From positions 29,267,498-29,331,497 of the forward strand of contig NC_026660.2 of the NCBI RefSeq assembly GCF_000004075.3: a stretch of DNA of 64,000 bases, read 5' to 3'. Origin of the DNA: Cucumis sativus. Taxonomy: Eukaryota > Streptophyta > Magnoliopsida > Cucurbitales > Cucurbitaceae. The notes under the pieces were generated by a model, which was not told the DNA's origin, did not search any database, and was given only the letters and a program-made list of their open reading frames with translations. Below are positions 1 to 64,000 of this stretch, in pieces (within the stretch, counting starts at the first letter, position 1; every line of letters begins with the position of its first letter). The position numbers and the translations under genes were made by a program.

Positions 1-14
1 TTAGCCTCTTCGTC

Positions 15-950
15 CATTTTTTTCCACCCGATTCCTATAATTCCTAGATGGACCTCTCAAAAGATCTTGCAACAACAAACGTCCTTGATTTTCTCCCCCA
101 CTTGCTCAGGAAGAGGACTAAACTGAAGTTGTTCTCGGAAACAAAAGGGTATGATTAATTTGATGGCCCCAAAAGCTGGATTTCTTCAAACCCATCAAGA
201 CTAAGGAAGAAACATTCTTTGTTTCATCGAATTAAAGAAGCATTGAGATCCACAAAGACCCAACTCAATAAATAATCGAGATTCTGGATCCCCCCAAAAT
301 CCTATTCATTCCCACCAGCAAAACAATCGCTTAAAGCAAAAACCAACAACCAGAAACAGGGATGACTCTCAAGCCACAAAGCAGCAGAGTTCTGTTTAAC
401 ACCAAACTTCCCCTTCCTCCTTTAATCCATCTTTTTAATTTGGTTTCAAAGTCAAACTCCACCTTGGGTAAAAAGCCTGGCAAATCCCACACAGAGATCC
501 ACAATAAATAAAACTCCAAAATAAACAAATAAATAAATAACTCTCTTTTTTACTATTCAAACAAGACGATTAACCAGAATCCGGACAAAAGAGGAAAAAA
601 AAATAAAAAAAAATAATCCCAAATACAGAAGAAAAAAAGAACCCATAATTCCAAAATCAAGCAGTAAGAAGGAAAATCCAGGAAGGACCAAGACCTTACT
701 TGAACAAAACGTGTGGAAAACCATTCAATTCACTCCGCATTCACTGAAGAAATCTGTGGAATGATCGAAGATAAGAAAAGAAACAAAGAAACCCATCTGT
801 TAGGGGAGAAGAAGGGGTTAGTAATAGAAATAGAATTCAGAAATGGAGGATTTAGTTTCGCCTTGAATTTTCTATCGTCGTAGAAGAAAAAAGTAATTTA
901 CGTATTGTAGTGGGGAAGCAAAAGAAGGAGAAGAATAAGGGGCGGCAGTA
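15..950 (-). other. Possible 5' UTR and start codon of a gene running off the left edge
   Basis: Read on the minus strand, a stretch from about 950 down to 700 is richer and less repetitive than its surroundings and ends at a good splice donor (CAA followed by GTAAGG at about 699). Near the edge, at 17-15, an ATG opens a frame reading M-D-E-E-A before the sequence stops. A leader exon, an intron and the first codons of a gene lying mainly to the left would explain both. The protein cannot be identified from five codons, and I could not place the acceptor with confidence. A conserved non-coding leader is also possible. Confidence 0.3.
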
Positions 951-1000
951 AATAAGATTCCATAGAAGGGGATATTTCTTTTTTTCTTAGTTTGACGAAG

Positions 1001-3960
1001 ACAGCAGGGTATTAAGCCTCTGTTTCGCTATCTCCTCTAAAATAATCTCAAAAGTTGCTTTTTCTATATTTGAGAAACCAACTCAATTGAAAAGGTAATC
1101 TGTTTCAATTTATCTCACAATAACTTTTTTAAAGAACAAAAATGGTAAAATATTTATTTGTTAACGAAAAAATTTAATTTATTTGTCTTCAAATTTTAGT
1201 CAACCTAATAAAAATGCGTGCTTTCAGTTAATTTTTTTAATTAAAAACAACAATTTCATTTTATTTATCTTAAAACATTTCTAAATCGAATATATTTGGT
1301 CAAATAATAGTAATTAATTCACAAATAATAACATATAATTAAAAAGAAAGATCATGAAAAAAGTGAATTGAAGTTTTTTTATTAAAAATAGATGTAGTAC
1401 GAGTGAGGACATAAAAATGATAGGGATTAATGTTATGATAAGGTAAGTTGTAAGGTTAAATATTATGTTAAAACTTTTGATTGGTTTTTATAATTAGAAA
1501 GAAAAATAAGGAGGAGGAGAGATGTGACGGTGCATGGTGGGGAACCACATAATGAAATAGTCGTAAAACACGGAAAGAGAGAGAGAGAGAGAGAGAATAA
1601 TATTTTGGTTCCAATTTTAATTTTAGTTTGAAAATAAAAATTAGGAAGAAATTGTGGAATTGTTGAGGTCATTTTCGGCCATAAATAATAATATTGATTT
1701 ATTTTGGTACGGACGGAACTTCCTCTTTACCCTTTACCCAAACGCCATCCCATTTCCCTCCCTGCTTTCTACCCTTTTTTATTTTGTACGGTTCGCACGG
1801 ATACACACTCTCTACTCTCTTTATATAATGTTTTTTTTTTTTCTTTTTCTAATAGTTAAATATTAAAATATCAATTAAATAAGGATATATTTTTTTTAAA
1901 ATTACATTAATGGTATTTTGATGTTTATTCTATTGTTTTTTTAAATTTGGTTTGTAGATTTACGGCTTATAGGGTTTGGTTGATTGAGTTTGATATGTTT
2001 GCGTTACGTGTCGGATGGTGATTGGGACATAACTTTTCATTTCGGGATAAGAAGCATAGGATGGAATCTGTTTTGGTGAAGAAAAAAGAATTGTGTTTGT
2101 TCAGTTTGTTTGGGTTAGTTCGATTCTGAATCTGATGCCTTCCTCGAATACTATCGCAATCAACGGAATCGAGATTTTATTCCGTTTATTTAGGATATAA
2201 TTGTAAGATTAAGTTAATTGAGTATTTTAGTGAAATGGAGAATTAAATTTCATTTTTTTTATAAAGGAAATTAAACCCTAGTTTTGAATTTGATCTTCGC
2301 CGTCCCTTCAGCTTGATATCTAAAGGCCAGCTGTTGAATGGGCCGATGCCTTCGGAAATCTGTAGGGTTACTAAGAAGAATGTTTGTATCAAATAATTTT
2401 GGTTTCTTTTCTTATAGCGCCTTTTATGTTGTGAAAAAACCACTATCTCAAAACAAAATTGTGGGGCACAACTTCAATGCTAAATTGTAGTTTTTTCATT
2501 TTCTCCATTGTTTTTCAACACAACGATAATTAAACTCCATTTGTAAATCATGCTTACACAAAAAAGAAAAACGTTTTCTATTTAAATTAAACAACAGAAG
2601 TACATTTTCAAATCTTGAAAAGTCAAACATCTATTTTTTTTTTTTACCGTAATGAATTCATAAATAGGCATGTAATTTGAAATTGCAGTCCATCCAGGTG
2701 TAAAAGTTACTTTATATATTTAAAGAACACGAGGCATGTATCGTAGTGAGGAAATTATAATAAAGTTTTGGGGGGATCTCATTTCCAAAAATGGTCTAAA
2801 ACATTTAAAACATTGAGAAAGATTTCCTATTGTGGAGAGGCCCAGAAAAAAAGATGGAAGGCCCAAATAGAGGAAAAAAGAAGGGTAAAACGGGAAGCAG
2901 TGTAAAAGGTAAAAGAGTGAGAAATGTGGCGTTGAAGAAGAGATGATTTGGGAGGGAGCCTTTTTTTCAAAATCGTATATTGTCCTTTTCCCTTTCCTTT
3001 GCAATCCTCCAAACCCTAAAATTCAAAACCTTTTTATTTTTATTTATTTAAAGTGTAGGGTCATTCTACAACGGTATTAGCACATGATCCCATTACCCTA
3101 TTATCAACCTTTGTAATCTTTTTCCCCTCTCCTTTTTTTGTTTTTAAAATTTACCCTCATTTGTTCAATTTTCAATTTAAGTTTTTAAAAAGGTTGATTA
3201 GGAGAAGTATTCGAGTCAGATGAGACAAATTAATATGCTATTTTTAGTCTTTGTTGTTTTTAACAATATTGTAATTTTTTTTTCTTCCAACTTTCAGATT
3301 GTGGAGAATAAACCTTTGATTTGATTAAAGAGAGTGTAAATGGAAAGAGATGAGTTGAATAATGAAAACAGTAAAGAAAAAAGAGACACAATGATTAATT
3401 TCTCATTATCTCTGTATTTATAAAGATAAAATATACATCATTGATTATTAAAAAGATAAATAATAGAAGCTTGATAGCGCTTTTCAATTTAATTTTTAAT
3501 ATTTTGTTTTCCTTACTTTCATCTAAATTCCTCATTTATATGCATCCCTTCCTTGTATATTCATATATATCGACGATTATGTTCTATTCTATATATTTTG
3601 TTCATGATATACAATAAATAGAGTTTTTTAAGAAAATGTAAAATACGAGAATGATAAAAAAAATAATATATAGTTATAAAAATGATATAGAATAAAAGAA
3701 GAAAATAATAACAATGGTAAAACTTAGTTATTTATAGTTTAAGAAATCAATTAATAGACATCAATACTCAATAATGAAATTCAAAAGTAAAATTATAATA
3801 TTTTTAGAGTTTAGGAATTAAATTTGAACAAGACTTAGTAATGAAAAGGATCAAAAACTTAAAACCACAAATAATTTTGTCCTTCATTGGTAAAAAAAAT
3901 TGAAGTCCATTTGGTTAAAATTCCACGTAATGTTTGTATGGAAAAGTAAAATAAATGAAA
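1001..3960. other. AT-rich spacer
   Basis: No convincing gene. It holds a GA microsatellite (about 1576-1596), many A and T runs, a GGCCGA-type motif near 2340 and GGCCCA motifs near 2840-2865. The short open frames here have no recognisable domain. The last 300 bases are the AGP30/31-like promoter. Confidence 0.6.
1576..1596. repeat. (GA)n microsatellite
   Basis: About ten uninterrupted GA units in an intergenic spacer. Likely length-variable between accessions. Confidence 0.9.
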
Positions 3961-3986
3961 AGAGGTGCAGTGCAACGGTGGTAGTG

Positions 3987-3996
3987 CTATATATCT
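3987..3996 (+). promoter_or_regulatory. TATA box of the AGP30/31-like gene
   Basis: A CTATATATC element lies about 75 bases before the ATG at 4065, a normal distance for a short-leader plant promoter. It is followed by a C-rich leader. Confidence 0.6.
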
Positions 3997-4064
3997 CTGG
4001 CCCTAAACTCTGCAAATGTCGTCCTCTTCATTCTAATTCCATTTGATTCATAAATTCCCCATCC

Positions 4065-6023
4065 ATGGCTTTTAATCTCATCTCCCTATCTTTCTTTTCC
4101 ATTTTCTCCTTCGCCATTTTCGCCTTCTCCGCCGCCGACGACATCACGGCCGCCGAAACACTCCCCGTTCCCCATCACCACCACCACCACCACGCTCCCT
4201 CGCCCGCACCATTACCTCCACCGACCCATTTGCCCCTTCACCCTCCCGTCCATCCTCCGGCTCACCCACCAGCACACCACCGCCATCACGCCCACGCCCA
4301 GGCTCCTGTTCACCCACCGGCAAATGCGCCCTCTCACCATCTCCCTCCAACTCACCCACCGGCTCCCGCCCACCACCACCACCACCATAACGTCAGCCCA
4401 GTTCATCCCCCGTCTCACTCGCCGGCTCCGATCTACCCTCCGAAACCTCGGTTGGTGAGGAGCTTCATTTCGGTTCAAGGTGTTGTGTATTGCAAGTCCT
4501 GTAAATACCCGGGAGCTGACACACTGCTCGGAGCTACCCCCGTCGCCGGTTAGTTATTCTAAACTCTTCTAACATAAATTCTATCAAACTTACATCTTTT
4601 GCTCCCTTGAAAGTGTTGAAACTTTTCAGGGTCCTCTGTTTTAGCTTTAATTTGCTTTAACTTGTGTCATTTTATTCTCTCTTAATTTACTATGTACCAA
4701 CACATTCCTTCAAATCTCATTATTGTCCACTCTTTTAATAACAATTAGGATCTTATACTCCATATTAGATTTAGTGCATTAAAAACACCACAATGAAAAT
4801 GTTAACTTATTTTAAAGTATCACAATGTAGTATAATAATATTCAGTTTTGACATATATGCAACTTTATTCTTCTGTTTCGTCTGAAGGACTTCATACTTA
4901 TAGCTTCTCATTCACGATGTTAGTTTCCTTCGATTTAACAAATACATCTACTTGTATGCACCTCATTGTACCTATAGAAAAAAAAAAGATGTAAAAACAT
5001 TTTTTCACATAATTAAAAACAAAAATACCATGTGTTAAACCCTAATTTTGTAATTGATGCAACTTTTTTAAAAAAAACGATCAAGTCATTTAGTCTTCTT
5101 ATTCTTACAATAGCACTCATGAGAGTTGCAATCTTAGTAAAAACAAAAATAAAAATTTTAAACTCTTTTTTAAAAAAAAAAAAAATTCAAGATGTGACTT
5201 TTTCTTATTAAAAAAACATGGAAAATAGTATATAAAATTTAAAGGTATACAAATTGGGTTATAAACTTAATTAAAAAAATTTATGAAAACTTACAAGATA
5301 TTTCCCCTCTACTATAAAAACAGAAGGAAAGAAAAAAGAAAAGAAAAAAAAAATGTAGATGTTGAAACAATTTAGTTAAAATATAATTTTAAAATTTTGT
5401 AATATGAGAGTTTGTTTAACTTTAGTAGTGTACACAGTATACTTTTAAATTCCAAAGTAAACTTTTAATAAATCTTAATTTTGATTATTTTAAACTAATC
5501 TTAGATTTATTAAAACCATACAAACTAAAATTAGACAAATAAAATTAACCACGTAGGTAATAATAATAAATATTTGAAAACTAAATAGTATCACGAGGCA
5601 AAGATGAGTAAAAAAGGCTGCAACTTTGCAGTATGACATGATATGATAGATAAGGTATAAATGTAAATGTAACGTAATTGTTGGTAGATGAAGATGATGA
5701 TGATTAATTGCGTGACAGGTGCAAGCGTGAAGCTAATCTGTCAGAACACTAAATACCCATTGGTTCAAACAGCAACCACTGACAAGAACGGCTATTTCTT
5801 CATCACAGCCCCAAAGGCCATCACCAGCTACGCCTTCCATAAGTGCAAGGTCGTTCTCGGCTCTTCCCCTTCCCCCACTTGCACCAAGCCCTCCGCTCTC
5901 CACGGCGGCGCTGCCGGAGCCCCTCTCCGCCCTCAGAAGTCTTACATCGACGCCAATAAACTCCCCTTCGTTCTCTACTCCGTTGGCCCTTTTGCCTTCG
6001 AACCCACTTGCCCTCATCATTAG
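4065..6023 (+). CDS. AGP31: Non-classical arabinogalactan protein with His/Pro-rich region and PAC domain (AGP30/AGP31-like)
   Basis: Two exons, 4065-4548 and 5719-6023, joined by GT-AG phase-1 splicing to give 262 residues. Residues 1-24 form a signal peptide. Residues about 25-120 are low-complexity: a run of seven His, then repeated Pro-Ala/Val-His-Pro-Pro units and a second His run, as in AGP31. The C-terminal half, about 120-262, is a PAC domain of the Ole e 1 type with six Cys, starting at the YCKSCKYPG motif and ending PTCPHH. Family knowledge: such secreted proteins are O-glycosylated on hydroxyproline and bind cell-wall polysaccharides; the His run can bind metal. The 1,170-base intron falls inside the PAC domain just after A-T-P-V-A. 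The symbol is the family name; AGP30 is equally close. Confidence 0.9.
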
Positions 6024-9000
6024 TCCTCGTTTATGCTTCTTCTTTTTAATTCTTATGCCTTTTCTTAAACGATGTCGTTTCTTTGGGTTCTGAATTCTGC
6101 TGCTGCCTTTCTGTACGGCATGGTTTGGTTGTTAGTTTGTGTTTTATGAGTTTGGATATTATTTATGGTACAAATAATCTGTTAACTTAAATGTTCTTTT
6201 TCTTATATTTTCTTTTCATAAAGTGGCTATTAGATCTAAAAAGGTAAGGGGTGGAAATCGATCGGTACAAAGTATTTGGTTCCTTTCTTTTCTTACTTCT
6301 TTTCAACCGATTTCACTTTAATTCTGAGCATGTTCCTTTCTCAAGAAACAAACAACACGAATTTGTGTTTGTAAGGAATAATGTAAATATTAGTTTGATG
6401 GAGACGTTCAAATTGCCCTACTCTACACAAAATGATAAAATGTCTATTTCTATTCTTACAATTTATAAATTATATTGATTCAAACTTATATTTAATATTT
6501 ATATTAAACGACTTTTACAAGCAATGACTTTTGATTATTTTTTTGGTTAACTTGATTTTGAAAAAGTTAGATGATAAGTCTTTTATTGTTTTACAATTGA
6601 AACTTTGAAATGTGGTGTACATTAATATTCTTACAATATTTTAGGAGCAATTTTGTTTAACATATTTCATTATAGAAATTTTAATTTAAATGGTAAAAAT
6701 TCTAAAATTATTTATAAATAAAACAAAAAATTTAAATCTATCTAGATTATATCAATCGTAATACTCTTTTCATATTTTTGTAAAGATTTTTAGTTTATAG
6801 AAAGTAATCCTTCATTATTGTTCATGAATTTTGAATAATAAGTGAGGGGGATTTTTGGAAAGGGTAGAAAGGGAAGTATGGTTTTGGGTTGTGGACCAAC
6901 CAATCAATAAAAAGGAAAGTTGCATGCAAAAAAGATAATACTTTTTTTTAAAAAAATAATAAGAATAATAATTGGGTCTATGCTTTGTTAGACCGTTTCG
7001 GTTCGCCAATAATGCTGCTGACCACTACTTGCCTTTTTCAGACCCCACGCGCCTCTCTCTCCTCTCCAATCACGCTCTTAAAACATAATCATTATTTGTT
7101 TTATCTTCCCTTAAACAAAATTATTCTAAATAGATTACGAGTTATGATTGTAATTATCGAATGGGCCGATCTGTATGGCCCATTTAACAACTACCCACAC
7201 GGCCCATTTCCCTTCCTTTTCTCTCTATGGGCTGTTGCCTCACTCTCTAAAATAAGACCGTGAGGGCTCCACTGTTATTGCATTCCAGTCCACGTTGTAA
7301 TCATTGCTAATATATATATACATTTTAGAAATTTCTTGTTCAACACTTATTGTACATTTGATTTGCATTTTGTTAAGAAGTAAATAGTTTTCGCTAGAGT
7401 TGATTGTCGGAAGTGGCAGTCGTAGTTAAGTTAAGGGGCGGTTGTGAGTTGTGACCACGACAACTAAGTGAAAATGTAGATGATCTTAGAAGCATTTTTT
7501 TCGTAATTTTAAGAATAATGGTCAATCTCTCTAGCTCTTATTTGTATTTAAAGGCTTTAAATATCATTTTTTAGTAAACCTAGCTTATATTGTAAACTAT
7601 TTTTTAAAATAAGTGAAAAATATATATTTTGAGTGTTTGAGTTAAAAAGAATTTGCATAAGTTTGGTTTGAAAGATGTTTTTTTTGTTCAAGTCCTCACA
7701 TCTTTTATAATAAGTGATTTGGTATTCAAGTTTCCCACTCTTAAAATTAAGTTTAAACAGTTATAGAGAAACAAAATGACTAAAAGAGTATATTTTAGAA
7801 CTAAAAAACTAGAAAGATCAAAGTTTTGAAAACACACTTATGAAAGAGAAACATATTGGACTAAAAAGTGGTTACCAAACACTGAAAACGTATATGTATA
7901 TATATTAAGTTGAGAGGAAAAGAGAGAATTTGAAGGTTGTGAGTAGTTGCAATACATAGCATCTAAACTAATTTAAGACTGCCTTTCACACGTGAGATTT
8001 AATTACCAACAAAACGAAAATGACACACAAAGTCAAATTATGAGTCTATTTCTAAAATCAATTTACCATTTTTGTTTCATGGATGAGCGAATGGAGCATT
8101 CATTTTTTGGTTTCTAGTTTTACCAAACTTATTTACTACAATATATTTAATAAACCTAACCATGAACATTTCTGGCCCTTAAACTTCTACACACATATAT
8201 AAAAGTAAAAAAGCTCTAATGTTAATATTATTCGGAAAAAATAGTTTAAATTATACTTTATCTATCCTTTTCCTATCCTTCCTCCTCTATGATTCTTTAT
8301 CTCTCTTATTCTTTCTTCCTTGAAAAGTGAAACAAAAGAAGGACTATAACACTGACGATAATGAGAGAAAGGAAAAAAAGTTGAACTACAAAATTTGAGT
8401 TTGAAAGAGACTTTTTTTTCAACTTCGTATTTTTTACTTTCAAACAACTTTCTTCTTTGGCTTAAGAGTATTGAAGAAGAGAGAAATTTCCATGCCATAT
8501 TTTGAAGTCTTATGTAATATAATTACCCATCTTTTTCAAAAGAAAGGGAAAAAGGAAAAAAGAAAAAAAACTAAGGTTAAGTCAGGCGACGGTTCTTTTC
8601 AAGGTTACATTATAACATGTTGACCTCATTTATTTGTGTATGATACTGATGGTGGTGAAATTATGAATTAAAATATTTGTCAACACATTCCAACTTCGTG
8701 CAATAATTAATTTTTAAAAATAAATCAAATTTGACATTGGGAAGAACCCTTCAACTATTTTTTTTTTTTTTTTTAAAAAAAGCCAATAATTAAACGGTGC
8801 CATTTAAGTATTTGTTTTGTAGAGTGAAATAGATAGATACTTAAATGACTGTAAATCCATAATTCTCACCTACTTAAATTAATTATGAGTAACGTTAAAA
8901 ATATAATAATGGTTAGTTTTGATATAAAAAAATAATGGAATAGGGGACAAAAATATCGAACCTTAAATGCTGGAAATAATGAGAGGGTAAAAGAGGGACT

Positions 9001-10237
9001 TTCTAACATACAATTTTTGAATTATTTGAACCAAATAATTGCCATAATTTTTTTTTTTTCTCCCCACCTTTTGGATGAATTTGAGATAAGCACCATATTC
9101 TATTTTGAAAACTAATTTTATTATTATTATTTAGTTTCCATTTTCCAAAATTATCAATTAAAAAGATTGTATTTTAATAGTTGAGTGGAATTATATATTG
9201 AATTAAAGAATTGCTTATTATGATTATGATTATTATGTAGTGTTTATTTAAAAGGTGTGGTGTGGTGTTGAGTGCTTATGGGGATTGGAAAAAAGTCAAT
9301 GGGAAAAATTGAATATTGATTTGACGAATTCTTCACTCTCCCAACTGTGCGTCGACCCCACACTCCCTTCTCTTTTGTTTATCTCAAATTCTAAACAAAC
9401 ACACACACACTTTGCTTCTTCACTTCCTCTTCCCTAATCCCACACTCTCTCTTACCGCGTGCTCTCTACCTTTCTCCTTTTTTCTTTTCTTAATACACAT
9501 TCTATTCTATTGCCTTCCTATTTCAACTTTATTCTATATTACTAAACAACCTTTAATATATATATATATAACTTAGGTTTAATTTCAAGATTGGGATTCA
9601 ACCGAAAACGATTAAATTTTAACTATTCTTATATTAATAATCATGTATAGAAATTAGTGCATTTAGTCATTAAATAAGAGATGATTATGAGTATATTAAT
9701 AAGGCTTAAAGTATTTGCATACATAACATGATATCACTAATAAAAGGTTGTTAGTATTAATAAATTTTAATATATTTTTAATTTTAGAAAAATGTGAATA
9801 TATTTGTAATTTTTATTGTTAAAAGATGTAATTAGATGGAAATAGAGAAAAAAAACAGATGTAAAAAGGTGATATTTGTTATGAGATTTGGAATGATAAC
9901 ATAGTATTAAAATTGAATTATAGATTGAAAGTGAAAGTGCAAGGTTAAAACGAAGTGATGTAATGTGAGGGTAAAAGTTAAGGTTGAAAGTAAAAAAATT
10001 GAAATTGTTATCCACAAAAGAAAGAGAAAAGGGTTTTGTTTAATTTAATAATTAGGGAACCAAGTGAATCCATCTTCCCAAAATAAAAGTGCGAAAGAAA
10101 CGCTATAATAGCGCGTGAACTGTCTCCCCTCCCTCTCAAATTTCTTCTCTTACTAAAACCAAACTCAAAACACACACAGATTCCCACTTCTTCTTCTTCA
10201 TCATCTCTCTTACATTCTTCTAATCTTCTCTTCCTCC
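6024..10237. other. Spacer between AGP30/31-like and VQ genes
   Basis: The first 150-200 bases are probably AGP 3' UTR and include a palindrome-like AAACGATGTCGTTT near 6067-6080. The rest is AT-rich with no supportable gene. A cluster of four GGCCCA/TGGGCY motifs lies at 7162-7233. The last 150 bases before 10238 are CT-rich and fit a VQ 5' UTR. Confidence 0.55.
7162..7233. promoter_or_regulatory. Cluster of site II (TGGGCY/GGCCCA) motifs without an obvious gene
   Basis: TGGGCC at 7162, GGCCCA at 7177, GGCCCA at 7201 and TGGGCT at 7228. Such closely spaced elements are TCP-bound in promoters of ribosomal and housekeeping genes. No coding region follows on either strand nearby, so this is either an orphan promoter or chance in a GC-richer patch. 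Confidence 0.4.
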
Positions 10238-10912
10238 ATGAAAATTTCTCATCCAAATTCCTCCTTCACTTCTTCCACTTCAACCACCACCGCCGATGCC
10301 TTTCAACCGCCACCCCCGAAAATCCTTAACAGATCCGATTCCACTAATCCATACCCCACCACTTTCGTTCAAGCCGATACCTCTTCCTTTAAACAAGTTG
10401 TTCAAATGCTCACCGGCTCCCCGGAAACCGCCAAGCAAATTTCTACACCAGACCCTCCTTCTAAATCCTCCATCCCTCCCATTAAATCAATTCCCAAACG
10501 CCAACACTCCAATTTCAAGCTCTATGAGCGAAGAAATGCCCTCCATAACCTCCAAATTATCAACCCTGTTTTTGCCTCCTCTGTTTCTAGTCTCAGACAT
10601 AATAACCATAACCTCCCTGAAATTCTCTCTCCCAGTATGCTGGATTTCCCCTCACTCGTCCTCAGCCCCGTCACGCCTCTCATTCCCGACCCCTTCGGCC
10701 GATCGCAGCCGTTGAATTCTGAACCGACGAACAATGTCGGTTCTAGTAATTCGGGTTTGGATGAAGAAGCAGAGGCTAAAGCCATTAGAGAAAAAGGATT
10801 TTATTTGCACCCTTCACCGGCCACCACTCCCAGAGAATCGGAACCGGAGCTTTTGCCACTATTTCCGATCACTTCCCCTCCGCGACCAGGTCCACCTCCT
10901 CCTTCTTCTTGA
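10238..10912 (+). CDS. VQ4: VQ-motif protein, VQ4/MVQ1-like
   Basis: Single exon, 224 residues, as most plant VQ genes are intronless. The VQ motif FKQVVQMLTG is at residues 51-60, preceded by FVQADTSS. Several Ser-Pro and Thr-Pro sites follow (LSPSML, LSPVTPLIPDPF, PSPATTPRE, ITSPP), the arrangement seen in VQ proteins phosphorylated by MPK3/MPK6. The C-terminal EKGFYLHPSPATTPRE block is typical of the VQ4/VQ13/VQ31/VQ33 group. Known role of that group: nuclear cofactors that bind WRKY factors and restrain immune gene expression until phosphorylated. The start is the first ATG after a CT-rich leader with no in-frame upstream ATG. The exact orthologue rests on gene order with AT1G28280 and is an inference. 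Confidence 0.9.
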   Translation: MKISHPNSSFTSSTSTTTADAFQPPPPKILNRSDSTNPYPTTFVQADTSSFKQVVQMLTGSPETAKQISTPDPPSKSSIPPIKSIPKRQHSNFKLYERRNALHNLQIINPVFASSVSSLRHNNHNLPEILSPSMLDFPSLVLSPVTPLIPDPFGRSQPLNSEPTNNVGSSNSGLDEEAEAKAIREKGFYLHPSPATTPRESEPELLPLFPITSPPRPGPPPPSS

Positions 10913-13593
10913 ATTCAATGTCAAATTCAGCTATTAATTAATTTAATGTCCATTTTTTTTGTATTTTAAATTTAATGTCTTTGAAGTTTGTATCCGGAAA
11001 TAGAGTTTATTTGCAGAGAATATGAATGCAAAATCCCTTCCTCCAATTGTATAATTCGACCGTTTCTCTTTTTCTTTTCCCTTGTCCCTCAAATAACTTT
11101 TTAGAATTAACAATGACTTATATATATATACATAAAAAAAAAGCATCTTTTAATTCTCTATGTATAATTTATTTCGTTAAGTGAGAAAATAGATTGAGAG
11201 AGAGAGAGAGAAGAGAAGAGAAGAGAAAATAAAAAGGGGACAGCTTTGGCGTAGTCGTCAAAGAGTGTAGAATAATGAGTGAATAACATTGACACATTTG
11301 TTTTATGCGACAAACACAATGCCAAGACCCCAATTTTCAATGGTTAAGTTATTCTTTCTGAAACATAAAAAATACACGCAATTTTTTCATATGAATGGTT
11401 GGTTTAGAGTTTAGAGTTTAAAGTTTAGAGTTTTGAGAAAGATAATTATCATTAAATTTGAAATGTGTCCATCCATAATTACTCAATAAAGCTTAAATGA
11501 TAATACTAATAATATGCAAACGGATATATATCATATGAATCGAAAATGGAGTCACCCGCTAGTTCAACTCAAAACCCAAAAGTCTTTCACATAAATAAAA
11601 AGACTCTTCTCTTCCTAAAGATAATGAAATGGAAATCATGGGAAAAAAGATAGAAATAGTAAATAGGGAAAAGCAAAAGGGTATCTGAGAATTAAGTACT
11701 TTGTTGTTTTCCAAATATTTTTTTTTATTGGTCAAAATAAGGTGGGTGGATCTGTGAGGATGTCTAATAAATTGAGTCTGCTCGAGTGCAGGGACTCAGC
11801 CATAATAAGGGGCTTTGAAAAATTGAAACTCTCATTAATTATTTAATTAATTGATTGATTGAGTGGTTAATATCAATGTTATTATTTTAAATATGGAAAG
11901 CGACCCTCCAAAAAACTAAATTTGGTCAAGCTTCTTGATTGCAAATAGAATACTCTCGACTCTCGAGTCGTTCTCTTATCAAGGCAGTATTGTACGAAGG
12001 CCCCTCCCTTCTTTAACCTTCATTCTTAATTAGGTTTCGCAATCATTCTAATTTAGTACTAATCTCTCAACCAAATTTATAAAATTATGTAAACATTTTC
12101 TTAGTTAAAGTTGTACATCTCAACTGTACAAGTTGACCATTAAATAAATTGGATTCAAAATAGGGCCACCAAAATTTTAGAACACTGAGAGAAACAATTT
12201 TGGAATGAAAAAGAAAAAAGGAAGCAAATCATAAATGGGAAAAAAAGGAGAATAAAGATGGTGTAAGGAAGCATTGAAGCTGTTTGTCTAATTGTTCCTT
12301 TTAATTATGTTTGTGTGGGGAACCAATATGGTTTTGGTGGACCTTATTCATCACAAATTTTCATGTGCTCTCTCTACATCATCTACATGTTTCTTGGACT
12401 TTTCTCTATCAGTCAACTCTTAATCAGAATCTCGTATCGCGGATAGACTTTACTATATTTATAATTTTAAAAAAATATATTGCTATATTTGCAACGGAAA
12501 GATCTACCAAACATTTTTCATATATGTTTTTAAGGACAGTTTTAATAAAAAAGTTTAAGCGAATTATAAAACACAAAAATGTAAGCATCTGGATTTTGGC
12601 ATTGGTTCATCATCATTTTGGATGGATTTTAACTCAAAGGTATGGGAGTTTGATGATGAAAGTATCTGGGGATGATATGATTGATTCTAAGAACTGTTGA
12701 GTTGTGACAATAAAAGCTATTTTGAAAAATTTAAAGAAAAAAGAAATGTAAAGTGAAGGTGGGGTGGGGGTGGGGATGGGGGACTCCAAAATGTGTGGAG
12801 AGACAGGAGAGTAATATTACACTTCAAAAAGAAGTTGAAAAATTCAAGCCCATAGGCTGTACAATAATATTGTTTCCTACCCATACCAATCCAATCCAAT
12901 CCAAGTGGTCACTTCAATAATGTTAGGAAAATATCAATTGGTTTATAGATTTTGAGTTTAGATTCAATTTTGAACAATGGATTTTCCTAAATGTATTAAA
13001 TACAAAATTGAGTTTTAACTTATTAGAATACAGAAAAGCTATAGAATAAAGATGTCTACAAAAGCTTCTCTTTTCTCTGAAGTTGTGAAGACTCTGCTTG
13101 CTCAATGTCTCTGCAGACACCATTACTGAAGGAATGGAAATTTTTTAGAAATTATTAAAGAGGATAATATATTCTAAAATATTATTAAAACAAAAATTTT
13201 TATTTTAGACACTAAAACTAAATAAATCTGAACCTTCAAACTCCCAAAGTATTAGCATTCTTTATTGGAGTAGATTATAGAATAGTTACAAATTTAGTCT
13301 CTTCACTTTTTGACATTTTTAGATAGCTGAAAACTTACAACAATGTTCTTATTCCTTCAACATCCTTCAGATTTTAATAATACCCACTTGCAGAATGAAG
13401 CAACAGAAAAATAAACACAATTCCTTTTCAAGACAGGTCAACTAATATATGTTGTAAAGAAATGAGGTAAGAAACAAAAGGAACGAAGCCTGACTGTTGT
13501 TTTTACAACACTGAGTTACAAGAATAGATGCACTAATATACGTGAAAGAAAAAAATGAGACGAAGGAAAAATGAAGCCTCACCATTTCCCTCT
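10913..13593. other. Spacer between VQ and plastid S5 genes
   Basis: Contains a GA-rich tract (about 11195-11228) and AT-rich sequence. A 129-codon open frame at 12311-12700 (+) has no recognisable domain and biased, membrane-like composition from T-rich DNA; I treat it as chance. The bases just right of 13400 are probably the S5 3' UTR. Confidence 0.55.
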
Positions 13594-15253
13594 TCACTTC
13601 CACAACTCTTCCATGGGGATGCCACGCTCTTGTGCAACGTCCCTAAACTGTTTCATCTTCTGCACGGCGACCACTGTTGCTCTAGCATTGTTGAGGGCAT
13701 TATTACTTCCAAGTTGCTTCCCTAAAGCATTCTCGACACCGGCCATTTCGAGGACGATTCTCACTGCTCCACCAGCAATCACACCAGTACCAGGAGAAGC
13801 AGGTCTTAGCATTACTTTTGCTGCTCCATAATCTCCCTCCGACCTACAATTTTCAACTCTCCTTAGCTAACACTTATAGTAACACACAGCAACTCAAGAT
13901 GTGAATATGACAAAAGTATTACTTCACTAGCATTCATAACTTGAAGCTTCATTTGATTTAGGTTCTCACTTCCTGGAATCTGCTATACTTTTTAACTCTT
14001 TACATTTACGTCTAAAAAGGAAATCAGTGTATATATCTCTTGCTGTCCATATGCTTATTGGGTACTGATTCTTTCAGCCATAGAAACACTGGAAGATCGG
14101 TCGAAACAACAAGTTCTCCACAGTTTAATTGTAGCAGAGTAGACAAAACTGTGAAATAGACCATCTAGTATCTACAACAGACAACTAAAAACATTTACAA
14201 AATTCAGCCACAGAAGCAGCAAATACCTCCAATGACCAACTTGCAGTGAGGATTCAAAGTTTAAACTGCCTACAGATTACAGAATTCGTATTAACTAACT
14301 TAAAAAGATGTCAATTAACCGTTGAAAAATTAAGTCAAAGATTCCTATAAATCAAAGTACTCATCCAATTCTACTCTTCCTTAAATCCCATTTCAGAGGT
14401 GGGATTGAACCATCCACCTTTCAAATGGTAATGCTTAACTTATCAACACATTAGGTTCAAGTTTCATACTCCTAATTGAATGCATTCCCATTATCAGCAA
14501 ACCAAAAGCTTAACAAGAGAGCAGCTACAGAAACTCCAATCAAACAATTCCAGTTTGCAAATCGAAAATAGTCACAAACCTGTGGGGAAATGTTAGATAC
14601 TTGGTCATGGGAACGGTGACAATGTTCCGGCGAGCATTAACTGCCGATTTCTGAACAGCGGTGATGACTTCCTTAGCTTTACCAACACCAACACCCACTT
14701 GGCCCTGTTTATCACCCACAACAACAATTGCCCTAAAATGTAACTGTTTCCCACCTTTAACCACTTTAGTAACCCTCCGAACTTGGACAACCCGCTCATC
14801 GAACCCATCTCGCGGCTTGTCCTTCTTGGCCTTGGAGCCGAACCCGCCCGCTTTCTTGACCTTAGAATCCATTACATAAATGTCGTTTCCGAGAACACTG
14901 ACTCCACTGTAAGCGGGGCCATAGATCTCCTCGTAACCAGCGGCAATTTCTTCCTCGGTTTCGATAGGGCCCTCATCGAAGGAGGGAGGAGGGACGAAGC
15001 CTTCGGGGACTTCGGGAGGGTCGTAAACGATGTCTTCTTGGGGATTGACGTTGTCGAAGAAGGTGGTGTCGATGTCAGAGGATTTGGCCCGAGTTGCAGA
15101 GAGAATGGAGGAAGAGGAGGAGGAGGAGATTGGGAGTAGGAATACAGTGGAGTGGAGGAGGGGGAAAGGCTTGAATAGTGGAATTGAGAGGCGGTGGGAA
15201 GGAGAAGAACGAAGAGAAATAGAGGAAATGGGGACGAGAGTCGAAGAAGCCAT
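13594..15253 (-). CDS. RPS5: Chloroplast 30S ribosomal protein S5 (uS5c) precursor
   Basis: Two exons, 15253-14580 and 13843-13594, spliced at phase 2 across a 736-base intron to give 307 residues, close to the usual length for plant plastid S5. Residues 1-55 are Ser-rich and basic ([20 protein letters not shown]), a plastid transit peptide. An acidic linker follows, then the S5 N-terminal double-stranded-RNA-like fold ([28 protein letters not shown]) and the S5 C-terminal domain ([29 protein letters not shown]). The exon junction falls within FPHRSEGDYG. It acts in the small subunit of the plastid ribosome; loss is embryo-lethal in Arabidopsis (EMB3113). An in-frame ATG at 15406 exists, but the transit peptide begins naturally at 15253. 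Confidence 0.95.
14392..14465. repeat. Possible SINE-like fragment in the S5 intron
   Basis: Read on the minus strand it carries a degenerate B-box-like segment (GGTTCAATCCCACC) preceded by a gap-and-purine pattern seen again near 41.1 kb. No target duplication or poly-A end could be defined. The assignment is tentative. Confidence 0.25.
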
Positions 15254-16434
15254 TGAAGGAAAGATTGAGAAGGTTTGTGGGTTCGGAGATGGAGGCTTAT
15301 CCCAATGGACTCTACACGGGTAAGGCGAAGAAGTAATCATGTGCGAAGAAACTATACCCAAAACGACGTCGTTCCTTGTGCTCAAGTGCATAAATGGATA
15401 ATTCAATTTATTAATTCTTTTTATAAAAACCTACTTTGATTATTTGGGAATGTTAACAAAATAAAAGATTATAAAGCTTTCATATTTTTACTTTTCATTT
15501 CATATTATCCATCTTTTCTTCTCTTCTAACTTTCAATATATTCTAAATTATATGTCTATATTTACAATAAATGAATTTGATAGTTTTGGGGTACGGCTCC
15601 TATTAGCAAACCAACAATCCCGTATGGAGTCATAATTCTCTTATCAACGCATCCAATATATATGCATGCATACCAACATATCTTTTATCAATATCAACTA
15701 AACTTACTAAAGATCAAACCAAAATATTAAATTATATTTCTAAAGTTAGAGCATATTAAATAATTTTAAAAAACAAACTCTTTTGTGATGAGAAATAATT
15801 AACCTTTAATTCTCGATCATAAAACTCATGTGATTGTTTTTGACATACAATTCAATCCATGAATTATAAAATCTTTGAACTAAATGTGAGAAGAAAAAGC
15901 TCAAAAGCTAAATTGAATTGTTGGTAAAAGTTTTAAAAACTTCCAATCCCTTCCACCAAAACCCTAATGTAACATAGTAAAAGGATGGAAAAAAAATACC
16001 AACTACCTAAATGTAAGAATCAAAGTAGAAAATATCAACAATAAAATTATAAAAAAGAGAGAAATTAACCAAAAAAAACATTTACCCTAAAATTCGTGTG
16101 TAAACAAATCTTATCTTTAAGTTGTTTTTTATATACTAAAAAAAACCTCAAAATAAAATGTAATCACCAAACGAAAACAGGATCAGTTAGCCATGACAAC
16201 CAAATTAAGGAATAAGCACAATTTCTAACAAAAGGAAAAATGAAATTCTAACTTGGAGTAATACGAAAGAAATAACAGGAGACATAGATTAAAGTATGTA
16301 TGTAGAACAGTAAACAACAATTGATAAATTAAGAATACAAATATATGAAAACAAAGGGTAAAGGGTAATGGTAAGGTAATACAGATTGATATATAATAAG
16401 ATATAATTAAAAGTAGTAATGTGATGGGGAAGAG
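15254..16434. other. Spacer between S5 promoter and LEC2-like 3' end
   Basis: Begins with the S5 5' leader and promoter, including the perfect palindrome at 15362-15373. The rest is AT-rich; roughly the last 200 bases are likely LEC2-like 3' UTR. No gene seen. Confidence 0.55.
15362..15373. promoter_or_regulatory. Palindromic AACGACGTCGTT element upstream of plastid S5
   Basis: A perfect 12-base palindrome with a GACGTC (C-box) core, about 110 bases before the S5 start codon. GACGTC is a bZIP-type site, and ACGACGTCGTTT-like palindromes recur near plant transcription starts. A related imperfect copy is near 6067-6080. Confidence 0.45.
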
Positions 16435-19400
16435 TCAGGCTGTGCCATTATTACTGGTGAAATAGTCAAAAAGAGGGAACTTGAATCCACTGACTTCAGG
16501 AAGAGTATCAAGGCCTCCAAAGCAATCTTCAAACCCCACATTACCATTATTGATATCATTATTAATATTATTAATCCCTTGGAAATCATCTAATATTAGT
16601 TGTTCCTTATAATTAATATGATTTGTAGAATTAATCATGGTATTGATAGGTGGATTAGCAGTGAAAAAGGTGGTGGGATGGCTGTGGTGGTCTTCAGCTT
16701 TGTGTTTAAGCTCTTCGATTAACAAAGCTAAAGAAGCATCTTCTTCTTCGTCTTTCACCTGATCCTCTATGTTTGACGACAGACTAAATTGTTGCTGCTG
16801 CTTCTGCTTGTAATCTTCTTCCATTCTTGAACGATTCTCACTTTTTTCAACTGCTACATACTGTTCTCATATACAACATCTATGTAAAATATACTTCTAA
16901 CACATGGTTTTAATTAAATTCACTTTTTAGATGCACACATTTGAACAAATTATATAGTCAATTAACACAGTTGTCACTCATCTCTGGTTATTATCAATAA
17001 CTATCTCATAAATATCGTCTCTATTATTACTATTCAATTTATAACTAAACAATCCTGTCAATAATTTTATGAACACATATGTGCAGATAGATACACATAT
17101 ATTGATATACAGACATGTATGCGTATATCTATATGTATATATCCAATTATGAATTTTATGAAGTGAAACGTTTTAATTGATACAGAAATAATTAAAATGA
17201 ACCTTGGAGTTTATGAACAGATTTACAGGAATCATTTAAATTAAGCTAAAGCTTCTTTTTTGATAATTTATCTTGTAGTTATTTCATTTTGATTATTATA
17301 GTTTTAAATGTCTAAATTTCGTTCTACTTAACAAAAAAAAAAAAAAAAAGGTTAAAATCCAGTGCCATTGTCATTTATTCTATATAAATTTTAGAAATAT
17401 ATATTTTAAAATAGTTTTTTTTAATGAAAATTACTACTGTTATATGGTTTAAAAAAACGAACTTCAAATGATTTAATTGTAGTTAAATGGTAAATCTAAT
17501 CCCAATTTTAAAAATAAAAAACCCAAAATTTAGTCTTTATGATATAAAACCTTATAAATAGATTATATAGTTTGATCAAACTAGAAAGATGAAATTTTAA
17601 ATTGAAATTTAAGATTTATTAAAAACATAGTGAAGTAAATTCTAAAGTATAAAATTTAAAACTCAAAAAATTAAAATAAAAGGGAAATTCATAATACATA
17701 AACTGAATTAAAGGAGAAAAGGCTTAAAAAAAGAATATAAATTACCATAAGCAATTGGCAGACGAAATTCAAAACAAAAATGAAAAATGAAAAATGATGA
17801 GAATGTTTCAATTTGATTGAAAGTGGTAAGAGATGACTTGGATGGCCCCACGAATAGGGAAATCCTATCTGTCAAAAACAAAGTTAATATGAAGAAGAAA
17901 TAAAACACGAAATCTTACGTGTCAAAAACAACTGTTATTTTTTGTCCATATTACTATTACAATATATTATCTCTCTATACGCATATTTCCAAGCGTTACT
18001 AACCACCAAATTAGGAAACTCCACACATCATTATTTTCTTACTAATTTTAACCAAATTTACAAAACAAAAGTCAAATTTCGAAGGAGAAAAACAAAAAAA
18101 AAAAAAAACAAAAAAAAAGAGAGAAAAGAGAAAAGAATACTCACGAGGTTCTTGCAGTCATCTTCGTATAGGGTCATTGCATCTCCCATCAAAAGACCAT
18201 TTTGTCTTACGAATTCCCCTAAAATTAAAATTAAAAAATTGGAAATGAAAATCATTATTCGGAAAATTAAGAAGTAAGTTGTTTGGTTAGGGTTTGTTTA
18301 ATTTGTAGAAGTGAAACCTGTGTTCTCCAGAACATACATTCTACTTCTGTTGTTTGCCCAGTACCTATATTAATTAAACTCAACAAGAATTTCAAGGGGT
18401 TAATTAATTCATTAATTATGAGGAAAAAAAGTGTTAAATTTCCAATGAATCCATTAATTAATTAACACAACAATTGTAATTTTGTTTTTCCTTTTTTTTT
18501 TGGGGGGGCTTACTTGTATTTCATTGTCCATCTTCTGTTTGAGTTCACATCTCTCACAACAATTTGGAGACCTTCCTTATCAGTGAGAAATGGAAGGTTC
18601 TCTTCTGCCTCCCTCTGTGATGCATATATGCACAATATTTGCAAATTCTCAGCAAATTAAACAAAGTGTGTCTATTAGAAAATCAAGATTCTAATTAATA
18701 AGCTATTTTCAAATTTCTCTTTTCTATTTACTTAGGGTTTGGGATTCGATCAAAGTGTGATCGATGATATATATAATTAGTGGTAATTAGTTCCAGATTG
18801 TAAAGTTGTGTACAAATAAGGTAGAAATTAATCTCTGAGTACAACAACAATAAAATTTTAAAAAAAATGAAATTTGATTAAAGTTTTATATTTATTCATT
18901 TTCCAATACACCAAAAAAAAAAAAAAAAAAAAAAACAATAATAGGGTTTCTTTTTTAGTGTTAAGTTTTTCCTATTTTGTTGTGTGTAGGTGTTAAAAAA
19001 AGGGGTGAGGGATTGTGTGTAATTTTGGTTTGTAGTTATTCATTCCTCTTCCTTTTCCCATTTGCATGTTTTTTAGACGAAGTTTTATCTTATTTTCACT
19101 GTTCTATTGAAATAGCAAAAAAAAAAAAAAAAAAAAAAAAAGAGATCTAAAATAAGGGTAAGAAAATCCAAACCTTGGGGAGGACAATCCTGCCCAAAGA
19201 TCCAACATCACTGTTCTTCAGCTCCTTCTTCAGTAGCATTCTCAAAATCTTAAGAGACAAAAAAGAAAAAACAACAATTAAAGGAAAAGTAATCAATACA
19301 TATACATATATAAATGAAAACTTTGATTAAACATCATAAACCTTATTGTCAGGAGTACAAAAGGTGAAAAGATGGCGATTATTATGTGAAGAATCAGTAT

Positions 19401-19866
19401 TAGGGAAATGGGTTATAGTTAAACCCTTAGAATAATCATCATGATAACCACAGGAAGAAGAAGAAGAGGATCGAGTAGTGAAAGAAGTAAGGGTTCTTTG
19501 ACGAGCAAGTCTTCTATTAGTTCGAGCCACTTTAGTACTCCAGGCATCCAAAGCCTTTTTTCCATCATCTTTAGGAAAAACAGACTGAATGTTTGGCTCA
19601 TCGAGCCCATAGCTAAGGAGGGTGGGAGAATGAGGAAAACGGGGAGCAAGTGGTTGTGGTTCATGAGACGAAGAAAAAAACGATTGTGGGGCTGAGGAGG
19701 AAAATGAGGCCAAGCAAGTTTGGGAGAGAGTAGGTGGGAGATAACATGGATTTTGTGGAGGAGAGTGGAGATTAGTGGTGGGGGCGGTGACGGCGGTGGA
19801 GGGGAATGGAGGGAGTTCATGGTGGTGGTGGTGGTGGTTCTGGTGGGGGTTGTGGTGGTCATCCAT
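16435..19866 (-). CDS. LEC2: LEC2-type B3-domain transcription factor
   Basis: Six exons: 19866-19342, 19248-19174, 18614-18514, 18364-18318, 18218-18145 and 16860-16435; all phases agree, giving 415 residues. The N-terminus is His- and Pro-rich. Residues 111-124 (TKVARTNRRLARQR) resemble the basic B2 motif of ABI3 and LEC2. The B3 DNA-binding domain spans about 176-275: LLKKELKNSDVGSLGRIVLP, then REAEENLPFLTDKEG, WTMKYKYWANNRSRMYVLEN, and GEFVRQNGLLMGDAMTLYED. The C-terminal part has an acidic DEEEDASLALLIEEL segment like LEC2 rather than FUS3. Known role: master regulator of embryo identity and seed storage genes, binding RY (CATGCA) elements. A frame stays open upstream to an ATG at 20085, but the LEC2-like MDDHH start at 19866 is preferred. 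Family call from sequence; orthology supported by gene order. Confidence 0.9.
18913..18935. repeat. Poly-A tract (23) in LEC2-like intron 2
   Basis: Homopolymer on the plus strand, poly-T in the sense of the gene. A second 25-base A run (19117-19141) lies in the same intron. Both are prone to length error in assemblies. Confidence 0.85.
19117..19141. repeat. Poly-A tract (25) in LEC2-like intron 2
   Basis: Second long homopolymer of the intron, about 30 bases downstream, in gene orientation, of the exon 2 donor. Confidence 0.85.
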
Positions 19867-20387
19867 ATATATAAAAAAAATAAGAAGAAAGAAAAAGGAA
19901 AGAGTTTTAAAATATGGGAAATTAGGGTTATAGGTAAGGAGAGTGAATGTTGCATTAAGGGTTAAAGGGGGTTTAAAAAGGGAGGGAGTTAGAAGGGGAA
20001 ATGAGCGGTCCGAGGCCGGGGAGAGAGTGACAAGTGGGACAAACCGGGTGGATTTTGGGAACCACATTGTATTGATGTGAGCCAAAGGTCAAGATTATGA
20101 ACAAAGAGTTGTGTGCTTTCTTTTTTTAAGTTTGGGGGTGGTGGCGCCTCTAATATAATGCTTTAACATTATTGCTCCTATTCTTTCTATTTAGTGATAT
20201 ATATTTAGTTCTGTCTTTGATATTATATTGTTACTAAAATTAAATTTCAAATTTCACCCATGCTTTTTCAATAAACTTCTATCATTAAGTGTGAATTATT
20301 TACTTATTGGTTATTAAAATCATAAATCTTGAAGGAATTGAAATAGAAATGTAAGTAATTGTGGGGTAAACTTTAAGCACGGAACAC

Positions 20388-20393
20388 CATGCA
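20388..20393. promoter_or_regulatory. RY core (CATGCA) upstream of the LEC2-like gene
   Basis: A single RY core about 520 bases upstream of the LEC2-like ATG, flanked by low-complexity DNA. AFL B3 proteins bind RY sites and regulate one another, so autoregulation is conceivable. One hexamer is weak evidence. Confidence 0.3.
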
Positions 20394-21585
20394 ACCCCTG
20401 GATTGGCCATACACACAATTCATCTATCATCTAAGTTTCATCCCTCTCTTTCACTTTAATGACTATCCAAAAATCAAATTCACCATTGGATAATACTAAC
20501 AGGATATATCCTTTTCTTTTGCTTCTTCTTTCTCTTCCACTTTCCTTTCCAATGGAAAACTGCATACCATATTTAACTCTCACACACATAGGCCAAAACC
20601 TAAGTTTTACACACTTACACACTTGTACAACTTTACTAAACGTTCGTGTATGTTTTTAAATTTTTTGTCTCTTAGTTTTAAAAGGAGAATTAGGGTTTCT
20701 AACCATTTTTCGATAATAATCATTCTATTAGTTTTTGAAAATTAACATTATAAATATTCATTCTACAAAAATTTAAATTTTTTTGTTTTTTAAACCTACC
20801 AATTTTGAAAACTTAAAAAAATAGTTTTAAAACTTTTTTTAAGTATTAATTGATTTATTATATATAAATTTGAATCTTACTTCTAAAGTTTTAATTTTGT
20901 ATATTATCAATATTTAAATATTTATAAATAAAAAATTAAGGAGCTACACTTGTATTTTAATCTATAAAATAGTGAGGGGATGTTTAGATTTTCTGTTTCT
21001 TTGAGTTTTTATTTTATGAAACATTGCTACATATGGTCTTATATTGATAAGGTACATCCATAAATTAAAAATTATATCACCTCACTATGATATCAAATGG
21101 TTACGAACACATTATCAACTCTTGGGCACATTGATACTTTACATACATGTATATTGTAAAAAGAGTCTACATAAATATACATTATTGTTAGTCTTCCTCT
21201 TTTTTCTTTTAATAAATTATAATTATTTGTATTAAATGAAAATCATACAAAATATTCGAATGAAGATAAATTATCAGATTAAGTATAACGACAAATTTGA
21301 ATCTTTCCTAAAATGAATGTTACTAAACGACTATCTTCTAAAACAAAAGACTTTAATAATGAATTATAGTTTCGATGCATAATCTATACTTTCAAGGAAA
21401 GAAAACAAAAATAAATTGTCGTCTCGTGTTATAAGTAGCGACGACATAGATCTTCTATATCTAAAAATGAATTTGATTGGTAGCGAGAGTGAATGACTTG
21501 TTAAATAGTTATTTACAATGTTATGCCATTGTGAAAAATAGAATATGTATAAGATTTGTCACTTTAACGTATTGTTATTGTTAGA

Positions 21586-21657
21586 AAAAGAAAGAAAACA
21601 AAATGTAAAAGAGCCTATTGGAACGAAGATTCCCATAAAAGAAAGAAAACAAAATGT
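21586..21657. repeat. Direct repeat, 51-base spacing
   Basis: A 21-base A/G-rich word (AAAAGAAAGAAAACAAAATG plus T) occurs at 21586-21606 and again at 21637-21657 with a unique segment between. Confidence 0.6.
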
Positions 21658-22812
21658 TAGAGATAAATTAAGAAATTAGGGGTTTATATACTTTAACTGA
21701 AATTCTTTACTTTTGTCATTTTCCAATGGACTATGACTTTCTTCTTCTACATTTATTGAAGCTCGAGCAAAGCATATTTTCTATAAATTACAAAACCTAA
21801 AAAACAGCAATTAAATAATATGTGTATATATATATATATTGTGGAATTAAAATTATTTCTTGTAAATTGAATAATGTTCATTGTTTAATGTTAATGGAAG
21901 AGTCAAAAAAAGGAAACTGCCAAAGTATTTGACGCTGTTCTATTGTTACGTGTAATGTACGTAATTAATAGGAAGTTACAAGTTTTATTTTTCTTGTTTT
22001 TAATTAGAAAAAGGTTGAGGTTTTAGTTTATTATATTTTTCATATATAAGCATGCAATATACTTTTTAGTCCATTTTTAACCTAATTAAGCTGACTAAAA
22101 CTTTATATATATTTGAAAAAAAGGCTGGGAGAGTTTTTAATATCTATTTTATCATGATTATCATTGTAAATGAGATACATTTAACAGTGTAATTGAATAG
22201 TATGTATAAGTCACATGAATAGTTTGTGAAGTAATATTCTAAACAAATAGTACATACATTTTTTTTTTAGAATATTTATGGCTTAAACTTGGTCATGATT
22301 TCCAATGATTGATTTTTTTTTTCAAGGAGTTGTAACTATTGTAACGGGTTAATTAAGTGATTTTAAAAGAATTTAAAATCACTTAGACTGATTTTCGTTA
22401 ACCATTTGGAGGGCGATTCCAACCTCATTTCTTATGAAAAAAATACTATTTTATTTACTGTTTATTTTTAATTTTATAAAATACCTCCTGTTTTATTAGA
22501 TGAAAATTACAACTTCTAAATCACTCTAGACATGTCCTGAGTAATTTTAATTATTTGTTCATTGTAAGAAAATTACCTCAAAAATTATAAATGATAGAAT
22601 AGAATATTTGAACTTTTGGAAGTTAATAATTTGTATAATATAATATGGAATATGATTTATTTATTATTTTAATAAACTGTGAAAATTTATTCTTAATTTC
22701 GCATGTACTTTTGAAAATTTCAATTCACATAATTGAATAGTTTTTTTCTTAATTAAAAAATTAGACATAAAGAAATATAGGAATTAAATTCTTAATATTA
22801 GCATATACAAGG

Positions 22813-22869
22813 ACATTTTATAAATAACAAATATATAGTAAAATTTTATAAATAATAAATATATAGCAA
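22813..22869. repeat. Imperfect tandem duplication, about 28 bases
   Basis: Two adjacent copies of a unit starting ATTTTATAAATAA and continuing CAAATATATAGTAAA or TAAATATATAGCAATA. Only a few substitutions separate them. Confidence 0.6.
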
Positions 22870-22963
22870 TATTTGATACAAAATTGGTAAGTACGAAGGA
22901 AAACTCATTACAGCACTATTGTGAAATTGGTGTGCTATAAACTGGATCTTATATTACAGAAGA

Positions 22964-23260
22964 GGCCCATAAAACGGCCCAAAATGACGAGGCAAACCGT
23001 TACTCATTATTGCTTATTAGTTTTGTTTACTAACTTTGAAAAATCGATTCTCAAGAAAGAAAGAGAAAGAAAAAAGAATTTTAAAATCATTCCAGAATAT
23101 TTTAATTTAATATTAGAACTTTATTATTATGAAATCACAAATACCAAAGTAACGGAAGGGAGTTATGTTTTGCATCCCGGAACAAATGCGTGGGTTGGGG
23201 GTGGAAAAGTGGGCTGGCCGTTTTGCTTGAAAAGGGCCCAAAAAGAAGCAAAAATGGGCC
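22964..23260. promoter_or_regulatory. Second cluster of GGCCCA/TGGGCC motifs
   Basis: GGCCCA at 22964, 22976 and 23235, TGGGCC at 23255, and a GGGCTGGCC at 23211. An open frame of 114 codons overlaps it but has no domain. The cluster is 2 kb upstream of the first Dof gene and may be distal regulatory DNA or the promoter of an unseen transcript. Confidence 0.35.
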
Positions 23261-25339
23261 AATAAGGATGGTTAACTTAGTGATTTGGTGAAGGGGGTAG
23301 GGGTCCCACAGTGATGAAAAGTGTGAAGGAGCGAAGGATGGAGACGGAGTCCGTGGAGTTGGAAGATGGGAGCGTCAAAATTTGTAAACTCCAATGGAGC
23401 AGTTGAAACCGCTAACGGACACGAGCGTCATCTCACCTACTGTGACTGTCTGTCACCCTCTCTTATCCCACGTGTCACTTTCCTATTCCTCACAGTCACA
23501 AGCCATGCCTTGTGTTCCTCCTCGTACCTTCGTACTCCCCTTCCCCTTCCAATAACATCTCCTTTCTTTCTTTTCTTTTCTTTTCCTTACCACTAAATTA
23601 CGTTTCCTTTTTATATTTTTCTAAAGTTTACCCTTTGCCTTCCCATCCATATAATATTATTCAACGTTTCTTATTCCTTCTATTCCTATGAATTATATGT
23701 CGTATATCTTTAAAAAAAAAAAAAAAAGAAACACATTTGCTATCATTATTATAACTAGAGACCAACGATATTAATAAATCTAACACAATACAAACAAACA
23801 AAATAAAAAACTTTAGATAGTCTTAAATTTACAATCAACTTCATGAATCTATAAACAATATATAGTAGGAGTATTTCAATGATAAATTAGTATTGTCGAT
23901 TAGAAGTCTATCAACAATATATAAGTAAGACTTTGTTATACTCACAACTTTTTTTCTTCAAACGTTTGGTTTGGAGAAGTTGAGTTGAATTTTTAAGAAG
24001 AAGTAATTGGTAGAGTTTTAAAGTGAATAACGAAGTAAGTAATGTTTTGAAAATTCAAGATGTTGTATTTGTATCGAATAAATCTTTCGAGCATTGCAAT
24101 ACTCATGATTTACTAATTTAATGTTTAATAGGTTTTTGACTTCAAACAAAATTATTATTTAAAAGTTAATTATAATTTAATTTTTAGTTTAGAGACTCAA
24201 ATGGAAAACATTTTGGTGGATGGGGTAAACTAAACTCCTTGTATCAAAACCATAAAATTAATTAATCATAGTGTTTGTATTATATTTTTTTAAATATGAC
24301 TTTGAACTTTATTGTGTAGAGTGTAAACCAATAAATTTGTGGGGTTGTAAAAGGTTATAAGAGGATGGACAATTTTAAAAGGTGGGATTAGAGATTGACT
24401 TGAAGTTGGGACAAAATGATTATGGAAGTGGAGACTTTTAATTGGAAATTGGGTCCATTTAAGATAATTAAACATTTGAATTTGAATACTTAATTAATAT
24501 AAGTAACAAATAAGGTCTAATTCAATACAGAAAGCCCTTAGAATGAAGGGTCACACACACACACCCTACCAGTCCCACTCCAAAGCATAATAAGATATAT
24601 AAATGTCAAATATCCAATTTGTTGAAATGATGTCACCAAAAAACAAAAACAAAAAAATAAAAAATAAAAAAAGAAGAAGAAGAAGAAGAAAAAGAAAAAG
24701 TTAAATTACTGAAAAAACAGAGAGAAGATTTAGCACAACTCAAAAACAAAAAAACCAATTCTCAGAAACCAAAACCTCTCAAAAAGACACCAAAGAGAAT
24801 TAATTATTATACATCTACTCCTTCCACCTCCGATCTGTCAGCAGCCACCGCCCACTCCGCCCTGCCTTTGATCGCCGCCACGTTCTCAGATTCTCAATTA
24901 TATATATGTGTGTGTATATAGATATCCTTTTATTTAGTAAAATTGAATCTTTTGGGTTATTGTTTAAAGCTATGTGATGATATTTTGGCTGGATTTTCTT
25001 TTCTTATTCAGACCATCATTCTTTTTTCTCTCCAATAATACATGCCGTACTTCTGTGTCTCTGAAATTCAACATCATTTTGCAAAATTTCAGATTCTTTG
25101 TTTTCCCTTCACAAATTAAATTCAAACTCCCATCTTAAAAAAAAAAGAAAAAAGAAAAAAGAAAAAAGAAAAACCCTAGCTAGCTGCTGCTGATTCATGC
25201 ACAGAGAAGTGGCAAGTTTGTACCTGTAGTTTCTTGAAACTAATACTGTCTTCATTTATTTCTCTAAAATCCCAAAAAAAAAATCTGAATATTTTCCTCC
25301 CCTCCCCCAAAAAAAAGCGGAATTTGGTTAAGAGATAAT

Positions 25340-26205
25340 ATGCAGTATCAAGATCGGAGATTGAAGAGTGTACAAGTGCAAGATCAAGTTCAACCACAGC
25401 CTCAAAAATGTCCTCGTTGTGATTCTCTCAATACTAAGTTTTGTTATTACAATAACTACAGTTTGTCTCAGCCTCGTTATCTTTGCAAGACTTGTAGAAG
25501 GTATTGGACTCACGGTGGCACTCTACGGAACGTCCCCGTCGGCGGTGGTTGTCGCAAGGGTAAACGACTGAAGCAACCCTCACAATCATCCAATAATAGT
25601 TCTGTAAAGCCGTTGGTACAAACTTCAGCGTCACCACTACCGCCGCCGCAGATAGTCCCGTTGAGTTTATCAACAACAACTTCACAACACGTAATATATT
25701 CGGGTACTCCTGTCATCACGCCGCCGTCATTTTTCAATTCGGGTGAGTAATAGGAGGAGTGGAAGCTAGAAATTTTGATAAAGAGGATAAAAATTTAACC
25801 TTTGTTTTGATTGCAATTAAATCTTTATTCCCTTTCTTCTTGGATTAATTGAAAGATGCAATTTTTCTGATGGGGTTTTTTGATGGAGCAGGCGGGGAAT
25901 TATTGTCATCTTCAAGCTGGATTAGTTCATTTGGATCATCGTCACAAGGCCCAGAAATAATCTATGACATGATGGATCAGTCGTCGGGAAAGGCCGATGC
26001 AAATTCGTCATCTCCAGCGGCAGGGTGGTCGGAGAGCTACATCAACAATAATTCTATTTCTAACCCTATAGCTGCCACCGGAGACGCGGTTGTCTGGCCA
26101 GCTGGTGAGAACAACAACGCTACCCTCGCGGCCGCCACCACCACCAACATTGCTACAATTAACCAATGGCCTGATTATATGCCGGGATTTTGTCCTCCTC
26201 CATGA
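25340..26205 (+). CDS. Dof zinc-finger transcription factor, first copy
   Basis: Two exons, 25340-25742 and 25892-26205, joined at phase 1 (TCGG before GTGAGT; GAGCAG before GCGGGG) to give 238 residues. The Dof domain is at residues about 23-77: CX2C, 21 residues, CX2C, with [38 protein letters not shown] and a basic CRKGKRLK tail. The rest is Ser/Asn/Pro-rich with a short C-terminal [12 protein letters not shown]. Dof proteins bind AAAG in promoters as plant-specific regulators. A long, A-rich 5' leader contains GAA repeats and a TATATA stretch near 24896-24925. It converges on the second Dof gene 6 kb away. Either copy could match AT1G28310 (DOF1.4); I cannot decide which. Confidence 0.9.
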
Positions 26206-29200
26206 CATGATTTAAAGGCAGCAGATACCAAAGATGACAAATCTGAGGAATTTGATTCTTTTTTTTTTTTTTTTTTGAAAAAAAAACCCTGAAAAGATCT
26301 TACCTTTGATATTATATGTATGAATATGCTTTGAAATCATTCATTTGGTTTGAAGTGAGTTAGAATTGGGGTCGATATGTGTTGATGAAATTCCATAGAG
26401 CTAGCTCTTGTGAGGAAAATTATATGGAATAACTTGAAGGTATGACTAATTATATTTGATGAAATGTTGTATAAGGAACAAGAGCCTAGGGTAGCTAAAC
26501 TAAACATAGGTTTTGTTGTAATATCATTATGTGTATTAATACAGGCAAAGAAAAGGAACAACTTGGTTGGGTTAGGTTTTTCTTTCTTCAACACTTTATT
26601 GGTTTGATTAAAGAGAGTGTTATGATAATGGTAGATGTATGGCTATGTAGTACTTTTTGATTGAGATTGGAGACTCTTAGCTTTTTGAAAATGTAAAGAG
26701 ATAATTAAATGTACTGCATGCCAAAGTGCTTTGAGACTGAGGTGAGAGACCCTTAAAAGAAGAGAATAAATATGCTTCTTCTTCTTCTTCTTCGTGATGA
26801 TAATCGAGGCAGACAAATGAATGTGGCTCTCTGTAAAAGTTGGCTGCACAAGTTTTTTTTTTTTTTTTTGTGATTCGGTTTTGTTTGTTTGAATAGTGCT
26901 CCTACATATCGTTTTAGGTAACATTTGAATTTTGGAAAAAGTACTACATAAAGGTGGAAGTAGAGCTTATTAAGCTTTGGTTAATTATGATAGTTGGAAG
27001 ATTGTTTTTGTATTTTGTGGTTGGATTTTGCATAAAAATGCAGCCCTTTTTAATTTTTAGTGTATGTTATTGTGTGCATTAATGATAGGCATGTGGTAAT
27101 TTTTTTTATTGGTATTTGTGAAGGAAGGGAATGTACTGTGACATTCATTTTATTCGGTTAGACCTGGTCTACCTATGTATCCAAATTTACAATAAGCTTT
27201 TCTCTTTTAAATTTACTTTATATCAACAAAAACATTAACCTCAACTACAAATTTAAGTTTACCAATATGTTCGATATCAAGAGATATATATTGATTCAAA
27301 TAAATTTTCAATCAAAGTTAATTGTATTTAAAAAAAAAAAAAGAAGAAGAAGAACTCTATTGTTTGCCTTTTCAAGTTTAGGGCATACCTTAAACACCAT
27401 TTTTTTTATTGATGTTGAAGACAAGTAATAAATAAAAGTTCTTAATTAGCTACCTTAAATACTATTTTACCTTCTCTTTTATTTATTACAGTTTTTACCA
27501 TTTCCTTATCAACCTAGATTAAAGCAATGTACACACTAAATATATACCTTAAAGATCAATTATTATAAACTAACTATAATTGTTTACCCCTAGTCTTAAA
27601 AGAACAATAATTACCTCTTCCATATATTTAGTTGAAGTAAAATGCAATTTGGAAGATACCTAATTTTTTCCTATCTCTAAACGAATAATATATGTAGCAA
27701 TGCAAAAACATCATTGAACAAGATAATTAACTTTTAAATTTTGTTTTTAAAATTTATGATTTTCTTTCAATTGAGCACATATACAGACACACCTATCTTG
27801 AACACAAAGTGTTTTTTAAAATCAACCCACTTTGCATAACATACTCCCATCAAAATGAGTTTTTATTAGCAAATAAAAAAAGGGAACTTATTAATTAAAA
27901 TGTAACTATAACTAACACACCCACCTCATAAAACTTAATATTTTAAATGTTAAGTGGAATAATGGAAATAAGAATATAATGGGAGAAAAACTCCTCTACA
28001 TAAAAAGTGAAATTGAAATTTTTAAAGAGTTACCTTAAAAAGTTATAACAAACTCCTTTTGTGTGGAAAGTACCTTAAAAAGATAACCTTTGAAATTTAG
28101 CAAAAAAAATTCAAAATTATATATAAAGATTAAATAGAAAAAAAAAAATTGTAAAGGGAATTTGAAAGTTACAAAATGATATGATTATGAAAATGAAAGT
28201 AAAATATTGACGTTCCAATGGAAAGATTTATATATAATTAGTGTTTTAAGTTGTAGGACACAGTACAACAAATCAATGTTGGATGGAGCAATTTAATTGG
28301 GGGATTTGGGTGTGGTTTAATTAATTTATTTAGCTGGAGCAGGAAGCAATCATATCTTCAAAGGTGTTGACTCATTCTTTTGTGATGGTAGAACATCATT
28401 ACTCTTGTTGTTGCATTTTGGTGTTCTACATCTAAATGATCATTTTAGCAGTTCTCTCATTTCTTTCCCTCCTACCCTCTCTTTATGCTACTTTTTCTTA
28501 TTTGAAAACATTACAAAACTCAGAAAAGTAGAACTCAACAAACTATGTTTGTAAAGGACAAATAAGAGAGCTAGCGTTTAGGGTTGAATGAGTTAGAATA
28601 TATCCCACCCCAGGTAATCGAAGAAGTTGTGAGAGCTCAAACTATATTGAAATATCCTATAATTTACTAAATTAATTATGGTGAAGTTGTGTGATCATCA
28701 TTAAAACAGATATTTGTAAATGAAGATAGGAGGGGGTAAAGGCAATTGGAGTAGTTAAATCAAAGGCATGCACGAGTGGAGTCAAGGACCCACACCTACA
28801 CACACACACACACATATATAATACAAAGAAACACATCACATTGGCCCTATGACTCAGCGGGTACCCTGCCACTGCCACCCATCATTTGGTCACCCAGCAC
28901 AGCTGCCCCTTTGCCCACATCACATAATAATTAACCTTTTTTTTTTCTTCCCATTTAATATATATTGTTGACTCAAAATGAACATTTTTTATTTAGAAAT
29001 ATATACTAAATATTAATATATGGTTGTCTATTTTTTCCCCCACACATTTTGGTATGATTGCATGGAATTGTGTTTTTCACCATGAATGCGTTTCTTGATG
29101 ATCCCCAGCAGCTTTTAATTATAAAAACCATTGTTGAACTAAAATGGCCACCTTCACGTTCACCCCCCTTCTTCTCTGCCATCTTTCCATCATTACCATA

Positions 29201-32200
29201 CCCACTTCCCTTTTTCCAAACCCTTCTCTTTTCAATATCATTCTACTTCTCACTTCCAAATTCAATCATTTATCCTACACTATTCATTTGAGTTGCAATG
29301 TACAGTAACACGAACTAAATTAGAGTAGGTCAACATCATCTCCGCAATTAACATTAAATTTGTTATAAATTAAACTATAGTTTTTCTTCTTTTGGTTATG
29401 AGAAAATAAAGGCAGAGAAAGCAACATTCAGTAAAAATCCAAAACAGTTGAATATGTGACTGCCAGAAAAAGAAAAATAATTTATATATTGCATAGCAGA
29501 CATTTGAAATGAAACAAAAACTATGGATGGAGATTCAAAAATGGAATATTACATATATCCTGATCTTGTATTGTACAAAATTTAACGGGAAAGAAGATGT
29601 TGAATAGGTTGGAGGTTGCTTGGAAGGCAACCAAATAAAAGGACCTTAGTAGATAATTTAATGTATTGGTTGAAATGACAATAATACATATATGTATAGT
29701 GTATTGGAAGGGACAACAAAATATTAAGAGGAAAAAAAAAGTATATATATTGTCGGTGAAGCATGAGTCAGCATAATAATTATATAAAAAACACAACCAC
29801 GGCTAAAATGTCTTCTTCTCATTCTACATTGGACTATTTGTCGTCTTCTGTTTCTTAAATGTTAATAGAATGTTTTTGTCATAATGTATTTTGTTGTCAT
29901 TTAAAAACATTCCGACTAAGATTACATTAACATCACCTTCCCCATACGTACCCGATCCCTTTCATACTCTTTCTTTTTTATTACTTTTCCAAACCTAAGT
30001 TTATCTTATTTTATTTTTCCACATCTTTGGTCTATTTTGGTGTAATTCAGAGCCTCTTCCTTTTATTTTATATCTTTATCTTAGTATATTATTACAAGAA
30101 ATCGAATGTGGTTTTGGCGTCAATGCACACAATGTTGGGTTATTATTAATTACTACTTGAAATTTAAGTGACTCGGTAGGAAATTAATGAGAAATTGATT
30201 TGAATTAAATGGGGAATTGCATATTTTATTAAGTACGTCGACTTTATTTTTTACGTGATGAAATTGATTGAAAGAAGAGGAGAAGGAGAAGCAACTGTTT
30301 GTGGGTTGATTGGATTTAGTTCGGTGGTGTGTGTGTGTGTATGTGTATGGTAGTGTACTTTTGGGCCAACTAATAAAGACAATATGGCACGATATTGACT
30401 TGATTCTAATCACGTCAGCCCATTTAGATCCCTTTATATCCTTTTTTTTTTCCCTCTCATTTCGTGTGAAAGTAATAATTTCTAGATTCAAAACATCAAA
30501 ATATTTAGATAAAAAGAGCAATGGTACCAATTATTTTATATATCGTAAATATGACAAAATTAATAATATCATATAACTATAAAAGGATAGTAATTTAGTT
30601 ACAAATTTAGAAAATGTTGTGATGAATTTTCTTTTTTTTTTTATTTTTACAAAAACTCCAACAAATTTATAACATTTTCTTCCTTCTTAAGCTCTAGTTT
30701 GTAACTATTTAATCTCAAGATAATTTTGCATGCAGTTTTAAATATTTTGTATTCCAACTCTAATGAGTGTAGTAATGATGGTCAAGATAAGAAAGAAGTA
30801 ATATCGATTACAAAATTTAAAATAAATAACTAAATAGTTATAAATTTGAAGTATACACAATATTTATTTCTTTTGTAAAAATACGATAGCGTGGATCAAT
30901 AAGATGCACTAGAATATCTTAATTAATTTGACATATTCGTACGCACCATTCTTATCATATATCCGACGTCATATTCATTGCTATATCAATGAAAATAGAA
31001 GGAAGAGACAATCTGGAGATGGGCGCCGTGCGAAAAATTGAAGCAAAACTATACAAAAGCAGCAAGATTAAGTGAGATGGAGGAAGGATTGTTATTAATG
31101 TAAACTCTATTAAACTGTGATGAACGAATTAAATTGTTTTAGTGTTTTTATTGACTTTAGCTTTAGCTATGTTCGGATTGACAAAACAAAAGTATCCCAT
31201 TTTAAGTTTGATTGTTGAATTTGTTTGTTTCTATGTCTGTATGGTATTCAAAGCATACGAGAGATAGAAGGGGAAAGCTCAGTTTGCATAGATAGAAATG
31301 AAGAAAAATGACAAGATAAAAGCCAAAAGAAAATGGGTTTAAAATTTCAAGATATAAAGTCACTGAACCTATTGTCTCCATTTTATCCTCCATGATGCAG
31401 TTATACACTTTCTTTGGGACCCAAACTTAAATTGAACTTCATTGTAGTTTAAGGGACAGCTTCATCATTTAGTGAAAACCATAATCCCACATCCCAAAAA
31501 GAACTTAAATTATCTATTAATTAATTATTCTGATCAAACACCTTAGCTTTAATTTGAATAATCTGTTTAATTTTGAACACAAAGGGAGGGAACAAAAATT
31601 CAAATGATAAAACACCCAAATTATTGTAAAAAAGAAAAATTAAACTTTTAGTGGAAGGAGATTGTCCAAATTAACCAACAAATTTCTCACATCACAATGA
31701 AAAATTGGATAATGAACGTAAATACATGTTTTTCCCCTAACATATATAAGAAAGAAGGGAAAAGAAAAAGGAATAATAATATAACATAGATATAATTAAC
31801 ATTAAACTTAACAGAATATAAATCTCATAATTAATCACCATTACAAAATAACAAATCTCCCTCTTATCATCTCTCCCTATACCCTTAAGTATTATATACC
31901 CCCCTCCCCCGCCCCAAAAAAGAAAAAGAAAAAGTATCCGATCCTTTGAAACACATGCATGTAATTCATTAAACACACACCTCGAATGAGCTAATTAGGT
32001 CTCATCTAATTTCTATATGTTGAAATTGGAATCGAACTAAGGATATGAAGAAAGTTGTTGTTCAAAAGTAAAAGGAAAAAAAAAAGAGATGTTTTTATAA
32101 TTAAAGTGACGAAATGAAAGAGGATCCGAGGTTCCTCTCAGCGCAATTACCTATAAAATTCTCAAACCAACATGGATAAATTTTGAAGGATTTTGAGAGC

Positions 32201-32312
32201 TTTTGTTGCAGCTGACATGATCGCTCCGATCCCACTCCTCTCGTCTTTGCTCCTCAACCTTTATTCTTTTTTCCTCTAAAAATAGAGAGGGAGATACAAA
32301 TACACATACTAG
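26206..32312. other. Spacer between the two convergent Dof genes
   Basis: Both flanks are 3' ends, so promoters are not required here. It is AT-rich with an AC microsatellite (about 28796-28814), a GT microsatellite near 30326-30340, poly-T runs and a stretch near 31484 (ATCCCACATCC) resembling the snRNA upstream element but with no TATA at the right distance. Several 60-125 codon frames have no recognisable domain. Confidence 0.55.
28796..28814. repeat. (AC)n microsatellite
   Basis: Nearly uninterrupted AC repeats followed by TATATA. Confidence 0.85.
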
Positions 32313-33248
32313 CTAGAATAGAGAAGCAACTGACGACCCATTATAGTTTGTCGGATCGTGCCAATTCCCCGTCACTGTCGTCGTTCCCGAGTTCCAATAG
32401 ATCGAAGATGGGTCGGAGAAGTTCGATAGATCAATTTGTTCCGTTTGATTCTGGCACAACCTAATAAATAAATAAACACAAACAAATAATTAATATAAAT
32501 TACGTGTATCGTCTATATCAACATAAGCCTTTGAGTTTACAACGATAATTAACCTGTTCAAATCCTCAATCTTGATTTCCTTCATCGAAGTCATCAAATT
32601 TGGATCGATATTACCTAAAAGGTGGGAATTTCGGTCAAAGGAGATGGTGGGGTGATGGAAATGATTTGAACTGAAGGGTTGTTGATGTGGATCATTGAAG
32701 TGGGAGAGAAGGCCAGAAGAAGATAACCCTAAACCACCACTACCACCACCAATGGAATCCAACTGCAAGAAGAAAATCAAACCATTAGAAACAGAAAAAT
32801 AAAAACTTGAAAAGTGAAAGTTTGAAAGAGAAGGGTTAGTGTTATGTACCCCAAAGAACATTGAGCTATTGGTATGATTTAAAGCTGATGAAGAAACAAT
32901 ATTAGGAACAGTAGTAGAATTGATGGGGTTGTGAATAAGAAGGCGAGGGTTTTGACTTGGAGGTGACGTAGAATTAGCGTTGACTGAGGTGGAGGAGGAG
33001 GAAGAAGTTTTGAGGCGCTTGTTCTTTCGACAACCGCCACCTACAGGGACATTTCTTAGGGTTCCACCGCGAGTCCAATAGCGTTTGCAAGCTTTGCAAA
33101 AGTGCCTTGGTTGAGAGAGGCTGTAGTTGTTGTAGTAACAAAATTTGGTGTTGGAAGAATCGCAACGAGGGCACTTTAGAGTACCTGATGACGATTGTTG
33201 TTGTTGGTGGTGATGGGGTTTGTCCATAATCCTAGAAGATGAAGCCAT
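32313..33248 (-). CDS. Dof zinc-finger transcription factor, second copy
   Basis: Three exons, 33248-32850, 32762-32554 and 32460-32313, giving 251 residues; phases agree. The Dof domain lies at about 25-79, with [38 protein letters not shown] and CRKNKRLK. About 48 of 55 domain residues match the first Dof gene in this window, so they look like local paralogues. Downstream are Ser/Asn-rich sequence, a Gly-rich [13 protein letters not shown] patch, [10 protein letters not shown] and a C-terminal [20 protein letters not shown] region common in Dof proteins. Intron 1 is only 87 bases, in frame and free of stops. The 5' leader (33250-33480) is dense in GAGAGA on the plus strand. Known role: AAAG-binding regulator. 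Confidence 0.9.
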
Positions 33249-33940
33249 TAGGGATCAACCCTTTTTATCATGAAACAGATTCTAAAGGAAAGAGGTTGAA
33301 AAAGAAGAAGAGAAGAAAGAAAAGAGAGAGAGAGTATAAGATGTTTTGAATTAGGGTAAAATAAGAGAGAAGAATTAGATATTCTCTTCCAAAAGCTAAG
33401 AAACAAAAAATGGAGGGGGGGAGGGAGAGGGTGATGTTGAGTATAATAATTGGAGAGAGATAGAGAGAAGGGGAAAGAGAGAAACTTGTGGCTATTTTGT
33501 TAATACAGTTGAAGAAAGAAATATTCTTGCAGTTCCTACACACTTTCTCCACTCAAACCAAAATCCCTTTCATTTTTATTTTTAAAAAACATTTTCTAAA
33601 ATATACAAAAAGATCGAACTCTCCATGTTCTCATGGGATTCTAATATTCAAAGAGATTAATGAATGTACTTCAACCTATACCTTCCATTAACTCCCTCAG
33701 ATTGCATTTATTTTTGTGCAAAAAAAAAAGTATACCTATTTTTTAAAAAATTTACATACAAAATTGAAAGTTGAAATAAGTGTTAATTAGTTAATAACTT
33801 ATTAGACACATTTTCAATTTTTTAGACTAAATAGGTATACTAATTAACTTCTTTTTCAGATACACTTTTCATCTCTTAGATCACTTTTTCATTTTTATCT
33901 CTAGATTTCAATATGTTATATATTTTATTACAATTTTCAG

Positions 33941-34005
33941 TCATTAATTTAAAATGCTTATAATAATAATAATTATATTTATTCATTAATTTAAAATGCT
34001 TATAA
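33941..34005. repeat. Tandem repeat with 42-base period
   Basis: The word TCATTAATTTAAAATGCTTA (continuing TAA) occurs at 33941 and again at 33983, separated by a TAA-rich filler. Confidence 0.7.
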
Positions 34006-34244
34006 TTCATTTATCAAATTGAAACAAAAAAAGAAAATTAATAGTTACAATCAAACTCAAACTCCGCAATGATATATTTCTACCGTTTTTTTTTTTTTTT
34101 TGTTATATTACATCAATGGCTTTTCGTTTTTCATAGTGAAATGAAATAATAAAAAGAAATGGTAAAAAGAGAGTGTAAGAGGACAAAAGAGAGAAAATTA
34201 AGAATTGTGATAAATGTTAAAACACTTTAACAAAAAGTGGAAAA

Positions 34245-34262
34245 AGAGAGAGAGAGAGAGAG
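34245..34262. repeat. (GA)n microsatellite
   Basis: About nine GA units in a purine-rich region upstream of nothing recognisable. Confidence 0.85.
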
Positions 34263-35137
34263 GACAAAAAGACTGTTACAATGAACGAAAAATTACACCT
34301 TCGTGTTTTAATTTACAATTTTGTAATGAAATTTCACGTGGTGGGTCTCAAAATTAAGAAAAGCAAAGAAAAGAAAACCCCCAAAATTTTCGAATACTTT
34401 ATGATTAAAAACCCGAAAACATACAGATGGGAAAATTCGAAAGGGAAGGAAAAGACAAAGAGATAAACTAAACTTCATATTAATTACTTATGAATCTCGC
34501 AACCCTTCAAACAATATTTTCAACAAAACATTCCATCACACTATTATTCATTCATCATTTTGTTTACACAGTTTACTGTTAAAACTATTCATGAATATAT
34601 GATAGAGTAGTACACTAATTGTATATTTAAAAATCTCTTTCTTAGACCTCATATTACTTATAAGATAGATAAATATCTATCTCATTGTCAATTGATGTTA
34701 AGATGGGATTACAATATTTAATATGACATTAGAATTCATAAAATTTGAACATGAAGAATGATGAACTCAAAAGAAGCATCTCCTTGAAAGAGCATTATGA
34801 GAATCACAAATTGAAAAACCAAGAGATTTTGAGATAAAACTTGCCTACCATCTATAATAAATTTCTCAATAATATCAATTGTTGAAAGTCATCATAATAT
34901 CAGAGAGCATGAAGTCCCATGTGTTTAATCTTTGCAATGTGATTATTTTCTAATCTTCATAATCTGTTAGTTGATTACTAATTTAAGTTGACATATAGGG
35001 AATGTAGTGCAAATTAAAGGAAATCTTTTCCCCTTCTTCCATTTTGATTCAAATAATGAAATAATGGTTTAATTGAGAGTCAGAAATGAAAGAGAGGGGG
35101 AAAGATCAGGAGGCCATTGGAGACTGAAAATTCTGGT

Positions 35138-35276
35138 GAGCCTGTTTGCTTTATTTCTGTTTGCTTTGGTGTTAATGGAGGAGAGAGAAAGCAAAGGGAG
35201 ATGCTGAGCCATGTGGAAGGCAGCTCATTCATTCTCTCTCTGTCAAAACAAAAAAAGCAAACCAGAGCTTAGAGAG
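35138..35276. other. Foldback-capable patch with weak miR156-like arm
   Basis: GTTTGCTTT occurs near 35138-35167 and its complement AAAGCAAAC near 35257-35275; TTTGCTTT and AAAGCAAA at 35160-35167 and 35188-35195 also pair. On the plus strand, 35223-35244 begins GCTCATTCATT and ends CTCTCTGTCA, reminiscent of the miR156 star strand. The opposite arm does not contain an intact miR156, so a functional miRNA gene is not supported. Confidence 0.2.
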
Positions 35277-36857
35277 AACTAATGGATTTTGTAGGGCTCC
35301 AAGGGATTTTCTTCCTTAAAATTCTGCCTCCATCAATATTATTATTATTCTTTCAGAGCAGCCCTTAATTTTGGTCTTTTTATTTAAAAAATATTATTAT
35401 TTTTTTAAATAAAGGCTTTGTTTTGGATAAAGTTTTTTTCTTTTAAAAAGAATTTAAATATTGTTACAATACATACTGCCCTTTACTACCCAACCTCTCA
35501 CTTTTTTTTAAAAAAAAAATAAATTTAAATTAATCTATGAGTTTAAAGTAACATGTAACTTCTTTGTACTTAATTATTGTTTTGCCTTAATAAGGGTTGA
35601 TAGATTAGAATATATATACATAGATTAATTATGAATAACCATGTATATATATTATCCTGGCCTGTTGAAAGAATCTTTGCTTTGTTCTATAAAAGAATAC
35701 ACTGCCAAAAGCTTTCCACTTTATTTTCCCTACTCCTAGATCAGCAATCAGCCCCCACTGTCAAAAATGCACTTACAACATCAAAATGGGAGGCCTCTTG
35801 GAACTACCTACCCTCTTTCCAAACCTTGCTTTATAATTTGGATTATCTTGGAACACTGGAGGAGTAACAAGTAAATTTAAAGGCAACTATTTGACATTGA
35901 TATTTTCTGAACAGTACACCTCTTTTAACACATCTACTTGAAAAGAAATAATCACTTGTTCAACAACTAAATTACCATCTATACCTCAATTTTAGTCAAC
36001 TTAAAAAATAAAATATCTATAAACCTTAATTAAGTACGGTTCGCAAAGCCAAAGGCTAAAAAACTGTGTATCAATATACATAAAATGGGGAGGAATATGA
36101 ACTCCATGCATGTAGTAGGGAATGAATGTAAGAAGTAACGTTGAGCTGGCTTTGGTAAGTGGAGGTAAAAGTGGATGGAAAACGTGTCAACTTTGAATTT
36201 TGCGTACCATGTTTTTCCTAACTTTTGTGGACTTAATTCCTCCCTTTTATAATTTATAACTTTTTTATTTTTTATAAAAAAAACGATACATATTACTAAC
36301 GTAATATTAAATTTTTATTGACATGTTGATATTTTCATTGTATAAAAATTTATATAATATAAAAAGTAAACAATCAAATGTTGCCATATAGTATATAGTT
36401 TAAGTAATCATCTTAATTTGGTATAAAAATGGTAAGATGTTTATTTAGTAATTTAAATTTATTTTATAGAAATATTGGTTGAAATGAAAATTGTATGGAT
36501 TGAAATTTTTGTTAAATTAATTAATACATCAATATTTTCTATCAACATCTATATTATATTTCAAAACATTGGTGATCACTTGATTTATTTCATATACCTG
36601 AATAGTTTAGAGTGACAAATAAAGAAATAAAATAAGAATAGGAATGAGAATATTATGGTAAAAGAGAAGTAAAGAATTTGGAATATTTGAATTAGTAGGG
36701 GGAGGGGGGGTGGTCCATAGACCATTAACCATAAGTATAGGAGAGGACAACCACAAGTTCATTCGATTTTCCTTCCCACCACCGCCACCACCGCCGTCCC
36801 TATCAATCAAGAGATTCCAAATAGAAATAGATTTTTTTTCTTTTAAAAAAATGTAGT

Positions 36858-36878
36858 GAGAGAGAGAGAGAGAGAGAG
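36858..36878. repeat. (GA)n microsatellite
   Basis: About ten GA units overlapping a chance open frame on the minus strand. Confidence 0.85.
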
Positions 36879-39125
36879 GTGTAGCCATCAATGGCTGACC
36901 ACAACCCAACTTGCAGCGACAAAGATCTCTATCCTTTGATTCATTATCACACTTTTGTGTAATAAAAACAAAGCCCACTCACTTCTCCATCTTTTCATTT
37001 CTCATTTTTAAACCATAAATTAAAACATGATAATCACTTGCAATATTCCTCTTCTTTTGGGTTAAAAAGTTGAGCTACAATATTTCTAAACAGGAGGTAT
37101 TAGATTGTTCTGGCGGCTAATTTGACTGTAATAGTCAATAAATCAATCATAACAGTTTGCAAAATGTAGACTTAATCTAAATTTAGTAGAATAACCAAAT
37201 GTTTTCAAATAGATGTGTGGTAAGTAAGCATAAGTTATAATCGTTTATAATCCAACACGATGAAAAAGATGATATCCGATGATATTAAAATTCATCATAT
37301 TTGAATAGTTTAACTTCGTAGAAAGTTGACGTGAGACCATAACTTGCGGTAAGAAATGGATGGACAGAGCTCAAAAATAAATTTGTGCAATTATAAACTC
37401 TTATATTTGAGGATGATGAAACAATTTTGGTATATATTTTTTCTTTTTTTAGTTCAATACCTACATGGAATTGTTAAGATAAAAAAAAACAACAAAGAAA
37501 AAAATAGATATAAAGATTGACATAGTTTATTAACATTGTGTTATAGTAATCTTATTGAGAAGGATAATTATAAAATTTTCGAGTTTGTGTTGGGTATACG
37601 TGGCAGTGAATGGAATAGAAATACATAAGAGTCAAAGTTGGATAAAATAGAGAAGATGATGACAAGTAGATACAAGTGAGTTAGTGGAGAAATGTATATA
37701 AATAGATGAATTTGGAGTTTGGAGTATGTGATTGATTTAAATTGGTTGGGAAGTTCCAAAATGACCCAATACCATGTCTTACGGACGCGGCTTGATCAGA
37801 TGATACAAATTATGAGTATCGATTGGTCACTGTCAAACCCTCCCTTTCCTTCAATTTCCATGCAAAATACTCATACCTCCACTTTCCCCTTATCACAAAA
37901 TTACAATCAACCCCCCCTCTTTCTTCCTTTCACATCCATCATCCTCATCTTAACAGTAATACCAAATAAATCAGAATAATTTATCTTAGATCAAAAGAGA
38001 TTGAATGGGTGTGTTAAGCCATAATTCAATGCACTGTTCCTCCTCTCTTAACTGTTGGATACTGAGAACGTTAATTTTGTTCGTTGTAAATGTAATGTAA
38101 TTCAGTCAGGTTATTCTTTTTTTTTTTTTTTTTTTGTTTTGACACAAGGCTCCCGCTCTGTCTAAGGGTCTTTTTAGAAATCCGTTGAGAGTGTAATTAA
38201 CTTGGATTAAGTGAATGATTTGGTACTGAGGACAGATTAGTTAAAGGTAATTTGTCTATATTATTAAAAGGAAAAAGATAGAGAAATTGATTTGATGGGA
38301 TAGAAGGGGAAAGGGTGTTTGTTAAAAATGGGACGTTGGATGGTAAAAGCAAGAAGAGGGGAAGTTTTCAGTATTTGTAAATGGTAGGGTGTGTCTGATT
38401 ATGGGTTTTTAAAAGGTATTTTGGACTGTTGTTTATGGCACTATCAACCCTTCAACGATCCTTTGGGCCCTCAAGAATGTTTCTTCTTCACAATTTCCCC
38501 TCTATGTCATTTCCAATACATTCTTTTTCATTCCTTAATTATTTGTAACTTTCCTTCTCTTCTTCTTCTTCTTCTTCCATTTCATTGCACTGTTTTTGTT
38601 TGTAACAATCTACTTAAAATTAACTTTACTCTAGCTAGGAAAAAAGAGAAAGAACAAAAATATGAAAATTCACTACTATTTACTTAATCTTTTTGCTGCG
38701 AAAGGAAAGTACTATTCAAGTGTGTTATACAATAACGTCCTAAAATTGAATTATGATGGATTTTCCAGTATGAAGTTTTAAAGAATATAAAAGGATATAG
38801 ATGAAGAGAAAAAGGCTTTATCCAATTATCCAATTTTACCTAGATTGGAATTTAGGTTAGAAAAATTTGAGAATATAAAATTTGTTTGTAATTAACTAAA
38901 AAATTATAAAAGTTTGGACTATTTAGTTTTTTAAATAAAATTGACAAATAGATAGCACACCTTATGATTAAATAAGGTTTGTCTTTATCATTTCTGCTTT
39001 GTTCTTTTGTTTAATTTGTTTTTACAAAATTTGTTATCATTTCCGTTGAAGAATGAATTGTTGAACCAAAAAGAAAAAGAAAAACGCATCTAAACAAAAG
39101 CTCTGCTTCGGACTGGGAATCAACT

Positions 39126-39166
39126 TGGGCCTTTCCTAAATGGGCTAGACCTCCCTCCCCGGCCCA
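39126..39166. promoter_or_regulatory. Third cluster of TGGGCY/GGCCCA motifs
   Basis: TGGGCC at 39126, TGGGCT at 39141 and GGCCCA at 39161 within about 40 bases, with no gene nearby. Confidence 0.35.
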
Positions 39167-39194
39167 ATAAGTTTTGTTTATGTTTTTTTTTTTT

Positions 39195-39212
39195 AATATA
39201 TATATATATATA
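39195..39212. repeat. (TA)n microsatellite
   Basis: About nine TA units following a poly-T run. Confidence 0.8.
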
Positions 39213-41121
39213 AATGAGAAAAATAATTGATATAAAACATAGACTTAAATATTGTTGTCTTTCTTTATGATTTTTCAATTAGTCTGCATCATTCTAAATT
39301 AAAATATTAATTTGACTAATGATTAATAATTGGAATGGCATGAGGGAAAAATAGTCCATTATATAAAATAATGACAAGTATATGTCTAAATATATATATA
39401 TTTATTAATAAAATAGACAATTAGAATATAAAGCAAAATTCATTACTGGTTATTTATTAATATTATCCAATTGGTATCATCTTGTTTGTTTGTTTGTCAA
39501 GACTATATTGTCTGACCTAATATAATAAATGTGCCATTGTTGATATTAATTTAAACAATATTAAAACTCGGGAAAGAATTAAAATCCCGCAATCAGTTAT
39601 TATTGTTTTGAAAATTGATTAAAGGATACCCATGAAATGATGAAGCAAGCTTTATTGTGAAAGAATCCAACTTTTATGGCATGCTAAGAAATTACATTCT
39701 AATACGATAAGGAAGGATGTGCTTACGTATATAAACATTATGTCATATTAGTACGATTATCATTGAAATTTAGAAATGTTTTCAAAGGTGGAGACAGTTG
39801 GCAAAGGAGAATGAGGTTCTGAATTGATTTGGCATTGTGATTGAGATGAGTGGACCAAAAGGCATGGGTACAGCTGCATTAATGTGGTCCTTGATGTAGG
39901 TGATAATTAGGGAGAAATATTAATATGAAAGGCATAAAAGAATAAAGGAGAGTTGGCCACTTAGCTTCATACCAATTGGCGCTCACAAAACCAAAAATCG
40001 TCTCATTTAAAAAATGGGCATTCACTAACTTGCATAAGCGGGTCACCATATGGAGACACGTGGTGGATGTGTATAGGGACATAGTGCTGAAACCATTGGC
40101 TGATCCGTGGCTGTCACCTTTGGCCCAGGGTTGTTTAATAATACACTTGGAATCGTCCTCCCCAATCCGAAAATGACTGTCAACTATTATACCGACAACG
40201 ACTCTTCCTATAAACGCTTTTCCCATACCATACTATACATTTCACCATGTGACATATTTCTCTTTTTCTTTCTCCTTCCTAATTTTACTTCTTTTAATCC
40301 AAAGTATATACTTCTATCAAGTTATTTGTATATTTACTTACACGGATTTTAAAACCCAATATCACTCTTTCTTTAATTTCTTGGTCAATTGAGGTATATT
40401 TTATGTTGGTTAGTTAATTCCAAATAATTATGTCTGTGTGTATATGGTGAAGTTGAAAGTAGTCAACTTTTTGTTCTTTTTGTATTGTTTTTAGCAATTC
40501 GTAGGATGGAGTTTGGACTGTAATTGTAAAGTTTACTTTGAGTTTGTCCAATGATAAGGCTGAAGAATTTTCATATAATGTTGAGATGGAACACAAGCTA
40601 CACTAAGTCACTCTCATAAAATATTTTTTATTCTTGATGTGATACATATAGAATTTTAGGTTACGCATTACAACTTTAGTCTATCAAATTTTAAATTTGT
40701 GTCAAGCATGTCATGAAGTACTTTAAACAACTTTTTAAATTAATCTTTGAACTATCATGTATCTAAATATAAATTATTCTTTTTTTTTATATATATATAT
40801 CTTAGGTCTAATATAAATAAGTTTTCTAAAATTCATGAATCCTAATTAACTAGACACCATTCATAATAATCTTTAAAAAAAACAACGATAATCTTTGTTA
40901 GATATTTTTGAAAAAAAGAATTATTAGACGCAAAATTCAATATTAATGTTCCCTTGTTTTAAAAATATTTGAATGTGTTTGTAAAATTTAGGAATATATC
41001 TATATTAAACACAAACATTAACGTTCATAAAACAAATTTATAATATCTAAAGCTAAAAGATATATAGAGATACATGTATATCATGTCGCACTATCCACGT
41101 TATTATCACGAACGAATATTA

Positions 41122-41175
41122 CCAATTGCACCAAGAGGGTTAGAGATTCAAGTTCAAATCTCCATCTCCACCAAA
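41122..41175 (+). repeat. Possible SINE or tRNA-derived fragment
   Basis: The run ends in AGTTCAAATCTCCATCTCCA, close to a Pol III B box (GGTTCAAATCC). Similar phrases occur at 44803-44832, 45064-45085 and, inverted, in the S5 intron near 14400. No full tRNA cloverleaf can be drawn. Confidence 0.3.
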
Positions 41176-41647
41176 GAATACTATAAATTCATTGGTAAGT
41201 TTTTTTTTAATAGTTTAATGAAGTGAATGATTGAATAAGACTCAAAAGAGAATCCTCCAAACTTAAAAAGCAATTCTTTAATTTTTGAAGAAGCAGCAAC
41301 CACACAAGTGAAAGAAAAGAATAGCACTTGGACAAGGACACCAAATATATAGAAATATATACAATTAATCATTAATTAATGGATTAAATTAATTATATAA
41401 GGTTGAACTTTTTAATATATGTGTGTCTTTTAATTTTTTCTTTTTTTTTTTTTTTTTGGTAAGAAATAGAAAAAGTATTTAATAGATTTTTAAACATCTA
41501 ATTTTCTAACCAAATATACTGAGGTATATATTTGTTCAAAAGAAATTGAAAGACTAGAAACCTATTATAGTAAAAAAAGAAAAAGCAAAGAAAAAAAAAT
41601 ACAAGGTGTGGTCTCTTTCATTCACTTTCATTTCCATTATAGTTTAT

Positions 41648-41659
41648 ATTATATATATA
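41648..41659 (+). promoter_or_regulatory. TATA box of the SPL gene
   Basis: TATATATAG about 55 bases upstream of the ATG at 41711, followed by a short leader. Confidence 0.5.
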
Positions 41660-41710
41660 GTCATGTGGTTCTTCTAACTTGTTCTACACATATAAGACTT
41701 CTCTTAGAAA

Positions 41711-43262
41711 ATGGCAAACTCAGAAGATCAAGGTTGGGAGGACATGATTGTAGATGATGACGACGACGATAACGACAACGAAGAAATAGGGTTTGTAGAT
41801 AATGAGAGGAGGAGGAGATCTGGTTTAACCAGTGCTCGGGGTGGTGGCGGAGGGGGAAGGTCAACGGTGGCACGTTGCCAAGCCGATGGCTGCAATGCTG
41901 ATCTGACCGGTGCAAAACCGTACCACCGCCGCCACAAGGTCTGCGAGTTCCACTCCAGGGCGGCTGTGGTGATTCTGGCCGGATTGGAACAGCGATTTTG
42001 CCAGCAGTGTAGTAGGTAAGAAAGAAAGCTTCCTCTTTTTTTTTTTTCTCTCAAATAATTTTTTTTAAGAAAACCCTAATCTGGATCTCTTAAATTAGTA
42101 TTGTTTTTTTAATCTTTATCAAAATGTTTCACTATTTATGGAATAAATCTAATATTCAAGTATTCTATTAAGGGGGAAGACATTTTAATTTCCATTTATA
42201 CACTAAAGTGTTGAGTCAATTCTTTTTTGAATTTTCTATTGAACATGAAACATGTATAATTTAATATTATCTTTTTTGAAAAAAAAAAAGTTGTGTTTAA
42301 TGGTGATTATGTCACCCAAATGGTTTTATTACCTATAGTAATTACTTTTCAATCAAGATAGTAAAATGCCCATTAATATAATAGTTATTGACTATCAATT
42401 TTATTTTTTTTAAAAAAGATTGACCTTCATTTTTAAGGTCTGAAGTTTTAACAAAGTACTGTTATATTATATATTCTTAATGGTTAATTAAGTTTGTTTA
42501 AATTAAAGTTGGTAAATTTGGATTTTTTTTTTCCCTCTTGAATAGAGATTGAAAGGTTTTACATTATTGTTAAGACTAAATGAATCAATTTTAGTTGTAA
42601 TAACTTTTAAATTCAAGTGGGTTTGAGTGAGTGATACAATTAATGCTATATTCTCACAGTGATTTTAAAGCTTTCGCTTTCTTAAAATTAGAGAACAATT
42701 GTGACATAGGGTTTTGTGTGATTGGTGAGGAACTATTCATTTTAGTGTTAACACTTTTAATTATGTTGGATACTTAAAATAGTTTGCTTCACAATAGAGT
42801 TAATTTAGTGGTCGAAAATATATTTGTTGGAAATTATTAGAATGTGAATAGGGTAGTTTTAATATAGTGACATTTTTTTTGAAATTATTATAAAAATAGA
42901 GGAAAATCTATTAAAATTTATTTTTGGCAAATAGTTCTACTTTTTTATTTTCTGTGATGTGCATATGAATTTCTCACTAGCTGTAGCCTATAACAATAAT
43001 GGTGGAAAAATAAATTAGAGGGAAGTAAAATTGAAAATATGAAAGGGTGTGGAGGATTATATTAAATACGCATTAAATGTGAATTAAATATATTAGATGG
43101 GAATGGAAAAGGGAGATGGTTTAGTTGTATTATGATGACAGGTTTCATGCATTATCGGAATTCGATGACACAAAGAGAAGCTGCCGGATGCGTTTGGCTG
43201 GTCACAATGAACGCCGCCGTAAAATCTTACCGGATTTTCATGGCCAATCCTCCACTAATTGA
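41711..43262 (+). CDS. SPL3: Small SBP-box transcription factor, SPL3/4/5 type
   Basis: Two exons, 41711-42015 and 43142-43262, with a 1,126-base intron; phase 2 joining gives 141 residues, the small size of the SPL3/4/5 clade. An acidic N-terminus ([12 protein letters not shown]) precedes the SBP domain at about 56-130. Its two zinc sites are visible: [20 protein letters not shown] with HKVCEFHS, and [17 protein letters not shown] with [15 protein letters not shown], the latter including the bipartite nuclear localisation signal. The intron lies at CQQCSR/FH, its conserved place in SBP genes. SPL3-type proteins bind GTAC cores and promote the vegetative-to-reproductive transition. A miR156 site follows in the 3' UTR. 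Symbol given for the clade; orthology supported by neighbouring S5 as in Arabidopsis chromosome 2. Confidence 0.93.
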
Positions 43263-45971
43263 ACCACACACACTCTCACTGTGTCCACTAATTACCTAAT
43301 TAATAATAAATAACAATAATGATACACTCATTACTAATGAAGAATAAGAAGAAGAAGAAGAAGAAAAGAAGAAAGAGCTGCTCGTTATTGGAGTTAATTT
43401 TGTGTTGAGAGAGAGTCACAGGTCATTCTGGTTATTCTGGTCACCAGTCACCGGCGGCCACCGTGATGAAAAATGAATTTTTATGCTTTCTCTCTTCTGT
43501 CATCAAAAGAAAACCCAATTTATAGCCCTCTTTGTAATCATAATAATAATAAGTAAATAGATAACAAAGAGATGATCAGATGGTTTATGGTACTTTTTGC
43601 CTCAGTCACATATCACTAAAATCTGTGTGGGATATCTTTCTTTCTTTTTCTTTAACATTGTAGCTGTAGGTTATGTATGGAAGCCGGCCTATGTGTTTAA
43701 TTTAATTGTAGTTTGTTATATTAATTAATGATGTTTTGTAAAAGAAATTACCTAGGGCAACCAAAAAGTATCATGATGTATCATCTTATATATATATTTT
43801 TTACTCTTTTAACTTTGGATTTTACTTAACTTTGGCCCATGTGAAATGAAAAATTAGAAAAAAAAAGTTGTTTTAATTCTTATAAATTAATTAAGAGACT
43901 ATTTAGTAAAAAAAACAAATATTAAAAAGTGAAAAATTTGAAATTTAGAGGTAAAATGGAAACAAAAACTTAAAACTATAAAGTCAAAATGTAACATTAT
44001 TATCTAACTTATATTTGTGAGACATTGCTGTGAAATTCAAACTTTAATTAAAACCAACACTTTTGTTGAACTTTGTATTTTGAAATGATGATATTAAATT
44101 ATTGACGATTCTGAGTGGGTAAAGCCCTAATTTTGCATTGAAATAATTAGGGCTCAGTTTTGGGATATGTTCATCTATTATATTATATAATGAGTTAAAA
44201 TTAGTGGGTAAATGTAGTGAAAATGGTAATGTAAAATCCAAAATCTTGTATTCGATTTAACGTGAAACTTCCATCCATTTTCTCTAAATTTTTAATTTCA
44301 TCACAGTTTCATCTTAAACTTAGACAAGTGATAACAATTTTTTTTAACCTTTTAGCTTTAAAATATTTGTAATCTTTACTGTTTCGTAAGTTTTTGTTTA
44401 AAGAAAAACTTTCTTTTTTCAGGTTTGAGATGAAGTTATTTGTTTTAAAAAAATATCTTCATTTTGTTAATGTAAAAGAATCAACAAACTTGAGAACACC
44501 CAACTTGAGTAACTACAATTCCAACAAGCCTCCAATCTTCTAAACTAGAAGTGATTAGAAGTCCATATTGTATAACTCAACAAAACAATTCAGTACATTT
44601 TGAACCATTCAAATTAGATATGAAAACGAAGAAGTTACGATCAAAAGATGGTTTGAAAGAAAAAATTTATGTAACAATGATAGTGATATACATTTTAGCA
44701 TTTAAAAAAAGCTAACATTCAATGGATTAATTTCTTTATGTCTAATTTAACAATACGTAGAGAGAGTCATGTAACCCAATTGACATAAAGATGGATAAAA
44801 ATGTTAAAAGTTTAATCTCTACCCCACATATCATATGTGACGTCTTGGTTGATAAAATAGCCAAAGTATAGGGGACTTAATTTTTTTCTAAACCATAAAT
44901 AGGTTAGTAGAGACTTATTTTTAAACTTTGTAATAATTCATAGAAGTTTTTGATGAGTTATATTAAAAAATAAGAGCAAAGTTAAAATGAGTGTATTTCA
45001 TCGATAATTTATATTTATTTTTTCTTTTAAAGTTGAGATTCGTTTGACACATACTCCTCCTAAGGTTAAAAGTTCAAATTCTCTTATACTTACCTAAAGA
45101 AATGAAGTAATAGAGACAACTAAATTGAAGTCGAGTTGGCAGCCTACTCAAATGGTTAAACTCATACATAAAATATTGCATGTGCGTTTAATAGACTATA
45201 AATTTTGTAATTTAAATGCTACAAATTCTGAAAATAACATCTTAAAAATATTTGTTACCTTTAGATTTTGAAGTACATAGCTATACTGAAAGAAGAATAT
45301 ATAAAAAGATTAACAAATATAATATTTCATCTTGAAACAAAATTTTTAACACATACTCGATAAATATTAAAAATTATAATTAGTTTCTTCATTTCTAAAT
45401 ATATTATCAAATGCATTTTGAACGTTTAATTTTAATTTTCTAATCTACAACACAAATGTATTAAATCCTCTATTTTCAAATTTCTAAATCAAAGTGGCCC
45501 TGTTAACCTCACTTTATCATATGGTTGATGTGTCAAAAAGTGTTATCTGTTTTAGTTTGTTGTTATGTAATTTATGGGCAAGCTTTAACATTTAATCCAA
45601 TAAAAGTTTAACAAAGTGTCAATCCAAGAAAAAAAAAGAGAGAGAAGACATATTTCAAATATTTGATTTGCCACATTTCCTATATCATTCGTCATTGCTT
45701 TTTAGATTATAAAAAGAAAAAGATAATTATAATAGATAGCAATTTAAGAAATAATAATGGAGTATATTGCAATAAGTTTAATTATTATATTTGCAACTTT
45801 TTTTAAAAAAAATTACAAATGAGATGTCCTCATCTCTAAAGGGTAATGTCACGGAACCAATTCATATAAAGATAAAGAATAAAATTATACCAAACACCCG
45901 AAACCAAAAGCAACGCTGAACCAGTAGTTCCCATTAAAAGATTGAAAAATGCACCTGTTTTAATAATGGTG
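43263..45971. other. SPL 3' UTR and spacer to DEG15
   Basis: The first 400 bases are the SPL 3' UTR with GAA repeats and the miR156 site. Beyond it is AT-rich DNA with B-box-like phrases at 44803-44832 and 45064-45085, suggesting old SINE debris. No gene seen. Confidence 0.5.
43483..43502 (+). promoter_or_regulatory. miR156 target site in the SPL 3' UTR
   Basis: ATGCTTTCTCTCTTCTGTCA, 220 bases after the stop codon. Against miR156 (UGACAGAAGAGAGUGAGCAC), miRNA positions 1-13 pair perfectly, including the 10/11 cleavage point; position 14 is a U:U mismatch, 15 a G:U wobble, 16-19 pair and 20 is mismatched. SPL3/4/5 genes are known to carry this site in the 3' UTR rather than the coding region. 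Confidence 0.9.
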
Positions 45972-48900
45972 TCATAACTTGCTACGGACTATATCAGATG
46001 GAAGCAGCCTTTCCCCCTCGTTATGAAGAGTTGGCTTTCGGAGTACTTCACGCTGTTCGGCGATGAACTTTGCAAATCGAGAACCTTTCCCTTTTGATTC
46101 ATGGTCTTCGCCTAGCAATTGAGGGAGACCTGGTGGAGGAGAGGGCTTGGGAGATCGCTGTGACATCAATGCCCATATAGAAGAAAGCTGCTCATTTGGT
46201 TCATCCAGAACTTTTACAACTGAGAGATCCTCCATGTCTGTAAGTGAAAAAACGAACCGCTATAAATTAGAAATAGGACTCATGCTGTGGTAATTTATGG
46301 TCATAGAACGTAAATGACAAAAGTTGGTCAAGCCACACAATACGATTAAATTCAGCTGGGAAACCTTTGGAGAACCTATGGATGGGTTCCAAAGCTGCAC
46401 ATGGTATGCTGAAGTTCAAGTGTGGAATAATAACTCCTCGCCCATGCCTTGCATTGCTGTATCAACATTTCAAACAAATTATTAATTTCCAGTAGAAATC
46501 CTCTCCTCTTATTGGTATATGGATAAAGAGATACCAATCAAACAATTGAAAGCATCGGCCAAATAAAACTGAACAATATACCTAAGAATAGCTGCCCACA
46601 AACAAAACTAAATTGGTCCTACACGCCTTGAGTAATGATGAGAGGCTAAGCAAATTTGCACGTACAAGAACCAGAAGAATCATTAAAGGTTTCCCAGGTT
46701 TTATGGCGGCTAAAATTAAAAGGTCAGTATTCATTTAAAAGCAGTTATTCACTTCCATCCATCAAGGATATTATATGTGGAGCATGATGCAAGATAAAAA
46801 TCACAAATAAATACCTCGATGAAATAAGCAGATAGCTAAAAAGAGAGACTAGAAAGGAAAATAAAATTATAGCTCTAATCTCCTAAAACTAGGAGGGCAA
46901 TTGAAAAATGAAAAATGAAGAAAGCTGAAGTCGAAACAGAGTCAGCTTCCAAACGGTTTCATCCAGTTTAATGAATAGGTTTTCATACATTTTGCCATTT
47001 CAATTCTCAAGTCAATAGCAATTTAAATGGAAAAATGATTCCTTGTTTCTATTTCAAACACAATGAATAGTTCGTTTTTTTACCCTAATAGACTGAATAC
47101 TTCAACATATCTGGAAAACTCTATGACCCTATAAGTTCACCAGTTCCATTTTCAATAGTAAGAGCAGCATTTTATAAGCTAACCTAATATGGACGGTTTG
47201 ATCTTTGTTTATTGCACCGTACCTTGTAACAAGTCCAATCATATGGCCTTCTGAATTGACAACAGCACCCCCACTACCACCAGGGTGCACTGCAGCGGTT
47301 GTTTCAAGCATCGCAGGAAAATATTCTAACGAATCTCCTTTGTGATAAGATGAGGGAATCTTTGCTTTCACCACATTAGACACCACACCAGAGCAAACAG
47401 AAGGGGACAAGCCTAACAAAATTCAAACTAGTGTCAGATAATGTAAAATATAAATATTTATCATATGTTTCTCGAGACATTAGTAAATTAATTTCTGTGT
47501 AAAAAGAAAAAGGAAAATATCAACTTGCATAATTTGTTTTAAAAATATCATGTGAAACATATACTTCTATCCATAAACTCCAAAAGTTTTAGAATGGCGC
47601 ATTATTAAGATTACCTATGAAAATCTTCATTGTATCAATTCTTACACACATGGACAATATTTGTTTTGTTACATTTAGGAGTTTAGTTAATAATTTTATG
47701 TTTGTCCAAATGAAATGTAATGGAGGCTATAAATTGATACACTTTACTTAATATTTAAATAAGAGAAGTTCAGGATTTTAAATTAATACAATTATTAGTT
47801 TTGATTAAATTGATACAAGTTCTTGTTTATGGGTATAAATTGATATTTTCCCAATAGAAAAAACAGGAACGCTAGAAAATTAGTTATCCCATCCAGATGA
47901 AAATGTAGACAGCCATTATTCAGTGGAACACCACTTCATCTGTATAATTAGAAATAACACGTTCTTTTTCTTTCAAGGAATCCTTTTAGGCAATCAAGTA
48001 ACCCATCAAAGAATAATGATGATGACTGCAGAATGACTATTAAAACTATTTAAATGGTCTAAACTGGATAAGAAGAAAAGGCTCCTTCATCCGGTTCATC
48101 CCTAATCCCGGAACAAAACTTTTTCCAACACCAACATGAACCATGGCAAACTAAAAGATCACACAACAATAATAATAGACCAATAAATTAGATGAAAGAG
48201 ATACCAGATTTCGGTCCCAACAGTCCATGCCCAATAACATGTATCTTTGACCCTGAGGTTGGGCAAGAACAATCCATTGTAATAGGGGAGAGCTGCTCTG
48301 GTATTTGCTCGAGCTGCAAGAGGGCAACATCCCAAGATCCCTTGCAGATGTATAACAATTTAGCATCACACCATATCCAAGGCTCTGCATGACTCAAGCG
48401 AACATGCAAGTTTCTACGGCCATAGTTAGGAAAACTTAACTTATTATCCTCAAGTTGGTTGTGGAGAAGAATATTTCCATTTTTAGAGGCATTTGGTTCT
48501 ATATTTCCAATCTCTTGGCCGCCAAAAACACTGTTATTCATTGAACACGGAGAATGCTCAGTGTGGGACTGCAGCAGCTTGGCATTTTCGATTGATTTTT
48601 CTCCACCAACATTTGTTTTCCCAAATCTCCATGGCTCTATCAAGTGGGCATTCGTGAGTATTAGGCCTTGGCTGTTGAGCAAAACGCCAGATGCCCATAT
48701 TCCTTCGCCCATTGTAACAAGACAAACAGAAGCCACTGCCTTCTCAATTTTAAATGGGAAAGGACGAGAACAGCCAGAACTTTCTTGAATACTGCTGAAG
48801 CCTCCCTCAAGTTTTTGTTCCTTATTCACTGCCATATTCCCCACAGCACCAATACACCTGTTGTCGTTGTCAATCCTTTCTCCAACATTACAAGTACCTA

Positions 48901-50140
48901 GCAGTAGACCACTGCAAGCAGTTGCGATGGCTCCCCATGGAATCAACAGCTGTTACCAAGCCTAGAGTCTCACACAATGCAATAACTCCGAGTGCAATTA
49001 AATTAATAGCATGTAAAGAGGCAAACAGATTCATTATACCTGAATCTCAGCACCAGTCATATAATGCACAAGTGGCCTAATCAGAACACCAATGAGACGT
49101 GCTTTTTCATCAAAAACTGGACAGCCCTCCATTCCTACCAGAGAAAGTATCATAGTTGTAAGAAAGAAACCACCAGAAGAAAACAGAATACAATAGAACA
49201 GAAAGATAAACATACCAGGAAGACACCGCATGTCAGCCATCAGTAATGACTTGCTCAATGAGCTAGGAGGGTAGCAATTGGAAATTGATCCGACCGATAA
49301 GCTAATTTGGTCAAAAAATCAAAGACTACTAGTCACACAACAGACAGCAGATGCAATAACAGACTCAACCTGAATTATTTGACAGTATATTTACCCCTTG
49401 AAAGCAATTAGGATTGGCAAACAAAAAATAGACAAGTAAATTCAGAAACATGTCACCATTGTTAAATATGAAAGAAGAGAAAATCTTCTACAGCCATCTG
49501 CAGAATTTGTAATCAATCAACTACTAACATCTTCAGTGACATTCCAGTATTCCATTTAATCATGCTGAAACCGATACTAACTGAACTAGAAAAACAAGAG
49601 AGGAACGGGAGCATCTAGGATTTAACAAAATTTAAGTGTGAATAGAGTCCTAAAAGTTTGCTAGTCTGGAACTGTTTGAGAACTCAAGGGTAAAATTGTA
49701 TGAACTATGTAACAGATATACCTGTTAAGAAAATGCACTGGTGATAGAACACCAAAAGGAGAACCAACAGCAAGAAGAAAGGATCCTCTCTGCCTTGAGG
49801 GAGATATACTTATGTTTGGCATGTCCTAGAAAGAACTCAAATATTAGTAACTAGCAGTAGACATTACAAGTAAAAAAGACAAAGCTAACGCTATAAACAT
49901 TCATGAAATGCCTAACCTATCCTGCAATCTATAGAATTGAAATTTTCTAATGAATGACAGGTAAGGAGAGGTAGGAATTCACCTTTGAGAGTGAGGGAAC
50001 ACCAAGAATGGCGATTCTTATTGTTAAGTCATTGTTCTTGCTAGATCCCTCCAAATCCAAAAATTTCTGGCTACCAACAGAAGTTCTCTTTTCATTTTCA
50101 ATCTGAAAATGAACCAGAAACTACACTAAGGAGACTTAAA

Positions 50141-50171
<31 letters not shown>

Positions 50172-52182
50172 AAGGCATAAGTATGGAAGCAAAACAAAAT
50201 AAGTGCAATTATATTAAATTTATTGATGGCTCTCTTTCTTTTTCTATTGTTTCCCAAATAGAGTTAAAACAACTTGGGACACTCTGCGAAGCATAATGGA
50301 ACTCTCAGTTTTGATCTAGGTGGGTGCCTCATTTGAGCATTATATTTGGCTTCATCCTAACCCTGCTTTTGTTGCACTTTCCACCAAATTAATAAAAGGT
50401 TTTTTTTTTTTTTTTTTTGGTTAAATGGGTATCGATTCAGTTAGTTGTTACAAGCAAATTCAATTTGACAATGTGCAAATGCTGTAGCTTCTTCTAGGTG
50501 GCGATACAGAATTCTACCTACATTGCAAGTGAACCTTTTATAGTTTTATATAACGATTACCTGAGTTGTCTTGTGATATATACTATATAGATTACAAGAG
50601 AAAGGGAAATATGTATGACAATTAAACTATTTTATCAACCAAAGGACCACTCACCATGCTAAACTCTTACAAATGTGGTATGATAGCTCTTCCTAGAGAA
50701 AATTTGTTTAATAGAATATTAACTCGAACAACCTTCAAATTTCATTTATCAAGCGTTAGGTTCATTTCTTCAAAGAGTATTGTTTTAGTTCATAAATAAA
50801 AGACAGCAGATATTAAAACCTGTCCCCGAAGAGAATCCCTAAAAGATGGAGAACCATTTGTATATGAGGCCAAGGACCAGCCGACCTCCCATCTCTGATG
50901 TAATGAATCTATGGAAGCATCCATGACTGATTGAAGAGCAGTGGCAGATGTAGGTATATCATACTGCAAAATACAGTTAGCTAAATTGACAAAAAAAAAC
51001 AATTGCATGCCAGCTAAATAAATTCAAACAAGCAATAAATTATTAAAACAAAATGTGCAAATGTTTACTATCAGAGGCAGAGCAGGTGAGTAAACATGGT
51101 GTTATTGGGAAGAACACATACTCCTAAATTTACTTAACGTTGTTTTATACGGTAGTGGGATCAGAAAACCTTATAGCTTGAAATAAAACTGACATAAAAA
51201 ATAAAGGCTGAACCTTATCCATGATTACAGAAATTTACCCTGTGAGTTAAACTTCACCCCATAAAAATAGAAGTCTAATTTGGATTTCATGAAACTGTTG
51301 GAATCCCAACTAAATAGTGAGAAAAATGAATGCCTACCAAAGCCAACAAGTGTGCAGCATGCCAGTGAGGAGTTTTGCTAACATCAGAATCTCTCGAGAT
51401 ACCCTGTGTCGCAAGGGATTATTCATATGTGAGTTTTGAATGCTAAATTAACCATTCAAGAAAACTTATGAATTTATCAAATATACAATTACAATTTACA
51501 ATCTTATAAATTATACCTCAACCATAATGTCAATCTGAACACCAGGAATTAACTCAGGCTTTCCCTGCAGCTCGTAAAAAGGCTAATCAAATAAATTGAC
51601 CCAATTAATCACATACATAAGAAGTGGAAAAAATAATTTTATAACTACAACAAAACCCAGAACAGTGACAATTCCCCCCTTCTGCAGCATTGTAAGTGAA
51701 GTTAACCTTATGAATCTTATCTCTGTGTTGAAGTGGCATAAAAGGCTCAAAAATGGAGGAAACAGTAAGAACCAATGTTGCAAATTGATCCTTATAATTA
51801 CCAAGATGCTTAGCGGCCCTGGTGTCATAAAGGGTTTCAGGTAATATCATTCCAGATGCTGAAAGAGTTGTCCTCCCAGAACTTCACATGCCAAAAAAGT
51901 AAAGGGAATCCATTAATTATTTTCCAAGTTAAAGACATACAACCCCTAAAAAACAATCTATCAGATAAGAAATTCTCACTGATACTGATGGAATGCATGT
52001 TTTTGCATCTTCAGGCCCTTCGGGTCCTAAATCATAAGGCTCGCTGATTTTTCACCATCTCAACGGAAATTGAAGCATGGGAACATGGAAAAGGGGCAAG
52101 AAAGATAGTGACTCACAGGGCCTTGGACTCTGACCATGATGGCAAAATTTCTAGCATGATCCACAATTTCACGTTTCGCCAT
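45972..52182 (-). CDS. DEG15: Glyoxysomal/peroxisomal processing protease DEG15
   Basis: Fourteen coding exons: 52182-52117, 52026-51980, 51881-51707, 51564-51517, 51403-51338, 50963-50820, 50102-49983, 49825-49722, 49301-49216, 49134-49040, 48949-48205, 47412-47223, 46456-46365 and 46237-45972. All phases agree, giving 747 residues (Arabidopsis about 709). The N-terminal half is a degenerate protease-like region ([41 protein letters not shown]). The C-terminal half has the trypsin-like triad: His about 419 in [12 protein letters not shown], Asp about 524 in [10 protein letters not shown], Ser about 612 in HPGGSGGAV. The protein ends SKL, a type 1 peroxisome targeting signal. Known role: it removes PTS2 presequences from imported matrix enzymes such as malate dehydrogenase and thiolase. 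A 5' UTR exon lies upstream near 53701-53820. Confidence 0.95.
50144..50171. repeat. Poly-G tract (28) in DEG15 intron 6
   Basis: Twenty-eight consecutive G on the plus strand, 42 bases upstream, in gene orientation poly-C downstream, of exon 7 start; it lies in the intron between exons 6 and 7, close to the acceptor side. Poly-G this long is rare in plant DNA. Confidence 0.9.
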
Positions 52183-53595
52183 GACAGGAAGATTGGCTGA
52201 TTTAGAGAAAGAGTACAAGTTCAAAATAAAAATAAGCTCAATTGAAAAAACAATTATGCACTTTTTCCACCATTCCTATGAAAATAAACTTAAAATTCAA
52301 AGGCGAGATAATGAAATGATTCTGCTATTGCCTTCAGGTAGAAGCTTACAATTTGTGAAACCACACTAGCCCAGCCAGGCATCCACATTCTAATACTTAT
52401 ACCGAGTAAATAAAAAGATTCTCAACACATTCCTTGATGAATTCACTGATCTGAATTGTCTGGTCTTAATTTTGCATTAAGAAATGTGTTTTCTACAACT
52501 AGGAGTTTGCTCGTTTCTCCTACAACCTAAACTAAACCCCTCAAGCCACTAGCATATCATGAGAGGATTTCCTATCCATAACACATAGGATTGTCAATTT
52601 AGAAGAAAATGCAAAAAAGATCCTTTACGCATAGGATTATACTCTTTATTTTTGTCAAAAAAATCAACGTTCACATAATAAAAAAAACTAAATTAAAGTC
52701 CTTGATTGTTTAAAATCTAAATAAAATTATTAGTATCAATGTCTGTCATTTAAATCTGAATAGAATTACTATTGCCGCTATTTCATAAAACCCCAACTTC
52801 CGTTAAATATCAATTACAGATACCTTATTACTCTCCGTTCTTATCGTAAATACAGTGACATTAATTAATAATTAAATTCAAATGAGAATAAAAACATAAA
52901 ACTACATTATTTACTATACAGCTAAGAATGGATAAAAACAAAAAATCAAAAGTTTTTTTCCCAAGCCATTGTATTATAGACTAAAGGTTTCTTCCAATCG
53001 TCTTCGTTCCGTATTTATCCTCGTTAGGTCATGGTATTACATTCTGTGAATTATCCACAAAAACCAAAGTCATCAAGCACTTACCTTACTAAACTTTCTA
53101 CTTGTGTCCCTTCCGTCTTAATTTGAACTTTAATATTTTTCACTAAATACAGATAATAGAACGGAATTTGAAGATAGTTAAGTTAATTACATTGATTGTA
53201 TGTGAATATCCAATCCACAACCAAAGCACTTGATTACTTGATTTCTCAAGCAGGAATCAAATTGGGAAAAGTCGAAAATCATAATCAATCAAAATAACTT
53301 CAATGATTAATCTTGATTGTACGTTGAAACACATTGAAGAACTTAATGACACACCATAAATTTACAGATATTTATTAAACCCAAGAAAAACACGACCAAC
53401 CGAAAGTATCTTCTATGTTCCTCTCAGAAATATAGTAAATACTTTACTAGCAGATACATGATTATCCGCCAAACGTCCTTATCTATAATAATCGCCCGCA
53501 ATCATCCAAGAAATTCAAATCAACTTCACATGCGGTGAACGGAAGGATAGAAGATAACAGAAAGCGAAGACGAAGAAGATAAATAATGAAATAGA

Positions 53596-53600
<5 letters not shown>

Positions 53601-53627
<27 letters not shown>
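53601..53627. repeat. Poly-A tract (27) in DEG15 leader intron
   Basis: Homopolymer on the plus strand, poly-T in gene orientation, about 75 bases after the leader exon donor. Confidence 0.85.
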
Positions 53628-53631
<4 letters not shown>

Positions 53632-53700
53632 AGGTAAGTTCATAGTAAATCCAAAGATAGTTAAAAGACGATTGAAGAAAAATTGTGGGGAATGAGTTAC

Positions 53701-53820
53701 CTGTGAAGTAGTGTGAGAAAGGAAGATGAAGAGGCCGGTGTGGAGGATAGCAGCTTCGGTTGAGGCAATCAGCAGTAGACCTTCTTCTACAGGAGACGCG
53801 CGGGTAAGATGCTGCACAAA
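53701..53820 (-). other. Probable 5' UTR exon of DEG15
   Basis: GC-richer stretch ending at a good donor (TTCACAG before GTAACTC at 53700). The matching acceptor TAAATCAG at 52197 lies 15 bases before the DEG15 ATG. An ATG at 53817 opens a 39-codon frame that, after splicing, is out of frame with DEG15, so this is leader, possibly with an upstream ORF, not an N-terminal extension. Confidence 0.55.
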
Positions 53821-53847
53821 ATCAGAAATGTTATCTTACGGCACGCC

Positions 53848-53855
53848 TATTTATA
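53848..53855 (-). promoter_or_regulatory. TATA box of DEG15
   Basis: TATAAATA read on the minus strand, about 30 bases before the inferred transcript start near 53820. This spacing supports the leader exon call. Confidence 0.6.
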
Positions 53856-54925
53856 GTGTTACTAATTTAATATTATATATAAACTATTTACCCTAAGGTT
53901 ATAATTAAATTTTGGATGATTGTCAAAAATAGAAAAAGAAAGAAGAAAATACTACAAGTTTAGTATTCCACTTAAAATTAAAAATAGAATAATCTAAGCT
54001 TTGGTAAGTGCATTTTAGAATTTAAATTTTGTAATATATGATTGATTCTACTCATTTTTTTTGAGGTTTAGAATTTTGAATTTTTAAAATTTTGATGGAT
54101 GTAAATTTATATTTAGTAAATTAATTTTGTTGATGAAAAAAGTTAATTTAGTTTTGATAAAACTCTCACCATATAGGTTTGATAAAACATTCATAAGCTC
54201 ATAAAATAGTATTTTAAGGTTAAATTCTAGCTCTAATTTATATTATTTTTTTAATGGTAGGAGTTAGATTATAATTTAATTAAACTAAACTTGTAATTTG
54301 GTTTAAACGTATTAATGTCTTAAAAAGATTTGCTAATAGTTAATTATGTGTTTAGTAGAATTAACTTGTCAAATCATAGAGGACTAATTATATAAATAAA
54401 AAATAAAGAAAAGTGTTAATAGGTATTCACATTAAAAGGAACTAAATGAATTTCACCATAGCCAATCAAATGTTGTCGCGTATTCGTTTTTGTCCTTTTG
54501 AAGTGTATATATCGTTGTTTACACATTTTTTTTAAATGGAAAACAAAGGGTGAGGTGAAGCATTATTCTGATTTTAATGCAACCAGTAAATTGAATCAAA
54601 TGGAGTTGGGTTTTTAAGTTAAATGTTGGATTTTCTATCTTATAAATGTAAAAAAGAACAGAAAAAATTATACAACTGTTGTTAATTAATTTATTGATCT
54701 ATTATCTTTTGAAGAATTTTCTAAAAGTGTTGTTAATGTTCAGTGCCATGATATTCTAAAATTGTCAACAATAGCTGCGGGTACTAACCAATAATCTTGA
54801 GAAAGTCCTAGTGGGAAAAAGAATCAAAACACTATCCTGCATAAAAAATGAAAAAATAAAGCAATATACATCAAAAGAGAAAAAAAGAAAAAAGTAATTC
54901 TAACTCTTCTGTTGTGACAAAAGTA

Positions 54926-55972
54926 CTAAGCCCATGTTGCCAACAAAGACATGCCTCCAACTCCCATCAAAACAGCAACATAAGCCCATATATGCAGCTT
55001 GAGATTGGCTTGCAATTTTGGCCCCTTGAAATCATGCGCCAATAAATTAACCAACGCCATGTAATTCAGCAACCCTGCCGATAAAGCATTCAAAATCCCC
55101 ACTACTATTAGCGCCGTCGGACTATTCTCACTGTACACGTTCGACAACACAATCCCCAATCCTATTCCAAACGGCGTCGTAACCGAGAAGAAAAACACCA
55201 TTATCGCCTTCATCTTTATCCTGTATTGCGCCTGCAGAATGCACCCTCCAAGCCCCATCCCTTCAAACAGTTGATGAAAGCACAGCGCAGCGATGAGCGG
55301 TCTTATGGTGCACGGATTCTCCGAAGCCCCTAGTGAAAGCCCTATCACTACCGAATGCACTACAATCCCAGCTTCTAGTATTTGCGCGATAACACGGTGT
55401 CGTAGCAATTGCGACCCGAGTTTTTCTCCGGTTCCTTCTTCTTTCCCCAAATTTTCACTCATTTCCTTGCGGTCCTCATTATTGATCTCCTCCTCCTCTT
55501 CTGATAATTGATCCTGCATCGACTGTTTATTGAAGTGACTCAACGAAAACGAGTCCAACATTAGAGTCATGATAGCGGAAAGCATTGCTATGAATGTGGG
55601 GAAAGGGAATTTCCGCCATGGATTCTCTGGCAAACAGGGGGATGTTAAGAAATCGTAGGAATCAGGGAGAACGTGCATATAACCAGTTGCTAGAATCACA
55701 CCGGAGGCAAATGCCTTGACGATTGCAAAGGTTTGTCCGTCTGGATGAAGAACTGGTATGGCGCGGGAGAAGAGAGGAAGAGAAATGCCGATCATGCTCG
55801 CGACTAAAATGGTAGCAATGGAGATGAGCTTGAGTTTGAGGGACTCGGCTCTGTCATGGCAGTCTTGTTGAAGCTGAGCTTCACATTCGGAATCGGGAGA
55901 TGGAATTGAATCTGAAAATGATAGGGAAATGAAGGACAAGAGAAGGAGAAGGAATATGAGATTACGAGCCAT
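54926..55972 (-). CDS. ZIP family zinc/iron transporter, ZIP1-like
   Basis: Single exon, 348 residues. A hydrophobic signal sequence (residues 1-20) precedes eight predicted membrane spans. The ZIP signature lies in spans 4 and 5: HSVVIGLSLGASE with His 206 and ALCFHQLFEGMGLGG with the His233-x3-Glu237 metal site. Span 2 has FASGVILATGYMHVLPDS. The cytosolic loop between spans 3 and 4 (about 145-190) is Glu/Lys-rich with five consecutive Glu and lacks the usual repeated His-Gly metal-binding run. Most plant ZIP genes of this type have two or three exons, so an intact intronless frame is unusual. Known role: uptake of Zn2+ or Fe2+ into the cytosol at the plasma membrane. Substrate cannot be told from sequence. 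Confidence 0.93.
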   Translation of the reverse strand: MARNLIFLLLLLSFISLSFSDSIPSPDSECEAQLQQDCHDRAESLKLKLISIATILVASMIGISLPLFSRAIPVLHPDGQTFAIVKAFASGVILATGYMHVLPDSYDFLTSPCLPENPWRKFPFPTFIAMLSAIMTLMLDSFSLSHFNKQSMQDQLSEEEEEINNEDRKEMSENLGKEEGTGEKLGSQLLRHRVIAQILEAGIVVHSVVIGLSLGASENPCTIRPLIAALCFHQLFEGMGLGGCILQAQYRIKMKAIMVFFFSVTTPFGIGLGIVLSNVYSENSPTALIVVGILNALSAGLLNYMALVNLLAHDFKGPKLQANLKLHIWAYVAVLMGVGGMSLLATWA

Positions 55973-57776
55973 GGCTGTGCTAAAACTAATCCAAAAATAT
56001 GTGAGTTCTTTACTGATTTCTGTTGAGATTTAACGGATTCAAACTGCCATTGAAATGGCGGTAATAGCCTCCATTGGTCGAAAGAAAAAAATGGAGTCAG
56101 ATTCTAAACTAGAGGTGAAATGAAGGGTATTTTGATAAATGGACATGGAATTGTAAAACTTGAGGTGGGCGTGTGGAAGTTGTGACGTGCACACAGGTAT
56201 GACTAGACTTTCGTCGAGGAGATTTACTCTCTACAGCTGACGTGGCATCGATTATTTACTTTTACCATGCGTTACAATGCCACGTAGATTGTATCTCCCT
56301 CTCTATAAGGTATTTTCAACTTAATAATTCAACCACTTTTAATTCATATTTTCTCAAACGTGTTTATATCCTATTTAATTTATAAATGAAGTTTATTTTC
56401 TTTCATAGTTTATAAAATTTACCCATTTGATTAATTTTCCAAAAAAAAAGCTAATGAATGCATGAATTTCGTTTCTCGTAGAAAATCTCCACAAAGAGAT
56501 TATACTGTCTAACTTCTTTTAAGTCCTATAATTTTTAGAAAATAAGGGCACACTCAATCATATAATTTAATATTAAATAATAATATAGAACAAAAGTGAT
56601 ATAATTAAATTATGCAACTAATTATACAAAACGAAAACGTTAAAATAGTTTGGACTTAAGTAGTAGTGAAATCACTTGGCCTTAACTCAACTCAGATCCC
56701 TCTGCCAAAAGGTTAGCAGAGACCATTGCAAACTTCAATGTACAAGAAATTAATCAACCAAGGCATCTTTCACATTCAGCCACAAATTAAAACAATATAA
56801 ATATGACGTCCAATGGCATCTTATCTAAACATAAACTATCATTATTATATGTTTCATATCAACAAATTAAACTTTATTTTTTATTTTGTTGTCTTAATCA
56901 AGACCTTACAGAACACTTAAACTGCATACATAAAATCATCATTAACTAAACTCATCCAATAACTTGAAATAACTTAATTTTCTACTGGCATTTAAGGAAT
57001 GATATATTATTAAATTTATATTCTCTTGTAGATTTATCAACTTGAAGGAACGGACATTTTTACAAAGCATTTTAAAATAAGAAAGGAGAAAAATGAGTGG
57101 ATAAAACACATTCAATTCTAAGATGGTTGAACTCAGGAAATAAGAAATGGGTAGGTGGGTAAATAGGGAAGTGATTGCATTGGGAACAGCCATGAAAATG
57201 ATTGTATGTAAATGAATTCTCTGTGCTGCTTAGAGGATCTGAAATCAAAGATTATTTCATTGTAATTACGAGAGGGAAAGAGTATGTAGATAAACGACCC
57301 ATTGACTTTTTCTTTCTAAAATGTGGCCTTATGGTCTCGTTCTAAAAAGAAAAGCATATTTGAAGCATTAAGCTGCAAACATTGTTATTGTTAAATTGGT
57401 AGAACAGATTTACAAATTACAAACAAATAAGGAAATAATAAAAAGGAAGAGATGATTTGTATACAAAATGACTAAAATACGGTAGATTGATTTATTTGGT
57501 AGAGTATGGAAATTGGTATATTATGTAAATTGCATTTTTGATGAAAGAGCGTTCCAAAATTCTTTGGTGTTGTGTGCTTTTTTTTCTTTTTATTTGTTTA
57601 ATCAAAATCTGATGCCGTGGAAATTTCGTAAAACCACGAAAACGAGGCTCCCTCCCTCTCGGCTCTGATATTTTGCTCCACCGCCCCCTTCCATCGTGCT
57701 CTACGAACCTCAATTTTTCTCAACTTACAACTTCTTTTCCTTCTTTCTTCAACTTATTTTGCTTCAGACCGAAGCA
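55973..57776. other. Divergent promoter region between ZIP and RING1
   Basis: The ZIP gene (-) and the RING1 gene (+) point away from each other, so both promoters lie here. The sequence is AT-rich with a GC-richer patch near 57610-57680 just before the RING1 leader. No clear TATA box for either gene. No other gene seen. Confidence 0.5.
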
Positions 57777-60700
57777 ATGCCGGCTCGAAAGCGCGCTTAC
57801 GACTCTCTCGATGTTGATCTTTTGCCGCCGCGACTCCATAATACCTTCAACAATGAACGCTCTCAAGATGAACAATCTCAGGGTACGCTTCTACTTTCTC
57901 TTCACCAACCTTAATTTTCACGATGTACCCTATTCTTTCATCTTCCTGCATTTCATATATCTTATTATTTCTTCTTTTAATTATTTTCTTTGTGTTTGTA
58001 CTGAGTTCGTGGTGTTCTTTCTCGTTCCTTCTTTTCCCAGAATCCGATCGAAGCTCTTCGTCCAGTCAAGGAGATGAGGACGAGTATGTTCCGTTTATGA
58101 GCTCTGTTTTGCGTTTGCTTCTTTTTGTTCGTCTTCTTTTTCGTGTTGTTCCCTTTTACTCTATTTACTCTTTTGATTTATTTCGTCTGGTTGGTTATGG
58201 AGTTTCTTTGGTGGCTAACTGGCTGGGATTGATTTGGGATCTGCATGGTGTGCTTCGTGGTATTGTTCATTGAGGTCTTGCTGTGACCGTATTCGAAGAC
58301 CAGCTGTGTAGGCTTCACGTACTGAGGCACTCGTCGATTTTTTTCCTGCACCGGAGTTTTCCTTACTTTCAAGTTTTGCGTTCCTTTTCCGATTATAGTT
58401 AGTAGAATTGGGAGCTGGATCTTGTGGGAGAAGTGGGTTCTCGAGGTTGTATGTGCGATCAATCTGTTTTTACATATGCTATGAGTTGCTGGGTGGGTAA
58501 TGACGATGGAGCTCACATGGTTTTAGCTTCTTTATGATGTTAAAGCTCACATGATTCGAGATCAATTATTGACTCAACGTGGAATCAAGCTTACTATAAC
58601 TGAAGCGTTCACGGGAAAATTTTGGTGGTTCCCGCCATTGATTATCGGATCCAATTTTACGCAATTTCCAATAGGTTAACGACTGGAAATCCCGGCATTT
58701 CATTAGGAACGACTTTACCCAAATTCTTGACAGCTTGAGCGGTGCCCTTTCGCTCACGCGATGAACGAACTATTTGGGTTTGGGTCGTGTCATAGAATAT
58801 TTGTGTTTGAGACTATGAACAGAAAGTTGTTTATCGGTTCTATAGTTGCATGGTGAACAGTAGAATTCCTTGAACAATTAACACGATCTTAGGTGTTTTG
58901 CGATTGTTCCGGCATCCTAAATTTCTGTCTGGTTTTCTTTTCCAGATTTATCGCCGTGAAACTGTCAGACATTCGGAAAGAAGTTCAGTGTCCAATCTGC
59001 TTAGGTATGTTTGACTAATTCCTTCTTGCTGAACATATTTATCTCACGTAAGAAAAGATTTCTATTGATTTGAACATTTGGTTTGAATACTTATACAATT
59101 TGCGGTCTCCAAGTGCATAAACATGCTTACTACTTGAAAACGATCTAGCTGTTTAATATAGGTTTCAATGTGTTATCCAGGTCTTTACTGACTTTTACAA
59201 GATTGTTGTTACATACTGAAAATCAATCATCATATATAATTAACTTACTTTTGTTAGTTTGTAAACTGACCTACCAATAAGGCTATTTCAAATAATTTAA
59301 TTCCGGGATGAAATGCTGTGGAGTAGAGGATTAATTTTTCCACCTCCGAGTGAGTGAATTATTTCACATATGAGGCTATGGGATTTGGTTTTCATTTCTT
59401 TTGGTGTTCAACGTTCCTATTGGAACCTTACCATTTCAGGCTACATATAAGTTCATTTGGAGCCACTGGTTTGTAATGTTGTTACATGTTTGCACACAAC
59501 AATTTGTAAATTAATGCCCGTATTGTCAAGATTCTTGTTCCTTGCTTTCAGTTTATGCACTGACAGCTAACACGAAAATATCTTCCTTATCATAAGACAA
59601 TAACTAAATTCCAAATCAAAACATTCCTAAAATTTGACATTTTTCAGTGGTTGTATTAAGTACTATGAGCCATGACATTCTAAGTCTTGGCATGTTTGGA
59701 AAATATATTTAGGTGAATTTGGTGAGGTTACCTCAGAGTCATTTTGGATGTTTATGCATGAGTAGTTTTCTTAAGGTGGTCGTTAAGTGTTTTTCAATTC
59801 ATAATGTGCAGGAATCATAAAAAAAACCAGAACAGTTATGGAATGTCTGCACCGCTTCTGCAGGGAATGTATAGACAAATCGATGCGTCTAGGGTATGTC
59901 CTTATGTAATTTTTATTTTGATTTTTCTAATTGATGTACAGCTCAAGAAAATAAATAAGTATCGTCGCAAAGTTTCCCTCTACCTTCCAGTAAACTTGTA
60001 CTAAAATTTGCTGCAGTAACAAGGAGTGCCCTGCTTGCCGCACTCATTGTGCCAGTCGACGCTCTCTGAGAGATGATCCAAACTATGATACCTTGATTGC
60101 TGTGTTGTATCCAGATATTGAAAAATATGAGGAAGAGGTGGGAATATTATGTTTTAGCTTGCAAGCGTGGTGTTTGATAAATGATAATTGATATCGCCAT
60201 TTCTGCATGCTCCAATTTTGTTAATTTATCTCTTTTATGGATAGGAACTGGCTTTCCAAGAAGAAGAGAAAGCTCGTAATAAGCAGGTGAGAAGGCTAAG
60301 TTCTGCGAATTTGTTTGTTTCCAGAGTTAATAAGTTCACTTTACATTGTTCAATATACATTAAACCACATATTTTGTTGTGCTAAAACCGACCAAGAGAG
60401 GGAGAGAGGAATTATTTAAGTCATTATTCGATATGCAATGAAAAGTTGTGGGGGCAATTGGGACATGAAATAGAGCATGTTTTTCTTCGTTGTTGTGCTT
60501 TTCTATTCCATTTAACTTGGAAACATCTCGGGCTGAACATCAAAATGGTTATTATAGATTGTACTTGTATTGGGTATATATGATCACGCTTACTTTTATC
60601 TTCATGTTTTGTTTAAAATGTTACTTTTTGATTATTCTACAGATCCAAACTTCCATAGCTCAGACACTTCAACGACAAACTGAATCTTTGGGTAGGAAAC

Positions 60701-61833
60701 GTTCTAAACCTTCGAGGAGATTAAGTTCTAGAGGACCCAAAAGCTTCCAAAATCATATTGAAAGTCTATGCTTTGATGAGAATGAGGACGAAAATGATTA
60801 TGATGTCAGCAAAAATTCATCTTCTGCTGATGAGCGCATGGACACTAGACCTAAAAGACCCAGGAGATGTGGTCCTGTTAGATTTTCACAGTCTTCTTCA
60901 GCTACCGGAGCAGACGGAGCAGATGGTGGTGGTATTGAACATGAATATGAAGTTAACAAAGAAAAAGTTGGTGCATCTTTAGGGCTTGTTGGTAGCTCGG
61001 AAAAACTTTCTTGGGGCAAAGGTGGAATAAGAAGTCACACTAGATATGGGGGTACAAATGGGGGGGCTGGTAAAATTTCCAGGAATAACCGCATCGCGAA
61101 GCTGTCAGATTATGTTCGAAACTCAGAAAATGTCAGTGAGGAGGAGGTAAAAACAACTATTTGATGTGTTACTAAACTTCCTTATGAATAAACTGTGGAC
61201 ATGTTAACGTGTAGAAAGGGCTCGCCTACTTAATCACATGCATTTTGCTATGCCTCTTTTAGATGCTGCTTAAGAGCTCAACAATCTTTTATTGTTTCTA
61301 TTCATCAATGACTTTTGCCTACTCTTCCTGATTTTAGTTGGACATCCACGTTTTGCTCGTTTCCATGGATAGAACTATACCTGCATTGCAAAGACCATAT
61401 ATTTGCTGCAGGCCTTCAGTGATGATTGGACACCTAAGTCAAGTAATCAGTTATTTAATGGAGCTGCACTTTATCTGTTTAAAGTCTTTATTCATTTATT
61501 TAGTTAATTCTTGAGCTTCCTTTCTTCCACAGTACGTTGCTCTTGAAACCTCACTTTCAGTGGACGTTGTTGAAATATGCGTGGCAAAAGAGCTTCAGGT
61601 GAAACTCGATCCTTCCACCTCTGAAGCGACAAAGAACCCATGTAAAGAAAGTGTACAGATACTAAACGAGCAAGAGACACTATCGACAGCAAAACTCAAA
61701 GCACACAGGCTAGCTTGTGGCTATCTGGTAAAAGTTGCACACTACATTTATAACCATTTGTACAAGCCTTTTGTACCACATTTTAAGCTTGTTCCCTTGA
61801 TTCCAGCTTTTGGCATATAAGAAAAAGGGCTAG
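57777..61833 (+). CDS. RING1: PRC1 RING-finger E3 ligase, RING1 type
   Basis: Ten exons: 57777-57882, 58041-58083, 58946-59004, 59812-59893, 60017-60137, 60245-60286, 60643-61146, 61338-61442, 61533-61727 and 61807-61833; all phases agree, giving 427 residues. The C3HC4 RING finger spans residues 65-104 ([53 protein letters not shown]). A basic and acidic middle follows, then a RAWUL domain (about 320-427): [38 protein letters not shown] and a final LLLAYKKKG. This matches plant RING1A/RING1B. Known role: catalytic core of Polycomb complex 1 with BMI1 proteins, ubiquitinating H2A and silencing embryonic genes. An in-frame ATG at 57696 exists upstream; the MPARKR start is preferred as the shorter, charged N-terminus. 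Confidence 0.95.
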
Positions 61834-63037
61834 AGTTCTGCTGATGAAGAGGAATTTGTTTGGCTAAGAAGAAAAAGCACTTGTGCTTACTAGCAATTCA
61901 TCCTTGAAGATTTTGGCAAATCTCCATACGTATATATCAACTCAAGATACCAAGGGCTATAAGAAGTTCCTGCTACAGGTCTTTTTCCCCCATCTGAATG
62001 TGTTGTTTAACAACTCCCTCGTTAGTTTCTTGCTACTGCTTTCTCCATTTCTCCATGTATATGTGCCATTTTCATCAACCTTGCAGTATTTAACTGACTT
62101 TAAACAGATAAAAGTTCTGATAAGTGAATATATATACCATGGAGTATGGATTACAATCCATTTTCATGATAGTTTATTATTGAATGGTGGAGTTCTTATG
62201 ATCTTCTTTTAACAATTTATGTACAAATGCTCATGTTGCTCTAAGACAAATGAATTCTAAACTTAAATGAGTTATAACTTCGCCTAGAGACGGTGCAAAA
62301 TTTTAGTCAAACTTAGTTATGTGGTTGATTCCCTCTCAGAAAACCAATTGGAATTGATCTCTCAACTGCTAATTAAAATTGGCCCAATAATTAAGATTGA
62401 TGTTATGGAATTAAAGTAAAATCGATGATGTAAGATTGAATAAAATAAACGTTGTAATAATTCTAACCTTCAACCTAGCTCATTGATTACGACTCTATCC
62501 TTATCCATAAACCGCTTGTATTGTTGTTTGTTATTATTCCTTTTGGATTTTCCCAAACTTTTAATACATTTGTGGGGCCAAGGTGGAAATAAGTAGGCCC
62601 CCACCGTAGAGGTTTTTAAAGCTTGGTGGGTCCATTCCATTACTAACATTTCAATACAATTACACGCCATCTATGTAATCAAGATTGGATATTATCACAA
62701 TTTAATGCGCTATCAGCATCATAAAATATCAACTTATTCAATGACAGAAAAAACACCATCTTTATTTAAACGGCAATCATGAGCCAATTTTATCACCGCC
62801 CTGCACGGCGGACTATATGAAGTAGTCGTCCCATCATTGGCTGTGTCAGCACACTTAACCCCTACTTAACTATAGACTCACACAAATTTAACACTACAAT
62901 TATAAAAACTTGCTTGGGACAACTCGGATGCGAAGAAACCTAGTTAGAAGATGTATCTCACATACACATCCAGAACCCACCGGCTCACGTCACCACACAC
63001 GACACTATTTACATTCAACCGCCGTCGTAGCCACCGC
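61834..63037. other. Convergent 3' ends of RING1 and DRM1-like genes
   Basis: RING1 3' UTR probably runs to about 62100. A GC-richer stretch 62770-63037 is probably DRM1-like 3' UTR, with a minus-strand AATAAA at 62761-62766. Nothing else seen. Confidence 0.5.
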
Positions 63038-63770
63038 TTAACGGTGCTGGCTCTTGGTGTCACCGCTGTAGAGCCTGAAACCGCAAAACAAAGAGTTTCA
63101 TGTCAGTTTGATATACGACAAAAATAGAGGACTCATCCAAGCCCTCAGATGTCAGAACCATGACCAAGTCAACAGATCTGACGGCTTTGGATTTCACTCG
63201 GGGGAATCAGAACTTCGAATCGTTTTTTTTATCATCCACCAACTGTTGGGAATATTAAGGACAAGATACCCCAGAATCTAATTTTACTTCACCATCACCA
63301 TAATTATATTCCACTCGGCGGCGCGTGGATTACAGTCGCCCCAGTGAAAAGTTGATGTACGTACCAGTCATAAACAGTTGGAGAATTGGGTTGAGGTTTG
63401 TCGAAGACTTGAGCACCAATAGTCTTGGTAGCAAAGTTTCTACCAGGGTTGAAGACGCTTCTCCAAACATTATCCTTACGCGCCGCTGTTAACGGCGTGA
63501 CAGGTGTGACCGGAGTGGTGGGTGTTGCCGGACTGGCTGGCATAGACGTGGATCTTTGGTATTTGCTTCCATCTCCTTCCAAATCTAAAACCAACAAGGA
63601 ATTTGTATCAAAATGATCAACAAAACTAACTATCAGAATGAAAAGAAGATTATGAATGAATTACCCTTAACGACCAAAGGCTTAGTACTGAGTTTTCTGA
63701 GCTTGCCGAGGCCACGGGTAGGCTGAGGTCCAGCCGCAACATCATCCCAAAGTGTCTCAAGCAGAACCAT
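63038..63770 (-). CDS. DRM1: Dormancy/auxin-associated protein, DRM1/ARP family
   Basis: Three exons, 63770-63665, 63584-63365 and 63074-63038; phases agree, giving 120 residues, the family's usual length. Hallmarks in order: MVLLETLWDDVAAGPQP and RGLGKLRKLSTKP at the N-terminus, a Ser/Thr-Pro repeat (ASPATPTTPVTPVTPLT), KDNVWRSVFNPGRN, DKPQPNSPTVYDWLYSGDT and a basic KSQHR end. DRM1/ARP transcripts rise in dormant buds and fall with auxin or growth; the biochemical function is unknown and the protein is thought to be largely disordered. A TATA box sits about 80 bases upstream. In Arabidopsis DRM1 is next to DEG15; here a ZIP and RING1 lie between. Confidence 0.95.
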
Positions 63771-64000
63771 TGCTTATCAACTTTTTCACTTCCAAGTTCC
63801 AACCTTCGTTTAGAACCCCAATTCTGTAGTGATCTTGTGTATGCTTTTATAAATAGACCTTAGCCCCAATATCTTTTTTTACCAATATTTATGCACCTAT
63901 GTTTTTTTCAATCCACTCTTAACTAAACAACAGGTAAGAAAGGGGGGGTCAATTAACCAAGGTTAACTTAGCTTCTTGAGTTGGTTAATTCTTTTTTTTT
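63771..64000. other. DRM1-like leader and promoter, window edge
   Basis: 5' UTR and TATA box of the DRM1-like gene followed by AT-rich DNA to the edge. No other gene seen. Confidence 0.5.
63844..63853 (-). promoter_or_regulatory. TATA box of the DRM1-like gene
   Basis: CTATTTATAAAAGC on the minus strand, about 75-80 bases before the ATG at 63770, the expected place for a highly expressed gene. Confidence 0.6.

Follow-up and report, generated by a model that had tools for sequence, protein, structure and literature searches.

Does this stretch of cucumber DNA preserve whole an ancestral neighbourhood that Arabidopsis has divided between two segments, or is it itself one product of a duplication? 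The window, i.e. the whole stretch analysed (64 kb of Cucumis sativus, on C6), had been credited by a sequence-only reading with eight genes (AGP30/31-like, VQ, ribosomal protein S5, LEC2-like, Dof, SPL3-like, DEG15-like and DRM1/2-like). Gene models and Pfam place all eight within positions 4065..63770, interspersed with a second Dof gene, a ZIP transporter gene and a RING1-like gene (Table 1). The models come from a home-made simple gene finder used together with Pfam, so that small genes may be overlooked and exon limits are approximate. In the initial model of the RING1-like gene the first ~17 residues were out of frame, and the RING finger was taken from other exons.

Table 1. Features of the window and their counterparts on C1
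Feature	Window positions	Strand	Evidence or remark	C1 counterpart
Kinase gene, first codons	1..17	-	Runs on leftwards to C6:29265176-29267514	Pair 1 of the C6/C1 block
AGP30/31-like gene, Ole e 1 domain	4065..6023	+	Pfam	Paralogue 7684795-7685691
VQ-motif gene	10238..10912	+	Pfam	Paralogue 7692899-7693651, 140/217 aligned residues identical
Ribosomal protein S5 gene	13594..15391	-	Pfam; start codon uncertain	No match in 7.60-7.80 Mb
LEC2-like B3 gene	16435..19866	-	Pfam; matches elsewhere in the genome at most 38% identical	
DofA	25340..26205	+	Pfam	Positional partner 7715521-7716069
DofB	32313..33248	-	Pfam	Partner 7723799-7724707, Dof domain identity 55/57
SPL3-like short SBP gene	41711..43262	+	Pfam	Positional partner from 7741096 onwards
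miR156-type target site (predicted)	43483..43502	+	3′ of the SPL3-like stop codon	Also present in the partner, near 7744350
DEG15-like protease gene, trypsin domain	45972..52196 (approximate)	-	Pfam	No match in 7.60-7.80 Mb
ZIP metal transporter gene	54926..55972	-	Pfam	No match in 7.60-7.80 Mb
RING1-like gene	57777..61820 (approximate model)	+	One further match in the genome, C6:11055595	
DRM1/2-like Auxin_repressed gene	63304..63770	-	Pfam	Paralogue 7752301-7752715

Two of these identities rest on more than family membership. Compared with the eight solved sequences listed, among which ABI3 is absent, the B3 gene scores best against LEC2 (6j9c, 156.8 bits), ahead of FUS3 (113.1) and VAL1 (~69); of these proteins and RAV1, LEC2 has the domain nearest to that of the cucumber gene. 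The SPL3-like gene encodes a short SBP protein of 141 aa and, with a predicted miR156 site in its 3′ UTR, corresponds to the SPL3/4/5 type. The site, sought with a miR156 target consensus, carries two mismatches, starts 221 bases past the stop codon and was matched in none of 100 shuffles; it would lie within the SPL3-like transcript.

In published papers, the Arabidopsis counterparts of the eight genes fall into two runs of locus numbers, At1g28280-28330 and At2g33780-33830, with LEC2 as At1g28300 and BAC1 as At2g33820. According to the sequence-only reading, LEC2, Dof and DEG15 would survive on the first Arabidopsis segment only, and S5 and SPL3 on the second only. The two series, with families assigned by Pfam and structure matches, agree with the proposal that the window unites gene families of both Arabidopsis segments. 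The union holds for the eight families found together; it does not extend to the full content of both ranges, as BAC1 falls inside the second one and the BAC1-like gene of cucumber lies on C1. Judged by locus numbers, the order of AGP and VQ is reversed on both cucumber copies and the remaining order agrees. Family, number and order together suggest that the window genes are orthologous to those of Arabidopsis.

The sequence-only reading went on to propose that no relevant duplication occurred in the cucumber lineage, so that the block stayed whole and Arabidopsis alone divided it by gene loss. The presence of eight named genes side by side, with Arabidopsis counterparts numbered in two series in the records consulted, is what such a history would leave. 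But the block is not single copy, as an unduplicated ancestral block would be: the same genome contains a second copy of the neighbourhood at C1:7.68-7.78 Mb. Eight gene pairs keep their order and orientation between C6:29265176-29350445 and C1:7678188-7780648, running on both copies as kinase (-), AGP (+), VQ (+), Dof (+), Dof (-), SPL (+), DRM (-) and ERF (-). The two copies are unequal in content, and genes of the Arabidopsis segments are present on C1 only. Therefore, the lineage did not retain the ancestral block whole, and the idea of an unduplicated lineage is very improbable. C6 and C1 jointly, and neither alone, approximate the ancestral content.

The copies divide a number of genes between them. 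RPS5, LEC2, DEG15, ZIP and RING1 occur on C6 only, and tblastn of the window ORFs (≥20 aa, E up to 1e-3) gave no match for any of them on 200 kb of C1 (7.60-7.80 Mb); a FES1-like gene, resembling At2g33835, is likewise confined to C6, its protein having no match at the C1 copy. Conversely, C1 alone has an SMG7L-type gene (At1g28260), a BAC1-like gene (At2g33820), an RLP4-like gene (At1g28340) and a further ERF. The BAC1-like gene is located between SPL and DRM, in agreement with the number order of At2g33820. For the BAC1-like and RLP4-like genes, the next best genomic places are 37% and 35% identical, respectively, and EST1/SMG7-type genes match at C1:7.70 and C1:28.43 only. A possible BAC1-like relic at window positions 45098-45268 (57 aa, 24.6% identity, E 1.4e-4) was discarded: its strand is opposite, and the predicted C1 protein has no match anywhere in the window. 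Genes missing from one copy were probably lost rather than moved.

Large families can cluster by accident, and the genome offers from at least 15 to at least 36 matching places for each of SBP, Ole e 1, VQ and Dof. Against a chance cluster, all five tested families lie within 120 kb both here and on C1, whereas none of 2000 random placements reached four of the five (maximum three); these placements used approximate lengths for five of the seven chromosomes and disregarded four Ole e 1 matches (of 24) that fall on small contigs. In addition, order and strand are the same on C1. Random placement and collinearity thus refute a chance cluster, whose probability is negligible.

The age of the pair is less easily read. 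Synonymous divergence between the copies (NG86 dS) is near saturation, at 1.69 for the kinase, 1.71 for VQ, 1.89 for DofB and 3.12 for DRM, and is undefined for the AGP and DofA pairs; the SPL pair was left out of this set, as the C1 exon 2 acceptor was wrong and a stop appeared. YN00 gave values for two of the eight comparisons (VQ and DRM). Such saturation would also be expected had the C6/C1 pair arisen in gamma, the eudicot hexaploidy, with only one of the copies orthologous to the Arabidopsis pair. Two gene families lean the same way: neither the dS of VQ nor exon 1 of SPL distinguishes C6 and C1 from other loci. For VQ, dS is lower between C1 and a C4 relative (1.37) than between C6 and C1 (1.71). 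For SPL, exon 1 of the window gene matches C6:7.36 (39/49) and C4:23.79 (35/49) better than C1 (34/49), and that of C1 is nearest to C4 (39/50), in a comparison for which the genome has 15 SBP places, nine loci were scanned, seven matched and six were usable, C3:6.63 being misregistered. On this sequence comparison, exon 1 counts against the C6/C1 pairing of SPL.

For DofA, the Dof domain of the C6 gene is as close to its C1 positional partner as to DofB (49/57 in both cases), and over the whole protein the C6 gene scores 361 against C1 DofB but 339 against C1 DofA. Neither the SPL nor the DofA sequences confirm the pairings given by position. The C6 ERF is 76% identical to its partner over 86 residues vs 76% over 67 residues to the other C1 ERF. 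Elsewhere in the genome, SBP and VQ genes also neighbour each other at C4:23.79/23.85, the remaining candidate for an older cousin of the block; a similar VQ/SBP neighbourhood at C3:31.96/32.03 was set aside, its VQ protein being by eye of a different type.

Alignment scores of the VQ proteins argue against gamma, as C6/C1 reach 617, vs 457 and 487 for either of them with the C4 gene. Moreover, genes numbered in both Arabidopsis segments occur singly on both cucumber copies, and an origin in gamma would need repeated reciprocal losses to explain this. The published date of the cucurbit-common tetraploidization, soon after gamma, leaves the two events close in time. On balance, an origin of the pair in gamma is unlikely, at a level well above that of an unduplicated lineage.

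The explanation that we consider probable is that an ancestral neighbourhood was copied in a large duplication independent of Brassicaceae alpha, that the window represents one of the two resulting copies, and that each copy then lost genes. This duplication is most likely the cucurbit-common tetraploidization (CCT, or CucWGD1). The ancestral neighbourhood would have doubled in the cucurbit lineage, separately from alpha. C6, in the window and its flanks, would have retained RPS5, LEC2, DEG15, ZIP, RING1 and the FES1-like gene, and C1 the SMG7L-, BAC1- and RLP4-like genes and the further ERF, with eight genes kept on both copies. In Arabidopsis this set would likewise have been doubled and then thinned in a different pattern, so that each cucumber copy would have genes in common with both Arabidopsis segments. 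Besides the near-saturated dS and the VQ, SPL, DofA and ERF comparisons above, two families count against this account: none of 23 RALF matches and none of five tRNA-synt_1b matches in the genome lies near either copy. Both Arabidopsis segments carry a RALF and a tyrosyl-tRNA synthetase gene.

The arrangement resembles the doubly conserved synteny known from Arabidopsis alpha segments and outgroups, in that one segment matches two Arabidopsis segments, each retaining part of its genes. It differs in that the cucumber outgroup was itself doubled and pruned, which makes the relation two-to-two, not one-to-two. With CCT/CucWGD1 it shares a pair of collinear copies within a single cucumber-type genome and the near-saturated synonymous divergence predicted for an old event, but the pair may, less probably, carry the older gamma date.

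A further Arabidopsis segment, At5g44280-At5g44310 (RING1, DRM5 and LEA, with At4g21020 as LEA partner), was absent from the sequence-only reading and is compared here by locus numbers alone. In the records consulted, RING1 (At5g44280) and DRM (At5g44300) are close in number, as the two genes adjoin in the window, and LEA (At5g44310) and ERF9 (At5g44210) are nearby by number. Tentatively, more than two Arabidopsis segments may be homologous (At5g44280-At5g44310 and At4g21020 included, in view of the RING1-DRM adjacency, LEA and ERF), and independent doublings may have tended to keep the same duplicates. All three families present on both Arabidopsis segments (VQ, AGP and DRM) are among the six of 13 shared families doubled in cucumber, a coincidence with a chance of ~0.07 by hand arithmetic. 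The tendency is weakened because RALF and tyrosyl-tRNA synthetase, likewise on both Arabidopsis segments, were not found near the cucumber copies.

Divided gene loss following ancient genome doubling is an ordinary, textbook phenomenon. Among the papers searched, none combined LEC2, microsynteny and SPL3; the C6/C1 pair is probably already in whole-genome synteny lists, and no claim is made that it is unpublished. What the locus corrects is an easily made mistake: when two Arabidopsis segments are united in an outgroup, the outgroup segment need not be unduplicated. It offers a small two-to-two example of one neighbourhood pruned after independent doublings, with LEC2, SPL3, Dof and RING1 among its genes, and is useful for the question of which genes tend to persist in duplicate.

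The gene content of the window, C6:29267498-29331497, is real: all eight genes named by the sequence-only reading are present according to our own simple gene finder, with domains from Pfam. Three of the 11 window genes (a second Dof, ZIP and RING1) were absent from its list. The B3 protein is LEC2-like, because the solved structure of LEC2 outscores that of FUS3 (156.8 versus 113.1 bits). Likewise, the SBP gene is SPL3-like because its protein has 141 residues and a miR156-type site, called from what we take to be the consensus, lies 221 bases 3′ of the stop codon. The RING finger best matches RING2 chains of PRC1.

Genes and features of the C6 copy (window plus flanks) and of the collinear C1 block; numbered window genes, from the gene finder and Pfam, run left to right
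Feature	Position	Strand	Remark
Kinase gene start	window 1-17		pair left of AGP on C1
1 AGP/Ole e 1		+	
2 VQ		+	
3 Ribosomal S5		-	
4 B3 (LEC2-like)		-	
5 Dof (DofA)	window 25340-26205	+	
6 Dof (DofB)	window 32313-33248	-	
7 SBP (SPL3-like)		+	
8 DEG15-like protease		-	
9 ZIP	window 54926-55972	-	
10 RING1-like		+	
11 Auxin_repressed/DRM		-	
CCCH-finger gene	C6:29337312-29340199		just outside window; one finger
EST1/SMG7-type gene	C1:7701191		C1 only
LEA-like gene, repeat-rich	C1:7710865		C1 only, though low-complexity filter could mask a C6 partner; no Pfam match above cut-off
Mitochondrial carrier	C1:7744791		C1 only; between SPL and DRM
Unnamed ORF	C1:7753648		C1 only
Malectin-domain gene	C1:7757085		C1 only
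Further ERF	C1:7765101		C1 only
Copia-type polyprotein-like pieces	C1:7784028-7788038		predicted proteins, translation only

Family searches of the whole genome (226,625,048 bases in 88 contigs) find a second set of genes (Ole e 1, VQ, two Dofs, SBP and DRM) inside 70 kb (C1:7685377-7752703), in the gene order and on the strands of C6. C1:7600001-7800000 and three 10-kb window flanks were compared. In tblastn of window ORFs of at least 20 aa against these 200 kb (E up to 1e-3), AGP, VQ, both Dofs, SPL and DRM match, with one weak unrelated match besides, and the reverse search concurs; S5, LEC2, DEG15, ZIP and RING1 give no match. With the flanks, a kinase pair to the left of AGP (59% over 297 and 49% over 248 residues) and, to the right of DRM, an ERF pair (76% over 86 residues; 76% over 67 for the other C1 ERF) bring the total to eight pairs in one order. 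As a test of chance, places for SBP (15), Dof (36), VQ (33), DRM (5) and Ole e 1 (20; four of its 24 matches lie on small contigs and were omitted) were scattered randomly 2000 times, using approximate lengths for five of the seven chromosomes. At most three of the five families fell within any 120-kb stretch, whereas the C6 and C1 blocks each hold all five. The proposal that cucumber kept intact an ancestral block split in Arabidopsis is thus not borne out, the window being one half of a pruned pair. Both copies carry a convergent Dof pair (window 25340-33248 and C1:7715521-7724707), which therefore, by position, predates the duplication.

The Arabidopsis side was compared through published locus numbers, which by convention run in chromosome order. 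We take At1g28300 to be LEC2 (from name and locus co-occurrence only), At1g28310 DOF1.4, At2g33810 SPL3, At2g33835 FES1 and At1g28340 RLP4, and the segments At1g28280-28330 and At2g33780-33830 to be a pair from alpha, the Brassicaceae duplication, as in the earlier reading. Only a single Dof (At1g28310) is known to us there. Presumably the segments also hold RALF and tRNA-synt_1b genes, for which none of 23 and none of five matches, respectively, lies near either cucumber copy in an exon-by-exon genome search that could miss a gene. Published sources give VQ4 as At1g28280 and VQ13 as At2g33780 (PMC4585807), AGP31 as At1g28290 and AGP30 as At2g33790 (PMC7177597), a Dof as At1g28310, an SBP gene as At2g33810 and an AP2/EREBP entry as At1g28370 (PMC3485569), DEG15 as At1g28320 (PMC3473262), DRM1 as At1g28330 and DRM2 as At2g33830 (PMC3596386), RPS5 as At2g33800 (PMC4861020), SMG7L as At1g28260 (PMC6232500), BAC1 as At2g33820 (PMC4099941), a CCCH gene as At2g33835 (PMC2267713), a malectin receptor-like protein as At1g28340 (PMC9603095), and ERF12 as At1g28360 with ERF11 adjoining (PMC6976583). 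The VQ, AGP and DRM pairs, in matching order, agree with the alpha pairing. As far as families and locus numbers go, the likeness of the window to two Arabidopsis segments holds.

S5, LEC2, DEG15, ZIP, RING1 and a CCCH-finger gene resembling At2g33835 occur on C6 only, and the six genes marked in the table occur only on C1 within the block; therefore, each cucumber copy holds counterparts to genes of both Arabidopsis segments. The next best genomic matches of the carrier and the malectin gene are 37% and 35% identical, and EST1-type matches occur only at C1:7.70 and C1:28.43 Mb. A Cucumis-type SMG7L accession is given as CsSMG7L (PMC6232500), where we read Cs as Cucumis sativus. The ancestral neighbourhood would have been duplicated and its genes then lost dividedly between the two copies, an ordinary mechanism. 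AGP precedes VQ on both copies (and SMG7L on C1), whereas the Arabidopsis numbers (28260, 28280, 28290) run in reverse, as if one small inversion, in either lineage, separated them.

The pair is most simply explained by the cucurbit-common tetraploidization, which has been reported in wax gourd, with a similar picture stated for cucumber (PMC6856369; also PMC8969062). Whether it dates instead from gamma, the older eudicot hexaploidy, the sequence does not settle. NG86 dS between C6 and C1 is 1.69 (kinase), 1.71 (VQ), 1.89 (DofB) and 3.12 (DRM), undefined for AGP and DofA, the SPL pair being discarded. By alignment score, the C6/C1 VQ genes are closest (617; against a C4 relative the scores are 457 and 487); by dS, C1/C4 are closer (1.37 versus 1.71 and 2.80). 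The C6/C1 pairing finds no support in SPL exon 1, and the C1 partner of C6 DofA is no closer to it than either DofB. Under gamma, counterparts of one Arabidopsis segment could have come to lie on both copies only through reciprocal losses that happened repeatedly. A possible older (gamma) relative of the block lies at C4:23788355-23847764, where SBP and VQ genes of window type are separated by 59 kb.

ZIP, which has no tblastn counterpart in the 200-kb C1 region and, to our knowledge, none in either Arabidopsis range, is either an insertion here or a loss elsewhere. For RING1, published sources give a RING1-type gene as At5g44280 (PMC2447854), DRM5 as At5g44300 (PMC3596386), a LEA gene as At5g44310 with homeologue At4g21020 (PMC2292704) and ERF9 as At5g44210 (PMC6976583). 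The RING1-like gene adjoins DRM in the window (57777-63770), as At5g44280 and At5g44300 suggest for Arabidopsis, and these locus numbers suggest a further homologous Arabidopsis segment. If so, RING1 would be an ancestral member lost from both Arabidopsis segments originally named.
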